Of a DNA stretch of 64,000 nucleotides, positions 1-64,000 are shown one piece after another (the stretch's first letter is position 1; the number at the start of each line of letters is the position of its first letter). Origin of the DNA: Stieleria magnilauensis (GTDB lineage: Bacteria > Planctomycetota > Planctomycetia > Pirellulales > Pirellulaceae); contig CP036432.1 of assembly GCA_007753675.1 (NCBI GenBank), positions 5,740,394 to 5,804,393 of the forward strand, given 5' to 3'. Under the pieces are notes generated by a model. It did not search any database, had not been told where the DNA came from, and was given only the letters and a program-made list of their open reading frames with translations. A program made the position numbers and the translations under genes.

Positions 1-1
1 C

Positions 2-118
2 GGCTACCCGATGCTCGGTGCCGGATTGGCCGGTGGTGATTGGGACACGATCAAGGCGATCATCAGCGCAGAGCTTGATGGAGAAGACCATACGCTCGTT
101 GTCTTCAAGCCTTTGTAA
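2..118 (+). CDS. macro-domain protein, C-terminal end (partial)
   Basis: The window opens inside a reading frame that ends in MLGAGLAGGDWDTI, followed by about 20 more residues to a TAA at 116-118. The glycine-rich loop and the GDW motif are characteristic of the last strand and helix of macro domains that bind or hydrolyse ADP-ribose derivatives (Appr-1''-p / Poa1p-like). Only 38 residues are visible, so the substrate cannot be inferred. Its stop overlaps the 3' end of the convergent phosphatase gene by about 14 bases. A macro domain fits the RNA-repair context of the neighbouring genes, where ADP-ribose phosphates arise as by-products of RNA end healing. Confidence 0.7.
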   Translation, partial: GYPMLGAGLAGGDWDTIKAIISAELDGEDHTLVVFKPL

Positions 119-512
119 TTGCCTCGTCGATGATCGGCTCGGCAGCGCCGCGTATTAGTTCGACCAATTCTGGATCCATGAACTGGTAGTCGTCCGGAAT
201 GTGCAGGACTTTGATGGGCAAGAATTTGGTCTCGCCGGGATAGTCCGCGAGCAATCGATGGCGATGTTTGTCCTCCATCACGAGCACCAGATCTGCCCAA
301 GCGAGATCGACAGCTCGAACGGTCTGCCTCGCAGCCCGCGTGGTTCCTCGAGATCGAACCGACACCCGCGTGTCGTCACGATAGACCGCTTCAGCCGTTG
401 GGCTTCGCCACTGATTCTTGCTGCAGACGAACAGCACGTTGATTCGATTGGTCAACCGTCTGATCCTCGCTAACTTCTTACGACATTGAGACGACGGATC
501 GAAAAGGTCCAA
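105..512 (-). CDS. low-molecular-weight protein tyrosine phosphatase-like protein
   Basis: The product carries the segment VLFVCSKNQWRSPTAEAVY near its N-terminus. This matches the P-loop region of the predicted tyrosine phosphatase group related to LMW-PTP (COG4551 type), although the usual CX5R(S/T) loop is read here as C-SKNQW-RS. The conserved aspartate motif near the end appears as HIPDDYQFMDPEL, and the length of about 110-135 residues is typical. The longest frame starts at a TTG at 512; a second TTG at 455, just before the first beta strand, gives a start closer to family length. Phosphatases of the wider superfamily recur next to ARPP-type and ADP-ribose genes in RNA-repair islands, so a role in end healing is possible but not shown. 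Confidence 0.7.
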   Translation of the reverse strand: MDLFDPSSQCRKKLARIRRLTNRINVLFVCSKNQWRSPTAEAVYRDDTRVSVRSRGTTRAARQTVRAVDLAWADLVLVMEDKHRHRLLADYPGETKFLPIKVLHIPDDYQFMDPELVELIRGAAEPIIDEAITKA

Positions 513-583
513 GAAACCTGCGTTCCGGCGACCAGTCGGTGATTGCGAAAATAGCGTCGGTGAAATCAGTCATAAAATCATCC

Positions 584-2957
584 CTATTGCTCGACTGGTT
601 CGATCACACAGATGAATTCACCGACCACTCGGATGTCGTCCGTCTGCTCACTGAATATTTCAATTGGCTGGAAATCCTTATTGAGCGGCTGGAGCTGAAT
701 CGTCTGATGTTGCCAACCATCTTCGGTTGTTTGCTTGACGGAATGATATCGCTTGACGACATACCGGCCGCCGTCTTCTGGATCGGTCTGCGTGTTGACT
801 TGAACAAGTAGCAATCGTCCTTCGCGGGAACCGGCTGGGCAGGGACGAAAGCAGGTGGATGATCCGCTGAGCAAAGATGCGGTGATTGCCAACGAAGTCA
901 ATCACCAACAAACGACTCTTCCCTTCACTGGCACGCAGGCCGCGCCCCAGCTGTTGAAGAAAGATGACCTTTGACTCGGTCGGTCGTAGCATTACGACGC
1001 GATCCACCGCCGGGATGTCGAGTCCTTCATTGAACATGTCGACGACACATAACGCCTGCAAGTTGCCGGTCCGAAGACGCTCAAGGGAGTCGCCGTAGGG
1101 ATCGCTCCCATCGCCAGAAAAAACCGCCGCTGCGGAGACGCCGTGTGACGCAAGCCAGTCTCTCGCAAATACTGCGTGCCGGCGCGAACAGCAAAACAAT
1201 AATGTTCGATCGGCAGGGTGTTTTTCCATGGTCGACCACAGCCGATCCATCCGTTCGCTGCGGGCAACTCGCTGCTCCAGTTCGGCAAGGTCAAATCGTC
1301 CGTTTCGCCAAGGGATCTGCCGGAAGTCGACCGTGTCTTTGATGCCAACATAGTGGAAGGGAACGAGAGCCTCCTCGGCGATTCCTTCACCAATGCTGGC
1401 GTGATAAGCCAAGTTGTCATCAAAGATGGTCGCAACGTCGACGCCGTCAGTACGTTCTGGGGTCGCTGTCAAACCAAGTGCAAAGTCACAGTCAAGCTTC
1501 GCGAGCACGCGGCGGTAACTTGGTGCCTGGGCGTGATGCACCTCATCCATGATCACGTAGTCAAAGTGTTGCTCGGCGAGTCGCTGAACCCCTTCCGGCC
1601 GGGAGAGTTTCTGAATCGACGCGACCACTAGTTCACTGGACAGATCACTTTGATTGCCGATGTACCAAGCGGTTGAGCTGGACTCGAATCGATGATCGAG
1701 CAGACGCGAGAGGACCGCTTCGGCCTGGGCAAGAATATGAGCCCGATGGGCAATGATCAGAACCCTTGGGCGTCGCCCGATTTCCTCTCCGAACTGGCAA
1801 GCGTCGAAAGCTGCTAACCACGTTTTGCCCATTCCTGTTGCCACCGCGACCAACGCCCGGCTGTGGCCCGCCTCTCGAACACGCGCCAACGAAGCCAAGG
1901 CATCGACTTGCCAAGGCCGCGGATCAGGGATTTCTTGAACATCGTCAGCCTCCGGAAGGAAATGCTTCTGACGATACTTCGCAGCTGACTCTGCGTAGGA
2001 CTCGACAAGCGCCGCCGTCAATGGCGAAGCGACCTGCCATAGCGAGTCGAATGCCGCAGAGAATTGAAGGTGAGACGGTTCAGAAGTTGTGGAGGCCGAC
2101 AACAGATTCCATTCAACACCGCTGACCAGCGCAGCTTTCGACAGGTTGCTACTTCCGACGGAAATAAAGTCGCGAGACCCCTCGATAATCCGCCACGCCT
2201 TGGGGTGAAACGACTCCGGTTCAGTCGGAAGCTTCGCCGTCTCGATTAGTCGAACTTGCAACCGTTCGTTGTCAAACTCCTCCGCCGCCAGCTCACACCA
2301 ACCGACCAACGTCCGAAGTGCTTTCGGGGCGGAAATATAAAGATAGTCGCTTACAAGGATTCGTACTCGAGCTCCACTCCGCAGCGCCTCGAACAGTTGT
2401 TCTTCGATGACCGCAAGCCCCGATGACTGAACGAACGACGCCAGTGCGTCAACGGCGTGGGCGCCTGCAATCCTCCACGACAGTTGTTCCCACAGCGGCG
2501 AGTGAGGGTATCCGACGCTCAAGGTGGGCGCAAATTTCGCGTTTCCGCCCGCCGGTTCGGCGGGAGCGTCCTTCAAGTAATTCCCCTCCCTAGGAATCAC
2601 ATGTCGAACACCACCCCGTGGGTCATCCACATCGCCTGTGTATCTCGGAATCACATGGATGTGGAGATGAGGGACAGTTTGACCCGCCGCATCACCAGCA
2701 TTGAAGCCGACGTTGTACCCATCAGGTTTCGGCTGCAGAGTTTCGTCAAGCTTTCGTTTGACGACGTTAACGAGATCCATTAACGCAGATTGTTCATCCG
2801 CTGTCGCGTCAAACCAAGTCGGCACGACTCGTCGAGTGATGACCAGTGAGTGCCCGACGCTCACCGGGAAGCCATCGAAAACCGCGAACGCCTGATCGTT
2901 CGAAGCGATCCAGTCCTCTGAAGGTATCTCAAGAAACGGCGAATTCGCCATGCGCAT
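584..2957 (-). pseudogene. HIT - phospholipase D - DEAD/DEAH helicase fusion, 3' part damaged
   Basis: The frame 678-2957 encodes an N-terminal HIT hydrolase domain with the catalytic HLHIHVIP motif. A PLD-like segment follows (HPKAW, then GSSNLS), and then a superfamily 2 helicase core with ATGMGKT (motif I), DEVHH (II), LTATPER (III) and QLGRGLR (VI). Homology stops soon after DFVGNHRIF. The last 55 or so residues are arginine-rich and look out of frame. The alternative frame (584 to about 826) continues with GRYVVKRY and GEFICVIE, which resemble an S24/LexA-type C-terminal domain. I infer that the gene lost its middle-to-C-terminal part and shifted frame near 826-850. The start MRMANSPF at 2957 is preferred over the upstream ATG at 3011. 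Intact relatives are nucleic-acid-processing proteins seen in defence contexts. Confidence 0.65.
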
Positions 2958-3145
2958 CCGAGCTCGCTTGTAAGACGATTGACCGTGATTGTGCAGTGTA
3001 CTTTTCAACAATTATGGAATAGCGACGTTTGAACGTCCACTACACCAGATCCCAAGCGGCGCACTTTACGCGTGTGACGGCCAATGACCGGACGCGTGTC
3101 GCAAGAGAGTGGCCCCTACGATTCCGTCCCGCGGCTTTCATAAAA

Positions 3146-3177
3146 TTACGCCCGCGTTGGATTGCTCCGACGCGGGC
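3146..3177 (-). terminator. intrinsic terminator after the ARPP-1-like gene
   Basis: On the minus strand a GC-rich hairpin (arms GCCCGCGTCGG and CCAACGCGGGC) is followed by a short T-rich stretch, about 30 bases downstream of the stop of the 3208-4272 gene. It separates that gene from the helicase gene. Confidence 0.6.
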
Positions 3178-3207
3178 GCTGTACTTCAAATGACTGACCA
3201 GGGCCGC

Positions 3208-4272
3208 TCAGATCGCGAACGGTTCGGCTCGCGTCCATTCCTGGCTCTTGACGAAGGCACTGGTGGCTGGCAGTGATGCGTAGACGATCTTGTCGCCTTC
3301 GCGGATCACTTGGCCGGTGAAGTGCTCTGAGGTGGCGGTGTCGATGGTCACCTCGGCCCCGACCCGTCGGTCAGACACTGTTTCTTCGTACTGCAAGTCG
3401 AGCGGTTCGCCGAGTAGCTCGCGGACCGTCGAACGCGCTCGTTCGTCTTCTTGCGAAGCGATCTCGGCGATCAACGATTCTAGCTCGTCGAGCGATGCGA
3501 TCTCGACCGGCAATTGGACTCGCGGTGATCGGTCCGGTGGACGGTCTCCGTTTGCCTTTGCTGCTTCAATCGCCAGCGATCCGTAGCACTCGCGAATCAG
3601 GCTTGGCCAGATGCTTTGCCAGTACGCGTGCGACGGCGCCCGCTCGATGCCGACGACGCGGTCGTCGATCAGGACAATCGCTCCGACTTGCCGCGGAACG
3701 CACTCGAACTCGGCGACGAACTCGTCCAGTTCCTTCTTGAATGCCTTTAAGAAATACTCGAGGTGACCTTGGCCGGTCACTCCGAATCGCTGGTTGAACA
3801 CCGAGATGTCGTCCCACAGCTTCTGGTAGTTCTTTTCCGACCGCTTCCGCAGTGCCTGCTCACGCAACGCGTGCGGCAGGATCAGCATTCGGTACGAACC
3901 CTTCTGGATGAATCCACCTTGCGATGCCTGGATGCAGGCCGCGGTGTCGTAGCGGCGATCGCCCGCAGCAGCGACCACGCCGGCGTGCGCCATCGCATGG
4001 TCCTGTGCGTGCTGCTTCACGACATAGCCCGCGTGGCACGGAACGATCATCACTGAATCGCTCGTGTTGCGGAAACCGAGTGTTCCGTAGCTGGTCGTGT
4101 ACACGTCCGCGTCACACTGGACCGGCGAGACAAATCGATCGTCGTTCAAATCGCTGACGAGCGGGATGACCTGCATGTAGCCGACACTTTGCAGTCGGCC
4201 AGCTTCGCATCCGCGCAGGACTTCGCGTACTTCGATGCGCGTGCTTGCGGCCTTCTTTCGCTTACGGAACAT
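3208..4272 (-). CDS. ARPP-1-like (DUF6569-type) protein
   Basis: This 354-residue protein has a central region with VPRQVGAIVLIDDRVVGIER, then an SHAYW...WPSLIRECYGSLAIEA helix. The pattern matches the ARPP-1 family, named for its association with ADP-ribosylglycohydrolases and rhodanese/phosphatase-superfamily proteins in predicted RNA-repair operons. No catalytic residues are established for the family. The N-terminus is basic (FRKRKK) and no signal peptide is seen, so it should be cytoplasmic. The start is supported by AGGAG about 11 bases upstream. It lies downstream of the Ro60 gene on the same strand, separated by about 215 bases of repeats, and upstream of a hairpin terminator. Function is inferred from family and context only. 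Confidence 0.7.
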   Translation of the reverse strand: MFRKRKKAASTRIEVREVLRGCEAGRLQSVGYMQVIPLVSDLNDDRFVSPVQCDADVYTTSYGTLGFRNTSDSVMIVPCHAGYVVKQHAQDHAMAHAGVVAAAGDRRYDTAACIQASQGGFIQKGSYRMLILPHALREQALRKRSEKNYQKLWDDISVFNQRFGVTGQGHLEYFLKAFKKELDEFVAEFECVPRQVGAIVLIDDRVVGIERAPSHAYWQSIWPSLIRECYGSLAIEAAKANGDRPPDRSPRVQLPVEIASLDELESLIAEIASQEDERARSTVRELLGEPLDLQYEETVSDRRVGAEVTIDTATSEHFTGQVIREGDKIVYASLPATSAFVKSQEWTRAEPFAI

Positions 4273-4300
4273 GTTTCAAAAATCTCCTGATGATTCAGAA

Positions 4301-4491
4301 GGTAGTGGACGAGGCGACGAGTCCCAGAAGGCGGGATTCGTCGCCTCATCCACTACCGGTGGAAATAAGCTCGCGGACTCGTTGCCTTGTCCGCGACCGA
4401 TGGAATTAAGGTCACGGACTCGTCGCCTCGTCCACTACCGGTGGAATTAAGCGCAAGGACTCGTCGCCTCGTCCACTACTGGTGGAATTAG
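4301..4491. repeat. tandem and inverted copies of a ~40-bp palindromic repeat
   Basis: A unit containing GACTCGTCGCCTCGTCCACT and ending TGGAATTAAG occurs four times with a 40-base period (starting near 4331, 4371, 4411 and 4451). One inverted copy of its core lies at 4301-4324. The inverted pair can form a stable hairpin between the ARPP-1-like gene and the Ro60 gene. I recall the core as a common short extragenic repeat in Rhodopirellula genomes, which makes it more likely a REP-like element than a locus-specific RNA. Copy 4 touches the 3' end of the Ro60 gene. Confidence 0.8.
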
Positions 4492-6104
4492 GCCGCCGGC
4501 AGGTAGCCGGCGACCTTGGTCATTCCCAATAGAGCCGCGACGCCTCGGTCGACGTCGGACTCGATCAACGCCTTCAGCAATCCAAGTCCGATTGCTTCCG
4601 GCTTGCTGACCGGCATCGCAACCACAGAATCGCTCAGCGTGCGAACACCCTGCGACTCGGCTGCGAAAACCGGTGTAAATTGGTGAATCGGGGTTTGAAT
4701 ACCGATTCGACGTACGGCCGCGACCGTTTCGCCGAAGCGTCCGGCCGGCGCGTTTTCGTATCCGTCCGAAAGAACGAATACGACGTCCGGATCCGACTTC
4801 AGCAATCGAACCAGCCCTGCCGCCAACGACGTATCGCCCGACGGTTCAACCAGTTCGTAGCTGTCGGTCGTTCGGCCATCCGACGTAATCGCTACGGCGT
4901 CATCCGCAGTCGCTGACAACACGTCGCGTAGCGCGAGTGCCGTGGCGATCGGACGACGAGCCTGTGTGTCGTGACCGAGCATCGATTGCGATGCGTCGAT
5001 CAGCACACCCACTCGCTCGAACTGCACCGGCAGCCGTGCGGCAGCCGCTTCCGCCTTGTTGCGAAGGGCCTGGCGAATTGCGTCCGTCATGCCCATTTCG
5101 AAAGCATAAACGTACAGCCGAACCGCGTCGTACTTCGTCGGATCAAACTCGACCTCCACACCCGACTGCGCCGCCTTACGCTGAACGGAGATCTTTTGAC
5201 CGGTCGTCAACTGAGACTTCGTCAGTGCGAGCACTTCGGCGCTGGTTCGATCCTTGTGGAATCGGCTTCGCAGGCCTTCCATCGTTTCCGGTGGCAGGAC
5301 TGCTCCGCGATCGAAGTCCGACTTCGCGTCACGGTAAGCCGCCAAACGATCAAGCGTCACGCCTTCTTCGTCACCGAGAACGAAGCGGACGCACTGTTCG
5401 ACATGATCGAACGACCGTGGCGTATGCTTCCAGCTTGCGTTCTTCGATGCGTCGGCAAGCGGTACGCTTACCCCACCGGCGAACCGCGTCACGTTCTGGC
5501 GAACGATCTGTGCTTCCTTCTCGGTACGTGCGTCCGGCGACTTCGCCAACACGCTCCGCAGGATACTCGTCGTTCGTCGCCCCCACGCGTGCGTCAGCGC
5601 GACCCGCAGCTTCTCACGGTACTTGACCGCCCAGAACTCCAGACCGTCGGCACCGAGGATTTCACTCAGGATCAGCCGCCGCGTTCGCGCGTTGTTGACG
5701 CGGTCACGACGTAGCATTCCGAACAACTTCAACATCCGCTGCGTTGGCAGTCCACGGACCAGTTGCGTCATCGCCGCCGCTTCGAACTCGGCCGGTAGGA
5801 TTCCACCGTCGCGAGTCGTCTGCAGCAAACGCCACACTCCGATCTGTCGGCTGTAATCCGTCACGCCCGGCAGCATCAACGCTGCGGTGTAAACGTCACG
5901 ATCGATGTCGAACAGGTCGCGGTGCGCCGCCTCGACCGCCGCGGCTTGTTCTTCACGCGAGTTGTAGAACGTTCCGCGGCCGGTAGCCGTTGCGACCGAG
6001 TCCAGGAATGAACCGAATGCAAGCGGCAGCAATTCACGCTGCGTTTCGGTCAGCCCGAGCGTTTGCTTGCGACCTTCGACTTGCGTTGCGATCAGATTTT
6101 GCAT
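4488..6104 (-). CDS. rsr: TROVE-domain protein (Ro60/Rsr homologue)
   Basis: This is a 538-residue Ro60 orthologue. The N-terminal two thirds is the helical TROVE (HEAT-like) ring, and the C-terminal third is a von Willebrand A domain with an intact MIDAS (VLIDASQSM, a threonine near DTSLAAG, and VFVLSDGYENA). Ro60 proteins bind Y RNAs and misfolded RNAs; in bacteria, Rsr together with Y RNA tethers PNPase or other RNases for structured-RNA decay. The start at 6104 (MQNLIATQVEGRK) is chosen because AAGGAG lies seven bases upstream; the longer frame to 6140 lacks this. A candidate Y RNA sits 55 bases upstream on the same strand, and the tRNA array lies beyond it. The usual rtcB partner is not in the window. 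Confidence 0.95.
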   Translation of the reverse strand: MQNLIATQVEGRKQTLGLTETQRELLPLAFGSFLDSVATATGRGTFYNSREEQAAAVEAAHRDLFDIDRDVYTAALMLPGVTDYSRQIGVWRLLQTTRDGGILPAEFEAAAMTQLVRGLPTQRMLKLFGMLRRDRVNNARTRRLILSEILGADGLEFWAVKYREKLRVALTHAWGRRTTSILRSVLAKSPDARTEKEAQIVRQNVTRFAGGVSVPLADASKNASWKHTPRSFDHVEQCVRFVLGDEEGVTLDRLAAYRDAKSDFDRGAVLPPETMEGLRSRFHKDRTSAEVLALTKSQLTTGQKISVQRKAAQSGVEVEFDPTKYDAVRLYVYAFEMGMTDAIRQALRNKAEAAAARLPVQFERVGVLIDASQSMLGHDTQARRPIATALALRDVLSATADDAVAITSDGRTTDSYELVEPSGDTSLAAGLVRLLKSDPDVVFVLSDGYENAPAGRFGETVAAVRRIGIQTPIHQFTPVFAAESQGVRTLSDSVVAMPVSKPEAIGLGLLKALIESDVDRGVAALLGMTKVAGYLPAA

Positions 6105-6158
6105 GACATCTCCTTGGGAACTCGGTCGCGATTGAAACATGCAATTGGGTTGTGATGC

Positions 6159-6257
6159 AAAAATGCCGGGGTAGGGTTCTGGTCAATGCCTTTGGTAAAG
6201 GTTCTAAGCCTTTCGCGTTAGTAATACGCACTGAATTGACGAGAGAGTCCCCGGCAT
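6159..6257 (-). ncRNA. candidate Y RNA with tRNA-like arms, upstream of rsr
   Basis: On the minus strand a ~99-base segment is closed by a perfect 9-bp stem (ATGCCGGGG / CCCCGGCAT) followed directly by TTTTT, as expected for a Y RNA end that doubles as a terminator. An inner stem GTCAAT/ATTGAC is separated from it by an asymmetric internal loop. Inside lie two consecutive hairpins with 7-base loops: GCGT-ATTACTA-ACGC, one G, then AAAGG-CTTAGAA-CCTTT. This order and spacing equals a tRNA D-arm, base 26 and anticodon arm; the second arm resembles that of tRNA-Leu(TAG) in this array. Bacterial Y RNAs are known to carry a tRNA-mimicking module and to lie next to rsr. It could alternatively be a degraded tRNA with a terminator. 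Confidence 0.6.
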
Positions 6258-6307
6258 CACGGTTCCGAAGAACAGTGAAAGAAATTCGAGGGAGGTTGCC
6301 AGTCATG

Positions 6308-6381
6308 TTTCAAGCACGGGACTCGAACCCGTTACACTCAGATTAAAAATCTGATGCTCTAACCAAATGAGCTAGCTGTAA
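6308..6381 (-). tRNA. tRNA-Lys(TTT)
   Basis: The anticodon arm is TCAGA-TTTTTAA-TCTGA, with a D-arm GCTC/GAGC and T-arm ACGGG/CCCGT. The acceptor arms (TTACAGC and GCTTGAA, tRNA sense) leave two mismatches. No CCA is encoded. It is the last tRNA of the array in transcription order. Confidence 0.8.
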
Positions 6382-6405
6382 TGACGTGCTAGTCCTCGAA
6401 TCAGA

Positions 6406-6474
6406 AACGCTGGTGGGAGTCGAACCCACTTCGGCCGGGTTGCAGCCGGCTGCCTGGCCATCTGGCTCCAGCGT
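6406..6474 (-). tRNA. tRNA-Cys(GCA)
   Basis: A perfect 7-bp acceptor (ACGCTGG/CCAGCGT), anticodon arm GCCGG-CTGCAAC-CCGGC, and T-arm with TTCGACT. The D-arm is short. Confidence 0.88.
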
Positions 6475-6690
6475 TTTGTTGTCCGCCGCATCCGACGGAT
6501 GTGTTTCAGTCTTTGTCCCTAAAAGTAGTCGTCGCGATTGGAGCCATCGTTTGACGTGCGTTTCCGATGGGAAACCGCGTCGACGTTTACTCATCGGATC
6601 GAAAGCAATGGTCGTCGTTGTGCTCGTGTTCGCATCGCATGGTTCCGCTCCTCAATCGAGTGCCCAAGACTGTGGGAAATAGGCTGTTGG

Positions 6691-7275
6691 TTAAGACTCG
6701 CCGATGCCCTCAGGGTTCGCGGCAATCTTGAGCCAAGTTGCATCGACGCGAGATTCCACCCGATCGCTGATCTCCGCGAAGAACCAATCCAGCGGTTCGG
6801 TTGACTTGCCGGCCGTGCATCCGTCAACGATTAGAAATGCAAGGAACAAATCCCAGTCTTCGATCAGGTCGAGCAGTCGCCTAAGCCGATCTGTGTAATC
6901 GCCTCCATAGCGGTGCTTCTTCCAGAGCGCAAACGGCTCATCGTGGAACTGAACGATGTTCAGCAAATCGGAATCGCTGACAGACTTCGCCAGGAATTGC
7001 CTTGCCAGTGACGCATGGCTCCGCGGATCTGTGATCGCGACTCCCGATCTTGCGTCGGGCTTGAACGTATCGTGTGTGTGAATCAGCACCCGCAGCTTCC
7101 CGGTCTCTTCGCCGGATAACCGAGTCTTGAGTCGGTCCAGGTTGTCTTCGAGTTCTGCAATGTGTTTCCGAATGGAACCTTCCGGGTGCCCGGATCGTGG
7201 CTTGCCCCAATCGAGATTCGCTTCGTAGGCCGGGTCCTTTCGAATGCGGTTTAAGATGTCTTCGTAGTTTGTCAT
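6691..7275 (-). CDS. HD-superfamily domain protein
   Basis: This 194-residue soluble protein shows GHPEGSIRKHIAELE near its N-terminus and LIHTHDTFK around residue 65. That is the pattern of an HD-type metal-dependent phosphohydrolase: a distal His, then an H-x-HD-like pair. A third possible ligand region is IVQFHDEPFALWKKH near residue 105. HD enzymes hydrolyse nucleotides or 2',3'-cyclic phosphates; the actual substrate is unknown. It sits between tRNA-Cys and the endonuclease V gene within the array, 32 bases downstream of the latter, so the two are probably co-transcribed. GAGGG lies just upstream of the start. Confidence 0.65.
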   Translation of the reverse strand: MTNYEDILNRIRKDPAYEANLDWGKPRSGHPEGSIRKHIAELEDNLDRLKTRLSGEETGKLRVLIHTHDTFKPDARSGVAITDPRSHASLARQFLAKSVSDSDLLNIVQFHDEPFALWKKHRYGGDYTDRLRRLLDLIEDWDLFLAFLIVDGCTAGKSTEPLDWFFAEISDRVESRVDATWLKIAANPEGIGES

Positions 7276-7307
7276 GGTGTTCCCTCACCTGTTCTTTGTG
7301 AGTGTTG

Positions 7308-7847
7308 TTATTCTTCCGGCAGATCCTGACGGCTCAATTGATCGGCACGTTTCAGGATTGTTGGCAGTCGATGCGGACCGTGCATCGCGCCGATGTTGAC
7401 CACTGCCTGGGCGATTGGGACTCCAACGGCCGTGATGTACAGCGGCCGATCGCTCTTGCCTCGTCGAAGCTCCGTTGCATGATCCGTGTCTTTGAACGGA
7501 TTCTTGGCAACTCCAATGACCGGCACCTCGCGATCCAGTGTTTCGTACAGATGGGCTCCCAGGCCGGGGCGATGATTTGCGTCCAGCCACACGTAGCCGT
7601 CGACGACGATGCAAGTCGGCGGTTGATTCAACTTGCCCAGCACCGCTTGAATGCACGGCAATTCTCGACGATAGAATTCTCCCGGCTGATAGTCCTTCAC
7701 TTCGTGGATTTTCGCCACATGTTCGGCTGCCGGCCGTGAGGCTCGCCAGTTGTTGATGACGACACACGCTGCTCTCGCCACAGTGTCAGTGTATCCGACA
7801 TCGAGGGAAGCAATCACTGTTTCGTTCGTGTCATTGTCCATCATCAG
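7308..7847 (-). CDS. nfi: endonuclease V homologue
   Basis: The protein retains the three acidic positions of the endonuclease V fold: Asp in VIASLDVGYTD, Glu in GEFYRRELPCI and Asp in CIVVDGYVW, followed by VPVIGVAKNPF. It is about 180 residues, shorter than the E. coli Nfi (about 220). Endonuclease V cleaves one base 3' of deoxyinosine in DNA; several homologues prefer inosine in RNA. In a tRNA array this suggests a role in processing or surveillance of inosine-containing RNA, which is inference. The start MMDNDTNE at 7847 is preferred; the frame extends to 7895. No other DNA-repair gene is nearby. Confidence 0.85.
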   Translation of the reverse strand: MMMDNDTNETVIASLDVGYTDTVARAACVVINNWRASRPAAEHVAKIHEVKDYQPGEFYRRELPCIQAVLGKLNQPPTCIVVDGYVWLDANHRPGLGAHLYETLDREVPVIGVAKNPFKDTDHATELRRGKSDRPLYITAVGVPIAQAVVNIGAMHGPHRLPTILKRADQLSRQDLPEE

Positions 7848-7940
7848 GGCATTCCAATCGTAAAGACCAACCAACGCAGTGTTGGCACAGCACATTTTCC
7901 TCTCGTACAGATGCAGTCCGAACCGGCAGTTGACGGGTCA

Positions 7941-8005
7941 AAACGCTCGCAGGACTCGAACCCGCAAGTGACCGCAGCCGATTGCCCGCCTCGTGACATA
8001 ACGTT
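7941..8005 (-). tRNA. degenerate tRNA-like gene (anticodon loop reads GCG)
   Basis: A good T-arm (GCGGG-TTCGAGT-CCTGC) and a mostly paired acceptor (AACGTTA/GAGCGTT) are present. The D-arm does not fold, and the loop CTGCGGT lacks a pairing anticodon stem. It is probably a decayed tRNA; the body resembles tRNA-Cys more than tRNA-Arg. Confidence 0.35.
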
Positions 8006-8044
8006 TGGGCATGGTTTGTTCGTTTGTCAATAGACTACCGTTTA

Positions 8045-8118
8045 GCGTCCTCGCCAGGAATCGAACCTGATCTACGACCTTCGCACGGTCGCGTGCTGTC
8101 CGGCACACTCCAAGGACG
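8045..8118 (-). tRNA. tRNA-Arg(GCG)
   Basis: Acceptor CGTCCTT/GAGGACG, anticodon arm CGACC-GTGCGAA-GGTCG, and T-arm CAGGTTCGATTCCTG. A GCG anticodon for CGC/CGU is unusual in bacteria, which generally use ACG modified to ICG. Confidence 0.82.
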
Positions 8119-9009
8119 AAAAATCGCAGGACCGATGATCGAATCACCGCTCCTGCTTGAATTGAATCGGGATGCCGATCCGTCTCCATCACGAATCATG
8201 CTTTCCCGAATCCGTTCCGTTTAGACTGACTCGGTCGAGACCGAGATACAGTCGTGCGTTGGCGTTCTGCGCCAGTTCACGCAGCGTTTCAAGTTCGGCC
8301 AATCGTAGCAATGCCGGGTGTCCTTCCAGCACTTCCGCTGCCTTGGCACGTTCCTCGTAAGCTCGCGTTTCGGCTTCCACCTTCGCTCGCGTCGCTTCCG
8401 CTTCGGCCAGCTCTCGCAGACGTCGTGCTTCGGCTTCCGCTTCAGCGTCACAACGCGTGGTTTCCGCACGTGACTGAGCTTCGATCTGCTCCACCTCGGC
8501 TCGCGTTCGCGCTTCGACCAACTGCGCCTCACTGTGTCGCTCCGCGGCCAACACTCGGTTCATGATCTCCTGCAGGTTTCCCGGGAAGATCAAGTCCTTC
8601 ACGTCGGCTCGGCGAATGGCCACTCCGTAACCGTTGGCCGATTCGGTGACGTCCGACAGGATGTCCTCGCTCAGCCGGTTTCGGTTGGTTAGAATTTCCT
8701 CCAGCGTCATCGATGCCAGTGATCGACGTGCGGCCAACTGAACATCGCTGTACAGTCGGTCTTCGAAGTTGTCGACCGTGTGGATCGCTGCCTTCGGGTC
8801 GGTCACTCGGAACTGAACCAGGATGCTGACACGAATCGCGACCTTGTCGGCCGTCAGGATTTCCTGGCCCTTAATCGTCAGCTCTCGCTCACGAACGTCG
8901 ACCAGCATGACCTCGACCGTCGGTCGTCGGCGCAGCCACCGGTGTCGTCGCGGGATCTTGTAGCGACCGGCTTCGATCACCTTGGCCAGCTTACCGTCTT
9001 CGTAGTACA

Positions 9010-10316
9010 ACCCTCGGTGCACGACGATCGCACCAAAATTAGGCTGCAAACAGGAGTTTCTCGAGGAATTCGCTGTTCCAGCCAGCGATTTTTCGCTTCC
9101 GCCTGAGGCTCTTCTTCCGAGTGTCTCGCTTGAGAAGCGTCGTCACAAACCGACGAGCAAAGCTCATGTTCGATGTCGCGTTCTTGGTTCGGAGCCGACT
9201 GGAGTCCTCATGAAACACGACATCGAGGACCCAGTGCATGCTCTCTATACTCCAATGGCTACGAGCACAATTTGAGAATTCATGCACCCGCGCCGGTCGG
9301 CTCGAAATGTAGTAGCGAACATCGCTTGATTGCCGGTCACCACGAGTCGTGCAAGTATTCGCTTGGCAGATACTTTTTGCTCCTTTCCACTGGTCGGTCA
9401 GTTCGCGAAGTGCTTTTGGAATTGGGCAGGTCGCATAGAAGCGTTCCTCTTCACGCGCGGCCTGCTTTCCTGTGGTCGTCATTGCCCGAACACCGTGGGC
9501 TGTGAGCCCATCGTTATGGGCCATCTCAAAGTGATCGGCGATGGCAGCACAGAGCTTGGGATGGTTGTCTTTGACAGCGAACAGATAGTCGCCACCTCCC
9601 TCGACGATCTTTTCAGCAATCGACTTTTGGCATCCCATGGCATCGAGCGTCACGATCGAATTGCGTAAGTCGATTAGATCGAGCAATTCGGGAATTGCCG
9701 TGATTTCGTTGGACTTTGAGTCGACCTCGGTTTGCCCAAGCGTGACACCATTTGCGGTCGCCCAGGCACTGACGATATGAATCGCATCAGATTTCTCCGC
9801 ATCGGTATAGGATCCGCGCACCGTCTTGCCATCGATCGCAACGTGAACGGGACGATTGTCGTCCTTGCTGGCGTGATCCCAATTAATCTCGCAGAGATGA
9901 GCGTGCCATTGAAGCAGCGCCTTCTGAAACTCGGCTGGTTTGATCAGGGACAACACTCGCGTGATGGTATCGTGAGACGGAATGCCGGCATCAAAGTCGG
10001 CGAATTTGGATAGCCAATCCAGTTTCTCACCACCGAAGCTTTCGATCTCATCAGGTCCGTCCGCGCCTGCGATGACCGCCGAGACAACCAAAAACAGAAT
10101 CGAGTTAAGTGGATGGATTGTCCGGCCTGCGACTCGCGGGTCGCCGACCTGATCAAAACACTCGTGAAACACATCGATTTGGGAAGCCATTGCCATCTCC
10201 ATAACAGGGCAGTGAAAAACCAGTCTGGCTGAATTTATTGGCAGAGGGGTTCACTGAGGCAAGGCTTCGACGAATACTGAAACCAGATTTTGGTGCGATC
10301 GTCGTGACCCTCGGTG
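9010..10316 (-). mobile_element. ISAs1-family insertion sequence, copy A, with 10-bp target duplication
   Basis: The element occupies 9020-10306 (1287 bases). Its ends are near-perfect inverted repeats beginning CACGACGATCGCACCAAAAT. The 10-bp direct repeat ACCCTCGGTG flanks it (9010-9019 and 10307-10316). It appears identical in length and transposase to copy B at 41237-42523, so both are recent insertions. Confidence 0.95.
9039..10202 (-). CDS. ISAs1-family transposase, copy A
   Basis: This is a 387-residue DDE transposase of the H-repeat-associated / ISAs1 type, with VAIDGKTVRGS, AIHIVSAWA, VTLDAMGCQ and YLFAVKDNHPKL in the standard order and a C-terminal WSIESMHWVLDVVFHEDSSR block holding the catalytic glutamate. 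The protein is identical to copy B. It has no other gene in the element and is intact. Confidence 0.95.
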   Translation of the reverse strand: MEMAMASQIDVFHECFDQVGDPRVAGRTIHPLNSILFLVVSAVIAGADGPDEIESFGGEKLDWLSKFADFDAGIPSHDTITRVLSLIKPAEFQKALLQWHAHLCEINWDHASKDDNRPVHVAIDGKTVRGSYTDAEKSDAIHIVSAWATANGVTLGQTEVDSKSNEITAIPELLDLIDLRNSIVTLDAMGCQKSIAEKIVEGGGDYLFAVKDNHPKLCAAIADHFEMAHNDGLTAHGVRAMTTTGKQAAREEERFYATCPIPKALRELTDQWKGAKSICQANTCTTRGDRQSSDVRYYISSRPARVHEFSNCARSHWSIESMHWVLDVVFHEDSSRLRTKNATSNMSFARRFVTTLLKRDTRKKSLRRKRKIAGWNSEFLEKLLFAA

Positions 10317-10542
10317 GGTGTCCTTGATGATGAACTCTCGTCCTGCACCGCTAATCATCATGATGCACCTCCTCTGGGTTTGCGTGAACGATGATTCTTT
10401 GGAAACGTTTGCAAGGAGCCTCGGAGCGGAGCCGATGTGAAGTACGAGCTTGTCAGATGTGGAAAATCTGAGCGGTCATTTCGAATGGTGAACGCAGGAT
10501 CCATTTGTTCGCTCGCTCCTGACGCCGCCGAGGCAAGACTTT

Positions 10543-10621
10543 GGAAGTTTGAAGTAAGAAGGGTGAAGTTTGAAAAGCATGCAGTCACACTTCACAATTC
10601 GAACTTCCGACTTCAAACTTT
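10543..10621. repeat. palindromic element, GAAGTTTGAAGT family (no gene)
   Basis: Two arms, each built of degenerate 7-8-base repeats of GAAGTTT/GAAGTAA, face each other and fold into a ~32-bp imperfect hairpin with a short loop. The arms match the ends of the four-helix-bundle element at 11989-12446. It ends five bases before tRNA-Arg(TCG). Confidence 0.85.
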
Positions 10622-10625
10622 CGAG

Positions 10626-10697
10626 TACCTCGCCAGGGAGTCGAACCCCGTCTAACGGTTTCGAAGACCGTCGTGCTTTCCATCACACTCGCAAGGC
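10626..10697 (-). tRNA. tRNA-Arg(TCG)
   Basis: Acceptor GCCTTGC/GCGAGGT, anticodon arm ACGGT-CTTCGAA-ACCGT, and T-arm CGGGG/CCCTG. Its 5' end lies eight bases from the start codon of the divergent four-helix-bundle gene. Confidence 0.85.
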
Positions 10698-10705
10698 ATA
10701 TTCCA

Positions 10706-11053
10706 ATGAAGAGCGACTTACCCGATCGCACGTTCGCATTTGCCGAAAGAATTGTTCGCCTCTGTCGACACCTTGAATCTGAAGGCGTCGTCTCGGGGAC
10801 ACTCATGAAGCAAGTTCTCCGAGCCGGCACTGCAATCGGATCCCATATCGAGGAAGCTCAGGCGAGCGAAAGTCGCAAGGACTTCGTCCACAAGTATTCG
10901 CTTGCACTTAAAGAAGCTCGCGAAAGCCATTATTGGCTTCGATTGCTCATCGCCGCTGAAGTGGTTTCAGCCGCCCGACTTGACCCACTGAAACAAGAGG
11001 CGAACGAGCTGATCGCTATTCTTACGTCAATCTGCAAGAAGAGTCGCGACTAA
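10706..11053 (+). CDS. four-helix-bundle protein (23S intervening-sequence / bAvd-like), copy 1
   Basis: This 115-residue helical protein (LPDRTFAFAERIVRLC...RAGTAIGSHIEEA...KDFVHKYSLALKEARESHYWLRLL) matches the TIGR02436 group, found in intervening sequences of 23S rRNA genes and related to the Avd accessory protein of diversity-generating retroelements. The family is pentameric and basic and binds nucleic acid; its true role is unsettled. It is about 80% identical to copy 2 and lies on the strand opposite the tRNAs. The start MKSDLP is conserved in both copies. An arm of the palindromic repeat follows its stop; the expected matching arm upstream is missing, replaced by tRNA-Arg(TCG). Confidence 0.85.
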   Translation: MKSDLPDRTFAFAERIVRLCRHLESEGVVSGTLMKQVLRAGTAIGSHIEEAQASESRKDFVHKYSLALKEARESHYWLRLLIAAEVVSAARLDPLKQEANELIAILTSICKKSRD

Positions 11054-11054
11054 A

Positions 11055-11087
11055 TTTCACACTTCACTCTTCTTACTTCAAACTTCC
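11055..11087. repeat. single arm of the GAAGTTTGAAGT element (right end of copy 1)
   Basis: A run of CTTC/ACTTCAAACTTCC heptads begins one base after the stop of copy 1, in the position and sequence of the right end of the intact element at 12414-12446. Confidence 0.8.
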
Positions 11088-11090
11088 ATC

Positions 11091-11142
11091 CGCCTCCTGC
11101 CTCACAGGCAAGTGCGCACAAACCGAGTACACCACGGACACC
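11091..11142 (-). pseudogene. 5' half of a tRNA-His(GTG)-like gene, cut by the element end
   Basis: From 11142 the minus strand shows GGTGTCC (acceptor 5' half), a D-arm-like hairpin, and an anticodon arm CTTGC-CTGTGAG-GCAGG that reads GTG. The sequence then passes straight into the repeat arm at 11087, and the T-arm and 3' acceptor are absent. It is best read as a tRNA truncated by insertion of, or recombination at, the four-helix-bundle element. An apparently complete tRNA-His is at 14520. Confidence 0.5.
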
Positions 11143-11180
11143 GTGTTAAAGCGGCTCCGCAGTGGAAGCGAAGCCGCAGT

Positions 11181-11987
11181 TTAGTCGATGAATGCGACGT
11201 GTCGCATCGCGATCGATTCGTTTTCTGTGTTCATCATGACTTGATGCCATCCGTCCAAAAGAATCGTCTTGTGATCCGGATGACGCACACGTCCTCGAAC
11301 GAACACGCTTGGGTTTCGTCGCTGAGCCACCCAATGCAAATGACGAAGTTCTGGCTTTCGGCTAATCAATCGCCGATGCTGACCTTCGGTCAAACCGTTT
11401 GGGTATTGGTTACTGACGTAAACCAGTTGTCCTCCCTGGCGAACCACCTCCTCACACATGTGGGGCTTACCACCGCCACGTGAGATCGGTTCGTTCCGCA
11501 ACGCCAGTCGAGCGTCGACGAGACCTTGGTTCTCGACGGGAACAAAGAACCATTCACCTTGGCGGATAAACGCTTCGTTGCGTCGGCGGTTTCGCTTACG
11601 CGGCTTCACGCCGAGACGGTTTTCGAGTGCTCGTACCGCAGTCGGCTTGAGCGCGTCGAAAGCAGTCTTCACCGATGAAACCGAAGCTCGCTCCGGAACA
11701 GCCGCAACGAACCAGTGACGCTCGTCGTGTCCGCAAAGAAACTTGTGCTTTCCGTCGTCTTGACGCGACATCAACAGCAAGTGGCGTAGCGAAGGCTGAA
11801 CGTCGATCACTTGCGTTTCAGCGACCAACTTGGGCTGAATCGAAAGATCGAAGAATTCGCCCTCGGCGTCATTGCCGATGTCGATCGAAACTTCGGGAGT
11901 GATTCCCCAACGTCGAACGACGGGAGGGTGGACTTTTGCTCGAGCACCAATCCGCGTGAATTGACGCTCGATACTCTGCATACACAT
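11181..11987 (-). CDS. hypothetical protein of the tRNA island (268 aa)
   Basis: I do not recognise this family. It is soluble, basic, and has no signal peptide. Visible segments are FARIG/ARAKV-like residues at the N-terminus, IDIGNDAEGEFFDLSI near residue 35, FLCGHDERHWFVAAVPE near 80, a basic KPRKRNRRRNEAF near 130, a GEWFFVPV block, and LHWVAQRRNPSVFVRGRVRHPDHKTILLDGWHQV near the C-terminus. The last block, with HPDH and DGWH, is the best candidate for an active or metal site. It sits between tRNAs on the array strand. The four-helix-bundle element 2 ends one base before its ATG, so its native leader and ribosome-binding site are displaced. A role in RNA processing or repair is inferred from context only. 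Confidence 0.6.
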   Translation of the reverse strand: MCMQSIERQFTRIGARAKVHPPVVRRWGITPEVSIDIGNDAEGEFFDLSIQPKLVAETQVIDVQPSLRHLLLMSRQDDGKHKFLCGHDERHWFVAAVPERASVSSVKTAFDALKPTAVRALENRLGVKPRKRNRRRNEAFIRQGEWFFVPVENQGLVDARLALRNEPISRGGGKPHMCEEVVRQGGQLVYVSNQYPNGLTEGQHRRLISRKPELRHLHWVAQRRNPSVFVRGRVRHPDHKTILLDGWHQVMMNTENESIAMRHVAFID

Positions 11988-11988
11988 T

Positions 11989-12446
11989 GGAAGTTCGAAG
12001 TAAGAAGTTGGAAGTTGGAAAATGAGCAGGTATGCTTTGTTTTTTGATACTCGATGAGGTATGTAATGAAGAGCGATTTGCCCGAACGGACGTTCGCGTT
12101 TGCCGAACGAATTGTTCGACTTTGCCAGTTCCTTGAAAGTGAAGGCATCGTCTCCAGCATATTGATGAAACAGGTGCTTCGCTCAGGAACCGCAATCGGC
12201 TCACACGTCGAGGAAGGTCAGGCAAGCGAGAGCAAGAAGGACTTCATTCACAAGTATTCGCTCGCGCTAAAAGAGGCCCGTGAGACCCACTATTGGCTAC
12301 GCCTTCTCGCAGCCGCCGAGATTGTCCCCCGTGCGAGGCTCGATCCAATCACGCAAGAAGCGAACGAGCTCGTCGCGATCCTAACCACGATATGCAAGAA
12401 GAACCGCGACTAGTTTCGCACTTCAAACTTCTTACTTCAAACTTCC
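11989..12446 (+). mobile_element. 458-bp element: four-helix-bundle gene between 33-bp inverted repeats
   Basis: The left arm (11989-12021) and right arm (12414-12446) are inverted copies; both begin, read inward, with GGAAGTTYGAAGTAAGAAGT. About 80% of positions agree. The arms are themselves built of heptad-like repeats. The gene starts 45 bases inside the left arm and its stop is immediately followed by the right arm. The same arms, without a gene, make the short palindromes scattered through the array. The layout is that of a small mobile element or of a 23S-type intervening sequence outside rRNA. Confidence 0.75.
12066..12413 (+). CDS. four-helix-bundle protein (23S intervening-sequence / bAvd-like), copy 2
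   Basis: This 115-residue protein begins MKSDLPERTFAFAERIVRLCQ and has the same four helices as copy 1. It differs mainly at helix ends (SSILMKQVLRSGTAIGSHVEEGQ). The longer frame from 12054 (MRYVMKSD) is less likely because copy 1 has no such extension. It is the only gene of the 458-bp element and is oriented against the tRNAs. Whether the protein mobilises the element, binds its RNA or protects it is unknown. Confidence 0.85.
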   Translation: MKSDLPERTFAFAERIVRLCQFLESEGIVSSILMKQVLRSGTAIGSHVEEGQASESKKDFIHKYSLALKEARETHYWLRLLAAAEIVPRARLDPITQEANELVAILTTICKKNRD

Positions 12447-12449
12447 AAA

Positions 12450-12525
12450 CGGCCCGACCAGGAATCGAACCCGGAACTTCTGGTTAGAAGCCAGAGATGA
12501 TGTCCGTTTCACCATCGATCCAGGA
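12450..12525 (-). tRNA. tRNA-Arg(TCT), mismatched acceptor
   Basis: D-arm GATG/CATC, anticodon arm TCTGG-CTTCTAA-CCAGA and T-arm CCGGG/CCTGG are sound. The acceptor halves TCCTGGA and TCGGGCC pair at only about four of seven positions. The 3' end lies four bases from the right end of element 2. Confidence 0.72.
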
Positions 12526-12530
12526 TGAGC

Positions 12531-12611
12531 TGGTTAGCAGTTAGCTTGTTAGCAATTAGCTCTCTTCGGCTTTGCTAGTTACTGATTCGCTAACGGCTAA
12601 TTCGCGACTAA
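12531..12611. repeat. palindromic element, GCTAACGGCTAAT family
   Basis: Repeats of TTAGC/GTTAGCA on one side face GCTAACGGCTAATTCGC on the other across a short loop. Same architecture as the GAAGTTT family but unrelated sequence. Lies between tRNA-Arg(TCT) and tRNA-Ser(GCT). Confidence 0.8.
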
Positions 12612-12615
12612 AAAG

Positions 12616-12702
12616 CGGAAGGCATGGGATTCGAACCCACATGACTCAGGAAGTCGCACGGTTTAGCAAACCGGCCCGGCAAGCCGTATCCGGCTACCTT
12701 CC
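12616..12702 (-). tRNA. tRNA-Ser(GCT)
   Basis: Acceptor GGAAGGT/GCCTTCC with G73, anticodon arm CGGTT-TGCTAAA core reading GCT, and a long variable arm, as expected of a class II tRNA. Confidence 0.9.
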
Positions 12703-12712
12703 GAAAATTGAG

Positions 12713-12778
12713 TGGACCGCAAGGGAATCGAACCCTTCTCATCGATCTTGCAAGGATCTGTCACCCACAGAGTCTATT
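12713..12778 (-). tRNA. degenerate tRNA-Ala-like gene (TGC)
   Basis: T-arm AAGGG-TTCGATT-CCCTT and anticodon loop CTTGCAA in a GATC/GATC stem are clear. The 5' acceptor half does not pair with the 3' half GCGGTCC at all and the D-arm is irregular. A normal tRNA-Ala(TGC) exists at 13683. Confidence 0.4.
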
Positions 12779-12802
12779 TCTCGGCGAACATTCCAGCCCT
12801 CG

Positions 12803-12885
12803 TGAAGTTTGAAGTAAGAAGGATGAAGTTTGAAATTGGTGCACATTCAGATTTTCAAACTTCGAACTTCCCACTTCAAACTTCC
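12803..12885. repeat. palindromic element, GAAGTTTGAAGT family
   Basis: Arms of about 33 bases facing each other across a ~17-base loop, between the Ala-like and Val(GAC) tRNAs. Confidence 0.85.
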
Positions 12886-12891
12886 GAAACG

Positions 12892-12964
12892 TGATCACGG
12901 ATGGAATCGAACCATCGGTCTCCTGCTTGTCACGCAGGCGTCTTAGCCGCTGGACCACGCGATC
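12892..12964 (-). tRNA. tRNA-Val(GAC)
   Basis: Acceptor GATCGCG/CGTGATC, anticodon arm CCTGC-GTGACAA-GCAGG, T-arm GATGG/CCATC. Confidence 0.88.
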
Positions 12965-12976
12965 GTTTTGCACAAG

Positions 12977-13058
12977 TAGTCGAGACAGGAGTCGAACCGG
13001 CAAAATCGATTTGAAAAACCTCTCATGCTTGCCGCTTTGCCTGTTTGCGTACTCGACC
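12977..13058 (-). tRNA. tRNA-Leu(GAG)
   Basis: Acceptor GGTCGAG/CTCGACT. The anticodon loop ATGAGAG is closed by a weak stem (CAAGC with GTTTT) and a long AT-rich variable region follows. Body similar to tRNA-Leu(CAA) at 13352. The weak anticodon stem lowers confidence. Confidence 0.65.
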
Positions 13059-13065
13059 TTAGAAG

Positions 13066-13134
13066 TAGCGGATCCGGGGGTCGCACCCGGCGGTCCTGGC
13101 TTATGAGGCCTGGCTGAGCACTGGCCCATCCGCG
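13066..13134 (-). tRNA. tRNA-Met-type (CAT), copy 1
   Basis: Anticodon arm CAGGC-CTCATAA-GCCAG and T-arm CCGGG-TGCGACC-CCCGG. Position 1 is C and unpaired with 72, as in initiator tRNAs, but the anticodon stem lacks three G-C pairs. CAT could be initiator, elongator or lysidine-modified Ile. The D-loop is atypical. Confidence 0.72.
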
Positions 13135-13151
13135 TTGTTGTTGCATCGAAG

Positions 13152-13219
13152 TAGCGGGTTCGGGGGTCGCACCCGACGGTCCAGGCTTATGAGGCCCGGA
13201 TGAGCCTGGCTCACCCGCA
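13152..13219 (-). tRNA. tRNA-Met-type (CAT), copy 2
   Basis: Anticodon arm CGGGC-CTCATAA-GCCTG, T-arm TCGGG-TGCGACC-CCCGA, acceptor TGCGGGT/ACCCGCT with an unpaired first position. A close paralogue of copy 1, with the same unusual TGCGACC T-loop. Confidence 0.72.
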
Positions 13220-13241
13220 TTGTTGTTTCACTTTGAAGAAG

Positions 13242-13341
13242 TAGCCATGGCGAGAATTGAACTCGCACGCCGCACCATCTTCTCGGATTCTGTGCACGAC
13301 AGTCTGGTGTCCGCGTGTCTCGCAGGTTCCACCACTTGGAA
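13242..13341 (-). tRNA. tRNA-Leu-like (probable CAG), atypical
   Basis: The D-arm region (GTGGTGGAA...GAGACACGC) is Leu-like and the T-arm GCGAG-TTCAATT-CTCGC is intact. The anticodon hairpin GACA-CCAGAC-TGTC closes on a 6-base loop containing CAG. The acceptor halves (TTCCAAG, CATGGCT) pair at only four of seven positions. A variable arm is present. Confidence 0.5.
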
Positions 13342-13351
13342 GTCATGAAAG

Positions 13352-13430
13352 TAGCGCGGGAGGGAATCGAACCCACAGACATGTCACGGAGGTTTGAGCT
13401 CCGCCGCTTTACCGGTTTGCGTACCGCGCC
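13352..13430 (-). tRNA. tRNA-Leu(CAA)
   Basis: Acceptor GGCGCGG/CCGCGCT, D-stem CGC/GCG, anticodon arm CGGAG-CTCAAAC-CTCCG, variable region of about ten bases, T-loop TTCGATT. Confidence 0.85.
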
Positions 13431-13446
13431 GTTTAGATTGAAAAAG

Positions 13447-13519
13447 CGTCCCCGATCGGATTTGAACCGACGACCTCTTGCGTGACAGGCAAGCGAGCAC
13501 TCCGCTGCTCCACGAGGAC
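13447..13519 (-). tRNA. tRNA-Asp(GTC)
   Basis: Acceptor GTCCTCG/CGGGGAC, D-arm GAGC/GCTC, anticodon arm CTTGC-CTGTCAC-GCAAG, T-arm GTCGG/CCGAT, G73. Confidence 0.9.
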
Positions 13520-13523
13520 GTTT

Positions 13524-13589
13524 GGAAGTTTGAAGTGAAAAGTATGAAGTGTGAAATTTCAAACTTCGAACTTCACCCTTCAAACTTCC
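13524..13589. repeat. palindromic element, GAAGTTTGAAGT family
   Basis: Short version (66 bases) with two facing arms, between tRNA-Asp and tRNA-Leu(TAG). Confidence 0.85.
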
Positions 13590-13592
13590 GAA

Positions 13593-13666
13593 TAGCTCGA
13601 GTGGGATTCGAACCCACAGCATCTCTGGTTCTAAGCCAAAGTGGTCTTCCGGTTGCCTACCGAGCC
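13593..13666 (-). tRNA. tRNA-Leu(TAG), short variable loop
   Basis: Acceptor GGCTCGG/TCGAGCT, anticodon arm TTTGG-CTTAGAA-CCAGA. The variable region is only about five bases, unusual for a bacterial tRNA-Leu. Confidence 0.82.
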
Positions 13667-13682
13667 GTTTGTTTGAACTGAG

Positions 13683-13753
13683 TGGAGCACCAGGGAATCG
13701 AACCCTGATCTTCTGCTTGCAACACAGACGTCTTCCCGTTGGACGAGCGCCCC
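13683..13753 (-). tRNA. tRNA-Ala(TGC)
   Basis: Acceptor GGGGCGC/GTGCTCC, anticodon arm TCTGT-GTTGCAA-GCAGA, T-arm CAGGG/CCCTG. Confidence 0.88.
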
Positions 13754-13818
13754 ATATGTTTTGTGTTTGAAGAGGTCTTTGCTTCGTTGCTGGTTCGCCT
13801 CTTTCAAAATGTTTTCAG

Positions 13819-13892
13819 TACCCAGAGCAGGGATCGAACCTGCAAACACTCGGGTTTAAGCCGAGTCGCTCTGCCGATTGGCGTACCTGGGC
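13819..13892 (-). tRNA. tRNA-Leu(TAA), short variable loop
   Basis: Acceptor GCCCAGG/TCTGGGT, anticodon stem ACTCGG/CCGAGT around CTTAAAC, T-arm GCAGG/CCTGC. Class I-like variable loop. Confidence 0.83.
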
Positions 13893-13899
13893 ATGTAAG

Positions 13900-13971
13900 T
13901 AGCCCCGGATGGAATCGAACCATCGTTTCCTGCGTGTAAAACAGGTGTCGTAGCCGTTGGACCACAGGACC
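13900..13971 (-). tRNA. tRNA-Val(TAC)
   Basis: Acceptor GGTCCTG/CGGGGCT, anticodon arm CCTGT-TTTACAC-GCAGG, T-arm GATGG/CCATC. Confidence 0.87.
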
Positions 13972-13974
13972 GGC

Positions 13975-14054
13975 GGAAGTTTGAAGCAAGAAGTTCGAAG
14001 TGTGAAAACGTGCTCCGGGAAATTTCAAACTTCACCCTTCTTCCTTCGAACTTC
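13975..14054. repeat. palindromic element, GAAGTTTGAAGT family
   Basis: Two facing arms between tRNA-Val(TAC) and the D-armless tRNA-Ser. The left arm starts four bases from the tRNA 5' end. Confidence 0.85.
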
Positions 14055-14094
14055 AAAATGCCTCCCGTGTGGAAACGCTCCCAAGTTGTTTAAG

Positions 14095-14160
14095 CGGAAG
14101 CCGTGGGACTCGAACCCACAACGGTTTGACCCGCAGCTGTTTTCAAGCTGTACATCTTCC
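14095..14160 (-). tRNA. tRNA-Ser-like, D-arm missing (TGA-type loop)
   Basis: Acceptor GGAAGAT/GGCTTCC with G73 matches tRNA-Ser(GCT) of the array, the T-arm GTGGG/CCCAC is intact and a long variable hairpin (CGG/CCG) is present. The acceptor runs after only a few bases into the anticodon hairpin CAGCT/AGCTG, so the D-arm is absent. The loop TGAAAAC is one base out of register with the expected CTTGAAA. Confidence 0.5.
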
Positions 14161-14231
14161 GCTCGCTCTCGCCTTACTCCTCCCTAATCGGTCGGCGGCC
14201 GAGCGAGCGGTCCGGCCGGGAGCTTCCAGGA

Positions 14232-14320
14232 ATAGCGAGTTAGCGTTTAGTGGGTTAGCGGTTAGCAGAATCCCATCTCCAAAAGCTAATCGCTAATTGG
14301 CTAACAGCCAATAAGCTAGC
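14232..14320. repeat. palindromic element, GCTAACGGCTAAT family
   Basis: GTTAGCG repeats on the left face CTAATCGCTAATTGGCTAAC on the right. Between the Ser-like and Glu tRNAs. Confidence 0.8.
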
Positions 14321-14324
14321 CAAG

Positions 14325-14399
14325 TGACGTGGGCGGGAATCGAACCCGCGGACTCCTGGATGAAAACCAGACGATTCTGCCATCAGAATCTACCACGCC
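14325..14399 (-). tRNA. tRNA-Glu(TTC)
   Basis: Acceptor GGCGTGG/CCACGTC, anticodon arm TCTGG-TTTTCAT-CCAGG, T-arm GCGGG/CCCGC, D-stem ATTC/GAAT. Confidence 0.88.
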
Positions 14400-14403
14400 A
14401 AAT

Positions 14404-14482
14404 GAAGCTTGAAGTAAGAAGGGCAAAATGTAAGAAGGTTCGGGTTCCTTATTCAAACTTCACCCTTCACTCTTCAAACTTC
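14404..14482. repeat. palindromic element, GAAGTTTGAAGT family
   Basis: Two facing arms, between tRNA-Glu and the tRNA fragment at 14487. Confidence 0.8.
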
Positions 14483-14486
14483 TGAA

Positions 14487-14511
14487 CGCCTAGCCAGTAG
14501 TCGAATGCGGC
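14487..14511 (-). pseudogene. 3' tRNA fragment (T-arm and acceptor remnant)
   Basis: A poorly paired T-arm with TTCGACT, followed by an acceptor-like CTAGGCG, has no 5' part. It abuts the repeat at 14404-14482. Confidence 0.4.
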
Positions 14512-14519
14512 TTGACAAG

Positions 14520-14595
14520 GGTGACCAACCGGAATTGAACCGGCGACAAACTCATTCACAGTGAGTCTCTGGAAACCAGCACCAGATCTGGCCAC
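14520..14595 (-). tRNA. tRNA-His(GTG)
   Basis: Acceptor GTGGCCA/TGGTCAC with C73, anticodon arm ACTCA-CTGTGAA-TGAGT, T-arm GCCGG-TTCAATT-CCGGT. Confidence 0.87.
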
Positions 14596-14597
14596 AG

Positions 14598-14668
14598 TCG
14601 GGTATCAGTGAGTCGCACACTGTCCATGCGTGGTCCCAAACCACACCGCTTACTCCAAGCTATACCCG
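14598..14668 (-). tRNA. tRNA-Pro(TGG)
   Basis: Acceptor CGGGTAT/ATACCCG, D-stem GCTT/AAGC, anticodon arm TGTGG-TTTGGGA-CCACG. The T-loop TGCGACT departs from the TTC consensus, as in the two CAT tRNAs. It starts three bases from tRNA-His. Confidence 0.83.
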
Positions 14669-14683
14669 AAAATATTCAACAAG

Positions 14684-14758
14684 CGCCGAGGACAGGAATC
14701 GAACCTGTGTTTGCCTGATTCAGAGTCAGGTGCAACGACCAGCAGTTGCCGCCTCGGT
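14684..14758 (-). tRNA. tRNA-Gln(CTG)
   Basis: Acceptor ACCGAGG/CCTCGGC (first pair A-C), D-stem GCAAC/GTTGC, anticodon arm CCTGA-CTCTGAA-TCAGG, T-arm ACAGG/CCTGT, G73. Confidence 0.87.
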
Positions 14759-14762
14759 GTTT

Positions 14763-14795
14763 GGAAGTTTGAAGTCAGAAGTGTGAAGTTTGAAA
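14763..14795. repeat. left arm of GAAGTTTGAAGT element flanking tRNA-Gln(TTG)
   Basis: This single arm matches the left end of element 2 and is paired with the inverted arm at 14888-14921. The intact tRNA-Gln(TTG) lies between them. Confidence 0.8.
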
Positions 14796-14796
14796 G

Positions 14797-14868
14797 CACG
14801 GGTGGCAGGATTCGAACCTGCATACCACTGCTTCAAAGGCAGCTGACTTACCGTTAGCCAACACCCGA
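14797..14868 (-). tRNA. tRNA-Gln(TTG), enclosed by inverted element arms
   Basis: Acceptor TCGGGTG/CACCCGT with a weak first pair, anticodon arm GCTGC-CTTTGAA-GCAGT, T-arm GCAGG/CCTGC. Flanked at one and nineteen bases by the two inverted repeat arms. Confidence 0.86.
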
Positions 14869-14887
14869 ATGTTGCGCATCGTTCTCT

Positions 14888-14921
14888 TCTTCTTACTTCA
14901 AACTTCACCCTTCAAACTTCC
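14888..14921. repeat. right arm of GAAGTTTGAAGT element flanking tRNA-Gln(TTG)
   Basis: Inverted counterpart of the arm at 14763-14795. Confidence 0.8.
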
Positions 14922-14927
14922 GAAAGG

Positions 14928-14999
14928 CTCCGGTGGATGGGCTCGAACCATCAATCGTCTCCTTAACAGGGAGCCGCCTTACCATTGGGCCACACCGGA
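14928..14999 (-). tRNA. tRNA-Asn(GTT)
   Basis: Acceptor TCCGGTG/CACCGGA, D-stem GCC/GGC, anticodon core CTCC-CTGTTAA-GGAG, T-arm GATGG/CCATC, G73. Confidence 0.88.
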
Positions 15000-15007
15000 G
15001 TATCAGC

Positions 15008-15092
15008 CTTGAGTCACGAGTCTCGAGCTTTGAGGGCAAGAACAGTTACGTCGCTCACTCACGACTCAAGTCTCATCCCTCATGACTCCTCA
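15008..15092. repeat. palindromic element, GAGTCACGAGTC family
   Basis: GAGTCACGAGTCTCGAG-type repeats face CTCACGACTCAAGTCTC and CTCATGACTC. This is a third sequence family with the same arms-and-loop design as the other two, between tRNA-Asn and the tRNA at 15094. Confidence 0.75.
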
Positions 15093-15093
15093 G

Positions 15094-15167
15094 TCAGGAT
15101 GGCTGGATTTGAACCAGCGATCTCGTGTTTCCGGAACACGCGGAGTGCCAGACTTTCCCACACCCTG
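15094..15167 (-). tRNA. tRNA, anticodon CGG by strict counting (Pro); Arg(CCG) possible
   Basis: Acceptor CAGGGTG/CATCCTG and T-arm GCTGG-TTCAAAT-CCAGC are sound. The anticodon arm CGTGT-TCCGGAA-ACACG has five pairs and reads CGG, but position 33 is C rather than T. If the loop is shifted by one it reads CCG. Confidence 0.6.
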
Positions 15168-15176
15168 ATGACAAAG

Positions 15177-15247
15177 AGCGCCCAGTGGGAGTCGAACCCA
15201 CACTTCCGCCATGGCAAGGCAGCAGGCTACCGCTACATCATGGGCGC
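15177..15247 (-). tRNA. tRNA-Gly(GCC)
   Basis: Perfect acceptor GCGCCCA/TGGGCGC with T73, anticodon arm CTGCC-TTGCCAT-GGCGG, T-arm GTGGG/CCCAC. Confidence 0.9.
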
Positions 15248-15282
15248 AAAATTGCATCACAACCAAATTGTCAAAGAACGAT

Positions 15283-15356
15283 GGAAGTTGAAGTGTGAAG
15301 GATGAAAACCCGCGTTTGGCAGGCTTCACACTTCGAACTTCCGACTTCTAACTTCC
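15283..15356. repeat. palindromic element, GAAGTTTGAAGT family
   Basis: Two facing arms between tRNA-Gly and tRNA-Lys(CTT). Confidence 0.82.
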
Positions 15357-15362
15357 GAAAGG

Positions 15363-15435
15363 TGGGACCGGTGAGAATCGAACTCACATCGTTCGGTTTA
15401 AGAGACCGATGCATTACCTTGTCTGCCACAATCCC
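15363..15435 (-). tRNA. tRNA-Lys(CTT)
   Basis: Acceptor GGGATTG/CGGTCCC, anticodon arm TCGGT-CTCTTAA-ACCGA, T-arm GTGAG/CTCAC. Confidence 0.88.
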
Positions 15436-15469
15436 AAATTGTTTCATTCTTGTCGTTGTTTCGTTTCAG

Positions 15470-15543
15470 TCGGCGTGGCGGGAATTGAACCCGCGCTCTG
15501 TCGCCTTATAAGGACGCCGCTCTCACCCCTGAGCTACACGCCG
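15470..15543 (-). tRNA. tRNA-Ile(TAT)
   Basis: Perfect acceptor CGGCGTG/CACGCCG, D-arm GCTC/GAGC, anticodon loop CTTATAA, T-arm GCGGG/CCCGC. A genuine TAT tRNA reading AUA is uncommon in bacteria, most of which use lysidine-modified CAT. Confidence 0.85.
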
Positions 15544-15552
15544 TGGTAGCGA

Positions 15553-15649
15553 TGGGGCCGGAGGGATTTGAACCCTCACCTACACGACGACCAACGCGTC
15601 CTGCGTCGGTGCCCGAAGTCCGTATAGCTGCCAGTTACACCACAACCCC
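15553..15649 (-). tRNA. tRNA with long variable arm, isotype unresolved
   Basis: Acceptor GGGGTTG/CGGCCCC and T-arm GAGGG-TTCAAAT-CCCTC are good and the D-loop has the usual GG. The anticodon region (CGG-ACTTCGGGCA-CCG) closes on a 10-base loop; TTCGGGC suggests Pro(CGG) and CTTCGGG suggests TCG. A long hairpin (CGACG/CGTCG) follows as variable arm or insertion. Confidence 0.5.
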
Positions 15650-15686
15650 GAATGTTGGTTGGGCGTATATGTTTCAAACAGTTCTC

Positions 15687-15722
15687 CATTTCCAACTTCT
15701 CCCTTCTCACTTCAAACTTCCA
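15687..15722. repeat. single arm of the GAAGTTTGAAGT element
   Basis: Only the right-hand arm (CTTC/ACTTCAAACTTCC heptads) is recognisable, next to tRNA-Ile(GAT). Confidence 0.7.
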
Positions 15723-15725
15723 AAG

Positions 15726-15797
15726 TGGTAGCCCCGAGGATCGAACTCAGCGCGACCCGCGTATCAGGCGGATTTGGGCGACCAGCCCTCGACTACC
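15726..15797 (-). tRNA. tRNA-Ile(GAT)
   Basis: Acceptor GGTAGTC/GGCTACC, D-arm GGGC/GCCC with a short loop, anticodon arm TCCGC-CTGATAC-GCGGG, T-arm CTGAG/CTCGG. Confidence 0.85.
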
Positions 15798-15799
15798 TC

Positions 15800-15876
15800 A
15801 ATAGCGATAAGCTCCTAGCGATTGGCCACTAGCTTTCCTGTTCTTGCTGACAGCTAATCGCTAACGGCTATCAGCT
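15800..15876. repeat. palindromic element, GCTAACGGCTAAT family
   Basis: TAGCGATAAGCTCCTAGCGA on the left faces CTAATCGCTAACGGCTATCA on the right. Between tRNA-Ile(GAT) and tRNA-Phe. Confidence 0.78.
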
Positions 15877-15884
15877 ACTCCCAG

Positions 15885-15971
15885 TGGGCCGGGGAGGCGC
15901 TCGAATCCTCGTCTGCGGTGCTTCAAACCGCCGCGCTGTAACGATTGTCGGGGCATCTCAGCTACCAGCCC
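15885..15971 (-). tRNA. tRNA-Phe(GAA) with enlarged D-loop
   Basis: Acceptor GGGCTGG/CCGGCCC, anticodon arm GCGGT-TTGAAGC-ACCGC. The D-stem GCTG/CAGC encloses about 20 bases instead of 8-10, and the T-arm has an oversized loop around ATTCGAGC. It is the first tRNA of the array in transcription order. Confidence 0.6.
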
Positions 15972-16013
15972 AAATTGGGTTCGTTTTTGGGTTGCCCGTT
16001 CGATGCGGGCACG

Positions 16014-16048
16014 AAAAAAGGCCCGATGTCTGCGTGACATCGGGCCTT
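16014..16048 (-). terminator. strong intrinsic terminator ahead of the tRNA array
   Basis: On the minus strand a 10-bp perfect stem (GGCCCGATGT/ACATCGGGCC) is followed by TTTTTT, 43 bases before tRNA-Phe. It would stop transcription entering from the phosphatase side and insulate the array, which therefore needs its own promoter in a very short space or inside the array. No clear -35/-10 pair is visible. Confidence 0.8.
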
Positions 16049-16350
16049 GATGAAAGGCGCTTCGAGAGAAGCAGATGTCACATGCGCAAACGATACGCGG
16101 GGGCATTACCATTCAACGGTTGCCCGCCGAAGAAATTGCCTTCGTGTATCCGTTCGAGTCGACTTGATTGGAATTCCGATAACATGGAACGTTCTGCTCG
16201 CTTGTGAGGCGGTGAATGGTTGTGTTCAGAGGGAAAGACGCAAAACTACATTCAGGGTTCGCGAAAAAACTCGCTCGAACATAACTACGATGCGCAAGCC
16301 CCTGATTCTATTTCACTAAACGCCGTAAAACCAAAGAAATACTCGCCACG
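16049..16350. other. gene-free stretch
   Basis: I see no coding frame, tRNA or strong palindrome here. It probably holds remnants and the promoter region of whatever preceded the CoA-binding fragment. Confidence 0.5.
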
Positions 16351-16539
16351 ATGAACTCAATCGAAAAACTTCTCGCTGCAAACACGCACGCCGTCGCCGA
16401 TGCGAACGCCGAAGGCGTGAAGAACATCTGGATGCAACCTGGAGCCGAAGAACCGCAGGCCAGCCAGTCTGCTCGCGAGGCCGGAATCAACGTCATCGAC
16501 GTTGGAGCGTGCGTTCCGGTGTGCCAAGCCCGCGAGTGA
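16351..16539 (+). pseudogene. CoA-binding (YccU-type) protein, C-terminal fragment
   Basis: The segment EGVKNIWMQPGAEEPQASQSAREAGINVIDVGACV matches the end of the CoA_binding_2 family (about 140 residues), where IWMQ-GAE and a late Cys are typical. The first 20 residues (MNSIEKLLAANTHAVADANA) do not belong to that family, so this is a chimeric remnant after deletion of the first two thirds. Confidence 0.55.
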
Positions 16540-16547
16540 CTGCCGTC

Positions 16548-16814
16548 TTAGCCCTTCCAGTCGAGAATGAAGGATTCCTGATCTTTGTTTTCGGGAGCCG
16601 GCCAACTCGCTCTTTCATGATCGGCTTGGCGAAGCGTTGTCAAAGCGGACAGCACATCATTCTTGTTCGCCAGACCGTGCCGGAGCAACCAACAGCAGAT
16701 CGTTGTCCCCGTCCGCCCCATCCCGCCGAAGCAATGGACATAGACTGGCTCACCGGCATCAAGGGACAGGTCGATGGCGTCAAGAATAGACCGCATACGG
16801 TCCGTCGTCGTCAC
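16548..16814 (-). pseudogene. dual-specificity/tyrosine phosphatase, C-terminal half
   Basis: The 88-residue frame holds the catalytic P-loop VHCFGGMGRTGT and the following WLLRHG helix of the planctomycete/cyanobacterial tyrosine-phosphatase family, whose members are about 170-190 residues. The N-terminal half, with the general-acid aspartate, is missing. Upstream, the same frame runs into the end of the sulfatase gene (its stop is at 16844), so acquisition of the sulfatase segment probably removed the N-terminal half. Start given is a GTG. Phosphatases of this superfamily are one of the gene types that gave ARPP proteins their name. Confidence 0.65.
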
Positions 16815-16843
16815 GCCCCCATCGTGGGCTGCGTCGATTTCTT

Positions 16844-18559
16844 CTACTTCGTTTTCGCTGTGGAATGTGCTCTTATCCGAACTTCTTGGACCGCACGCAC
16901 TTTTCCATTGATGAGAAGCTGAGCTTCCATAAAGCCGGTTCCTTTTGGCAGCCTAATATCCGTCAACTCGACCTGGCTGGGGACGTCGTCAAGTTCTTTG
17001 ACGATCGTTTTGTCCATCCAAATGAACTTCACCGTGGCGGCCTGCCCATGGTGTTGTCGATGCGGAACGATCGAGATATCGAAGCGATCGATCAGCCCGG
17101 GGTTGCTCATTCGCCATCGGCCATAGTTGTTGGGTCGCCACCCCGTCTTGTCGCCCCACCAGTCTTGCCAGGTAAATCGGAAGTCTAGTTTCTGTTCGGG
17201 ATTCAGTTCGGTGGGATACGGCATGCCGTCGTTACACCGCAGGTGAGTTGTCACATCGTCGAACCAAGATTCGTATTCTCGAACGAAGGCTTTTACCATG
17301 TCCGGATGTTTGTCGGCCAGGTCCTGCGTCTCGCCAGGATCCTGTTCAATGTTGTAAAGCTCAAAACCTGTTGGCCCGCCTTGATTGCCGACCACTTTCC
17401 ACGGTCCACGACGCGCCATGCAGTTTTTGTACTTTGGAGGAACATTCGCGCGGTTGTGCTGCATAAAAAGATAACGCTGTTGGAATTCCTGCGTTTCACC
17501 ATGCAGCAGACCAAGGATGCTTATGCCATCCACTTTCAAATCGGCGGGCAAGTCGATTCCGCAGGCATCTGCCAGCGTCGGAAGCAAATCGATGTGCATC
17601 GCTGGAGTATCGTACTTTCGCCCGCCGTCTAGTGTTTGGGGCCACTGAATCACAAACGGAGAGCGGATACCGTTTTCGTAAACGCTCCCTTTTTTTGCCC
17701 GCAATCCGGCTGTGAAATAGGTCGAGTTCGGACCATTGTCGCTCATAAAAATGATGATCGTATTCTCGCGCTGGCCCATCTTCTCCACCGCTTCGAGCAG
17801 GCGTCCGAAAGCACCGTCGAACTGAGTGATCATCCCGTAGATCGGCGCGACCCATTTTCGTCCATCGGGATCTGCAAGGTTCTGTTTGTCGTAGTCCGCA
17901 CGAAACTCATCCGCTACATGGAATGGCGAGTGAGGAGCATTGAGCGGCAGGTAGCAAAAGAACGGCTGTTCGCCTGAATCCTTCATGAATTGAATGGATT
18001 CGTCGATGAAGACATCAGTGCAGTAGCCTTTGGCTTTTTTTAAAGTGTCGTTGTACTGCAGCGTCGGATCCCAATACGTGTTGCCAGGGTAGTCGGCAAA
18101 TTGCCCGATGCCGCCGCCGCCATGAACGACGACTGTTTGAAAGCCTTGGTCCTGGGCGCGCATCGGAAAGTTTTCGCCAAGGTGCCACTTGCCGAAAATA
18201 CCAGTCCGGTAACCAGCGTCCGCGAAGACTTCCGCGATCGTCGTTTCCTCCGGGTTCATGTTGGACCGTCCGATATACGTGTCGTGCGCTCCGGTTCGAA
18301 AGTGGTATCGCCCCGTCATGAGCGACGAACGTGTCGGAGTACACATCGGCGAGACGTAGAAGTTCGTCAGTTCCGTTCCCTCGGCAGCAAACCGATCGAG
18401 GTTGGGAGTTTTCAGGACGTTATTCCCGTGGAAGCCGACTTCCGCCCAGCCCTGGTCGTCAGTCATCACCAGGATGACGTTAGGTCTGGACTCGGCGGCA
18501 ACAGCGACCGTTACACTCGATAGACAGGCGACGATCCAAACGATGCTCTTCATGCTCAT
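16844..18559 (-). CDS. secreted arylsulfatase
   Basis: This 571-residue enzyme begins with a cleavable signal peptide (SIVWIVACLSSVTVAVAAES), then NVILVMTDDQGW with the first metal-binding aspartates, and the formylglycine motif in SPMCTPTRSSLMTGRY (C-T-P-T-R). Further metal and active-site blocks are GIFGKWHLGE and IIIFMSDNGPN. It should hydrolyse sulfate esters, probably of polysaccharides, in the periplasm or outside; activation needs a formylglycine-generating enzyme not in this window. Numerous sulfatases are a hallmark of marine planctomycetes. It is followed at once by the truncated phosphatase, which suggests it arrived by rearrangement. Confidence 0.95.
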   Translation of the reverse strand: MSMKSIVWIVACLSSVTVAVAAESRPNVILVMTDDQGWAEVGFHGNNVLKTPNLDRFAAEGTELTNFYVSPMCTPTRSSLMTGRYHFRTGAHDTYIGRSNMNPEETTIAEVFADAGYRTGIFGKWHLGENFPMRAQDQGFQTVVVHGGGGIGQFADYPGNTYWDPTLQYNDTLKKAKGYCTDVFIDESIQFMKDSGEQPFFCYLPLNAPHSPFHVADEFRADYDKQNLADPDGRKWVAPIYGMITQFDGAFGRLLEAVEKMGQRENTIIIFMSDNGPNSTYFTAGLRAKKGSVYENGIRSPFVIQWPQTLDGGRKYDTPAMHIDLLPTLADACGIDLPADLKVDGISILGLLHGETQEFQQRYLFMQHNRANVPPKYKNCMARRGPWKVVGNQGGPTGFELYNIEQDPGETQDLADKHPDMVKAFVREYESWFDDVTTHLRCNDGMPYPTELNPEQKLDFRFTWQDWWGDKTGWRPNNYGRWRMSNPGLIDRFDISIVPHRQHHGQAATVKFIWMDKTIVKELDDVPSQVELTDIRLPKGTGFMEAQLLINGKVRAVQEVRIRAHSTAKTK

Positions 18560-19335
18560 GTTGATTTCACCTTCCTATTCATTCCTGAGGTTTCGATGCC
18601 CGCTCGGAGCCAGCCATCTTAATGCACTCTGTGCGAGTTACGTACGATTGTGTCGTGGTAGCCGATAGCCGAGCAACTGGCGAGATAGCGCGGCGAATCG
18701 CGGTGGCCCGACAGCCGGCCCAGATCTCAAACTCTCTGCCGTACTCTGTCTCTTCTTTGGAATACTCTCGATGTCGCGCGGAACCGGCCAAAGTTGTTAA
18801 CTGACGCCGGACGATTAACTCAGAGAGTTCGAGAGTATTCGTTGTGGGCCAAGGGGTAAGCTGCCACAAAGTACCTTCTCCGCGTCTCTCCGTCGGCTGA
18901 GCGAGAGAGGCGAGAAACACGGTCTAACGCCCGAAAGTCCCGGAAACCCGGGGATCAAACGCAAAAAGGCCGATGCGTGTGCATCGGCCTTTGGCGTTTA
19001 CTGGCGGGCAGCATCATTTCGATACTGTCCGTGAAGGCTCAAATTTAACCTGCAGGACTGCTGACAAAACAGTTAGCTCAAATGAACGAAAACAGCGTAT
19101 TTTGCGGCGTTTGGGGATCGCCCACGATCGAATCCGAAACCCGCGCTCGATCAAATTCGACTTGCTGAATTGGCATTCTTGGCCACTCAAGCTTTCCTAA
19201 AGCCGAGCATGCGAGGTTCTAATGAAGTCCAGGGCCTCGCCCCAGCCTTCCCACTTTCACCATTTTCCGTGTGGAGCCGAACGGGCAAACACTGCTATCC
19301 TATGCATCGATGGATGATCGTCATATTCGGAGAAA
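18560..19335. other. gene-free stretch with inverted repeats
   Basis: No convincing gene. GAATACTCTCG near 18760 and CGAGAGTATTC near 18830 are inverted copies about 60 bases apart. A hairpin terminator lies at 18963-18993. The rest shows no structure that I can name. Confidence 0.5.
18963..18993 (-). terminator. intrinsic terminator
   Basis: A perfect stem GGCCGATGC/GCATCGGCC with a 4-base loop is flanked by AAAAA on the left and TTT on the right, so it is best as a minus-strand terminator (TTTTT) though usable in both directions. No gene directly upstream on the minus strand remains. Confidence 0.6.
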
Positions 19336-19338
19336 GTG

Positions 19339-19587
19339 ATGTCAAACGAGTCGAAGATATTGCCGAGCGTCAGCACAGCCGGTCTGGAGGCGCTCGCTAG
19401 CTCAATGCTTGCCCCACGGTCCCAATCGCGACTTGATGACCTGTTGCAGCGCAACTCTGAAGGTGGACTTTCCAAGGAAGAAATTGACGAACTGGATTCT
19501 TTGTTGGAGCAGGTTGACGAGCTAAATTTGTCAAAGGCGCGAGCCGAATACACGCTTCGTCAACAACCGCAAACGGGTACGTCGTGA
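19339..19587 (+). CDS. small conserved protein paired with an HNH gene
   Basis: An 82-residue acidic helical protein with RLDDLLQRNSEGGLSKEEIDELDSLLEQVDELNLSKARAEYTLRQQ. I recall this pattern as a small gene that precedes a short HNH endonuclease gene in cyanobacteria and planctomycetes. Its stop overlaps the GTG start of the HNH frame by four bases (GTGA), so they are coupled. No function is known; an antitoxin-like or accessory role is only a guess. Confidence 0.65.
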   Translation: MSNESKILPSVSTAGLEALASSMLAPRSQSRLDDLLQRNSEGGLSKEEIDELDSLLEQVDELNLSKARAEYTLRQQPQTGTS

Positions 19588-19748
19588 CGGCATACGTGTC
19601 CGCAGAACTTCGCGCGCGAGTCAGTGAGTTCTTCGAAGCCCGCTGTGCCTACTGCCAAACGGCGGAGTCGCTTACCGTTACAATCTTTGAGATTGAACAC
19701 CACGCAAGCAACGCTAAACCAACTACCAAATCAAATACAATGCTTTGA
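19584..19748 (+). pseudogene. HNH endonuclease, truncated after 54 residues
   Basis: The frame reads VTAYVSAELRARVSEFFEAR-CAYCQ, then FEIEHH, which are the zinc-binding CxxC and the first catalytic His block of short HNH nucleases. It stops soon after (KSNTML), before the distal C-x2-C and histidine, so the nuclease is cut short. Too short for a normal ORF cut-off. Confidence 0.65.
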
Positions 19749-19784
19749 TCAACATTGAAGCTTGTATCAATTTGGTTTTTTCAG

Positions 19785-20186
19785 ATGTCTCCCACCTTCG
19801 ATCGGTGCGCGATCTACACGCGGCAATCGCGAAGCAGCAGTAGCGTGCTGTCTTCCTGCGAAGCTCAGCAGCGAATCTGCAGGGACATGGCGGAGGTATT
19901 TAAGTGGAATATCGTCGACGTCTTCGAGGATCTGGGGCAGTCAAGTGAGACCCTGATGCGTCCGGCAATGCAACGGATGAGCACCAACGCCAGTTCACGC
20001 GGGAACATTCGGTATCGCCACTATCAGTGCCGATCCACAGCGGGAGGACGACCGCCGTGCCCGAGTGTTTGGTTAAATGCCTGGGACATGGAAGAGTTCG
20101 TCGCAGCGAGAATCGGCACTTGGGAGGCTTCACCTGAGCTGGCGAAAACGTTTCGTAATGATTGGCCCTCGATGGTTTCAGAATAG
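19785..20186 (+). pseudogene. serine recombinase with internal deletion
   Basis: The start MSPTFDRCAIYTRQSRSS carries the nucleophilic serine of the resolvase fold (compare IYTRKS in the intact recombinase at 24554). After about 65 residues the sequence jumps to IRYRHYQCRSTAGGRPPCPS, the zinc-ribbon region, and then to the C-terminal helices. Most of the catalytic domain is lost. Confidence 0.7.
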
Positions 20187-20334
20187 AAGTACCGGCTACT
20201 TCACGAGTACATCGTTAAAGTCACTTACAACGCGGACACAAGCGACGTTGATATGTAACCGTACACCAGAACCGTTGTAGGCGCGGGGTTTACCGTGGTG
20301 GGTTTTGTTTCGTTTCACCAAACGGAGAAAACTC

Positions 20335-20691
20335 ATGCCCCGATCCAAAACTGCCAAGGTTTGGCAGGAACGGTTGCGTCGATTTGATCGCTCGCGAATG
20401 ACCGTCGCCCAGTTCTGTCGAAATGAAGGCGTCTCGCAGCCGTCCTTCTATCAATGGAAGAAAAAGCTGCGCCAGTCGCCAGCACTCCTCGAGCCAGAGC
20501 CAGGCGAGCCGAACGTCCAGTTCGTGCCGCTTCGCCTACCTGGCCTGCCCGGCGATCAGGCTGGCGAGCCTGATCGGGTCGTCGGCCCGGCGACTGCCTG
20601 CACCACCATCGAACTTCCCGGCGGCATTCGAATCCGCGTGGAGGTCCCGACGGATCGGCAACCAAGCCAACAGCCGGAGGCCCGGCCATGA
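20335..20691 (+). CDS. tnpA: IS66 TnpA-type protein
   Basis: A 118-residue protein with an N-terminal helix-turn-helix (KVWQERLRRFDRSRMTVAQFCRNEGVSQPSFYQWKKKL), typical of the first IS66 gene, which probably binds the element's ends. The tail is Pro/Glu-rich. Its stop overlaps the ATG of tnpB. Confidence 0.9.
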   Translation: MPRSKTAKVWQERLRRFDRSRMTVAQFCRNEGVSQPSFYQWKKKLRQSPALLEPEPGEPNVQFVPLRLPGLPGDQAGEPDRVVGPATACTTIELPGGIRIRVEVPTDRQPSQQPEARP

Positions 20692-21038
20692 TCGGGTTGC
20701 CCTCCGGTGTGCCGATTTATCTTTGCACCGAACCGGTCGATTTTCGCAAAGGCTTCGACGGACTGACCGGCATCGTCACCACTGCGATGAATCACAGCGT
20801 GACCGATGGTTCGTTGTTCCTGTTCGTCAATCGCAGACGCGATCGCATCAAAGCCCTGTGGTGGGAAACCGGCGGACTGACGCTCTGGTATCGAAGGCTC
20901 GAACAAGGCACCGTCGAAATACCAAAGGCAGAGGACGGCAGCTCGCACATCGTGATCGATAACGTCGAACTGGCCATGTGGATCGCAGGAGTGTCACTGA
21001 AAGCGGCCAAGACCCGACGCAAACGAATGGCAGCTTAG
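20688..21038 (+). CDS. tnpB: IS66 TnpB (Orf2) protein
   Basis: A 116-residue protein with PIYLCTEPVDFRKGFDGLTGIV and LFVNRRRDRIKALWWETGGLTLWYRRLEQG, the signature of the IS66 Orf2 family. It is required for transposition of IS66 elements; the biochemical role is unknown. Coupled to tnpA by an ATGA overlap. Confidence 0.95.
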   Translation: MIGLPSGVPIYLCTEPVDFRKGFDGLTGIVTTAMNHSVTDGSLFLFVNRRRDRIKALWWETGGLTLWYRRLEQGTVEIPKAEDGSSHIVIDNVELAMWIAGVSLKAAKTRRKRMAA

Positions 21039-21150
21039 CCCATCGCCAATCGACTCGAAACGAACCGGCTCCACGAAATTTGTTTCGCGGAGTCGGTTTT
21101 TTTGCGCCTTGCTTTGCGCGATTTGGAGTGAAATTTATAATGTCGCCATC

Positions 21151-22974
21151 ATGAATTCGAAGCCTCTTCCAAACGACATCGACGCTTGCCATCAACTGAT
21201 TGCAGAGCTGCAATCGCAGGTCGGCGAACATCAACAGATCATTGGCAAGCAGGCCACCGAGCTATCGCTCAAAGACAAGCTGATCGAGGAGCAAGCTCAT
21301 AGCGTCCTGGAACTCAAAGCCGATCACGACAAGCTCGACGAGAAGGTCATCGAGCTAAACCTGAAGATCGAAAAACTGCTCAAACAACTCTACGGGCGCA
21401 AGAGTGAACGACGCGTCGATGGCGAAGGCCAGTTGTTTTTGGATCTCGGAGAAGAGCCCACGCCCGAGGTGGTCAGCGCGCTGGAAGAAGCCATTCGCGA
21501 GGCCGAACAGATTGTCGATGACGCCGAAGAGGCAAACAAGAAACGCAGAAAGAAACGTCCGGAACCAAGCGACCGCAAGTTCCCCGAACACTTGCCGCGA
21601 TACGAAAAGATCGTCGACCTGCCCGAAGCCCAACGCAAAGGCCTCATCCTGATCGGCTATGACGAAGTCGAGACGCTCGAAAGCACCGCCGGTGAACTGA
21701 AAGTCCGGGTGACCAAGTATGCCAAGTACGCTCACCCGACCGACAAATCACAAGGAATCGTCACTCCCGAGCGTCCCACCGGTCTGGTCGAAGGCGATCG
21801 CTTTGACGCCTCGATTGGAGTCGAAGTTGTGGCCTGGAAATACTTCTATCACCTGCCGTTTTATCGTCAGCAAGATCTGTTCGCCGGCAGTGGCTGGACG
21901 CCCAGTCGCAGCACATTGGGGAACATCGAAACGGCCGTCGAGTTCGCGCTTCGTCCGCTTGCTGATTACTTGCGAAGCGTTTTGAAGCACGATCGCACGG
22001 TCGGCTGCGACGACACCGGTGTGTTGTTGATCACACCGAAGGCCATGCCTGACCTATCGGAACATCCCCGCGGCAAGCGGATCGGCGAAGTGCTTGGAAA
22101 TGCGATCGAGTCCGGCAAGCCAAGCATCAACGCAAACATGTGGGGCTACTACGCCTCACGTCTTCCGGTGGTGGTGTTCGATTTTACGGTGAGTCGTCAC
22201 CGCGATGGACCGGATGATGTACTGAGTGATTTTAAAGGCAACGTCCTAGGAGACTGCTGGTCGGGTTTTCAAAAGATCGATCTACGAAGTGACTCGCGAA
22301 TCACGTTCGCGGCATGCTGGGCGCATGCGCGTCGCAAGATCGATGAGTGTCGCGGTGCGTTCCCTCTGCAAGTGGCGAAGTTGGAGTCGCTGATTCGGAT
22401 GCTTTACGACGTAGAAGACCAGATCAAGGAGCTTGACGATGCAGCGCGTCTTGCGCGACGTCAAAGCTTATCGCGTCATGTTCTCGACCAGATCGCGGAG
22501 TACCTCGACAGCGAAGCGATGCAGTCACCGTCGGTTCTTCCCAAGAGCAATCTCGGTGTGGCGGCTGGCTATGTGCGACGTCACTGGGAAGCACTGTGCC
22601 GCTTCACCGAGGACGCGACGATTCCGCTGGACAATAACGATTGCGAGCAGTTGATGAAACGCGTCGCCACGGGAAGGAAGAACTGGCTCTTTAAGGGCTC
22701 GGTGGCTTCAGGAGAGCGAGCAGCAAACCTGCTAACGATCATCGGCAGCGCGATCCGCAACGACTTGGACGTGCGAGCGTACTTGGACGATGTCTTACGG
22801 AGGGCGCTCGCCGGCGAGACAGACTGGTCCGTACTGACTCCCCACGCATGGAAAGCGGAGCACCCTGAATCGATTCGCGAGTACAGGCAGGACGAACGCC
22901 GCCAAGCCGCCGACCGCAAACGCACCCGCCGAGCCCGCCGCCGCCTCCTCAACAAGTCAACCAGACGTCGCTAA
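21151..22974 (+). CDS. tnpC: IS66 transposase TnpC
   Basis: This 607-residue DDE transposase has an N-terminal coiled coil (residues 1-90), a basic IS66 linker, a CDDTGVL block with the first catalytic aspartates, FAACWAHARRKIDECR, and the C-terminal NDCEQLMKRVATGRKNWLFKGS with the glutamate. The ATG at 21151 is used; an upstream frame to 21109 is unlikely. It appears intact. Confidence 0.95.
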   Translation: MNSKPLPNDIDACHQLIAELQSQVGEHQQIIGKQATELSLKDKLIEEQAHSVLELKADHDKLDEKVIELNLKIEKLLKQLYGRKSERRVDGEGQLFLDLGEEPTPEVVSALEEAIREAEQIVDDAEEANKKRRKKRPEPSDRKFPEHLPRYEKIVDLPEAQRKGLILIGYDEVETLESTAGELKVRVTKYAKYAHPTDKSQGIVTPERPTGLVEGDRFDASIGVEVVAWKYFYHLPFYRQQDLFAGSGWTPSRSTLGNIETAVEFALRPLADYLRSVLKHDRTVGCDDTGVLLITPKAMPDLSEHPRGKRIGEVLGNAIESGKPSINANMWGYYASRLPVVVFDFTVSRHRDGPDDVLSDFKGNVLGDCWSGFQKIDLRSDSRITFAACWAHARRKIDECRGAFPLQVAKLESLIRMLYDVEDQIKELDDAARLARRQSLSRHVLDQIAEYLDSEAMQSPSVLPKSNLGVAAGYVRRHWEALCRFTEDATIPLDNNDCEQLMKRVATGRKNWLFKGSVASGERAANLLTIIGSAIRNDLDVRAYLDDVLRRALAGETDWSVLTPHAWKAEHPESIREYRQDERRQAADRKRTRRARRRLLNKSTRRR

Positions 22975-22995
22975 CTGGTTCTGGTGTACGGTTAC

Positions 22996-23371
22996 GCCTC
23001 AGAAGAGTTTCGCGATGGTGTAGCCAAGCTTGGGTGACGATGTCGGTGGCCGAATGGTTGCCATTGGTCGTGAGCTGCAAATCGGCCATGCTCAAATGAT
23101 CCAGCACCACGTCGATCGCTCTGGGGGCGGACATCTGATCAATCATCGAAAGTGCATCGAGCAAATCTGGCGGCGCCTTTTCGCCGGGCGAAATTAGAAT
23201 CGGCATCAATCGTTGGTGGTCGAGCCGTGAGGCTTTGCTCGGAGTTGGCAACTTCAACCCGCGAGACCTCAAGAACTCGGCGTGTGGTTTCAGCAGTGTG
23301 AGCAGACGAATCGGATCGATCGAGCGTACAACCTCGGGTTTAGAGAGACGCGTGAAGCGGAGGGTTGGCAT
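22996..23371 (-). pseudogene. hypothetical protein truncated by IS66
   Basis: The frame begins MPTLRFTRLSKPEVVRSIDPIRLLTLLKPHAEFLRSRGLKLP and is lost at LLRRN, where the IS66 end provides the last residues. I associate the start with a planctomycete family of unknown function encoded near mobile elements. About 125 native residues remain; the C-terminus is missing. Confidence 0.5.
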
Positions 23372-24059
23372 TGATTTCCCTGTTTCAAAAACTGTTTTCA
23401 CATGGTGCGGAGTAAGAAATGTCCTTCCCTGTTTGAAGCGAATCACCAGCAAGTCCAACAAGCTGCACGATACGAACCGGGTGGGGCGGCCGACGGATTC
23501 CACCGCCAAAGTTCCTGTATTGGGTCTCCATTCCGCTCATCCGTGGCCTGGTTCCTGAGCGTCCTAACAGCCACCCCATCTTTCCCGACTCGCAGCTGCT
23601 AGCATCTCAGCGACTTGTGACACCTCTGGTCACCAGCGAAAGAAAAATCGTTATTCCAATGAACGAACTCCGGCGCCGCTGTATTCGAGAAATGATTCTT
23701 GGCGGTCACCGGTCAAATGACTCGCAGTCCGGGTAGTTCAAGGGGTAGAGGCGGTGTGTGTTAACCGCCCGATCCCATTCCGTTTGTCTGGAGCGACCCT
23801 GATTTGGCTTTTACCAACCTCTCCGATATGCCGCAGGTCGATGTTCAACGCCGTCGCGAAATCGTCAATCTGCTTGCCGATGCGATCTTCGATTTCATCA
23901 CGACGGCTGTGATCGAGCGTGCCAACACGACCAATCCTGGCGAACAAGAAACTTCGCAAAACTTATCAACAGATCGCTTGATCTCTTCGTCAACTGATCG
24001 CTCTCTGTGACACGCGGTAAACGACCGCGAGACAACCGATTCCCAGTCACGGAGAGAAT
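23372..24059. other. intergenic stretch, one doubtful small ORF
   Basis: No clear gene. A 68-residue frame at 23804-24010 (DVQRRREIVNLLADAIFDFITTAVIER) may be the small first gene of the recombinase cassette; similar short helical proteins precede DUF2924 genes. I rate it at about 0.4. Confidence 0.4.
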
Positions 24060-24557
24060 ATGAGTTTGAACATCAAGAAAGAGGTCGCTGCGCTAAGTCG
24101 CATGACGGTTGACCAGCTGCAAGACAAGTACTTCGATGTCTATGGCGAGACGACCAAAGGTCGCCACAAACAGTGGCTCATTAAAAGAATCGCCTGGCGA
24201 ATGCAGGTGAATGAGTACGGAGGCTTGTCTGATCGAGCCCTTGCCCGCGCACGCGGAATCGCAAACACGGCTGACTTGCGCGTCATTCCGCCGTGCGATC
24301 CGACGGAGGTTCCAGAACGCATCCCCGATCGCATGCAACTACATCCTGAGAAGCAAGACGATCGACTTCCGGCACCGGGGCTAACAATTCCGCGAGTCTA
24401 TAAAGGTGTTGAATACGTCGTAACCGTCATGGAAAGCGGCTTTGAGTTTGAAGGCGAGTTCTACAAATCGCTTTCCGCAATTGCCAAGAAGATCACCGGC
24501 CAACACTGGAACGGCTACCGCTTCTTCAAGCTCCAGAATCCGGAGCCACAACAATGA
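24060..24557 (+). CDS. DUF2924 protein
   Basis: A 165-residue protein. The N-terminal helical part (EVAALSRMTVDQLQDKYFDVYGETTKGRHKQWLIKRIAWRMQ) and the C-terminal YKGVEYVVTVMESGFEFEGEFYKSLSAIAKKITGQHWNGYRFF define DUF2924. The latter block looks like a small DNA-binding fold found in phage and recombinase cassettes. Its stop overlaps the recombinase start (ATGA). It probably assists recombination or repression; this is unproven. Confidence 0.9.
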   Translation: MSLNIKKEVAALSRMTVDQLQDKYFDVYGETTKGRHKQWLIKRIAWRMQVNEYGGLSDRALARARGIANTADLRVIPPCDPTEVPERIPDRMQLHPEKQDDRLPAPGLTIPRVYKGVEYVVTVMESGFEFEGEFYKSLSAIAKKITGQHWNGYRFFKLQNPEPQQ

Positions 24558-26092
24558 AGAAGGACAACCAAGCTAAAAAGCGGGTTTGTTGCGCGATCTA
24601 CACACGCAAAAGCACCGAAGACGGACTTGAACAGGAGTTCAACAGCCTCGACGCACAACGTGACGCCGGCGAAGCCTACATTGCCAGCCAATTGCACGAG
24701 GGATGGGAGTGTTTGCCGACAAAATATGACGATGGCGGCTTCACAGGTGGCAATCTCGATCGGCCTGGTATGCAGCGACTAATGGCCGATATCGATGACG
24801 GAAAGATCGACTGCGTGGTCGTCTACAAGGTGGACCGCCTCAGCCGATCATTGATGGACTTCTCGCGAATTATGGAAAAGTTCGATGCCCGCGGCGTCGC
24901 GTTCGTTTCGGTGACCCAGCAATTCAACACTGCCAGCAGCATGGGCAGGCTGATCCTGAACGTGTTGTTATCTTTCGCCCAATTCGAGCGAGAAATGATT
25001 AGTGAACGGACGCGAGACAAAATCGCGGCTGCTCGCCGCCGTGGCAAATGGTCCGGTGGCATGCCGCTGCTTGGATACAACGTGATCGACTCCAAACTGG
25101 TTGTCATGTCCGAAGAGGCCGAACGTGTTCGACAAATCTTCAAACTCTATCTCCAGCACAATTCGCTGCTTCAGACCGTCAAAGAGACCAATGACCGCGG
25201 TTGGCGTACGAAATCATGGACCACGAAAAAAGGCACCGTCCGTGGTGGCAAGCTGTTCGAGAAAACTAACTTGCACACGCTGCTAACCAACCCGACGTAC
25301 ATCGGCCAGGTTCGCTACCGCGACGAGGTCCATCCTGGTGAGCACCAATCAATCGTTGACGAGTCGCTCTTCATGGCCGTGCAAAAACGCCTCCGCACCA
25401 ACGGCCGCGGCAATGAAATATCACGCAACAAGCATGGCGCGTTGCTGCGGAGTCTTCTGCGGTGCAAGCACTGTGGCCGAGCGATGGTTCACAGCACGAC
25501 CAGTAAGAGTAATCGGCGATATCGCTATTACGTCTGTGGCGGCGCCCAGAAAAGTGGTCACGCCAGCTGCCCATCGCCATCAATTCCCGCAGATCCAATC
25601 GAAGCATTCGTTGTTAGTGAAATCAAGGCGATTGCCAGTGACCACGAACTGATTGCCGACATCTATGAACAAATGCAGAGCAAGTCGAAAGCGAGGCGGG
25701 ATGATCTCTTACGCGAGCGCGACGCCCTCATCGAATTTTTGCGTTCCTACCACGGACAACTCCAACACCTCGCCATCACAAACGGTCCGACGGAGCTGGT
25801 TGCCGATATACAAACTCGCATCTCGACCTCGGAGCGCCGCCATACCGAACTACAAGAACAGATCGCTGCCCTTGAGGCCAAAGCACCACGCCGCAGCGAC
25901 ATCGCTGATTCGCTCGCACGATTTGACGAGCTTTGGCAATCGATGAAATCCAAAGAACGCTGCAGCCTGGTCGAACTCCTCGTTGCCGGCATCGACTACG
26001 ACGGCGTCCAAGGCAGCGTTGACATCCACTTCCACAGCACGGGCATTGCCACGCTTGGCACGGCCGCCGAAACACCGGAGAGCACTTCATGA
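24554..26092 (+). CDS. large serine recombinase
   Basis: A 512-residue site-specific recombinase. The resolvase domain has the nucleophile in CAIYTRKSTEDG and VYKVDRLSRSLMDF, a recombinase domain follows around residues 170-300, a zinc ribbon (LRCKHCGRAMVHS...CP) and a long coiled coil at 370-440. This architecture matches integrases of phages and integrative elements. It forms a tight operon with DUF2924 upstream and a small HTH-like gene downstream. No att sites can be pinned down directly next to it. Confidence 0.95.
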   Translation: MKKDNQAKKRVCCAIYTRKSTEDGLEQEFNSLDAQRDAGEAYIASQLHEGWECLPTKYDDGGFTGGNLDRPGMQRLMADIDDGKIDCVVVYKVDRLSRSLMDFSRIMEKFDARGVAFVSVTQQFNTASSMGRLILNVLLSFAQFEREMISERTRDKIAAARRRGKWSGGMPLLGYNVIDSKLVVMSEEAERVRQIFKLYLQHNSLLQTVKETNDRGWRTKSWTTKKGTVRGGKLFEKTNLHTLLTNPTYIGQVRYRDEVHPGEHQSIVDESLFMAVQKRLRTNGRGNEISRNKHGALLRSLLRCKHCGRAMVHSTTSKSNRRYRYYVCGGAQKSGHASCPSPSIPADPIEAFVVSEIKAIASDHELIADIYEQMQSKSKARRDDLLRERDALIEFLRSYHGQLQHLAITNGPTELVADIQTRISTSERRHTELQEQIAALEAKAPRRSDIADSLARFDELWQSMKSKERCSLVELLVAGIDYDGVQGSVDIHFHSTGIATLGTAAETPESTS

Positions 26093-26487
26093 ACGAAACC
26101 ACGTCCGTCAAACGAAGTTTCAACGTCCAGCGGAAAAGCCACGGCCGCCGCGCCGTCGTTTCTGGCACGGCCCCGACGCCGCCACCAGTCGGCCGTCTCC
26201 CGCGGATCACCCGCCTGATGGCATTGGCGATCCACTTCGACGACTTGCTACGGACCGGCGTCGTGCGTTCCCAAGCCGAACTCGCCAAACTCGGCCAGGT
26301 CACCCGCCCCCGGCTGACCCAAATCATGAACCTGCTCTATCTCTGTCCGAGCATCCAAGACGCGATCCTTTTCCATCCACCGATTACCTCTGGCCGTGAT
26401 CCGATCACTGAACGTGATTTAAGAGCCGTTTCTCGGTCAGTGAATTGGCGGGAGCAGCGGCGGATATGGAGCCAGATCGGTGGCTGA
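26089..26487 (+). CDS. recombinase-associated HTH-like protein
   Basis: A 132-residue basic protein whose middle region (RITRLMALAIHFDDLLRTGVVRSQAELAKLGQVTRPRLTQIMNLLYLCP) looks like a helix-turn-helix. Homologues regularly follow DUF2924 plus recombinase genes. It overlaps the recombinase stop by four bases and is probably a regulator or directionality factor. Confidence 0.75.
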   Translation: MNETTSVKRSFNVQRKSHGRRAVVSGTAPTPPPVGRLPRITRLMALAIHFDDLLRTGVVRSQAELAKLGQVTRPRLTQIMNLLYLCPSIQDAILFHPPITSGRDPITERDLRAVSRSVNWREQRRIWSQIGG

Positions 26488-26664
26488 GTCGCTGTCCTAT
26501 GAAGCTGCTTAGCTGCTTTCGGTGTGGACGACCGCCTGCAGTTGGACAGTTGCAAAAGTCACCTCGGTTTGTCCAACCGCTGGCTCGAAGAAGAAACCGG
26601 AATTGCAGTCGGTCGATATCACCGACGCGAGCGAAAGCAATGGAGGTGCTCCTCAAGTCTTGTG

Positions 26665-28905
26665 TCAGTCTCCATTTCCTGATTGAGCTTTCTTGTCGCC
26701 TGATTCGGTTTGTTGGCTCTTGGCTCCCGCAGCGCTTCTTCCAACAGTGTCTCTCGGTCCGGCAAACCCCGGCCCGCCGGCCCCAACGTATCCGTGGCTG
26801 GCACCGGACTCGTCGGGACTGACCCAGAAGGCGTATAGGGCGCCGTTTTTGAGATGGAACCGGAACCGGACCCGTTTGCCGACAAGGGCCGAGAGATCGT
26901 TGTCTTCTTGCCAATTGACTTCCGCAAGTGTCTTGTCCCCGGAAACCGGATCACAGTTCTTTAGGGTAAACGGCTCGATCGCGTTCCCGCCCTCATCCAG
27001 TACTTCGACAGTCAATTCGCCCTCGGGGCAATCAACGTTCACGAACAGGTTCTTTCCCTGGAACGTCACCGGTCTCGTCGTAAGCGTTCCAACCTCTTTG
27101 CCTGCATTCATGGAGGCGAACCCGTCACGTCGCAGAATGGCTAAGCCGGTCGAGGCGTCTCGATCCCACGCATCGCCATGGCGCGGCTTGGCGTGGCCGC
27201 TGAAATAAAAGTACAGCTTGTCGCCCACGACCAGTGGGCCGCCGGCACATGACTGCACGTTGCCATACCTCCAGCTGCTTGCGTCCCAAGTGCAGGAAAT
27301 GAACCGTTCCCGGCTCGGGCGGTCCCAGTGGAAACCGTCGCGGCTGAATCCTAGCAGGATGTCGTTTCGTTTTTGGAGGTTGAGTTCGCCGCATACTTCG
27401 TTCGATGGTCCCTGCCATATCGAGAATTGTCCGAGCATCAAGCTCTCGTACGGTGCCGCGTCCAGGTTGTACAATTGCGGGGCAATCTCAGAGAACCGTG
27501 AATCGGTGTGCCGAGGATCAAGTTTATCAGCCCCGGTCCAGTTCACAGACTCTCCCGTAGCCTCACCAAGGACCATCCTTTCTCCCTCGATGTGAGGTCC
27601 GTTGTATGTGACTTCGGACATCAAGTCTCCGACGGTCGGCCCTTCGATGTAGGATCGCGTCCTCCTCCCCTTGTCATCCTCCGTTCGTTGGCTGAGTACC
27701 CACACGTCCCGGAACGGATTATAGAAGGCGGTTGAGCGGTCGCCCCAAATCCTGGCTCGCTCATCCTTTGGCTCCGACCAATGAACCCCGTCGGCACTGC
27801 TGCGATAGGTGTAGAACCAGCCGATTTTATCGTCTTCAATATGAAAATCTTCGCTGGCAAAATACTTGAACTTCTCCTCCGTATTCGCGGCCCGATGATC
27901 CAGCCAAACCGTGCTCGAATTGACGCTCTCGGGGTGTAGTACCACGTTTGCGTGGTCCGTGCTCTCGGCGCGATTGGTCTTCCCGGCGGGATTGATTGCG
28001 AAGAAATCGAAACGGTCGGATGCCAGCATCGCCGCCGTCATTGTGAACACCCCGTTCCCACTCGCCGTGTCGAGAGTCCCGCGGTCGTCAAGGACAAAGC
28101 CTGCCTCGCCAAAGCCGATTTCGACGTGCTGGAGAGTCGAAAGGTCAATCTTCTTGCCTTGAGCGTCGATCGCCGTGAAGGAAACTTTATCGCCAGCGGT
28201 AACTTTTCTGGGAAGCTTCAAGCATACAGAACCGACCTCTCCGGAGACGCGTTTCAGCGGGCAATTCCCACCAGCGGCGAACGCGGCCGCGACGGATTTA
28301 AAGGGAGCATCTTCCTCCGGGTGCGCCAACACGCAGGCTAGCTCTCTGGGCAGGTCCGACGTTGCGCCGGGCTGGTTCCACCTCGGCGTTTCCCAATGGA
28401 TTCCATCCCTGCTCGTCGCGTACAAGAGGGTGCTCTCGCCGCCCGAGTACCAGATCTTGAAAAGATTGTCGGCCGGATCGTACCACGCACCTCCGCTGAA
28501 GGGCGCTTGGTAGTCGCCGGGTCTGTCGCGCCGGATAACCGGGTTCTCCGCGCAGTACTCGGGCTGGTGGAAGGTGCGACGCAACGTGGTCGTTTCGATA
28601 AGAAAATCGTCGACAAAGAGCTGGCGCCCCACATCGATGGGAATGACCGCGGGGGGATGAGCAAGGTAAGGAACCGGCATCGGGTCGCGCGCTAATTCAC
28701 CATAGTCCGGCGGCCATGCTTCCGGCAGCACGATGCCATTGTAGAGACATCTATCGACACTCACAGGACGATTCTGTTGCGGAGAGGTTGTGTTCGATCC
28801 CTCCTTTGATGGTCCTCGCTTATCGATGGTATTTTGGGAACAGCCGCACGTTAGCACGCAGAGTCCAACCATCAGTACTTTGAAGAGGCCTCGCAGCTCA
28901 TCCAT
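26665..28905 (-). CDS. exported lipoprotein, GH32-like beta-propeller
   Basis: This 746-residue protein has a lipoprotein signal (VLMVGLCVLTCGCSQ) and repeats of the glycosidase five-blade propeller type: LFVDDFLIE, AWYDPADNLFKIWYSGG, LYATSRDGIHWETPRW, FYTYRSSADGVHWSEP, LLGFSRDGFHWDRPSR. The R/S-DG-x-HW motifs are typical of the GH32/GH43-like domain of planctomycete hypothetical hydrolases. The C-terminal 150 residues form a beta-sandwich (ELTVEVLDEGGNAIEPF). A carbohydrate substrate is likely but not identifiable. It has no obvious operon partner. Confidence 0.7.
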   Translation of the reverse strand: MDELRGLFKVLMVGLCVLTCGCSQNTIDKRGPSKEGSNTTSPQQNRPVSVDRCLYNGIVLPEAWPPDYGELARDPMPVPYLAHPPAVIPIDVGRQLFVDDFLIETTTLRRTFHQPEYCAENPVIRRDRPGDYQAPFSGGAWYDPADNLFKIWYSGGESTLLYATSRDGIHWETPRWNQPGATSDLPRELACVLAHPEEDAPFKSVAAAFAAGGNCPLKRVSGEVGSVCLKLPRKVTAGDKVSFTAIDAQGKKIDLSTLQHVEIGFGEAGFVLDDRGTLDTASGNGVFTMTAAMLASDRFDFFAINPAGKTNRAESTDHANVVLHPESVNSSTVWLDHRAANTEEKFKYFASEDFHIEDDKIGWFYTYRSSADGVHWSEPKDERARIWGDRSTAFYNPFRDVWVLSQRTEDDKGRRTRSYIEGPTVGDLMSEVTYNGPHIEGERMVLGEATGESVNWTGADKLDPRHTDSRFSEIAPQLYNLDAAPYESLMLGQFSIWQGPSNEVCGELNLQKRNDILLGFSRDGFHWDRPSRERFISCTWDASSWRYGNVQSCAGGPLVVGDKLYFYFSGHAKPRHGDAWDRDASTGLAILRRDGFASMNAGKEVGTLTTRPVTFQGKNLFVNVDCPEGELTVEVLDEGGNAIEPFTLKNCDPVSGDKTLAEVNWQEDNDLSALVGKRVRFRFHLKNGALYAFWVSPDESGASHGYVGAGGPGFAGPRDTVGRSAAGAKSQQTESGDKKAQSGNGD

Positions 28906-29556
28906 TACTCTTCATCCTTGTCATCGCGAGTCACATTGGCGTGTTCGTTGAACAGATTGCGCGCATCGGAACCAACCGATCGCGCCAGTGAATTGATCGG
29001 ATCGTGGCGAACCGGACGATCTGTCTGTCGTAGCTTGCCTGCAAGCAGGGGCATCGCATTCGGATTGCTACTTCCACGTATCGGTTCCAAGGTATTGTAT
29101 CCACCGTCGAACAGGGTGAGGGAGATGTATCGGATGGAGAATTGGATCGTCGCGGTGCATTTCCGTGCCGACTACAGGCGAGCCTCCCCTCTGATGAAGT
29201 TGCCTTTGTGTCCCCACGTCGCAGCGACGCCTTGCGCGCGGAGGTGAGGCACACCGCCTGCATTTCGCAGCCATTCGAACTCGCGTCGGTTGCATCGCCC
29301 TGCGCGACTTGGCTCATTTCCTTCGCCGCACAATTCCCTTCTATTCGGCTGGTTTCTGGGCGAACTCTGCAGATAGGTTTAGTCCCGAACTCGCTGCGAG
29401 TGCCCAAACTACAGCAGTCCTTTCGAGCTCAGCAGTTTCGAGGCTCGCTCAGGACACGCCTACTAGGGATTTGTGATCGTGACTCATGACGTTTTGTCCT
29501 GAGTCAGTTGGCAGCTGACGGCTTCTGCTCCCCGACAGTTGGACCGACGTGCCCAG
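28906..29556. other. intergenic stretch, nothing recognised
   Basis: No frame here looks like a real protein. The long frames on both strands are low-complexity shadows. I see no tRNA or strong hairpin. Confidence 0.5.
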
Positions 29557-30687
29557 TCAGCCCTTCGGGGTGATCTCTTCGCGGTGCTTGTTGAACTCGC
29601 GAATGGCTTCGATGAGGCCGGGGCGCGGGGCGAGGCCCTTGTCGAAGAAGCCCTGCTTGATGCCGCTTTTCTGGAAGCCGCCGGTGGAGTCGACGGGATT
29701 GCACCAGAAGGCGCCGATGAGGTAAGAGGTCGCCATGCCTTCGCGGAGGTAGGCGGTGTAGGCATCGCCGGCCGCCCTTGCGTTCTCTAAGGGCTTGTAG
29801 CCGCGGATGTTCTTGTCGCCGTCCACAAAGCGGATCGCGAAGTCGCAAATGAGGATGGGCTTGCCGGAGACCTTGTGGACGCGATCGAATTCCGCTTTCG
29901 GAAAGCCGGGATTGTAGTGGGGTTGGATCGCGATGGCGTCGACGTAGGGGAGCATCTCCTGGAGGACGTCGTAGTCGATCGTGAAGGGGGCGAAGCGGTC
30001 GCCGAAGATGAGGTGATTGGGATCGTACTTCCGGTTTGCCTCCCCAAGGACGCGGAAATACTCGGCAGCGATGCGGCGGAGGAAGGTCTGGTCGCGGGCT
30101 TCGGGGCCGTCCCCCTTCCAGGTTTCGAGGAAGGAGTCGTATGCTTTCCGGCCGGGGGCGCCCGCGGGAAGGTCGCGAGTGAATTCGACCCAATTGGTGC
30201 CCTGGTTGTTCTTCAGTCGCCAGACACCAAGATCGGTCCAGCAGTAGCCGATGAGGTTGGGGTTGTCCTTGTTCTGGTAGCAGAGGTGACGGATCTGACC
30301 ATCGAGTCTCCACTGGACCTTGGGATCGAAGATGTCGACGTAGCTGAAGCTGCCGTCGCCGCGGTACATGGACATGGGGACGACGTGGTTCACGCTCGCG
30401 ATGTAGGGCATGTCGTCCTTGAGCGAGTCGGGGCAGCCGTAGCCGTAGGCGTTGAAGCCGGCGTCCTTGCAGGCCTCGGCGATCTTCTCGTAGGGGTCGC
30501 CGATCTTCACCGTGCCGATGTGGGTGATACCGTGGGCAAAGAAAGGCTTGCCCTGCGAGTCGACGAGCCAGCTGCGACCGTCGATTTCCTCGAGGTGGAT
30601 GAAGCCGGTGGCTTCTGCGGCGGTGGCGGCGGGGGGAACGAGCGAGGGAATGACGGCGGCGAGAACGAGGTGGACGAAGGATTTCAT
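29557..30687 (-). CDS. secreted agarase-like glycoside hydrolase
   Basis: This 376-residue protein has a signal peptide (SFVHLVLAAVIPSLVPPAATAAEA) followed by GRSWLVDSQGKPFFAHGITHIG, the entry motif of agarase-like TIM barrels (GH50 type). NPNLIGYCWTDLG, VDAIAIQPHYN and KPILICDFAIRF are the later strand motifs, with Asp/Glu candidates for catalysis. The substrate would be an algal polysaccharide. The gene is noticeably richer in G and C than its neighbours, which suggests recent transfer. A shadow frame on the opposite strand reflects this codon bias. Confidence 0.75.
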   Translation of the reverse strand: MKSFVHLVLAAVIPSLVPPAATAAEATGFIHLEEIDGRSWLVDSQGKPFFAHGITHIGTVKIGDPYEKIAEACKDAGFNAYGYGCPDSLKDDMPYIASVNHVVPMSMYRGDGSFSYVDIFDPKVQWRLDGQIRHLCYQNKDNPNLIGYCWTDLGVWRLKNNQGTNWVEFTRDLPAGAPGRKAYDSFLETWKGDGPEARDQTFLRRIAAEYFRVLGEANRKYDPNHLIFGDRFAPFTIDYDVLQEMLPYVDAIAIQPHYNPGFPKAEFDRVHKVSGKPILICDFAIRFVDGDKNIRGYKPLENARAAGDAYTAYLREGMATSYLIGAFWCNPVDSTGGFQKSGIKQGFFDKGLAPRPGLIEAIREFNKHREEITPKG

Positions 30688-30699
30688 GATGAATTCCAA

Positions 30700-31235
30700 T
30701 CGGTGGACTTACTGAAAGGTTAGAGTATTGCCGATCGTGCAAGAACTTTCCAACGCGATTGCACGGTCCTTCTTTGGCGGTCAGGCGGGGCGAGCGAACT
30801 GCTCACGATCGGCCTCATGACTTACAAGTCGCTATAACGGGACAGTCTCAAGCGAACGATCCTGCGGTTGCATCGACCGAAAGCTGCAATCGGCCTAGCT
30901 TCCTGCAGGCGGTGAAACAGACCTCCGCGCCGAATCGCCAACGGCTAACTGTCTCCGGTTGCATCGGCTGCCATTCGATGCATCGGTCACCCTCACCCAG
31001 TAGAGAAACAGGCAGTTGCAAACTGCGTGAGCAAGCTTTCGCCTGAGACTGTTAACCCGTGTGTTAACCGAGACTCCCTGTAAACCAGAGACTCTGAGAG
31101 TTCTGTTTTCAGAAAGTGTGAGCCCGGACCTGACCCCGAGGGTCGGGTTCGGGCTCGCACTTTCGGTTAGAGAACCGAGAGCGCGGCGAATTTGGGGTCC
31201 AGGGTGCCGAAAGGCCCCGGGAACCGGGGTTAAAA
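30700..31235. other. intergenic stretch with inverted repeats
   Basis: No gene seen. Around 31120-31170 the segment GTGAGCCCGGACCTGACC and GGTCGGGTTCGGGCTCGCAC form a strong imperfect hairpin. CCCCGGGAACCGGGG near 31215 forms a second. Confidence 0.5.
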
Positions 31236-31271
31236 CGAAAAACGCCCGCCGAGTGTTATTACCGGGCGGGC
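31236..31271 (-). terminator. intrinsic terminator of the lost tRNA
   Basis: On the minus strand, the stem GCCCGCC/GGCGGGC is followed by GTTTTTC. It lies about 40 bases downstream of the tRNA 3' fragment, as expected for the original tRNA terminator. Confidence 0.65.
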
Positions 31272-31310
31272 GTGAACCGTTGTGGCGAACAAAGTTCGCG
31301 AATTTTAAAT

Positions 31311-31345
31311 CAGCTCCCCCGGCAGGACTCGAACCTGCATTCGCT
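31311..31345 (-). other. tRNA 3'-end fragment, probable attachment-site remnant
   Basis: The minus strand reads GCAGG-TTCGAGT-CCTGC (a perfect T-arm), then CGGGGGAG-like acceptor bases. Upstream of the T-arm no anticodon or D-arm can be folded and no 5' acceptor is found. Retention of a tRNA 3' end beside its terminator, with unrelated DNA beyond, is what an integration event at a tRNA leaves. The foreign side would be at coordinates above 31345. Confidence 0.55.
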
Positions 31346-31502
31346 CTGTTGGCTAGGCGTTGTGTCGGCGTCGGATTTGTGTTGTAAGTCATCTTGAGGG
31401 TGGGGGTTACTGAGACAGCACGTTGGATTGAGATTGTAACGAAGTTGGCCCGACGTTGCCAACATTGTCACTGATTTGTCACCGATTTTGGATACAAATT
31501 CC

Positions 31503-31670
31503 TCAGCGACCGCAGGCAACGCAAGACCGTGAAAACGGTTGTAGGTTCCAATCACAGTCGCCGTGCGAAGCGGCGGATAGGCAGTGATTGGTCAACGTGT
31601 CAGCACAGGTCGTCTGACGCTCTTGGCAGCTTTCGATGCATTCTTCCATGGATGCGGTTGCAGAACTCAT
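31503..31670 (-). pseudogene. DUF326-type Cys-rich copper-storage-like protein, truncated
   Basis: The frame starts MSSATASMEECIESCQERQTTCADTLTNHCLS with the CxxxC-type spacing of DUF326/Csp four-helix copper proteins, but after about 33 residues it turns into unrelated sequence and ends. It diverges from the copper ATPase gene and shares the operator at 31736, which supports a former role in copper handling. Confidence 0.6.
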
Positions 31671-31735
31671 TCGTTTCTCCTTTTGAAATCCTAGATGCGG
31701 CCCCGTTTCCGCTGAATAAGCGGTACGCAACTTGC

Positions 31736-31752
31736 ATACCACTACGGGGTAT
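31736..31752. promoter_or_regulatory. CsoR-type operator upstream of copA
   Basis: ATACCACTACGGGGTAT is a 17-bp near-palindrome of the form ATACC-N7-GGTAT, 37 bases before the ATPase start. It matches three other sites in this window, two of them perfect, and the general CsoR box. It would be derepressed by Cu(I). Confidence 0.75.
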
Positions 31753-31788
31753 ATTGGAGAATGACTTTTTGACAGCTTGGAGAAATCG

Positions 31789-34236
31789 ATGGACCACGCC
31801 AAAAATCACGAAACGTCATTGCCGGTCGCCGATCCGTCAATGCAAATTGATCCGGTTTGCGGCATGAAGGTGCCTAAAGACAGTCCCCGTTCGGCGGATT
31901 TCCAGGGCAAACACTACGTATTCTGTAGTGATGGATGTTTGAGTAAGTTCCAGGATGATCCCGCTGAGGTGCTGGCAAAACGAGCGCAAAAGGAGGCGGC
32001 AAGCGGTTCGATTTGTTGCGGTGGAGAAGCCACAATTCAGATCGGAGAATCCTCGACCACTTCGTCGTGCTGCGGTGGTCAACCATCGACCAAGGCGAGC
32101 GATTCTCCGGCAGACCCAACTGCCATTTACACCTGTCCCATGCATCCGGAGATCGAGCAGGCTGGGCCTGGCGATTGCCCAATTTGCGGGATGGATTTAG
32201 AGCCGAAGGTGGTTTCGTTGGCTGACGAGGGTGATGACCAACAGTACGCTGACATGAAACGTCGCTTTTGGGTTGGCGTCGCACTGTCAGTGCCACTGCT
32301 CATAATCGCGATGGGGCCGATGGTGGGATTGCGGATCGCGGATTGGATTAGCCAGACGATGTTTGGTTGGTTGCAATTGGCCCTCGCGACGCCAGTAGTT
32401 TTCTGGTGCGGATGGCCATTGTTGGTTCGCGGAGCCAAGTCGTTTCGCACAATGAACTTGAACATGTTCTCGCTGATCGCGGTGGGAACCTTGGCTGCGT
32501 ACATGTTTAGCTTGGTCGTGGTGCTGCTTCCGGGGGTGATCCCGGAAGCCTTCTTCGAGAACGGTGTTCCACCGCTGTATTTTGAAGCGGCGGCGGTGAT
32601 CATCACTTTGGTGTTGCTCGGACAAGTGCTGGAACTGCGAGCACGTCAGCAGACTGGCGGAGCAATTCGCGAACTCATGAAGCTTGCTCCCGATACGGCA
32701 CACCGAATCACAGACGATGGCGAGGAAGACGTCTCGCTGGATTCAGTACACAAGGGTGATCGGTTGCGAGTTCGTCCCGGTGAGAAGGTTCCGGTCGATG
32801 GGAAAGTGCTTAGCGGGTCGAGCAGCGTCGATGAGTCGATGTTGACGGGCGAGCCGATGCCTGTGAAGAAGGTCGAGGGCGACGAAATCACTGGCGGAAC
32901 GTTGAATCAGACCGGTGCACTTGTGATGGAAGCCGTCGGCGTCGGCGGGGACACGGTTCTCAGCCGCATCGTTCAGATGGTTGCAGACGCTCAACGAAGT
33001 CGTGCGCCGATTCAGAAACTGGTCGATGTGGTCGCTCGGTACTTTGTGCCAGCGGTGATCGTATGCTCGATTCTCGCGTTCATCGGATGGGCGGTGCTTG
33101 GTCCGCAGCCGCAACTGGCTCATGCGTTCGTAGCAGCCGTTGCAGTATTGATCATCGCATGCCCTTGTGCGTTGGGGCTGGCAACGCCGATGTCGGTGAT
33201 GGTGGGCGTTGGCCGCGGTGCCAAGGAAGGCGTGCTGATCAAGAACGCAGAAGTCCTTGAGGTTATGGAGAAGGTCGACACGATCGTCGTCGACAAGACA
33301 GGTACACTCACGCAGGGCCGGCCGGAAGTGACCGGCGTCGAGACGTTTGGCAATTGGAATCAAGACGATGTGTTGACGTTGGCTGCGGCGGTCGAAGCGC
33401 AGAGCGAACATCCGCTAGCTCAGGCAGTCGTTCGTCGTGCCAAGGCGGGCGAGCTGCAGGCTGTGGAGGCACGTGAATTCAACAGTATTACCGGTGGCGG
33501 AGTTCAGGCGCGCGTCGATGATCATGATGTGTTGATCGGCAAGGCTGACTTGTTGGACGAACAGGGCATCGAGGGAGTCGATGCGGGAAGGGAAAAAGCG
33601 GGTTCGCATCAGGCCGAAGGCGCAACGGTTGTGTTTGTGGCGATCGATAACCAGTTGGCCGCTATCCTGGCAATCACGGACCCGATCAAGCAAAGCACGC
33701 CGGCAGCACTAAAGACGTTGCACGAACTGGGATTGAAGGTGGTGATGTTGACCGGCGACGCCGAACCGACCGCGAAAGCAGTCGCATCAAGGCTGGGTAT
33801 CGACGAGTTTCATGCTGGGGTTTCTCCCGAGGAGAAGCATGATTTCGTTCGCAAGTTGAAGAAGGAAGGCAAGACGGTTGCGATGTGTGGGGATGGGATC
33901 AATGACGCTCCAGCTCTTGCCGAAGCGAATGTCGGCATCGCCATGGGCACGGGAACAGGCGTTGCGATTGAATCTGCGGGCGTCACGCTCGTCGGCGGCG
34001 ATCTCCGCGGCGTTGCGGCGGCGGCGAACTTGAGCCGAAAAACGATGAGTAACATTCGCCAGAACTTGTTCTTCGCCTTCATCTACAACGCGCTGGGAAT
34101 CCCAGTCGCAGCCGGATTGCTCTACCCATTCTTCGGCATATTGCTCAGCCCCATGATCGCAGCCGCAGCAATGAGTTTTAGTAGCGTATCGGTGATTGCA
34201 AATGCGTTAAGACTGCGGGCCGCAAAGCTCACCTGA
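31789..34236 (+). CDS. copA: copper-translocating P1B-type ATPase
   Basis: This ~815-residue pump has an N-terminal YHS/TRASH metal domain ([13 protein letters not shown]...[10 protein letters not shown]), a second heavy-metal-binding module ([27 protein letters not shown]), eight predicted membrane segments, LTGEP (actuator), [10 protein letters not shown] (membrane CPC), [12 protein letters not shown] (phosphorylation), SEHPLAQAV (HP) and [10 protein letters not shown]. It exports Cu(I)/Ag(I) from the cytoplasm. The ATG at 31789 with GGAG upstream is chosen over a TTG at 31777. The CsoR-type operator lies just upstream. Its last ~45 codons recur as a fragment at 43445. Confidence 0.97.
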
Positions 34237-35111
34237 TCCTCGGCAGGAATCCATTTCCCATCACTAAGAGTTTTGGGCCATTGACGAAGCGATCGTGACG
34301 CCGCTGTAAAAGCGGGCGCAATTCCGTCAATCGTAAGCTTCGCAATTTGGCATACTTCGGCGCTTTCCTGCGTCTTTCTCTCTTCTCGCTCATCTAGGAG
34401 ATCAACGACAGCTTTGGCGACATCTTCACTGGATCCATCGACTACCTTTCGGAGCGTGAAGAACTCGTCGATCAGGTCAGGAAACGCTTTGATCCGTAGA
34501 GTTAGCGAGATCGCTTTTTCTGATGTGATCTCAGGCCACCATTGCTTCGCAAAACTCACCAATTCACCTGATGGCGTTTTCTTGAGGAAGCTCTTCAGCG
34601 ACTCTTCGGCTGCGGCTTGCCACTTTGCTTGATCGTCGATCAGACCCTGTGCGCCGCTGGTCAAGTCAGGAACCACATAGAACGTTACGCGATCAAATGG
34701 GCCGTCGAGACGCTTGTAAAATAGGTTGCTCACCAGCTTGGCAAGTTCAGCCTTGACTTGACTCGCGTCAACATTCTTCGAGAAACGCTTGCATTGAATG
34801 AGTTCAACATCGCCGTTGGCATGCCAACGAACAATGTCGCGTCCTTGATCTTTGGTCTTCCCGTAGTAAACGATCTTTTGGCCAGGATTCTCTGCTTTGA
34901 GAAGCAAGAAGCAGAGTATCTCGAACACATCACCGGAAAACTTCGAGAACGGTAGTTGCGTCTCGCCTTCGAGCCAGGGTGGCAACCCGAATGGTTCAAG
35001 TGATTTCAGTTCCAAACGAGCTTGCTCAATCGTTTGGCGTCTCGGTCTAGTCGGTTCTTGGTCTCCTTCGCTCGAATCATCGCTCACGTTTGGTGACACG
35101 GAAACGGCCAA
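34237..35111 (-). pseudogene. restriction-endonuclease-like protein, C-terminus lost
   Basis: About 290 native residues are visible. Near residue 60 lies FSKFSGDVFEILCFLLL, then YYGKTKDQGRDIVRWHANGDVELIQCKRFSK. This is an Mrr/PD-(D/E)xK nuclease core (D at DQGRD, then Q-x-K at IQCKRF). The remainder is helical. The frame runs on into the antisense of the copA 3' end (to 34122), giving a meaningless tail, so the native gene ends abruptly at the copA boundary. Such N-terminal nucleases are often attached to an NTPase or sensor, which would be the missing part. Confidence 0.55.
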
Positions 35112-35475
35112 CTGTAGTAGTGCCGCGACTTTCTAGCCGCACTTGATATTAACAGTGCACTTCCCACCTCCCAAGGTCCGGGTTCGTTGCACGGGTTCCA
35201 GACGCTAAACGTGCTCACTATTTTACTGAGCTCTGGGGGCAGATCTGAAATTGGATTTGGTACAAACGGTTCAACCGCGCCTCTGAACGTCGTTGCTGCA
35301 GATGCAAGGTAATCGCAATTAGGCGTTCCACCTTCTGCAAACTCCAGGACGATCGTCGTGTTGGCTTCTTGGGGGATTTCTTCCGAAACACTAAACTGAT
35401 GAAGCCGGTGCCTTTCATAGAACCACGCAAATCAGGCGAGGCTTGCATTTCCTTGCGCCACCGATAGGTGATTTC

Positions 35476-38052
35476 ATGCGACGCTACGATGAATCGAGAA
35501 AAGACGATTTCGATCAGAGCCTTGAATTGGGTCGGGACAACCAAGAATGTCTCGACGGAATGAATGCTTGGTGTACCAACGTAGAAATCGCCCGGGAGAG
35601 CCAAGGGCTTTATGCCGAGATGAGCGGCCTTCCAATCGCGTCGCACTCGATAGGGTGTCCGCACGTTGAGCATAAATCGAGCTCGATGAATTTACGTTGG
35701 ATCTTTAGCGAGTTCCTCAGCCAACATTGCCAGGGCTGCCCACACCACTCTCCCGCTGGTGACCCAAGTTGGGGAAATGAAATTATCGCTAGCCAGCGAA
35801 AGGCAGTTGAAGCTCGCGAGGGAAAGGAGGCGGATGAGACGGCTCGCATATCTGAGCTACGCGCCAATCTCGCTGACCAGAGCACACAGATAGGCGAAAT
35901 GGCGTCGCCGGAAACGCGTGAGCTTATTCAGTTCTTGGAGCAGTTATTCTCCGAGGATGCATCGAAACGTGCTGCTGCGTCACAGCGACTGGTGGAATCT
36001 GCCAGCCTCGCGCCGGAACTGTTTCCCGACGCCAGCGTCACTCTGTTGATCACCTTGGCTTCCACCGACGATCATGCCGAATTGACGCTACCAACCTGCA
36101 TCGCGCTAGCACGGGCATCGCAAAGCGTTCGTGCCGCGATGCTTCCCATGGCAACCGCGAACATCGAGAGAGGATTCTATACCGAGCTGACAGCCGAGTT
36201 GGTGGACGCACTCGGAGACACGGTTCAGTACCCACTTAGCGATACGCTTATCGACAGTCTGATCCGCACCCAGCATGATGACATGGCATTCCTTCTGTGG
36301 CATCGGTCGTCTCCGAGCTACCAATGGCACCTCAACGCCCTCCAAAGAAGCTACGACGCAGACCAGGAAAGTGTCAGGCAAGCGTTTCGGCTTGGTTTGC
36401 AGAACTTGGACGACCGTACCCGCATTCGATACTGCGGTGCCTTAAAGAGACTTCAGCGAAGCAGACCCAGCATCGCTGTGGATCTGATCGAATCGATTGC
36501 CCAATCTCTCTGTCTCTTTGAAACGAATGATAGTGGTTCCAATACGCCATCCGCAGAGATCGTCGGCGTCCTGCAACACGCATTCAAATTCGCTCCAGAC
36601 CAAGTCGACGAAGAGCTGGCGAGTACTTTTGCCGGATCACGTCCCGCGGTCAAGGAAGACATCATCCGCGTATATTCTGATCTGCTTGATTGGGACGATG
36701 AGAAAACGAAAGAAGTCGATGATATCGCTCGTTCGCAACAGATTGCTTTTGGTCGACTTTTCGATTGGGTGAAAGACGACACGCTTGAACTTGATCTGAG
36801 AGGTGAAGCGGCCGAGGCTTTGGAAAACGCAGCGTCACATCGGCCGGTGGTAATCTCTGAGAAGTTCGACGCTATCTTGGGATACTTGGCCCTGATTGTT
36901 GCGATCAAAGAACCTCCTGAGCCCCCGCCAAAAATCATCATTCCTGGCGAGAGCGAAGATCCACGCCTCGCTGGTCTACAGGCCCATGGGCGAAAGCGTG
37001 AATGGTTGATGCTGAAAGACCGATTGATTCGCTGCTTGAAACACCTGACTGAGCAACAGAGTTCGGTTCACTTTGACACGGTTGCCGGGTGCCTTCAAAA
37101 TCGTGATGCCAATGTGGGCGCGGAGCTGAAAGCGGTCTGCATGACACTCCTTGGGACGATTGGCGAGAACTACCAACTACGATCCAAGGCTCTACCGTTG
37201 CTGATGAAAGGACTCATGGATTATGAATCCGTTTGGGTTCGCGGACACGCTATCGACGCCACCTGTGAGATGTTTCGATATAGCAAGTCGCCGCCACCAT
37301 CGAACATCATCGACATCATGAATGTTCACCTGCGAGACACCTACACGATGGTCCATAAGGCCGCTGTTGAGGTTGTCTCAAGAGGACCGCGATGGTTTGA
37401 TGAGGATCAGGCACTGGACGCAATGACTGCACTGGCCACCCATTTGAAGGTCTACAAAGACGACCCAATTCAATTAGAGAGCATTTGCGAAGCCATCCTC
37501 GGTTTGGCACGTCAACACGATGGGCTCATGCACATCGCCATTGGATTGGTCAAGTCCACACTCCCAACCGGTGAAAGTCGCCCCGACCAAAAGATCATCG
37601 CGAATCTTGTGCGAACCTGCCCGCCAAATTCGCCGATCGCTGGAGTAGTATCTATTCTGATTGCGGAATTCCTGGCAAGAGTCCGTAGTCGGCGACTGAA
37701 CGGATACGAGCACGACCGAAAGCGAATGTTTCAATGGCTTCATTCACTGCCCCCTAGGACGTACCAGCACATATCAAATCAACTGTTGAACGCCGCACGC
37801 GAAATGGCAGTTCACGACCCTTGGGAAACAACTCATTTCGCGAGTCTTTTTTCGCACTTCGGTGACTTCGCGAAAGAGAACTCGATACTAGATACAGTGA
37901 GGAACGCCATCCGCGATGAACCGAGGCACCAAGAGTTCCGAGACGACTTGTTGAAGCTCGCGACAGTCGCAAAAGGTAACGCGTGCTTGCGCACGGGCGA
38001 CGTTGACTTGGCCATGGCGACCTTTGCGTCTCAGGGTGATCCGCAGTCATGA
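35476..38052 (+). CDS. HEAT-like repeat protein, candidate defence component
   Basis: This ~858-residue protein has a Cys/His-bearing N-terminal region (ECLDGMNAWC ... GCPHVEHKS ... HCQGCPHHSP, residues 25-110) that may bind a metal, a short coiled coil (RKAVEAREGKEADETARISEL), then roughly 700 residues of alpha-helical repeats with the rhythm of HEAT/ARM proteins. No catalytic motif is visible. The ATG at 35476 is preferred to a TTG at 35443. It overlaps the next gene by four bases (ATGA), so the two products are probably made in fixed ratio. I do not recognise the family. A sensor or scaffold role is inferred from the nuclease partner. Confidence 0.7.
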   Translation: MRRYDESRKDDFDQSLELGRDNQECLDGMNAWCTNVEIARESQGLYAEMSGLPIASHSIGCPHVEHKSSSMNLRWIFSEFLSQHCQGCPHHSPAGDPSWGNEIIASQRKAVEAREGKEADETARISELRANLADQSTQIGEMASPETRELIQFLEQLFSEDASKRAAASQRLVESASLAPELFPDASVTLLITLASTDDHAELTLPTCIALARASQSVRAAMLPMATANIERGFYTELTAELVDALGDTVQYPLSDTLIDSLIRTQHDDMAFLLWHRSSPSYQWHLNALQRSYDADQESVRQAFRLGLQNLDDRTRIRYCGALKRLQRSRPSIAVDLIESIAQSLCLFETNDSGSNTPSAEIVGVLQHAFKFAPDQVDEELASTFAGSRPAVKEDIIRVYSDLLDWDDEKTKEVDDIARSQQIAFGRLFDWVKDDTLELDLRGEAAEALENAASHRPVVISEKFDAILGYLALIVAIKEPPEPPPKIIIPGESEDPRLAGLQAHGRKREWLMLKDRLIRCLKHLTEQQSSVHFDTVAGCLQNRDANVGAELKAVCMTLLGTIGENYQLRSKALPLLMKGLMDYESVWVRGHAIDATCEMFRYSKSPPPSNIIDIMNVHLRDTYTMVHKAAVEVVSRGPRWFDEDQALDAMTALATHLKVYKDDPIQLESICEAILGLARQHDGLMHIAIGLVKSTLPTGESRPDQKIIANLVRTCPPNSPIAGVVSILIAEFLARVRSRRLNGYEHDRKRMFQWLHSLPPRTYQHISNQLLNAAREMAVHDPWETTHFASLFSHFGDFAKENSILDTVRNAIRDEPRHQEFRDDLLKLATVAKGNACLRTGDVDLAMATFASQGDPQS

Positions 38053-39527
38053 AAAAGTTTCTTAATGTTGACCTCCGTCAGGCCATCGACTCTTCCCAGG
38101 CAATCCTCGAAATCCGAGCGACTCTCTTCGCACTATCGTTGGACGACGACGATGCGTCAGATTGCGTCGCGAGCATGATCGAACGAGCGTCGAAAACAAT
38201 TACCAAAGCGGCTGATCCTCGAATTCCCAATGGCTGGAAAGCGTTCATCGCAGGACTGAGACTGCTTGAGAATTCAATTCGCTGCCAAGCGATGGCGCGG
38301 TCTGGTGTTGGTGACTTGATCGCTGAAACAGCTCGAACGAAATTCTTGGTCGATGAGTTTAGTTCCAAGTTGTCGGAACTAGATCCGGGACCAGTCGCGA
38401 AATCAGATCACTCAGGTGCTAGCAGGTTGGAAGATCCATCCTTCTTACGCGAACTCTTGCTCGGAATCTCACTACCAAGTCTGTACTTGGCGGACGAGAA
38501 AGACCGCGAGAGAAGGGATCAATCGCATGAGATTGGTCCGGAACCGAAGCGACCGCTGGTGCGCGTGATCGCATTCCTGGACGATATTCCGATCGCGACG
38601 CCTCAGCTGCTCCGATCGGATCTGCTGTACTCGATTCGCTTCAAAATCAAGGGGTTAGAATGGCCGGTTGACTCGAAACGAGTTCGCCTGGATTTGTTGA
38701 CCACTTGCCCGCAAGGAGAATACTCGATTTCGGAATTCATTTCGGACCAACCGCCTGTCGACAAGAACGGCGGATTTGAAGTCGAACTGAGCGGTCAAAT
38801 TAAGTTCCAGTCTGGTCAAAGCAGTCTGCTGGATGATCTTGTGTTCGCGGTTCAGGTTGCGTTTGAATCAGATGACAACCATTGGACCGAAGTTCCAGCA
38901 ATTGGACACACTGAGCTTCGGTTGAAAGTAACTGATGAGAGTCGGCAGCCCCTGCTTGTCGGAAACCGAAGCCTTGACCGTCATGTCAATGATTTGGCTA
39001 CGAGTCTGATTTCGCAATGCCCCGCTGCAAAGGATGAGTTGCCAGAACTGCTCCCCATGCTTGGGGCGTTGACAAGGTTGCTCGCGACTTATGCTCAGGA
39101 CGCCGTTTTCAAAGGGAAAGCAAGTGTTCTCGAGGCCGACTTCCAAAGACTTGTGAAGAGAGACTTGACGAATATTTTGGGGCAGGATGTCCAACAACAC
39201 GTTGGTCAAGCGGGAGGTTTTACTGATATCCGATATCGCGGGGTGATTGTCGAGCTCAAGGTCGAATCCTCGAACGGAGACCGTGACCATTTAGTGGACA
39301 CCTACGCTTCGCAAGCCACTCAATACACCGGAGCTGAGGCTAGGCAGGTGAGCATTCTGCTCGTGTTGGACTTAACGGAGAAAGTTCAGCCTCCTGGAGA
39401 TATCCGCAACGACATCCGACTATTCGACGTGAAGACACACGGGCAAAACCAAGGCGGATTCCCGGCCAAGGCGTTCCTCTTCGTCGTCAACGGAAACACT
39501 CGGTCGCCGTCGAGTTACTCCAAATAG
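38049..39527 (+). CDS. PD-(D/E)xK nuclease-like protein, coupled to the HEAT-like gene
   Basis: A 492-residue protein. Residues 1-170 are helical, 180-310 form a beta-rich domain (VRVIAFLDDIPIATPQLLRSDLLYSIRFKIKG), and the C-terminus has FQRLVKRDLTNILGQDVQQHVGQAGGFTDIRYRGVIVELKVESS. There, the aspartate and the E-x-K triad (TDIRY ... VELKVE), a preceding acidic helix and a following SQATQYTG helix match a restriction-endonuclease fold. It would cleave nucleic acid or act as a nuclease effector. It is coupled to the upstream HEAT-like gene and no third gene follows in the operon. Confidence 0.65.
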   Translation: MKKFLNVDLRQAIDSSQAILEIRATLFALSLDDDDASDCVASMIERASKTITKAADPRIPNGWKAFIAGLRLLENSIRCQAMARSGVGDLIAETARTKFLVDEFSSKLSELDPGPVAKSDHSGASRLEDPSFLRELLLGISLPSLYLADEKDRERRDQSHEIGPEPKRPLVRVIAFLDDIPIATPQLLRSDLLYSIRFKIKGLEWPVDSKRVRLDLLTTCPQGEYSISEFISDQPPVDKNGGFEVELSGQIKFQSGQSSLLDDLVFAVQVAFESDDNHWTEVPAIGHTELRLKVTDESRQPLLVGNRSLDRHVNDLATSLISQCPAAKDELPELLPMLGALTRLLATYAQDAVFKGKASVLEADFQRLVKRDLTNILGQDVQQHVGQAGGFTDIRYRGVIVELKVESSNGDRDHLVDTYASQATQYTGAEARQVSILLVLDLTEKVQPPGDIRNDIRLFDVKTHGQNQGGFPAKAFLFVVNGNTRSPSSYSK

Positions 39528-39678
39528 GACCTTCGCATGTCGTTATTGTAGCTGGATGATTCGATTTCGAAACGAATCACGGGATTGATCGACTTCGGTC
39601 ATCTGCTGCGGTGGCCGACTTCGGTGCCACTATTTTCGCTACACGGGTCGACGAGTTCGAAGCCAGATGGGAGGCGTC

Positions 39679-39978
39679 CTACATTTGCGTCTCGGTAACG
39701 CTATTAAATTTGTCCTGCATCGACTGCTCGCGATCCGTGCGTGTTCCGACTTTGATGCTGGTGGTGATTCGCGGCGCGCCCATCGCGTGAACACGCTCGT
39801 GGCAACACTTTATTGCGGCGAACACTTCGTCCCAGTCACCCTCGATGTTGGTGCCGTACGCATGAAGCTGGTGCTTCAGCCCTGCTTCCTGCAAGACCTT
39901 TTGGCACTCAGCGACGTACTTGCCCACGGAGACACCCACGCCCATCGGCACGACGCACAAATCTATGATCACTTTCAT
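39679..39978 (-). CDS. MTH1187/YqgV-family thiamine-binding-type protein
   Basis: The 99-residue product starts MKVIIDLCVVPMGVGVSVGKYVAECQKVLQEAGLKHQLHAYGTNIEGDWDEVF. That is the ferredoxin-like fold of the UPF0045/MTH1187 family, members of which bind thiamine or its precursors. The end, MGAPRITTSIKVGTRTDREQ, is also characteristic. The ATG at 39978 replaces the longer frame start at 40026. It is a single gene, convergent with the nuclease-like gene. Confidence 0.85.
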   Translation of the reverse strand: MKVIIDLCVVPMGVGVSVGKYVAECQKVLQEAGLKHQLHAYGTNIEGDWDEVFAAIKCCHERVHAMGAPRITTSIKVGTRTDREQSMQDKFNSVTETQM

Positions 39979-41226
39979 CTCAACAGCCTCTCTCACGTTT
40001 CGGTCAAGTTTGATTCGCCTCGCCAAAGCCTACAATACCACGACGTAGCAACAGAATTTAGCCTGTGGTAAGTGGAACGCCACCTCCGGCTTCAGGAGCG
40101 AAAGGCGGGCGGATTGGAATTGACGAGGGGGAGCTAACAAAGCCTTCATTGGTTGTGGTAGAAACAAGAATCGAACTTTTTTTGAAATGCTGGTGGAAAA
40201 TCATGACGACAATCTTTCACAATCCGAGGTGCTCGAAATCTCGTGCTGCTGTGGAGCTTTTGCGTTCACGTGAGATTGATTTCGAGTTGGTGAAGTATCT
40301 GGAAGCCCCGCCAAGCGAAAAACAGATTCGCGACATTGTCTTGGTTCAACGGAAAATGGAATTTGCGATCCAGTGAGTTGAACAGTGTGGCGGCATCCTG
40401 CCGGTAAGATCGGGCATCGTGCCCGAAGGTTTTTCGCATTGCCGAAACATCGAAGGGAAGAGGGCAGCATCCGAAGACACTGCCGCCCTTCGACGTTTCA
40501 CTTGGCGCGGCGCTCGAGTTGGTCCTCACCAGAGCTCTATCCTCCGACCAAGCGGTCTGAGTTTCTCACATCAACCTGCGATTGCAAGTGTCGCTTTCGA
40601 AGATTCTCGTCGGCGCATGCGCGCTTCTTCGAGCTTTCGATCACGTTCGGCATGAATCGTATCGGCTAGACCGCAAAGGCAATCCGCCGGCGTGATGTAA
40701 CCGATGGCGCTATGAAGCCTGACCTCGTTGTAATGATCAACCCAAGATGAAATTTGCTTTGCCGCTTCGTTGCGGTCTCGCGGGGGTTTGGGACGAATGC
40801 ACTCCTTCTTGATGGTGCCGTGATACCGTTCCAACTTTCCATTGCTTTGCGGATAGTACGGGCTGGTCGTCACGTGCGTCATCCCACTGAATCGAACGAA
40901 CGCCTTGAAGTCCTTGGCGATGAATTGTGGGCCATTGTCGCTAATGATTCGAGGCTTCACCTCCGGGTGTTTCTCCAACGCAGCCTGGCAGACGATTTCA
41001 ACATCCACCTCGGTCATCGACTCGCGAAGATCGAAGTGAACGACGTAACGACTGAAGCCGTCGAGGATCGTAATCAGATAGTAAAATGTTCCACTGACAT
41101 TGATGTACGAAATATCGATATGCCAGTGTTGATGCGGTTTTTCCGGCTGTTTGAAGCCTTGTCCCTTGGAAGACGAGGAGGCCGATTTGCGATCCAAACG
41201 CCCTGCTGCCTTTAAAACCCGGTAAA

Positions 41227-42533
41227 CCGTTGAGGGCACGACGATCGCACCAAAATCTGGTTTCAGTATTCGTCGAAGCCTTGCCTCAGTGAACCCCTCT
41301 GCCAATAAATTCAGCCAGACTGGTTTTTCACTGCCCTGTTATGGAGATGGCAATGGCTTCCCAAATCGATGTGTTTCACGAGTGTTTTGATCAGGTCGGC
41401 GACCCGCGAGTCGCAGGCCGGACAATCCATCCACTTAACTCGATTCTGTTTTTGGTTGTCTCGGCGGTCATCGCAGGCGCGGACGGACCTGATGAGATCG
41501 AAAGCTTCGGTGGTGAGAAACTGGATTGGCTATCCAAATTCGCCGACTTTGATGCCGGCATTCCGTCTCACGATACCATCACGCGAGTGTTGTCCCTGAT
41601 CAAACCAGCCGAGTTTCAGAAGGCGCTGCTTCAATGGCACGCTCATCTCTGCGAGATTAATTGGGATCACGCCAGCAAGGACGACAATCGTCCCGTTCAC
41701 GTTGCGATCGATGGCAAGACGGTGCGCGGATCCTATACCGATGCGGAGAAATCTGATGCGATTCATATCGTCAGTGCCTGGGCGACCGCAAATGGTGTCA
41801 CGCTTGGGCAAACCGAGGTCGACTCAAAGTCCAACGAAATCACGGCAATTCCCGAATTGCTCGATCTAATCGACTTACGCAATTCGATCGTGACGCTCGA
41901 TGCCATGGGATGCCAAAAGTCGATTGCTGAAAAGATCGTCGAGGGAGGTGGCGACTATCTGTTCGCTGTCAAAGACAACCATCCCAAGCTCTGTGCTGCC
42001 ATCGCCGATCACTTTGAGATGGCCCATAACGATGGGCTCACAGCCCACGGTGTTCGGGCAATGACGACCACAGGAAAGCAGGCCGCGCGTGAAGAGGAAC
42101 GCTTCTATGCGACCTGCCCAATTCCAAAAGCACTTCGCGAACTGACCGACCAGTGGAAAGGAGCAAAAAGTATCTGCCAAGCGAATACTTGCACGACTCG
42201 TGGTGACCGGCAATCAAGCGATGTTCGCTACTACATTTCGAGCCGACCGGCGCGGGTGCATGAATTCTCAAATTGTGCTCGTAGCCATTGGAGTATAGAG
42301 AGCATGCACTGGGTCCTCGATGTCGTGTTTCATGAGGACTCCAGTCGGCTCCGAACCAAGAACGCGACATCGAACATGAGCTTTGCTCGTCGGTTTGTGA
42401 CGACGCTTCTCAAGCGAGACACTCGGAAGAAGAGCCTCAGGCGGAAGCGAAAAATCGCTGGCTGGAACAGCGAATTCCTCGAGAAACTCCTGTTTGCAGC
42501 CTAATTTTGGTGCGATCGTCGTGCCGTTGAGGG
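41227..42533 (+). mobile_element. ISAs1-family insertion sequence, copy B, with 10-bp target duplication
   Basis: The element lies at 41237-42523 (1287 bases) with the same ends as copy A. The direct repeat CCGTTGAGGG flanks it at 41227-41236 and 42524-42533. It is in the opposite orientation to copy A. Confidence 0.95.
41341..42504 (+). CDS. ISAs1-family transposase, copy B
   Basis: The 387-residue sequence is identical to copy A at 9039-10202, including IDGKTVRGS and YLFAVKDNHPKL. It appears intact and inserted into the IS3 orfB. Confidence 0.95.
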   Translation: MEMAMASQIDVFHECFDQVGDPRVAGRTIHPLNSILFLVVSAVIAGADGPDEIESFGGEKLDWLSKFADFDAGIPSHDTITRVLSLIKPAEFQKALLQWHAHLCEINWDHASKDDNRPVHVAIDGKTVRGSYTDAEKSDAIHIVSAWATANGVTLGQTEVDSKSNEITAIPELLDLIDLRNSIVTLDAMGCQKSIAEKIVEGGGDYLFAVKDNHPKLCAAIADHFEMAHNDGLTAHGVRAMTTTGKQAAREEERFYATCPIPKALRELTDQWKGAKSICQANTCTTRGDRQSSDVRYYISSRPARVHEFSNCARSHWSIESMHWVLDVVFHEDSSRLRTKNATSNMSFARRFVTTLLKRDTRKKSLRRKRKIAGWNSEFLEKLLFAA

Positions 42534-42835
42534 ACTGACAGCGACAACATCCTCGTCGAGCATCATGAAGCAGAGCCGACGATAACCTTCCAACGGATTT
42601 TTGTCGTGAAAGTCGATAACCGCCTTTCGTTCCCAATCCTCAAGCCACCAGTCCCGCGGGATTTTCCCGTTGTGATCGTTCTGTGTCCCGTAGCGTTGCT
42701 TCCAGGTAGAAAACTTGTTGGCGGCCAAATCCAGCCAAGCAAGAAGTTGCTTGGCTGGCAACTCCGTGCGGTCTTTCCAGTGGTTGACGTAGTCAACTAT
42801 CTGGTCTCGTGTATCGTGAGGAACCCAGCGACCGG

Positions 42836-43153
42836 TTAGAGCTCCCCATTTTCTTTTTTTGCTCGAATGTTCTCCTCCATGAGCTCGGCAATGACTTCGT
42901 TCTTTGTATCCAGCTTGTCCTGGAGCTTCTGGATCTGGGCGTCTTGCTTGGCCGCCTGAGCCTTGGCCGAACGCGGAGAGCTGAACGCATTCTCAATCTG
43001 AGCCATGGCAGTCTTGATCCAATTGTGGATCATTGTTGGCTGAACATCGAGTTCATCGGCGATCTGAGAAACCGGGATCTGGTCGTTCAAATGCCTGCGA
43101 ACGGCATCGGCCTTTTGAGTGTCAGTGAACGAACGTCGTTTTCTTCGAGACAT
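42836..43153 (-). CDS. IS3-family OrfA
   Basis: A 105-residue protein with an N-terminal helix-turn-helix (SFTDTQKADAVRRHLNDQIPVSQIADELDVQPTMIHNWIKTAM) and a C-terminal leucine-zipper-like helix (QDAQIQKLQDKLDTKNEVIAEL). This is the usual first gene of IS3 elements, with a stop overlapping the start region of orfB. Confidence 0.9.
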   Translation of the reverse strand: MSRRKRRSFTDTQKADAVRRHLNDQIPVSQIADELDVQPTMIHNWIKTAMAQIENAFSSPRSAKAQAAKQDAQIQKLQDKLDTKNEVIAELMEENIRAKKENGEL

Positions 43154-43444
43154 TGGAATCCTCCTCAGGTGGTGAAGTTATCTCACCGGAGGCAAAATTC
43201 CAATTCCATGAGAGGCAAGACAACATCGTGAAGATGCTGGGTATCAAGCCGGCGGAGTTGGTGCTGAAAGGAGAGAAACTGTTTAAGGAGCTGAAGCTTG
43301 GCGAGCAAGAGCTATCGGACAAAGAATGGATCGCCATTCTCGCCTCCCATCCTTCACTGATCGAGCGTCCGATCGTCTTGCATGAGGGGCGAGCCGCGAT
43401 CGGACGACCTCTCGAAAATGTGGTTGAGATCCTTGATCAATAAC

Positions 43445-43586
43445 GGAGAACCCCAGTCGCAGCCGCGTTGCTGTATCCGTTCTTCGGCGTTTTGTTCAGC
43501 CCCATGATTGCAGCGGCAGCGATGAGTTGTAGCAGTGTGTCCGTGATTGCGAATCCGTTGAGTTTGCGAGCCGCGACGCTTGGTTG
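43445..43586 (+). pseudogene. fragment of a copper P-type ATPase 3' end
   Basis: After the arsC stop the sequence reads [26 protein letters not shown] then [17 protein letters not shown] before a stop. This parallels the last 45 residues of CopA at 34100-34236 with scattered differences. It has no start and no upstream part. It marks a duplication or the scar of a second copA, and the intergenic DNA upstream of the tolC gene may derive from the same event. Confidence 0.85.
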
Positions 43587-43607
43587 ATTCTTAGAGAATG
43601 TTTTAGA

Positions 43608-43698
43608 ACTCCTTCTAAAGGAGGGGCGAGCCTTAGCGAGGGGAAGATCCAGCGTAAACCCTCTCCTCGCTTCGGCTCGACTCTCCCAGAGGGAGAGT
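43608..43698. repeat. palindromic extragenic element
   Basis: CTCCTTCTAAAGGAGGGGCGAGCCTTAGCGAGGG faces CCCTCTCCTCGCTTCGGCTCGACTCTCCCAGAGGGAGAG. These form a long imperfect hairpin of REP/MITE type in front of the copper cluster. Confidence 0.7.
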
Positions 43699-43821
43699 GA
43701 AATTGAGTCATCCTGTTTTAAAAACAGTCTCTGAAACATCTTTTGGCACCGGGCAAAGCTTACCCAATCGTTGCAAGTGGAATGAAAACCGATTCCACGA
43801 CGAGTGCGATCAGCCGGGGCT

Positions 43822-43838
43822 ATACCCAGCATGGGTAT
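43822..43838. promoter_or_regulatory. CsoR-type operator upstream of tolC-like gene
   Basis: ATACCCAGCATGGGTAT is a perfect 6+6 palindrome with a 5-base centre, 52 bases upstream of the tolC-like start. Confidence 0.82.
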
Positions 43839-43889
43839 GTTGCCGAAGGTTGGAATACGACTCGGCATCATTCCAGGGATTCGGAATTA

Positions 43890-45344
43890 ATGAAACGGAA
43901 ACTACTTCAGTTGTTGATCGCGGTGACGGCGACGACGACTTTCCAAACGGCTGTTGCTCAGGAAGCCTCGATGGGGCAAATGATGAGCATGGATCAAACA
44001 ATGGCGCAGTCACTCGGTGGTGCCGATGACCAAGTTCTACCCGAGAGCGACTTGCCGCCATTGCCGGACATGCCGAGTGGGTTTGCTGATTTCGATACCA
44101 CGTATGACTACGCGGACAACGCAACGGTCGAAACTCATACGCTCGAAACTGTCTTGGCCCTGGCGGCCGGCAACAATCCAACCATCCAGCAAGCGAGATT
44201 GCACGTCTCGGCGGAAACTTCCAAGGCGTTGCAGGCAGGTTTATATCCCAACCCTGTCCTGATGTACGTCGGCGAAAAGATTGGTAGCGACGGAAGTGCC
44301 GGGGAGTTTCAGGGATTCGAGGTTTCTCAGCGTTTCGTAACGGCTGGCAAACTCCAACTGAGTCGATTGAAATACCGCCAACGCGCGCATGTTGCCGAAC
44401 ACCTCGCAATTGCCCAGACGTACCGCGTGACGAATGCCGTCGAAGTTCAGTTCGTTGAGGCATTGGCGGCTTCGATGCGACTCGAACTCCAGCGAGAGAT
44501 TGAAAAGACGGCCGAGGACGGTGCGGTAACAACTCGTGAACAGTTCAACCAAGGCCAAGCCAATTTGACCGCAGTTCGACGAGCCAACGTCATGCTGCAA
44601 AAACAGCGTTTGGAACGCATGGCGACTGAAAATGAGTATCGCGATGCGTTGCGGCGATTGTCCGCTATTGTCGGCGCACCACTGTCCATAGGACCGATCG
44701 ACGGTGAGCTGCGCCCGAGCAATGCACTGGAGTCCTTCGACATTGTTCTCTCTCGGTTGATTGCGGAAAGTCCCGAACTGTTGGCCGCGCGAGCAAAACT
44801 ACGTGTGGACCAAACCACCGTCCGACGCGAGCAGATCGAATGGATACCGGACATCACGATCCAGGGTGGGCCGGGCTACAACTTCAGCAATGGCGACGAC
44901 GTTTACAACGCGGGCGTCCAAATTGAGTTGCCGATTTACGATCGAAACCAGGGAACGATTCGTCAAGCCTGCCAGGACTTGCGACGTCAGCAATTCGAGA
45001 TTCAGAGAATGGAATTGCATCTGAAAGAACGTCTGGCATCAGCCTATCGAACCTATGCTACTGCTTTGCAGCACGCGACGGAGTACGATCGAGTGGTGAT
45101 TCCCGAACTGAGGGCGGCTTATCGACAATTGCTTGTCAGCTACAAAGACAACCGGATCGCTTGGCCGGATGTGTTGGAAGGTCAACGCGACTACTTTCAA
45201 GCCAGAATGCAACAGATTGATCAGTTCAAGCACGTTCGGCAACAGGAAACGATGATCAACGGATTTCTACTTGACGGCGGGTTGATGGCTGCTGAAGGCC
45301 CAGTTCCACCGGGACACATCGATGCGGTACCGAAGCCGCGGTAG
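43890..45344 (+). CDS. TolC/CusC-family outer-membrane efflux protein
   Basis: This ~484-residue protein has a signal peptide (KRKLLQLLIAVTATTTFQTAVAQ) followed by a Met/Asp-rich stretch (MGQMMSMDQTMAQ) that may bind Cu. Two outer-membrane efflux repeats follow, with LAAGNNPTIQQARLHVSAETSKALQAGLYPNPVLMYVGEK in the first. It should form the outer-membrane exit duct for the CusAB-type pump encoded downstream. The frame extends to 43743 but the ATG at 43890 follows the operator and the signal peptide starts there. First gene of the copper cluster. Confidence 0.88.
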   Translation: MKRKLLQLLIAVTATTTFQTAVAQEASMGQMMSMDQTMAQSLGGADDQVLPESDLPPLPDMPSGFADFDTTYDYADNATVETHTLETVLALAAGNNPTIQQARLHVSAETSKALQAGLYPNPVLMYVGEKIGSDGSAGEFQGFEVSQRFVTAGKLQLSRLKYRQRAHVAEHLAIAQTYRVTNAVEVQFVEALAASMRLELQREIEKTAEDGAVTTREQFNQGQANLTAVRRANVMLQKQRLERMATENEYRDALRRLSAIVGAPLSIGPIDGELRPSNALESFDIVLSRLIAESPELLAARAKLRVDQTTVRREQIEWIPDITIQGGPGYNFSNGDDVYNAGVQIELPIYDRNQGTIRQACQDLRRQQFEIQRMELHLKERLASAYRTYATALQHATEYDRVVIPELRAAYRQLLVSYKDNRIAWPDVLEGQRDYFQARMQQIDQFKHVRQQETMINGFLLDGGLMAAEGPVPPGHIDAVPKPR

Positions 45345-45351
45345 TAAGAGA

Positions 45352-45436
45352 GGGAGACACAGAGACAAGGAGAGTGGGAGAAAACCGTTGCTTGCACAAG
45401 AGCTCCGTGTCTCCTTGTCTCCCACTCTCCTTGTCT
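45352..45436. repeat. palindromic element, GGAGACAAGGAGAGTGGGAG family
   Basis: GGGAGACACAGAGACAAGGA and the inverted TCTCCTTGTCTCCCACTCTC build a heptad-type hairpin of the same design as those in the tRNA array. It sits between tolC and the oxidase gene. Confidence 0.75.
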
Positions 45437-45481
45437 TGAATTGTTTTCATTGATGTTCAGAAACTGAAACGAAGAAGAAAA

Positions 45482-46990
45482 ATGTCAAACACCGAAGACC
45501 GCCGACGTTTCTTGACCGCCGGATCGCTGGCCGCCGCGACGGGAGTGGTTGGGAATTTGCTTGGTAGGAACGTACAGGCCCAAGAACCGATGCCAATGGA
45601 CATGAAAGGAATGTCCTCGCACCAGCATGGCGAGCACACACCGCCCCAGATGCCAGCCGGCTCGGACGTTCAGGCTGAATACGATGGGTATTCCCGATTC
45701 AAGCCGTCACGCGGAAACGATCCCAACAGCGACTACTACCTTGGCAAGATGATGCCGGGTTTTCGGCCGGCGTCTGATGGTCCGGCTCCTTTTGAAGCGT
45801 CTGACTTGGACAAGCTTCCCTACAAGATGGTAGGTGGAGTGAAGGAGTTTCAACTTGTCCCGATGGCGGTTAAGCGAGAGTTCTTGCCAGGCTATGAGAT
45901 GAACGTGTACGGCTACAACGGCAGCATGCCGGGGCCGACAATCGAAGTCACCCAAGGAGACCGTGTTCGGTTTGTTGTTACCAACGAACTGCCCGAAGAC
46001 ACGTATGTGCATTGGCACGGTTTGGAGCTTCCGGTTCAGTGGGACGGTGCGTCGGAGCTTTGCCAAGAACCGATCAAGCCGGGTGAGACTTTTGTTTACG
46101 AGTTCGACGTCCACGAAGAAGGGACATTTTTCTACCATTCGCATGTGCCGATGCAGGAAGCGTTTGGAATGGTGGGCTGGTTCATCGTCCATCCGAAAAA
46201 GGTCTTTGACCCACCGGTCGACCGTGATTTCGGATTGATCTTCCAGAATTTCTTTATCGACAGTTCGCAAACCATCGCCGACAGTTGGAAGATGGATTGG
46301 AACTGGCACACCATTAATGGTCGGAGCGGTCCTTACACGACACCGTTGGTTGTCAAGCATGGCGAGCGTGTGCGAGTTCGCATCATGAATTTCGCGCCGA
46401 TGCAGCACCATCCGGTCCACCTTCATGGTCACACATTTTGGCTAACCGGTCGCGAAGGTGCTCGCACTCCGTACTCTGCTTGGATTCCGCGAAACACAGA
46501 ACTGATCGGAATTGCTCAAGCAACCGACTTTGAATTCATCGCCAATAACCCTGGCGACTGGATGTTTCATTGCCACATGGTCCATCACATGATGAACCAT
46601 ATGACCGAGCAAGTCGGCCCGAGAATGCGGCAGGGAGTGTCGGTTGACCAGTACCTTGCAAACCTCGATTCTCGCCCACCTGTTGACGCGACGCGGCAAG
46701 GCCCCGGATTCGACACGCCGGGATATCCTCAAGAGATGAAAGGCATGAACATGTCGCCGTCGATGATGGAAAAGATCGGTTCGCGGCGTGCAATGATGGG
46801 GATGCGTCCGATGGCCGAAATGGCGGTCATGGGGTTGATGACTACGTTGAGAGTGATGCCGGAAGACTTGTATCACAAGGTAATGGAAACGGACCAGGAG
46901 GTTGAACCCGGCGAAGTTTTCAACGAGATCGTTCGGCGTTTTGGCGATCCAGCGAAATACAACCCTGGCATGAAGGGCATGAAGATGTAG
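45482..46990 (+). CDS. multicopper oxidase (CopA-type)
   Basis: This 502-residue enzyme has a Tat signal (EDRRRFLTAGSLAAATGVVGNLL). A short Met/His-rich stretch (MPMDMKGMSSHQHGEHTPP) follows, then three cupredoxin domains with all four copper-ligand blocks: HWHGLE, FFYHSHVPM, HPVHLHGHTFW and HCHMVHHMM. It probably oxidises Cu(I) to Cu(II) in the periplasm. The C-terminus is again Met-rich (MKGMNMSPSMM). It is about 490 bases upstream of csoR. Confidence 0.93.
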   Translation: MSNTEDRRRFLTAGSLAAATGVVGNLLGRNVQAQEPMPMDMKGMSSHQHGEHTPPQMPAGSDVQAEYDGYSRFKPSRGNDPNSDYYLGKMMPGFRPASDGPAPFEASDLDKLPYKMVGGVKEFQLVPMAVKREFLPGYEMNVYGYNGSMPGPTIEVTQGDRVRFVVTNELPEDTYVHWHGLELPVQWDGASELCQEPIKPGETFVYEFDVHEEGTFFYHSHVPMQEAFGMVGWFIVHPKKVFDPPVDRDFGLIFQNFFIDSSQTIADSWKMDWNWHTINGRSGPYTTPLVVKHGERVRVRIMNFAPMQHHPVHLHGHTFWLTGREGARTPYSAWIPRNTELIGIAQATDFEFIANNPGDWMFHCHMVHHMMNHMTEQVGPRMRQGVSVDQYLANLDSRPPVDATRQGPGFDTPGYPQEMKGMNMSPSMMEKIGSRRAMMGMRPMAEMAVMGLMTTLRVMPEDLYHKVMETDQEVEPGEVFNEIVRRFGDPAKYNPGMKGMKM

Positions 46991-47123
46991 TTCTCGGTGC
47001 TGCGTCGTTCCCGGAATTTTCCGGTGTCGTGGGACTGCCGATCGGGGCTAAGTTCGCTACACTAATTCGGTCCAGACGCACGCTCAACTCCCAATCCCCA
47101 GTTTTTGTCACTGTTGCTCCGTA

Positions 47124-47411
47124 ATGCTTTCCGAGGATGATAAAAAGAAGTTGACCAATCGTCTTCGACGCGTCATTGGACAGGTCGAGGCCGTTGGCCG
47201 GATGATCGAAGACGACCAATACTGTGTCGATATCCTGATGCAGTTGTCTGCCGCGACTGGAGCCCTTGGAAAAGTTGGTCAAATCGTCCTTGAAAACCAT
47301 CTAAAAACCTGTGTCGCGGAAGCTCTCGAAGGTGGTGAAGCTGCTGAACGAGAAAAAAAGCTCGAAGAGTTGATCAGTCTGTTCAGAAAATACGCAAGTG
47401 TGATTGATTGA
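47124..47411 (+). CDS. csoR: CsoR-family Cu(I)-sensing repressor
   Basis: A 95-residue all-helical DUF156 protein (DKKKLTNRLRRVIGQVEAVGRMIEDDQYCVDILMQLSAATGALGKVGQIVLENHLKTCV). The Cu(I) ligands are present as Cys in QYCVDI and the His and Cys of NHLKTC, the spacing of Mtb CsoR (Cys36, His61, Cys65). It should bind the ATACC-N7-GGTAT sites in this window and release on Cu(I). No matching site is seen directly upstream of itself. Confidence 0.93.
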   Translation: MLSEDDKKKLTNRLRRVIGQVEAVGRMIEDDQYCVDILMQLSAATGALGKVGQIVLENHLKTCVAEALEGGEAAEREKKLEELISLFRKYASVID

Positions 47412-47595
47412 GCTTCGCGGCTCGTCTTTCCGTGGCCTGCCCTGGCGAAACAGTTATCTGTGCTCAAAACCTGGGCATCGTGAAGTGGAAAGTTCGCAAT
47501 TCGTCTCGTCGTGTGAAGTTTGAAGGAAGTTGGACCATCTAACCAGTGTTGCTCTGTCGCTATTGCGAACACACCTTCCAACTCCATAAGAATCG

Positions 47596-49041
47596 ATGAA
47601 GTCACCGAAGATTTGGCGGCAACTTCCGCTATCGCGACAGCTTCTCATCGCGGTCAACTCCGTGCTGCTTGTCGTCGTGACGCTGTTCGTAGTGATCGAC
47701 CACCGATTACGAATCGTTCGACACGTCGATCAGGCGCGGGTCGCATTGTCTGAAGAAGCGAAGACACTCTATGAAGCCGCAGTTGCGCTTGATGGCAGTG
47801 AAACACGTGCGGTGCAGAAGCTTGTGGATGATGTCTGCGCCCGAATGAACACCATGGATTCACCCGGTCACCACATCGCATTGCAGTGGCAGGGCGAGTT
47901 GCTGCAAGCGAATTCACATGGTCGAGCTTCACCGGAAATGATAGACGCGATGATCGCGTCAGCCAAAGATGTCGCCATGCGTCAGCCAATGAAGCAATCG
48001 ATTGTTGTTGGTAGTTTTGCTGGTCCGGCAGGGGCAGTTTACGTTTCGGAGAAGCGTTCTAACTTGATCTCCTCGGCTCGTGAAGAATTGTTGCGTCAAC
48101 TCAGCGCAGTAGTTATTGCTGGTGCCGTCGCAACAGCAGTCGTGAATCTGATGCTCTATTTGGTGGTGACCAAGCCGATGAGAAAGCTGGTAGCATCACT
48201 AAAAAGTGTCGGGGAAGGAAACCTAGATTCGCGAACGCAAAACCTTAGTTGTCGCGAATTGCGATATCTCGGCGACCAAATCAACGTCATGGCGGAACGC
48301 CTCGAATCATCCGATCGTGATCGACGATTGCATATGGCGAAGGCGCGCGAGATTCAGCAGAATTTGCGGCCCGATGTCATTCAAATTCCACAATTGAGGA
48401 TCGACTCTTCGTTTGAACCCGCCGATGACGTGGGTGGTGATTACTACGACGTGATTGCGTTAAACGATTCACAGGTGTTGATTTGCCTCGCCGATGTCGC
48501 GGGCCACGGAGTCCCTGCTGCAATGGCGGCAACTTTGCTGAAGGCATTCGTTTGCGAAGCAGCCAAAGTGACCATCGAGCCGTCCGAGATTCTCTGCCGC
48601 GTAAATCGTCAGTATTGCGAGTACGTAGTGAGTGGTCACTTTGCAACAATGGTCCTGGTGCGAATAGATCTCGTTGAACGGCGAGTCGTCTATGCCAACG
48701 CTGGCCACGAATGGCCGTTTGTCCATCGCGGTGGATTGCCTGTCGAGCGACTTGAAGCTGGGGACTTGTTGCTGGGAGTGGAAGTTGATACGGAGTACGA
48801 GCAGGCGGCGATACCAATTCGTCCTGGAATGAAGATCGTCTTGGTTAGTGACGGAGTTACCGAGGCGTTTAACCCAAGCGAGGAACAATTTGGCACGCAG
48901 CGTGTCGAGCAGGTGATCGCATCAGGAATGAACGATCATGCCAACGAGTTAACGAAACGCTTTGAAGATTCGTTGAACGATTTTCGATCGGGGCGAGCGG
49001 CGTTTGATGACACGACGTTACTGGTAGTAGAAATTTTGTAG
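47596..49041 (+). CDS. HAMP - SpoIIE-type PP2C phosphatase, membrane-bound
   Basis: This 481-residue protein has a first membrane helix (RQLLIAVNSVLLVVVTLFVVI), an extracytoplasmic sensor of about 120 residues, a second helix (VVIAGAVATAVVNLMLYLVV) and a HAMP segment. A SpoIIE/RsbU phosphatase domain follows (ADDVGGDYYDVIALNDSQVLICLADVAGHGVPAAMAATLLK ... SDGVTEAFN ... AAFDDTTLLVVEIL). The GGDYYD, DVAGHG and DDTT metal motifs are intact. It likely controls an anti-sigma/anti-anti-sigma switch in response to an envelope or metal signal. It follows csoR by 184 bases. Confidence 0.88.
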   Translation: MKSPKIWRQLPLSRQLLIAVNSVLLVVVTLFVVIDHRLRIVRHVDQARVALSEEAKTLYEAAVALDGSETRAVQKLVDDVCARMNTMDSPGHHIALQWQGELLQANSHGRASPEMIDAMIASAKDVAMRQPMKQSIVVGSFAGPAGAVYVSEKRSNLISSAREELLRQLSAVVIAGAVATAVVNLMLYLVVTKPMRKLVASLKSVGEGNLDSRTQNLSCRELRYLGDQINVMAERLESSDRDRRLHMAKAREIQQNLRPDVIQIPQLRIDSSFEPADDVGGDYYDVIALNDSQVLICLADVAGHGVPAAMAATLLKAFVCEAAKVTIEPSEILCRVNRQYCEYVVSGHFATMVLVRIDLVERRVVYANAGHEWPFVHRGGLPVERLEAGDLLLGVEVDTEYEQAAIPIRPGMKIVLVSDGVTEAFNPSEEQFGTQRVEQVIASGMNDHANELTKRFEDSLNDFRSGRAAFDDTTLLVVEIL

Positions 49042-49277
49042 TGAATGGGTCAATTCAATTTCGTTGGTCCCCAGTGTAGCGTCCGAATTGAATACCTCCG
49101 GACAACGGTAGTCGCGAATGCCTTGCCGCGGTGAAACCACGGATACCAAATAGCGCACTGCATCTGAGAAATAGAAATCTCGTTTTGCCCGCGCTTTGCA
49201 ATTGTCAGTAGTTGGTGCCTTCTGTGGTCAGCCCCAATCCCGATAGGGACGGTAAGCAACTCTTGTAAAGAAACGCA

Positions 49278-49583
49278 TCAGTGACAACAGCTACCACCGA
49301 CACCGCCACTAGATCGCGAACCGGGCTGCGAAGGCGTTGTGTAGCTGGCCACCGGCTGGGCGTTTGGCTGGTAATCCTGAGTCAGGTCAACATCCGTGTT
49401 GTACTCGATGTTTGATGCCGCCTGAGCCACGTAGCTTTCCATCGACGACCTGTCTTCCCTTTTTGCGAGCCAGGGCAGACGCCCCGTGGCGCAACCTGTG
49501 GTTGAAACCAGCAGACCGCCCAGGGCGAGCCGCATTACGTTCTGGGTCATTTTCATATTCATTTGACAGTCCATGTCATTCAA
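49278..49583 (-). CDS. small putative lipoprotein
   Basis: The 101-residue frame contains a lipobox (LALGGLLVSTTGCATG). The rest is Ser/Asn/Gln-rich and ends GGVGGSCCH, a possible metal-binding tail. A start at MKMTQN (49556) gives a better signal peptide. It is the last gene on the minus strand of the cus-type operon, about 165 bases after the metal-repeat gene. Confidence 0.6.
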   Translation of the reverse strand: MNDMDCQMNMKMTQNVMRLALGGLLVSTTGCATGRLPWLAKREDRSSMESYVAQAASNIEYNTDVDLTQDYQPNAQPVASYTTPSQPGSRSSGGVGGSCCH

Positions 49584-49724
49584 GGGTGCAAAAGGGCGGG
49601 GACGGCGTGACTATCGACCGTGAGCAAGTCGCGGTTTCCAGGGACACCGCCCCCGCGTTTTTTGAGCGGGGGAGTCTGGGATGTTTTTTCCATGCTCCAT
49701 GTCTCCCCCGTTCCCAATCTATTC

Positions 49725-51122
49725 TTAACGTAGCTTCGGCGCATTGACTCCTTGTTGTGCGAGTACGGTCAACCACTTTTGAGGTTCAGCAGCAATCTTT
49801 TTTGCGCAGCCAGGGCAACAAATGTAGATCGCTTTACCAGCCGCGTGAACTTTGTAAGGGCCGCCCATCGCGTCGAGCGGTTCATCCATGACCGGGCACT
49901 TCTTTTGTGCCGCTATGAAAGGAGCGTCCTCGGCACTGACCTTAAAGATGCCGGCCCGCACTTGCTCTGTTCCCGCAGGAACTGAGCCCGCTGAGCCGCC
50001 GCCATAGACCAAGGAAAGATACTTGGCAGGATCGGCCTTGATCTTCTTGATGCAGCCTCTGCAGCACAAAAAGATCGGCTTGTCGCCGACGATGACCTTG
50101 ATGGGATCGCCCATGCTACCAAGCGGTTCATCCATAACCGGGCAAGTCTTCTGCCGAGCAATCAATGCTGCGTCAGCTTGTGTTGCAGAAGTCACCGTGA
50201 TGCTGGCAGTCGAAGAGTTTGCCCTCTGGCTCCCGACGCTCTGGTTCCCAGGTCCCGAGGGGGCCCCATAGACCATTGCGAGATACTTCGCGGGCTCGGC
50301 TTCGATCTTCTTGATACAACCTTTGCAGCACAGATAGATTGGTTTGTTACCGACGGTCACTTTTATCGGTGTTCCCATTCCACCAAGCGGTTCGTCCATG
50401 ACGGGACAAACTTTTTGACGGGCAATCGCGTCGGCGTCTTCCACTGTTGCAGTCGTGACCGTGATTTGCGGACGTCCCGACGCGTACTTTGCCGGGTCGG
50501 ACTTAACCGCATTGACGCAACCGCCACAGCAGACAAACAAACGTTGTCCGTTAACGTCCACAGCGACCGGGTCCCCCATGCTTCCGAGCGGCTTGCCGCT
50601 GACCGGGCAAATTTTCTGACGGGCGATTGCGGCTGCGGCAAGCTGAAGTTCGCTGGCGGGAACGGTTGCAACTTCATTCAGCGTCAAGGCTTGGGCACGA
50701 ACAGCGTCTATGCCAACCAATTGAATGTCGATTTCGATCTGACGTCCAGCGATCTGAGAAAGGTTGATCGGCGCGGTCAAACCACCTTTTCCATCAGGAA
50801 GTAAATCGTAGCGATAGCGTTTTGCATTCCCCTCGACTCGCAATGATGCGGCACCGCGACCGCGATCAACCGAAACAGGCTGGCCGCTCCGGTCGAAAAC
50901 GAACATCTGGATGCCGCCTTGCGAAACGACGGTTTCGAGCTGAAGTGCACCTGCTTGCTTTAAGGAGCCGCCGTGCGGTCCAGCAATCGGACGACCCATT
51001 TGAGCCGTCGCCGTCTGACCGGACATCGCGTGGTTGTGACCGGCGTGACTATGCTGAGCACAGGCGTTAGACGCCGAAACGACCGCGATCAGTGCGGTGG
51101 TGAGTAAGATTTTGTGATTCAT
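49725..51122 (-). CDS. exported protein with four YHS-like metal-binding repeats
   Basis: This ~465-residue protein has a signal peptide (NHKILLTTALIAVVSASNACAQ), a His-rich stretch (HSHAGHNHAMSG), a ~130-residue beta domain, and four repeats of about 50-75 residues. Each carries KxCPV-x-(D/G)-x-PLG/DxMG ... V..K(P/A)I(F/Y)(L/I)CC.GC.KKI...P.K(Y/W). Each has one Cys before the CPV and a CCxGC pair, so up to four metal sites are likely. It probably buffers periplasmic Cu/Ag. It is the third gene of the minus-strand operon after the CusB- and CusA-type genes. Confidence 0.85.
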   Translation of the reverse strand: MNHKILLTTALIAVVSASNACAQHSHAGHNHAMSGQTATAQMGRPIAGPHGGSLKQAGALQLETVVSQGGIQMFVFDRSGQPVSVDRGRGAASLRVEGNAKRYRYDLLPDGKGGLTAPINLSQIAGRQIEIDIQLVGIDAVRAQALTLNEVATVPASELQLAAAAIARQKICPVSGKPLGSMGDPVAVDVNGQRLFVCCGGCVNAVKSDPAKYASGRPQITVTTATVEDADAIARQKVCPVMDEPLGGMGTPIKVTVGNKPIYLCCKGCIKKIEAEPAKYLAMVYGAPSGPGNQSVGSQRANSSTASITVTSATQADAALIARQKTCPVMDEPLGSMGDPIKVIVGDKPIFLCCRGCIKKIKADPAKYLSLVYGGGSAGSVPAGTEQVRAGIFKVSAEDAPFIAAQKKCPVMDEPLDAMGGPYKVHAAGKAIYICCPGCAKKIAAEPQKWLTVLAQQGVNAPKLR

Positions 51123-51231
51123 TGGATTCAGTCCCTTTTTTTGTGCGCGACCGATTCCGTTAGGTCGCTTCAAAGTGTTACGGGTTAGATGCGCAGGCAA
51201 TCGAATTCCTTCACGCCGTTGGAAAAACTTT

Positions 51232-54200
51232 TTAGGCAGCTTTCATTAACTCCTCCGTCGGCGTTTCTTCGGTTTTACCCCAGAGTTCATCTCTAATGCC
51301 GAATCGCATTTTCGTTTCCAAATATGCAGAATAGAGTGTCGGAACAATGAACGACGTGAACGGCTCGGCAAGCATTCCCCCGAATACGGGGATCGCCATT
51401 GCACGAGCGACGTCAGCACCGCGGCCGGTCGCGATCAATACGGGAATCAAAGCCGCTAGAGTCGTCACGGTGGTCATCATGCAGGGGCGAATACGTTTCA
51501 GTCCCGCTTCGTAGACCGTGTCCCGAATGTCCTGAACGCTGTTGATCTTTCGTTTTTGCAGCAATTGATGGATGTAGGTTGCCATCACGACACCGTCGTC
51601 GACGGCAAGGCCAAACAATGCGATGAACCCAACCCAGACAGCGGTATTCAGTTCAACGTTCATCCAAGCGACCAACATCATGCCGCCCGCGAAGGCGACC
51701 GGGATGCCAGTGAACACTGCCATTGCGATGGGAAGGTTGCGGAATTCGACATAGATCAGCAACAGGTTAATCATGATCACAACCGGAATGATCCACATCA
51801 GCCGTAAGTTGGCTTCGATCTGATTGCGGAAACTTCCCACCGCTTCGAGCGAGTAGCCCGCCGGAAGTCCCAAATGATCAGGATGAGAAACTGGAAGCGA
51901 CTGAGCGAGTCGAAGCTGCTCTTCGATCGCAGAGACAGATTCCAGGTCACCTTTTGATCCGTTCGTCATGAACGAAACGTGAGCGACCAAGCGACCGTTT
52001 TCACTGTTGATTGCACCCGGCCCCCAAGTCGTTTCTAACGCCGCGAGTTCCTCAAGCGGAACCACGGCGCCGCTGTGTGTCACAACCGGAAGTCGATTGA
52101 GTTGGTCGATCCGCTCACGCAAGTCGCGGTTGTACCGCAGTCGCACAGGGTATCTTTCGCGGCCTTCGACAGTTTTAATCAGATTCATGCCGCCGAGCGC
52201 GGTTTCGATCACCTGGTTGACCATTGAGACGCTCAAGCCGTAACGCGATGCGGCCTCCCGGTCGACGGTGAACTCGATATAGGGCTTTCCAAGCACGATG
52301 TCAGGGTTCACAGTTCCCGAATTGATGTGCGGCGACTTTTTCAATGTTCCGGCAACATCCATTGCCGCACCGGCCAAGGTCTTTAGATCGTCCCCGTAAA
52401 CTCGAATTGCCATTGGAGCCTTAATACCCGATTGCAGCATCACCACCCGGCCCTCGATCGGTTGCAGCGCTGAGGCGGGGGTAACACCGGGCAGGGTGGC
52501 GACCTTGTTAATTTCATCCCAAATGTCACGGGCCGTTACGCCTTCACGCCACTCGCTCTCTGGCTTCAGCATGACGTACGTTTCAACCATCGCAGCGGGG
52601 GCTGGGTCGAGTGCCGATTCCACGCGACCAATCTTGCCCAGCACATCCTTCACTTCAGGGATTTGCCCGATCAACACATCCTGCGTTTGCAGCACTTGCA
52701 TCGCCTGCGAAAAACTGGCCGCCGGATAGAGTGTTGGCATGTAGAACCAACTCCCTTCATCGAGCGCGATCCAGTCATCACTTTGTAAACCGGTAAAGAC
52801 ATGTTTGGCGTCAACGTAGCCGGGGAAGTCATTTAGCTCCGCACCGAAAACGCGGGCCGTTCGCTCGACCGGTTGCAGTATGGTCGGCATGCCGAAATAC
52901 GCTCCAAGGCCTAGCACCAGGAGCATGGCCGGGAACGACAATGCGAACGCTTTGTGATTCAGGGCGTGACGCAACCTGGCCGCATAAATCCAACGAACAA
53001 AACGGCTCGACGGAATTTCTTCAATCGGGCGAATGCGTTCACGAAACAATTGCCATCCAGCGATCAATCCAATCCCGGCCGCAAGAAGCGTGACGATCCA
53101 TTGTTCAAGTCCTGCGAATGCACCCAAGTCATCGCCCCACAGAAAATGCGAAGTCACCGCCAGCAAAGTCGCAAATGCGATCGCTGCAGCCAATGCCGTT
53201 CGCTTGCGGTAATTTGCACTCCGCAGCATAATGCGACTGAGTGCCGGGACGATCGTCACCGCCGTGATCATGGCTGCCGCGATCGCGAATGTCTTCGTGT
53301 AGGCCAATGGTGAAAAGAGGCGGTAGTCACGTCCCGTCAGAAAGAAGACAGGCAAGAAGCTGACGATGGTTGTCGCCACCGCGGTCACCACTGCGGGCGC
53401 CACTTCGATCGTGGCTTCATAGACGACTTCCGATCGGGATTTTTCCCTGTCTCCCGCACTCCCGGTCTCTCCATTGTCTTTTTCCCAGTCAGCCAGATGC
53501 TGGTAAATGTTTTCCGAAACGATGATGCCCATATCGACCATCGTGCCGATGGCGATGGCGATTCCGGCGAGCGACATGATATTTGCCTCCACGCCAACGA
53601 CATGCATCGCGATAAAGGACATGAGTACTGCCGCGGGCAGGCAAATCGCGACCACGAAACTGCTGCGGATGTGCAATAAGAACAGTAAGATGATAACAGC
53701 GGTGATGATGATCTCGTCACGCAATGCGTGCGTCAGTGTCGCCATCGTTTCGTCGATCAGGCCGCTGCGATCATAGACGCCGTGGATTTCCACGCCCTTC
53801 AGCGCGGGCGTGATCGCGGCAATTTTGGCTTTGACACGATCAATCACGACGCGTGGGTTTTCACCGTATCGCATGACCACCACGCCACCGACCGCTTCGG
53901 CGCCGTTGTAATCGAGAGCGCCGCGTCTGAAATCCGGACCAAGTTGAACTTGAGCGACGTCGCTGACGCGCACGGGAATGCCCTTGCGCTGCAAGATGAC
54001 CGTCTCTTCGATGTCGGTAATCGCTTTGGACTTGTCGCCATCGGTTCCAAGGAAGCCCTTGCCACGAACAATAAACTCCATCCCCGTCGATTCGACCGTT
54101 TTTGCTCCTACATCAACATTCGATCCCTTAATCGCCGTCGCAAGTTTGTCGAGCGAGACGTTGTAGTAACGAAGTTTGTCGGGATCAACTTCGATTTGAT

Positions 54201-54762
54201 ATTGGCGAACGTAACCGCCGATCGAAGCGACTTCGCTGACACCTTCGACGGCTTGCAGTTCATACTTGATGACAAAGTCTTGCAAACTGCGAAGCTCTGC
54301 CAAGCTCATGCCTTTTTTGGGCGATTTTAGGGTGTAGTAATAGACCTGCCCAAGCCCCGTCGCGTCGGGGCCTAGCTGAGGAACAACTCCCTCGGGTAAC
54401 TGAGACGCTGCACTACCAAGCTGTTCGGAGACACGGCTACGTGCCCAGTAGAAGTCGATCGAATCTTTGAACGTGACCTGGACAAAGCTATAGCCGAACA
54501 TGCTTTTTCCACGGACGGACTCAGCGCCGGGAACGGCCAACAACGACACGCTCAACGGATAAGTGACTTGATCTTCAATGTCTTTCGGTGAACGCCCAGG
54601 CCACGGCGTCAGTACGATGACTTGGTTCTCGCCGACATTAGGAATCGCGTCGATCGGCACCGCCTTGAAAGCGAACCAACCGCCCACACTCAAGCCAATC
54701 GTGAGAAATACGACCAGCCAAGGTTCTTTGACGCAAAAGCGTATGATTAGGTTGAGCACCAT
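51232..54762 (-). CDS. cusA: CusA/CzcA-type heavy-metal RND efflux pump
   Basis: This is a 1176-residue inner-membrane RND transporter with 12 membrane helices in two halves and two periplasmic loops. The start MVLNLIIRFCVKEPWLVVFLTIGLSVGGW follows an AAGGAGG. TM4 has MVDMGIIVSENIYQHL and TM10 FGLAVDDGVVMATYIHQLL, with Asp residues of the proton relay. It is longer than E. coli CusA (1047) because of an insertion with extra helices around 520-650. It pumps Cu(I)/Ag(I) through the CusB-type adaptor and a TolC-like duct. Confidence 0.95.
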   Translation of the reverse strand: MVLNLIIRFCVKEPWLVVFLTIGLSVGGWFAFKAVPIDAIPNVGENQVIVLTPWPGRSPKDIEDQVTYPLSVSLLAVPGAESVRGKSMFGYSFVQVTFKDSIDFYWARSRVSEQLGSAASQLPEGVVPQLGPDATGLGQVYYYTLKSPKKGMSLAELRSLQDFVIKYELQAVEGVSEVASIGGYVRQYQIEVDPDKLRYYNVSLDKLATAIKGSNVDVGAKTVESTGMEFIVRGKGFLGTDGDKSKAITDIEETVILQRKGIPVRVSDVAQVQLGPDFRRGALDYNGAEAVGGVVVMRYGENPRVVIDRVKAKIAAITPALKGVEIHGVYDRSGLIDETMATLTHALRDEIIITAVIILLFLLHIRSSFVVAICLPAAVLMSFIAMHVVGVEANIMSLAGIAIAIGTMVDMGIIVSENIYQHLADWEKDNGETGSAGDREKSRSEVVYEATIEVAPAVVTAVATTIVSFLPVFFLTGRDYRLFSPLAYTKTFAIAAAMITAVTIVPALSRIMLRSANYRKRTALAAAIAFATLLAVTSHFLWGDDLGAFAGLEQWIVTLLAAGIGLIAGWQLFRERIRPIEEIPSSRFVRWIYAARLRHALNHKAFALSFPAMLLVLGLGAYFGMPTILQPVERTARVFGAELNDFPGYVDAKHVFTGLQSDDWIALDEGSWFYMPTLYPAASFSQAMQVLQTQDVLIGQIPEVKDVLGKIGRVESALDPAPAAMVETYVMLKPESEWREGVTARDIWDEINKVATLPGVTPASALQPIEGRVVMLQSGIKAPMAIRVYGDDLKTLAGAAMDVAGTLKKSPHINSGTVNPDIVLGKPYIEFTVDREAASRYGLSVSMVNQVIETALGGMNLIKTVEGRERYPVRLRYNRDLRERIDQLNRLPVVTHSGAVVPLEELAALETTWGPGAINSENGRLVAHVSFMTNGSKGDLESVSAIEEQLRLAQSLPVSHPDHLGLPAGYSLEAVGSFRNQIEANLRLMWIIPVVIMINLLLIYVEFRNLPIAMAVFTGIPVAFAGGMMLVAWMNVELNTAVWVGFIALFGLAVDDGVVMATYIHQLLQKRKINSVQDIRDTVYEAGLKRIRPCMMTTVTTLAALIPVLIATGRGADVARAMAIPVFGGMLAEPFTSFIVPTLYSAYLETKMRFGIRDELWGKTEETPTEELMKAA

Positions 54763-54823
54763 CGACCTCCTTGGTTATTCAAATTGCCAACCGATTTACC
54801 CGTTCGAGATTCTGGTTGATCGT

Positions 54824-57019
54824 TCATTGCATCTCTCCCAATTCATCTCCGAACCCGATCACTTTGAAACTGACGGCTTCGCCCGTCGTGGTGACGTCGC
54901 TACGACTGACCGACATGTCGCGAACGGTCTCGCCGCAGGTCAGCATTTCGCTTCCCCAATACGGATTTTGCAGGTCTCCTCCAGGTTGCATCCAATCGCC
55001 ACCGCCCCCAGGTACCATTGGGCAATAATAGTGCGTTAGCTTTGCTGCCGTCTTGGGGCCGCGTGTGACGGTTGCGGCATGCAAAAGCGCGTGGCTGACA
55101 CTGCGGTAAGCTTCACGAGCGGTTTCGAGTGAACCGTCCATCCTTGACGCACCCCGCCGTGCACTTGCAAAACGTGACTGGGCGTCGTCTGGGACGTCTG
55201 GAAACATTTCGAGTTTGTTAAGAGCATCCAACAGTGTATTGAGCGCCACCGGTGGGGGCGTCCTGTCGGCCGCCATCGCGCACTGAATCTCGAAATAAGC
55301 ATCGTAGGCACGATCGAACTGTACGCCCGACTCACCAGCCAACATGACCGGATCACGACTGGGGAGTTCGAGTGGGCCTGGTGAATAGCTGGGTGCTTTA
55401 CTGGGGTCCATCAACGATGGATTGCCAGCAAGCTGCATTTGCGAGTCGATTAGAAAATTGCCGTTTGTTGCGACGGTTTCGCCTGCCGCCATCCCTTCGA
55501 CGATAATTGCCTGTTCGTCGTTCATCGCTCCAACCGTGACGCGGCGAATCTCGAATCGTCCTGGTTCGGTCTCGACGTAGATGACACCCTGTTCACCGGT
55601 AAGCAACACTGAGTCTCGCGGCACTGTAACGACACGCTGCGACGGCACTGGCTCAGGCGAGTAGCCGAGCTGAGCCGTTGGTATCAAGTCCATGCCGCAA
55701 AGAGGACAGTCGCCAGGTTCGCCTCGGATCACTTGTGGGTGCATCGGGCTGATGAACTTGCCAGCAAGCGCCGGATCGTAAACCATGTCCGCAGGAATCG
55801 CGGGAACGCTGATGCGAGCCGTTGCGTAATCACCCGGACGCAGCTTTCCATCGTAATTCATCACTTCAACACGGACACGAACCGTACGAGTCGTCGGGTT
55901 GACGGTCGGATCAATGAACGCGACGCGGCCGGTAAAGACTTCGCCAGGCATCGACTGAATCTCAGCTTCAACTTGTTGGCCGAACCGAACCGATGCTGCA
56001 TCGTCGGGAAACAAATCCAGCATCATCCAAACGGATGTCAGATCAGCGATGCGGTATATCTTTTGCCCGGTCTTAACGTAGTCGCCTTCGACCGCGGCCT
56101 TTTCCAAAACAGTTCCAGTCTGCGGGGATTTGATTCGGATACGTGATTCCGGCCTCCCACTTTTGCGGAGATCTTCGATCTGACCGGTAGTCATTCCTAG
56201 TTCACTCAAATTTTCGCGAGCCATTGCCTGCATGTTCGGGCTGTTGACACTAAAACGTCCAACCGACTTGCTTTCCAGGCTGGTGATGTATTCGGTTTGT
56301 GCGGAGTAGAGTTTCGGGCTGTAGATCAATGCCAGGTCATCGCCCTCGCGGACTTCGACGCCAACGTAGTCGGCGTACAATTCCTCCAAACGTCCGTCGA
56401 TGTACGCGGAGATGGTCGAAAGTCGGCTTTCATCGAAATCGATCGAACCGATCGTGCGAATCGTTCGATTCACTTCACCCATCTTGCTGGTCGCAGTTTG
56501 AATCCCAACTAAACGGCGAGCAGACGATTCGATCGTGACCGAGATTCCGTCACCGCCGCCGCCCCCGGTTGCTTCGACCAACTCCATCGCACAGACGGGG
56601 CAGCGCCCCGGCTCTGTCGAAGGCGGCGTGCACATCATGGGGCAGATGTAACGTTTGTCTTCACCACCACCGGCGTCGGCAGCAGCCTCGCCATCAGCAC
56701 CGCCAGAAAACCCATTGGCAGTCACCCATTCTGCGCGCTGGGCAACTCCAATCATCAATAGGATGAGTGCCGCGACGGCGACGACTGCGATAGCATTGAC
56801 GCCGACACGGAGTAACCATCCCAATCCGTCCAGCCTGGAAGCCGCGGCGGGCGCGGGCTCGGCTTCCGATGTCGAACTCGGTTCGGTCGCAACAGGCGCA
56901 TCCGAGGATTCCGAAGCACTCTCGACCGACTGGGTCTTGATTGCCGATGCTTGCGTTTCCACAGGCTGATCTGGGGGCAATTCGCCCTCCGCTGCTGGGA
57001 TGTTGTCTTTATCGGTCAT
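54824..57019 (-). CDS. cusB: CusB-type periplasmic adaptor with two heavy-metal-binding modules
   Basis: This ~731-residue membrane-fusion protein starts at the ATG at 57019, nine bases after AAGGAGG. It has an acidic Pro/Ser/Ala-rich N-terminal cytoplasmic tail (about 80 residues), one TM helix (GVNAIAVVAVAALILLMIGVA) and a heavy-metal-binding module (YICPMMCTPPSTEPGRCPVCAMELV). The adaptor barrel/lipoyl segments follow, then a second module inserted late (FISPMHPQVIRGEPGDCPLCGMDL) and a C-terminal CusF-independent domain ending with HYYCPMVPGGGGDWMQ, a third CPM site. It links the RND pump to TolC. CusA-type starts 61 bases downstream. Confidence 0.93.
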   Translation of the reverse strand: MTDKDNIPAAEGELPPDQPVETQASAIKTQSVESASESSDAPVATEPSSTSEAEPAPAAASRLDGLGWLLRVGVNAIAVVAVAALILLMIGVAQRAEWVTANGFSGGADGEAAADAGGGEDKRYICPMMCTPPSTEPGRCPVCAMELVEATGGGGGDGISVTIESSARRLVGIQTATSKMGEVNRTIRTIGSIDFDESRLSTISAYIDGRLEELYADYVGVEVREGDDLALIYSPKLYSAQTEYITSLESKSVGRFSVNSPNMQAMARENLSELGMTTGQIEDLRKSGRPESRIRIKSPQTGTVLEKAAVEGDYVKTGQKIYRIADLTSVWMMLDLFPDDAASVRFGQQVEAEIQSMPGEVFTGRVAFIDPTVNPTTRTVRVRVEVMNYDGKLRPGDYATARISVPAIPADMVYDPALAGKFISPMHPQVIRGEPGDCPLCGMDLIPTAQLGYSPEPVPSQRVVTVPRDSVLLTGEQGVIYVETEPGRFEIRRVTVGAMNDEQAIIVEGMAAGETVATNGNFLIDSQMQLAGNPSLMDPSKAPSYSPGPLELPSRDPVMLAGESGVQFDRAYDAYFEIQCAMAADRTPPPVALNTLLDALNKLEMFPDVPDDAQSRFASARRGASRMDGSLETAREAYRSVSHALLHAATVTRGPKTAAKLTHYYCPMVPGGGGDWMQPGGDLQNPYWGSEMLTCGETVRDMSVSRSDVTTTGEAVSFKVIGFGDELGEMQ

Positions 57020-57311
57020 CTTGAAAACCTCCTTGTTCTCCGCAGTAGGCGAGTCGCTGCGTCGTGATTGGTTAGCGGGATTCATAATCGTAAATTCGAA
57101 GGAGCTATGAGCGCAAAAAAGTCATCAGGCAAGTCTTCCCGGAGCGTGTCTTCCGGTGCCGCCATCGAGTGGAACCCACCATCGAACGACAGCAGCTACC
57201 AACTGAACGGGCAATCCAACGGCGTACACGTTCTTCGCGAAACGTCAGACGCTGATTTCGGCTTCAGAACACGCTATGAAACGCGCGTGAAACTACAGTC
57301 GCAGGCGCAGC
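57020..57311. other. intergenic stretch between cusB-type and Cys-rich genes
   Basis: A plus-strand frame (57068-57475) overlaps the 3' end of the opposite gene and has a low-complexity start; I do not accept it as a gene. No operator of the ATACC type is seen here. Confidence 0.4.
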
Positions 57312-57914
57312 TTACAGCCGCCAGATGCAGAACTGGACTTGAGAGAAGTGTGGCGAAAGCAAGATCTCGCCAACATCGCGACGGCCTGGTCGCGGGAACA
57401 TTGCCCCCCCGAAAAGGTCGGCCAAATTTGAATGCCGAATCGCCACGGACTGACGCGGTGAAACCGTTGGCCTAGGCGGTGCCGAATCACCAAGCGGCGG
57501 GCCTTCTACACCACAACGGCAAGTGGATGAAACTTCGTTGCTGGATTGCGTATCGCCCTCTTTGGCTTCGCAGCCCTCGAATGCCGCAGGTTCGACCGTG
57601 CTGATGGCAATGACTTTGAGTTCCAAAGTGGCATGGGAAAACATCGTCTGGTCGGAGCTGCCCCATGCATCATTGGACTCCGCTTCGACCGTGCAACAGC
57701 CATTTTCGCCGTCGGCGTTTTCGCCACCACCACAGCAACTGCATTTGTCGTCTCGTGAAGCGACTTCGCAGCATCCGCAGCCTTCGCACATGTACTCGGA
57801 AGCATAATTTACACCGCAATCTTCCGCGGAAACCAACGCCATCGTCGGCTGAATCATCATTGCGATGGTCAGTGAAAGATTAACGACGGTACGAATTAGA
57901 CGCGAGCGAAACAC
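57312..57914 (-). CDS. exported Cys-rich protein, probable metal binder
   Basis: This 200-residue protein has a signal peptide (LIRTVVNLSLTIAMMIQPTMALVSAEDC) and then CEGCGCCE, CSCCGGGE and GCCTVEAE. That is eleven cysteines within about 40 residues, like a small metallothionein-like domain. The remainder is polar and unrelated to anything I recognise. It is divergent from the second tolC and shares the operator at 57933. It is probably a periplasmic or outer-membrane-associated Cu(I) binder. Confidence 0.65.
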   Translation of the reverse strand: MFRSRLIRTVVNLSLTIAMMIQPTMALVSAEDCGVNYASEYMCEGCGCCEVASRDDKCSCCGGGENADGENGCCTVEAESNDAWGSSDQTMFSHATLELKVIAISTVEPAAFEGCEAKEGDTQSSNEVSSTCRCGVEGPPLGDSAPPRPTVSPRQSVAIRHSNLADLFGGAMFPRPGRRDVGEILLSPHFSQVQFCIWRL

Positions 57915-57932
57915 TTTATCCTTCCGAAACAG

Positions 57933-57949
57933 ATACCTAGACCCGGTAT
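57933..57949. promoter_or_regulatory. CsoR-type operator between divergent genes
   Basis: ATACCTAGACCCGGTAT is symmetric in its five outer bases and lies 19 bases upstream of the Cys-rich gene and about 100 bases upstream of the tolC-like gene. Confidence 0.72.
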
Positions 57950-58047
57950 ATTCTGTATATCGTAAATTTGGCCGAAAAGTTCAATAGGAATTGGCTGACT
58001 AGGCGGAAATCGAGCGCAAATTTCTAGCATATCAGGGATGGAACGCC

Positions 58048-59676
58048 ATGGATTGGCAATCTAAGACACTCATAGCCAAGCAAGCGAAACGGCTAATCTT
58101 TGCTGCGGTAATCACTGCGTCAGCCTCTGGGTGTGCCTCGCAATCAGGCATTCGACTTTCCTCAAAAGCTGGCCAAGCGACGAATTCCGGGACGGAAGTG
58201 ACCGATTTTCATTCAAGGAAGAACCGCAGTCGAACGCAATTAATGCATCAAGACAAGGTGGATGCCGTTCGGCCGGCTGGTTACACCGATGATGTGGTAT
58301 CTGAGTCGCCACGGACGTTCACGCAGTCACCCGAAGACACCGCCGAGCATAGTTTCGGCGACCTGATGCAACTCGATTCGCCTCGCCATGGCGACAATGA
58401 AGCCACGCCGCCGGAGATTTCAAAAGCCAAACTTGAGGAATTCGAAGGCAATCGAGAGGGCGTGTCCGTCACTTCTCCCGCCGGCCAGCCGGTAGAATAT
58501 TTTGTTCGACAAGCCCTGGCGGCTCACCCGAGCATTCGAGCCGCTCGACAACGTGTCGCCGCCGAACTCGACCGCATTCCACAAGTCACTGCACTCCCAG
58601 ACCCACAATTCAACAACACGTTTTGGCCGTTTCACGACTACGCAACACAAACCGCCGCCGGTCGTATCGCTAACCAAATGTCGTTACAGCAGGGCGTGCC
58701 CTTCCCTGACAAACTGCGTGCCAAAGGTGCGATTGTAAGCCGCGAAGCTCAAATGGCGCAAGCGGAAGTCGAGCGCATCGAGCGTCAGATCACCGAGTCG
58801 GTGCGATTGGCATATTACGAAATTTGGTATGCTTCTCGAGCCATTCAAATAATCGAGGAAACACGAGACTTGGTAGACGACCTTACGAAGGTCGCCGAAG
58901 CTCGTTATCGGGCCGGAGGCACGCAGCAAGACGTGTTGCGTGCTCAGTTAGAAACGGACCGGCTGGACGATCAATTGGTGCAGCTCCAGAGACAAAAAGA
59001 AGTCTCCCAGGCGGACCTTGCATCCTTGCTGCAACAGCCAACGTCACTGTTGGCCGAAGCAACGTACGAACTTGGCATTGCTGACGCACCAATGCAGCTT
59101 GACGCTTTGATCGCACAGGCCGAGCAATGCAATCCAAGCTTACGCGGACTCGCTGCCGAGATTGCACGAGATCGTGAAAAGCAGCGACTCGCCTGTCTCC
59201 AGCGTTTCCCTGACTTCATGGTCGGTCTCAACTGGGGCATCGTGAGCGATGGCCATGATGTCATCAGTCCGGTCGCCAATGGGAATGACAATCTCAGCAT
59301 TACGTTTGGCACAACACTTCCGATCTGGAGAGAAAAAATCAACGCAGGCGTTCGCGAAGCCGGTCGCCGCACTGGCAGTACGATGCAACGGCTTGAAGCA
59401 GAGCGTGATGAAATCTATGGACGACTGCGACGCTTGCTTGTGCAAGCTGATTCATTTGTCGAGCAAACAAACATTTACGAAGAACGTCTCATTCCTCGCA
59501 CCGAAGACACGTTGAAGCTTGCGATTGCCGACTACCGAGGCGAACGGACCGACTTCTTTGCCTTGATCGAAACCTATCGTGAGCTGTTGATGTTCGAGAT
59601 TCAGCTCGCTCGAATCAATGCCTCGCTTGCGGGCACAATCGCACAGATTGATCGGACCGTTGGATGTCCTTATTGA
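58048..59676 (+). CDS. TolC/CusC-family outer-membrane lipoprotein
   Basis: This 542-residue protein has a lipobox-containing signal (LIFAAVITASASGCASQ), a ~110-residue polar region, and two outer-membrane efflux repeats. Both are recognisable (YFVRQALAAHPSIRAARQRVAAELDRIPQVTALPDPQF and ARINASLAGTIAQIDRTVG). It is longer than the first TolC homologue and lipid-anchored, so the cluster has two alternative exit ducts. Divergent from the Cys-rich gene with a shared operator. Confidence 0.9.
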   Translation: MDWQSKTLIAKQAKRLIFAAVITASASGCASQSGIRLSSKAGQATNSGTEVTDFHSRKNRSRTQLMHQDKVDAVRPAGYTDDVVSESPRTFTQSPEDTAEHSFGDLMQLDSPRHGDNEATPPEISKAKLEEFEGNREGVSVTSPAGQPVEYFVRQALAAHPSIRAARQRVAAELDRIPQVTALPDPQFNNTFWPFHDYATQTAAGRIANQMSLQQGVPFPDKLRAKGAIVSREAQMAQAEVERIERQITESVRLAYYEIWYASRAIQIIEETRDLVDDLTKVAEARYRAGGTQQDVLRAQLETDRLDDQLVQLQRQKEVSQADLASLLQQPTSLLAEATYELGIADAPMQLDALIAQAEQCNPSLRGLAAEIARDREKQRLACLQRFPDFMVGLNWGIVSDGHDVISPVANGNDNLSITFGTTLPIWREKINAGVREAGRRTGSTMQRLEAERDEIYGRLRRLLVQADSFVEQTNIYEERLIPRTEDTLKLAIADYRGERTDFFALIETYRELLMFEIQLARINASLAGTIAQIDRTVGCPY

Positions 59677-59752
59677 GAGGGGGAGTGGGGAAGCGAACAA
59701 ACTCCAATGCGTTGGGTCATTTCATTGGCCCGCTCGTCAGCCGCCAGGATCA

Positions 59753-60334
59753 TCATCTCCACCCCAGTCGCTCAAGCTCGTCCCGCAATTCTCGCCGTGC
59801 CCGGTTCAACCTTGAGCCTACGGTACCTTCAGGGATGTCCATGATCTCGGCGATCTCTGCATAGGAGAGTTCCTGTACTTTCTTCAGCGTCAATACCGCA
59901 CGCAGTTCTGGCTCAAGCTTGGCAAGTCCAGTCTCCAGCATCTCGGCATCTTCTAAGCGAAGCCCACTTTGACTCATTTGGGATTCCGGTTCATGGCGAA
60001 TCGTGTCGACGTTATCTCTCTTGCGACGTCGCAAAAATTGCAACGCCTCATTCGTCGCCACACGGTAAATCCACGTTTCCAAACTTGATCCGCCACTGAA
60101 GCGATCAAGTTTGCGAAAGATCCGCATGAACGCCAACTGCATCGCATCATCGGCGTCCTGGCGACCCACCATGCGAACCATCAGCGCAAAAACGCGACCG
60201 CTGCAACGCTCGTACAGCCGACCCATCGCATCATGGTCCCCGTCGATGCATTCGCGGATCAATGCGGCGGTTGCAGCGGCATCAACCGCCGGCCTCCCCG
60301 ACTGTTGCTCGTTCGTAATGCGTGGATTACTCAA
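59753..60334 (-). CDS. ECF RNA polymerase sigma factor
   Basis: This ~193-residue protein has sigma region 2 (YERCSGRVFALMVRMVGRQDADDAMQLAFMRIFRKLDRFSGGSSLETWIYRVATNEALQFLRRRKRD) and region 4 (LKKVQELSYAEIAEIMDIPEGTVGSRLNRARRELRDELERLG). It lacks a visible ATG; a TTG at 60334 (LSNPRITNEQQ) is the best candidate, while the open frame extends to 60493. No anti-sigma gene is adjacent. It is divergent from the exported gene at 60484 and may direct it. It could be the target of the SpoIIE-type phosphatase pathway, which is speculation. Confidence 0.88.
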   Translation of the reverse strand: MSNPRITNEQQSGRPAVDAAATAALIRECIDGDHDAMGRLYERCSGRVFALMVRMVGRQDADDAMQLAFMRIFRKLDRFSGGSSLETWIYRVATNEALQFLRRRKRDNVDTIRHEPESQMSQSGLRLEDAEMLETGLAKLEPELRAVLTLKKVQELSYAEIAEIMDIPEGTVGSRLNRARRELRDELERLGWR

Positions 60335-60483
60335 TAAATTGCGTCTCCGGCGTACACAGCAGCAAAATGAGGAAATCCGGGCTTTTTCGTGAAGGACGCA
60401 ACATCGCCCAGCATCGAATTCAGCGAGTGAGAATGAGACCTCACCAAAACATCCCCTGGTTTTCCAACAAAGGAACCCCGCAA

Positions 60484-61053
60484 ATGAGTACAAAACCGTT
60501 CGGAATCGCTGCGCTGACCCTGGCCGCTATGTTCACCTTTGGATCGCTGGCTGCCCAGCCCGCGTCGGCACAAGGCAGCAAGACTCGCTCGACCGTCGAG
60601 CGACGGCAAAGTCCCGGAAAGGGTTTCTGGGCCAATCAGCGAACGTCGCGCAATATCCAACATGCCCGCGATTACTCGCGAAGCATCGGAAGCTACACAA
60701 CCCAGGCGCCGGTGATCAACCCTGCGATCACGCACGCTGAATCGCAAATGCTGGGCATGCAACTCCAGGGGATCCAACGCGACATGGGCATCGTTCGCGA
60801 GGTGTACGTCGATAACCCGCAAGTCGTCGAGCAGGTCAAAGTCATCGACAACAAGCTCGCGGCAGCCTCGGAAACTCAAAAGATGCTGCACATGGAATGC
60901 TGCAAGGAAACCCCCGACGGCAAGATTTGCGGCGACATGGCCACGAAGTTGACGACCGCGCTGGACGAGATCAGGAAAGATCACGCCAAGTTGATGAAGA
61001 TGACCGGCGACGACAAGCACGAAGGACACGCAGCACCCGATGCTAGCGAGTGA
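60484..61053 (+). CDS. exported helical protein, unknown function
   Basis: A 189-residue protein with a signal peptide (KPFGIAALTLAAMFTFGSLAAQPASAQGS). The mature part is helical, with QLQGIQRDMGIVREVYVDNPQVVEQVKVIDNKLAAASETQKMLHMECCKETPDGKICGDMATKLTTALDEIRKDHAKLMKM. A CC pair and one further Cys might bind a metal. The tail is HEGHAAPDASE. I recognise no family; it resembles Spy/CpxP only in being a small helical exported protein. It lies opposite the sigma-factor gene. Confidence 0.65.
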   Translation: MSTKPFGIAALTLAAMFTFGSLAAQPASAQGSKTRSTVERRQSPGKGFWANQRTSRNIQHARDYSRSIGSYTTQAPVINPAITHAESQMLGMQLQGIQRDMGIVREVYVDNPQVVEQVKVIDNKLAAASETQKMLHMECCKETPDGKICGDMATKLTTALDEIRKDHAKLMKMTGDDKHEGHAAPDASE

Positions 61054-61281
61054 TTTCGCAGCAGGCATGGCGTTCACGCACTTTCGTTGCATCCGTGCTC
61101 GCTTGATTTGATCGAGATTCAAAGGAATTGGCCGCCAAGTTTGTAATAAAACCAGTTCACGCGACCGAGAACATCGCTTGGACTGGGTTTTCATTCGTGC
61201 AGTAGCGCGGTTGCTTTGCGTAACTTACCGACCCGGTCGCCTCCCTAACGTCCCAATCCTCACGAAGGTCACAGTTTAAAT
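61054..61281. other. intergenic stretch before the Met-rich gene
   Basis: No gene or strong hairpin seen. The operator lies at its end (61282-61298). Confidence 0.5.
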
Positions 61282-61298
61282 ATACCCGCACTGGGTAT
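61282..61298. promoter_or_regulatory. CsoR-type operator upstream of the Met-rich gene
   Basis: ATACCCGCACTGGGTAT is a perfect 6+6 palindrome with a 5-base centre, 68 bases upstream of the start codon. Confidence 0.82.
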
Positions 61299-61365
61299 CA
61301 AGGGCAGGTGCCTGCCGTCGCGCTTCCCCTCCCAATACAGCCAACTAGGCTCCGAGGTCCAAGAA

Positions 61366-62313
61366 ATGTTCACCCAACGTACACTGTCACTTGTCTCATT
61401 CGCTTGCGTGGCACTGATCGCGCTGTTGACAAGCGTCTCTTCCGTCGCACAAACGACTGGCGACACGCAAGCAAATCACTCCGATACGCCACCAGCCAAA
61501 GCAGAAGGCGGTGATCTCGCGTCGGAATTGCAAGCCCTGCGATTGAAAGTGGGGCAACTGGAAGCGGCTCTCAAGGCACAGCACCAAGCCCGTTACGCAA
61601 CCGACGGTTCCATGCCGAGCATGTCGAGTAACAAAGCGATGGGTGGAATGAAGAACATGGGCAGTATGAAAAGCATGTCCCAGGACGCCAATGATTCGAG
61701 CGAGTCCGGCGGCATGTCGATGGGCTCTGGCGGCATGGGAATGGGGACGATGGGCGGCATGAAAAACATGTCTCAGGATTCCGGCAGCCAATCGTCCGGC
61801 ATGGGAAAGGGCATGATGAGCAAAGGCATGGGCGGCATGGGGACGATGTCGATGATGAAAGGCAAGAAAGGAATGATGGGCATGGGAATGATGGGAATGA
61901 ACCCCGCCATGAAATCGGATTCGATGGCCGGGATGGAGATGCCGTCCGCCTTACCTGGATTTCCAGGGGCATCGCATCTTTATCACATCGGCCAGACTGG
62001 ATTCTTCCTCGATCATCCCGAACACATCACGCTGACCGACCAGCAGCAAAAGAAGCTGAACACGATCAAGGAATCCTCGTTGCTGGCGACTTCCACCTCG
62101 GAGCGCAAAATCGCTGAAGCCGAACAGGAACTGTGGGTACTGACCGCCGCTGACCAGCCAGATATCAGCAAGATCGAAGCCAAGGTAAAGGAAATCGCCA
62201 GCCTGACCGTTAACAACCGCATCGAGTTCATCCGTGCCGTCGGAAACGCTGCCGATATTCTGACCGAGGATCAACGCCAAACACTTGTCGGGATTGCGAC
62301 GGACAACAACTAG
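61366..62313 (+). CDS. Met-rich exported protein with a Spy/CpxP-like (LTxxQ) domain
   Basis: This 315-residue protein has a signal peptide (LSLVSFACVALIALLTSVSSVAQ), a short coiled coil (ASELQALRLKVGQLEAALKAQ), then about 110 residues dominated by GM repeats (KGMMSKGMGGMGTMSMMKGKK). The C-terminal ~120 residues are helical with LTDQQQKKLNTIKES and LTEDQRQTL, the LTxxQ motifs of Spy/CpxP. Met-rich segments bind Cu(I)/Ag(I), as in CusF or CopA-type proteins. It should be a periplasmic metal buffer and chaperone. A perfect CsoR-type operator precedes it. Confidence 0.82.
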   Translation: MFTQRTLSLVSFACVALIALLTSVSSVAQTTGDTQANHSDTPPAKAEGGDLASELQALRLKVGQLEAALKAQHQARYATDGSMPSMSSNKAMGGMKNMGSMKSMSQDANDSSESGGMSMGSGGMGMGTMGGMKNMSQDSGSQSSGMGKGMMSKGMGGMGTMSMMKGKKGMMGMGMMGMNPAMKSDSMAGMEMPSALPGFPGASHLYHIGQTGFFLDHPEHITLTDQQQKKLNTIKESSLLATSTSERKIAEAEQELWVLTAADQPDISKIEAKVKEIASLTVNNRIEFIRAVGNAADILTEDQRQTLVGIATDNN

Positions 62314-62368
62314 CGGCAACTGGCAATCTGCAATGCAAACTTTACGAGGCTTTCACTCGAGATACTCC

Positions 62369-63059
62369 ATGGCTATCGAACCGTCCGGTGACATCTTTGA
62401 GCAATCCCTCCTTCGACTCAATCACGCGGCGGAGTTCGCAAACATCGAGAGCGAGTCTCTTGAACGGTTGCGACACCCCAAGTCGATCCTGCAAGTTTCC
62501 ATTCCCATCCGGATGGACGACGGATCACTACGAGTGTTTGAAGGTTACCGCGTTCGACACGATGATACGCGCGGCCCAACCAAGGGTGGCATTCGGTTCC
62601 ATCCGGATATTCATCTGGGCGAAGTTAAAGCACTCGCGTTCTGGATGTCGTGCAAATGTGCGGTCGCAGGCATCCCGTTCGGCGGCGGAAAGGGTGATTG
62701 CACCGGTGATCGTCGAGGTTGCCAACGGGCCGACATCGACGGATGCCGATGTGATTCTGAATGCCAAGCAGACACTGGTGGTGCCGGACATCCTGGCAAA
62801 CGCGGGTGGCGTGACGGTCAGCTATTTTGAATGGACACAGAACCGAGCCGGTTACTGCTGGACCGTTGATGAGGTTCACGAGCGTCTGCATCAGATCATG
62901 ACGCGTGAGTTCAACACCATCTATGAGCTGATGACAACGAATCAAATCGACATGCGAACTTCGGCGTACACGCACGCGTTCAATCGCATTGGCAATGCGA
63001 TTGAAGCGCAAGGCACGGAGCGTTTCTTTTCGTCTGAGCATGCGGTGCAAGGCCGTTAA
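62369..63059 (+). pseudogene. gdhA: glutamate/leucine dehydrogenase-type gene with internal deletion and frameshift
   Basis: The N-terminal part (62369 to about 62690) reads FEQSLLRLNHAAEFANIESESLERLRHPKSILQVSIPIRMDDGS ... RVRH-DDTRGPTKGGIRFHPDIHLGEVKALAFWMSCKCAVAGIPFGGGKG. That contains the catalytic GGxRxH region. The sequence then jumps, in another frame, to VIVEVANGPTSTDADVIL ... DILANAGGVTVSYFEWTQN, near the end of the NAD(P)-binding domain. About 180 residues in the middle, including the catalytic Asp region, are missing. It lies just beyond the copper cluster and is not functional. Confidence 0.88.
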
Positions 63060-63383
63060 CGGCCTGCGAACTCACTTGCGATACAGCCGGGGACGCCGGC
63101 AAGCAGCCAAGTTTTCAAGTGATCATATTGACCGCTCCCTGGATCATGAACGTATGAAGACACTAAGCGTTTGATCCAGATTGGTCAAACGAGACGGCCA
63201 ATCAATCGGCATGACCAGCAGGCTCGCCCTATGTTTCGGCGAATCCGTGATCTCAGCGTGAAGGAACCATGTGAAACACGCATCCAAATGGATGAAAGCG
63301 TGGCACTTGCATTGCAGACCGCCACGCTTGTTTACGCACTGGCCCGAACGGGCCTTCACGTTCCTTTCAAAAGGCGATTTCAA
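63060..63383. other. intergenic stretch
   Basis: No convincing gene. The long frame that continues into the next gene has no protein-like sequence before the signal peptide at 63384. Confidence 0.5.
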
Positions 63384-63788
63384 ATGAAGAACGCATCAAA
63401 ACTGAAGATAATGGCTGGCTTAGTTGTAGTAGCCGCAGCGATTTCATGGTCCTCACCCGCAATGGCTAGTGGCGGTCATGGGGGTGGAGGTCATGCAAGT
63501 GGCAGTCATGTGGGAAGTGGACATGGCTACGGAGGCCACGGCAGTTTCAGCCATGGCGGATACGGACACGGGGGTTACGGCCATGGATACAGGGGCTACG
63601 GGCACGGAGCCAGCTACTACGGAACCGGGCTTGGCTATGGAGTGGGTTACAGTGGCATTGGCTACGGCGGCTTTGGCTATGGCAGCTACTATCCCAGCTA
63701 CACCCCAACCTATTCCAGCTACCGACCGGCGCTCGTTACCCCTCGCCGAGTACTGCATCGTCGCGTACGGTCGGGGTGCGGTTACTGA
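63384..63788 (+). CDS. Gly/His/Tyr-rich exported protein
   Basis: This 134-residue protein has a signal peptide (KLKIMAGLVVVAAAISWSSPAMAS) and then a low-complexity region of GGH, GHG and GYG repeats with at least 16 His. It ends RRVRSGCGY. It may bind metals or be a surface or matrix protein; no family is recognisable. A hairpin (GCCCCATCGC ... GCGATGGGGC) about 35 bases after the stop is a possible terminator. It is separate from the copper cluster but may share metal function. Confidence 0.7.
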   Translation: MKNASKLKIMAGLVVVAAAISWSSPAMASGGHGGGGHASGSHVGSGHGYGGHGSFSHGGYGHGGYGHGYRGYGHGASYYGTGLGYGVGYSGIGYGGFGYGSYYPSYTPTYSSYRPALVTPRRVLHRRVRSGCGY

Positions 63789-63820
63789 TCCGTGGCCTGT
63801 AGGGAGGTTATCCAAGTCTG

Positions 63821-63847
63821 GTTGCCCCATCGCACTCCGCGATGGGG
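63821..63847 (+). terminator. probable terminator hairpin after the Gly-rich gene
   Basis: The stem GCCCCATCGC/GCGATGGGGC with a short loop is strong but lacks a clear T run, so it may act in either direction or only partly. Confidence 0.45.
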
Positions 63848-64000
63848 CTGCTTCGTCCAAGATGTTGCTGGACTCTGCATCGGATTTGCCACTTGAATCG
63901 CGGCATCCGATCTGCTTGCCAGTCTTCGTCGATGGCGACAATAAATCGGTTCCGCACGCCAGTCTCACTAACGCGGTTTCGATGACACTGGATGTGGTTG

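Follow-up and report, generated by a model that had tools for sequence, protein, structure and literature searches.

Why would a bacterium that already has a complete tRNA set keep a second, long array of tRNA genes with protein genes set among them? The question is raised by the window analysed here, a stretch of 64,000 nt from the Stieleria magnilauensis genome, and codon supply, anti-defence and junk are the candidate purposes of such chromosomal arrays. The features concerned are collected in Table 1. Elsewhere in the genome the housekeeping tRNA set amounts to 43 distinct sequences of 40 anticodon types, covering all 20 amino acids, and the tRNAs of the array, in which the density of tRNA genes is high, are redundant with it.

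Table 1. Features of the window, in order of position.
Feature	Positions	Strand	Remarks
ARPP-1	3208..4272	-	Pfam PF20208, 3.8e-38
Ro60-like protein	4488..6104	-	TROVE and VWA, MIDAS residues intact; orthologues beside arrays
Y RNA	6284..6401	-	tRNA-like module at 6307-6381, called tRNA-Lys by ARAGORN
tRNA array 1	6404..15934	-	24 tRNAs by ARAGORN, Y RNA module not counted; BLAST gives 33 tRNA-like intervals
194-aa protein	6691..7275	-	"HD" protein of the earlier note; orthologue adjoins EndoV in G013 (L190)
Endonuclease V homologue (EndoV)	7308..7895	-	between tRNA-Arg(gcg) and tRNA-Cys
Slipin/Band_7 protein	8189..9049	-	between tRNA-Arg(tcg) and tRNA-Arg(gcg)
ISAs1-family insertion sequence	9039..10202	-	inside array 1; damage, not part of the system
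P268 (268-residue protein)	11181..11987	-	family without known relative; in arrays and IMG/VR contigs
Predicted intrinsic terminator	16018..16048	-	13 bp, then T run; 5' arm overlaps P1; folding
Predicted antiterminator	16034..16081	-	helix P1, GTGACATC (16081-16074) with GATGTCAC (16041-16034); folding
Leader ORF	16078..16185	-	35 codons (MLSEFQSSRLERIHEGNFFGGQPLNGNAPAYRLRM); stop codon within antiterminator helix P1
Predicted ECF-sigma-type promoter	16236..16260	-	GAAC-N16-CGTCT; motif in leaders

The gene order of the window's array (array 1) is homologous to that of array 2, a better-kept copy 0.25 Mb away, and to that of the arrays of relatives. Planctomycete islands of this kind hold ca. 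30 spare tRNA genes, many arrays having 20-40, and both the anticodons and their order are recurrent over 30 arrays. An earlier note on this DNA had placed the tRNAs and the neighbouring protein genes in a single island. When the neighbourhoods of homologues were searched for tRNA arrays, conservation was found: P268, the slipin and EndoV are embedded at matching positions in the orthologous arrays of many relatives, so that their association with the tRNAs is not accidental.

The model of P268 has a pLDDT of 93.5 and no confident fold in PDB; the protein has no match in Pfam, NCBIfam, PHROG or PADLOC and is absent from INPHARED phages and PLSDB plasmids, the model giving one BFVD match (E 3.4e-5) of unnamed function. 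At least two tRNAs were found near P268 in 19 of 20 loci at 62% identity or more, and in 4 of 14 below 62%. In nine of ten pairs its dN/dS was 0.06-0.09, the tenth being saturated, and the array proteins compared with close relatives gave values of 0.06-0.11, by which they are under purifying selection. EndoV matches the Pfam family PF04493, and among nine regions with homologues at ca. 39-53% identity eight had no tRNA and one a single tRNA. The 194-aa protein gave no relevant family in family searches, and fragments of it are present in G001 (L138).

Similarity is higher in the tRNA genes than in the spacers in 8/8 comparisons. Double changes in the tRNA stems of a relative's array (G010), set against array 2, were compensated 38 times and uncompensated twice, and for another relative (G008) the figures were 22 and 2. 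Array 1 has 64 disrupted one-sided changes and 28 disrupted double changes in its stems, and its only trace of a mobile element is the ISAs1 copy. Judged by its sequence, the array in the window is decaying; the earlier note was right that parts are damaged in this strain. Many disrupted pairs were also seen in the arrays of G011, G001 and G026, where misalignment may inflate the numbers. Four-helix-bundle ORFs occupy gaps of the array.

Ahead of the array lies a leader whose ORF overlaps a competing predicted antiterminator and terminator, as in ribosome-mediated attenuators; in the folding, P1 encloses two small hairpins. A model of this switch, built from 18 of its matches and holding no tRNA sequence, has 73 matches in 50 of 117 genomes, 72 of them located. 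A tRNA follows within 600 nt downstream of 64 of these 72 and at least three tRNAs lie within 5 kb in 63; among the matches outside the model-building set, 46 of 54 are upstream of tRNAs. Within the window's own 10.8-Mb genome the model matches the two arrays only (E<=0.01). Eight of the 72 have no tRNA close downstream, one of them at a contig end, and when Rfam was applied to seven exceptions, L260 gave two YrlA matches below threshold and L273 three tRNAs. We also ran the model on 44 further loci. For the Ro60 loci L058-L079, a leader at E<=0.01 was found only in L058, L063, L065 and, weakly (0.0092), L064. These four are planctomycete or unassigned, and the genomes of L058 and L065 had supplied training sequences. 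Downstream of the weak match in L064 come two Y RNAs and Ro60, but no array tRNAs.

Over 18 arrays the terminator pairing is kept in 234/234 cells, that of P1 in 98.6% and that of the second inner hairpin in 91.1%; the first inner hairpin is not retained in the same alignment columns. Covariation is thin, with a single pair showing two-sided change in each structure, a count that shuffles equal or exceed in 384/500 and 156/500 for the two structures. Between 3000 and 16900 terminator-like sites are no more numerous than by chance, and the stem of the window's terminator is the longest among the 18 sites. The promoter, whose sigma type we take to be ECF-like, has the N16 spacing in 14 of the 18 leaders (the window's included) and N17 in G092, three having no motif. 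In a search allowing N13-19, GAAC-N15..17-CGTCT was found upstream of 56 of the 72 leader matches vs 1.1% of mononucleotide shuffles. The GTGA at P1 is absent in 7/72 matches; in the remaining 65 the leader frame is always open for at least 25 codons, as against 30 and 16 for the other two frames, and in 64 an ATG ORF of at least 25 codons ends there. Codon-level constraint is weak (pN/pS 0.73 in frame, third positions without enrichment), so that the coding role rests on frame preservation. The peptide has no dominant residue and almost no Val. We also considered the leader as an amino-acid sampler; the excess of distinct residues is weak (mean z 0.72, 64 related peptides) and we do not rely on it. 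The trigger that the earlier note gave as an example, a phage-induced anticodon nuclease, is hypothetical; the predicted structures would point toward general translation failure, and we infer that the leader works as an attenuator that responds to failing translation and governs a set of reserve tRNAs. This conserved leader, with ECF-like promoter, ORF, antiterminator and terminator, is a new element.

At the other end of the array stands the Ro60-like protein. Sequence searches of Pfam, NCBIfam and PDB gave no Ro60 match, and Pfam TROVE detected 0/11 Ro60 homologues at E<=1. By structure comparison, its model aligns with Ro60 structures over ca. 400 residues, with both the TROVE helical repeat and the VWA fold present, and D370, S372, S374, T425 and D447, presumably the MIDAS motif, are invariant in 11 sequences. 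The adjoining "tRNA-Lys", earlier counted as a tRNA, turned out to belong to a Y RNA, as its tRNA-like module: the anticodon is not constant and has even become UUA, and the outer stem closing the module covaries, with compensated two-sided changes in 22 of 32 predicted pairs. A module with outer stem beside Ro60 is what we take to be the defining architecture of Y RNAs (YrlA). The RNA falls below the Rfam YrlA gathering score; a model of it gives 155 bits, and among the matches listed from 117 genomes the best one not beside Ro60 reaches 70.9 bits. From sequence it is a putative Ro60 partner.

ARPP-1 and Ro60 share one locus in 21/22 close bacterial and 53/56 viral (IMG/VR) loci. At least two tRNAs besides Y RNA modules accompany Ro60 in 9/22 loci of the close clade and 2/58 of the distant one (Fisher p 8e-5); the 9/22 excludes genes overlapping Y RNA model matches, raw ARAGORN calls giving 11/22 (p 3.8e-6). 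Ro60-ARPP-1, with the Y RNA, forms the 3' end of a minority of arrays, and since Ro60 at >=67% identity was found in 7/117 genomes and the leader in 50, Ro60 is optional. Its inclusion in the island, together with ARPP-1, stands to the extent that the pair recurs in some strains, but several modules alternate at the 3' end and this pair is one of them.

What, then, is the array for? We give a probability of roughly 0.6 to an integrated island of reserve tRNAs and RNA quality control, controlled by the attenuator. A ribosome completing the leader ORF would stop inside P1 and block the antiterminator, upon which the terminator would form and the array would be off. Should translation fail, because tRNAs are cleaved or uncharged or because ribosomes are stalled or missing, P1 would form, no terminator would arise, and the tRNA set and proteins would be transcribed. 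The tRNAs of the array, whose anticodon loops in many cases differ from those of housekeeping tRNAs, would replenish the pool, and Ro60, Y RNA and ARPP-1 could sort or process damaged RNA. The earlier proposal of a tRNA reserve is favoured by the attenuator-like leader, the compensated stems of the better-kept arrays and the purifying selection on the proteins. Somewhat short of even odds, and tentatively, we would go further: a general translation-failure switch leading to replacement of the whole tRNA pool, in which any obstacle to translating the short leader peptide would release a near-complete tRNA set with changed anticodon loops. The set would come together with P268 as a new family of tRNA-associated proteins, with EndoV next to an inosine-free tRNA-Arg(GCG) and with a salvage unit of Ro60, Y RNA and ARPP-1, in a kit whose parts would be common to planctomycetes, Deltaproteobacteria and large phages.

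The array could instead be an anti-defence module derived from a phage or other element, its tRNAs resisting host anticodon nucleases and serving the mobile element, and now be a decaying chromosomal passenger. Besides the viral pairing of Ro60 and ARPP-1, 8/56 of these IMG/VR loci have at least three tRNAs apart from recognised Y RNA modules (one has 37 tRNA genes), and P268 relatives occur in 20 IMG/VR loci, 11 with tRNAs. A serine recombinase lies 1.3 kb from array 2, with a TraG-like gene nearby, and the plurality anticodon loop differs between array and housekeeping tRNAs in 20/29 isoacceptors, which may be a sign of foreign origin. Evasion by phage tRNAs is also proposed in the accessible text of PMC10264068. 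Against this stand the family-wide orthologous arrays of similar order, the purifying selection on their proteins and the conserved leader, which has no match at E<=1 in the 13 viral P268 loci searched, out of 20, and we consider such an origin and role less likely. For a reserve-tRNA island, the presence of its modules in IMG/VR contigs suggests that exchange with large phages may take place, and Ro60-ARPP-1 in these contigs, some of them tRNA-rich, suggests phage use of the same kit.

It is improbable that the tRNA-like RNAs of the array are decoys that saturate tRNA-cleaving enzymes or Ro60 without decoding. Four of its five Leu isoacceptors have short variable arms (the taa tRNA has a median of 75 nt vs 87 nt in the housekeeping gene) and may be poorly charged, and mimicry by a Y RNA occurs where the array ends, but the recurrent anticodons and order argue otherwise, and a near-complete decoding set is unnecessary for a decoy. 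Least probable of all are degenerate remains, tRNA clusters that came by horizontal transfer and now serve no function, with genes piling up in a hotspot: the disrupted stems of array 1, the insertion sequence, the four-helix-bundle ORFs lying in gaps and the published view of planctomycete clusters (PMC4807772, in its accessible part) fit them, but compensation has kept the stems of other arrays, protein dN/dS is ca. 0.1 and the leader is found in 50 genomes.

The reserve-tRNA island has known counterparts. The degenerate tRNA gene clusters reported for Planctomycetes in 2016 are very probably the same clusters; the available text of that paper calls them degenerate and possibly dispensable and describes them without embedded proteins, Ro60 or leader (PMC4807772). 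The trn operon on the delta plasmid of Anabaena sp. PCC 7120 is likewise a long array (26 tRNAs) additional to the housekeeping tRNAs, silent and induced by translational stress; as far as the accessible account goes, it is controlled by a repressor, TrcR, whereas a leader attenuator is predicted here, and is described without embedded P268, slipin, EndoV, Ro60 or Y RNA (PMC10272220). The tRNA array units of mycobacteria, plasmids and phages are also redundant with chromosomal tRNAs; in the sections available they are mobile, have 26-27 tRNAs with an altered anticodon domain and a putative anti-defence role, embed HNH, RF-1 and Pth instead, and are described without a leader attenuator (PMC12803027, PMC5966550). 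A small subset of jumbo phages, which carry tRNAs, has TROVE proteins, described in the accessible text without Ro60-ARPP-1 pairing or P268 (PMC7824862). Transcription attenuation tied to a leader peptide ahead of an operon is known, from the parts of the reports available, for mef/mel and bmrCD (PMC4335068, PMC4191407); here, unlike in those cases, the predicted attenuator precedes a tRNA array.

The Ro60 fold, the tRNA-like Y RNA directly upstream and the ADP-ribose-linked ARPP-1 downstream of Ro60 are reminiscent of Ro60/Y RNA (YrlA) RNPs and predicted RNA-repair systems, from which this locus differs in that its Ro60 gene closes a tRNA array and its Y RNA is below the Rfam YrlA cut-off. 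Within the literature available to our search, which paired tRNA arrays or clusters with Ro60, RtcB, slipin, planctomycetes, mobile elements or leader peptides, we found no earlier report of this combination. P268, slipin and EndoV, together with the Y RNA-Ro60-ARPP-1 unit, link tRNA arrays to RNA quality control, and since the predicted leader says when the array should switch on, the purpose of the array becomes a simple experiment.

The macro, LMWPc, HIT-PLD-helicase and DSP phosphatase genes, which the earlier note had counted in the unit, belong to its flank, outside the conserved unit, and are not recurrent partners in 20 array regions. L146 has LMWP (83%) in its flank, L143 ends with a short DSP match, L030 has a macro gene near its Ro60 array, and HIT-helicase and macro occur together once, in a viral locus (L302).

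The earlier note had described RNA-handling genes lying around more than 30 tRNA-like genes, nearly all on one strand, and this holds. Comparison with the array tRNAs of relatives gave 34 tRNA-like intervals in the window, against 25 ARAGORN genes (20 of which also pass Rfam), all on the minus strand, so that some of the intervals are remnants. The genome, a single contig of 10.77 Mb, has a second array (array 2), with an anticodon order largely collinear with that of the window (array 1), and its housekeeping tRNAs outside both arrays cover all 20 amino acids with 43 distinct sequences and 40 anticodons. Array 2 is separated by 1.3 kb from a serine recombinase, with a TraG-like gene nearby and ORFs that by eye resemble ParA and ParB; these surroundings suggest an integrated conjugative element. 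One array tRNA, Ile(tat), was singled out as horizontally acquired in Planctomycetes in one study (PMC4807772).

Coordinates of the arrays and of features in and around them
Feature	Location	Strand	Remark
HIT-PLD-helicase fusion	window 678-3011		resembles PADLOC type IV restriction profiles
Second Y RNA-like match	window 6152-6270		between Y RNA and Ro60; weaker, 44 bits
Array 1	window 6307-15797	-	25 tRNAs (ARAGORN), the Y RNA module among them
Endonuclease V (EndoV) and tRNA-Arg(gcg)	window 7308-8117		neighbouring genes
Four-helix-bundle proteins (TIGR02436)	window 10673-11053, 12054-12413	+	in array gaps
tRNA-Ile(tat)	window 15469-15543	-	second-best Rfam score of the array, 61 bits
Gene row left of the window	L011 12234-18512		RNase T-type exonuclease, microbial PARG, two RlaP RNA-repair nucleotidyltransferases, EF-Tu-like gene (by eye), macro-domain gene
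Array 2	G000:C1:6008092-6012475		33 tRNAs
Serine recombinase and TraG-like gene near array 2	L010 5285-6775 and L009 9377-11854
Sub-threshold YrlA matches	L260 (G116) 1383-1460, 1761-1834		after a leader match without downstream tRNAs

The association of these genes with tRNA arrays, which the earlier note proposed to look for in other genomes, recurs in relatives. A search of the 116 other relatives found close orthologues of the Ro60-like protein (at least 67% identity) in 6, each with ARPP-1 directly downstream. Array tRNAs lie directly upstream in five of the six, not counting the Y RNA module (tRNA-Cys alone being within reach in one of the five); in the sixth, G060, the contig starts 2.1 kb before Ro60 and Y RNAs alone are visible. 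Of 20 further array regions picked by DNA similarity, 12 have the embedded 268-residue protein (P268), 8 the slipin and 5 EndoV. The three keep corresponding positions in the tRNA order, ...Ser-Arg(tct)-[P268]-His-Thr-Arg(tcg)-[slipin]-Arg(gcg)-[EndoV]-Cys; individual tRNAs are absent or relocated in some arrays. Ro60 was found in 0 of these 20 regions, several of which stop at contig ends; in one interrupted array, locus L153 represents the 5' half, and Ro60 lies in the 3' half, L029. A 162-aa protein follows Cys in place of Ro60 in 9 of the 20, and a longer slipin does so in four other arrays, so that Ro60-ARPP-1 is one among several 3' modules. At least two tRNAs lie near P268 in 19 of 20 loci with at least 62% identity and in 4 of 14 more distant ones. 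Homologues of the TIGR02436 proteins occupy gaps of several other arrays, and RlaP copies flank the arrays of L138, L146 and L153, there on the 5' side.

Double changes in the array tRNA stems, counted against the reference G010, were 38 compensated and 2 uncompensated in array 2, 22 and 2 in G008, 12 and 1 in G002, 6 and 3 in G004, 35 and 11 in G026, 30 and 14 in G001, 30 and 21 in G011, and 46 and 28 in array 1, which, with 64 disrupted one-sided changes besides, is decaying; the earlier note had already seen damage in this strain. In 8/8 array comparisons the tRNA genes are more similar than the spacers. Over 30 arrays (789 tRNAs), comparison of the commonest array anticodon loop with the genome's own housekeeping loop showed a difference for 20 of 29 isoacceptors and identity for 9; some loops are fixed (His CTGTGAA in 30/30 against housekeeping TTGTGGT), and the long variable arm is absent in 4 of 5 array Leu isoacceptors. 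Altered loops and short Leu arms are compatible with evasion of nucleases, with a foreign origin, or with both. Arg(gcg) accounts for 26 array tRNAs and has Arg(acg), presumably inosine-modified, as its housekeeping counterpart; EndoV might act on the host's tRNA-Arg(ICG).

A leader is conserved 5' of the first array tRNA (Phe). It contains GAAC-N16-CGTCT, a motif that resembles ECF-sigma promoters and is present (with N15-17) in 56 of 72 leader matches against 1.1% of mononucleotide shuffles. The leader ORF, mostly 31-46 codons long, ends in a TGA that falls within GTGACAC, the 5' strand of predicted helix P1. The partner strand, GTGTCAC, also contributes to the 5' arm of a terminator with a 13-bp stem and a T run behind it. 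Across 18 arrays pairing is kept in 100% of cells for the terminator and 98.6% for P1, while the first inner hairpin changes register between groups; covariation in these 18 amounted to one two-sided-change pair per structure, not above shuffles, since leader sequences vary little. A model of this predicted switch (97 positions), ending upstream of the tRNAs, gave 73 matches in 50 of 117 genomes, in the own genome exactly at arrays 1 and 2. A tRNA follows within 600 nt (mostly 16-110 nt) in 64 of 72 located matches, 18 of the 64 being model-building sequences, so the independent figure is 46/54; one of the eight others lies at a contig end. GTGA is lacking at P1 in 7 matches; all 65 that have it keep at least 25 open codons in the leader frame (64 with an ATG ORF that long), compared with 30 and 16 for the other two frames. 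A counter-indication is the weak codon-level constraint (in-frame pN/pS 0.73, no third-position enrichment), so that much of the peptide sequence may matter little.

The last "tRNA" before Ro60 is instead a Y RNA. The module is near-identical among close relatives, yet its anticodon varies (TTT, CTT, ATG; CGT, AAG, ACG in more distant loci; CAT, ACG, TTA in viral contigs), and its flanks pair into an outer stem. RNAalifold on 14 sequences predicted 32 pairs, and in 22 of them compensated two-sided changes were seen at least once. A covariance model of the same 14 gave eight strong matches in the 117 genomes (106-155 bits), all adjoining Ro60 in the seven Ro60-bearing genomes; the next best among the matches listed scored 70.9 bits. 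Upstream matches above 70.9 bits were found at 13 of 58 Ro60 loci outside model building (Bacteroidota, one Desulfobacterales MAG, viral contigs), the rest being weaker or without one. The RNA scores below the Rfam YrlA cut-off, and its architecture is that of bacterial Y RNAs (YrlA). Second matches comparable to that in the window occur in L058, L059 and L061.

From 215 Ro60 relatives found in named genomes, 80 were kept. The close clade (22 loci) has ARPP-1 in 21/22. At least two tRNAs besides Y RNA modules occur in 9/22 close loci, among them Deltaproteobacteria MAGs with 20 and 25 ARAGORN genes, and in 2/58 distant loci (Fisher p 8e-5); the figure for the close clade is perhaps an undercount because many of its contigs stop near Ro60. 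ARPP-1 is also present in 53 of 56 IMG/VR loci with Ro60 relatives, some of them near-duplicates and viral as assigned by the collection. At least one ARAGORN tRNA-like gene occurs in 45, or 39 once recognised Y RNA matches are removed (the Y RNA search covered 42 of the 56 loci); 8/56 have at least three besides such matches, one has 37, and two also carry P268.

These comparisons demonstrate the conservation, architecture and selection of the island. They would be best explained by an attenuator that, switched by translation failure, controls a set of reserve tRNAs together with genes for RNA quality control: the array tRNAs would refill the tRNA pool and Ro60 with its Y RNA would sort damaged RNA. 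The core of the earlier proposal, a tRNA reserve and quality-control island, survives with a corrected parts list. Earlier work has described tRNA arrays, the association of these with mobile elements, and the clusters of planctomycetes (PMC5966550, PMC12803027, PMC4807772); TROVE proteins of jumbo phages are likewise known (PMC7824862). We found no published account of the predicted leader attenuator, P268 or this interleaving in the literature searched, outside of which lie key RNA-repair and tRNA-array papers. One viral locus, L302, has the HIT-PLD-helicase fusion and a macro gene beside Ro60-ARPP-1.
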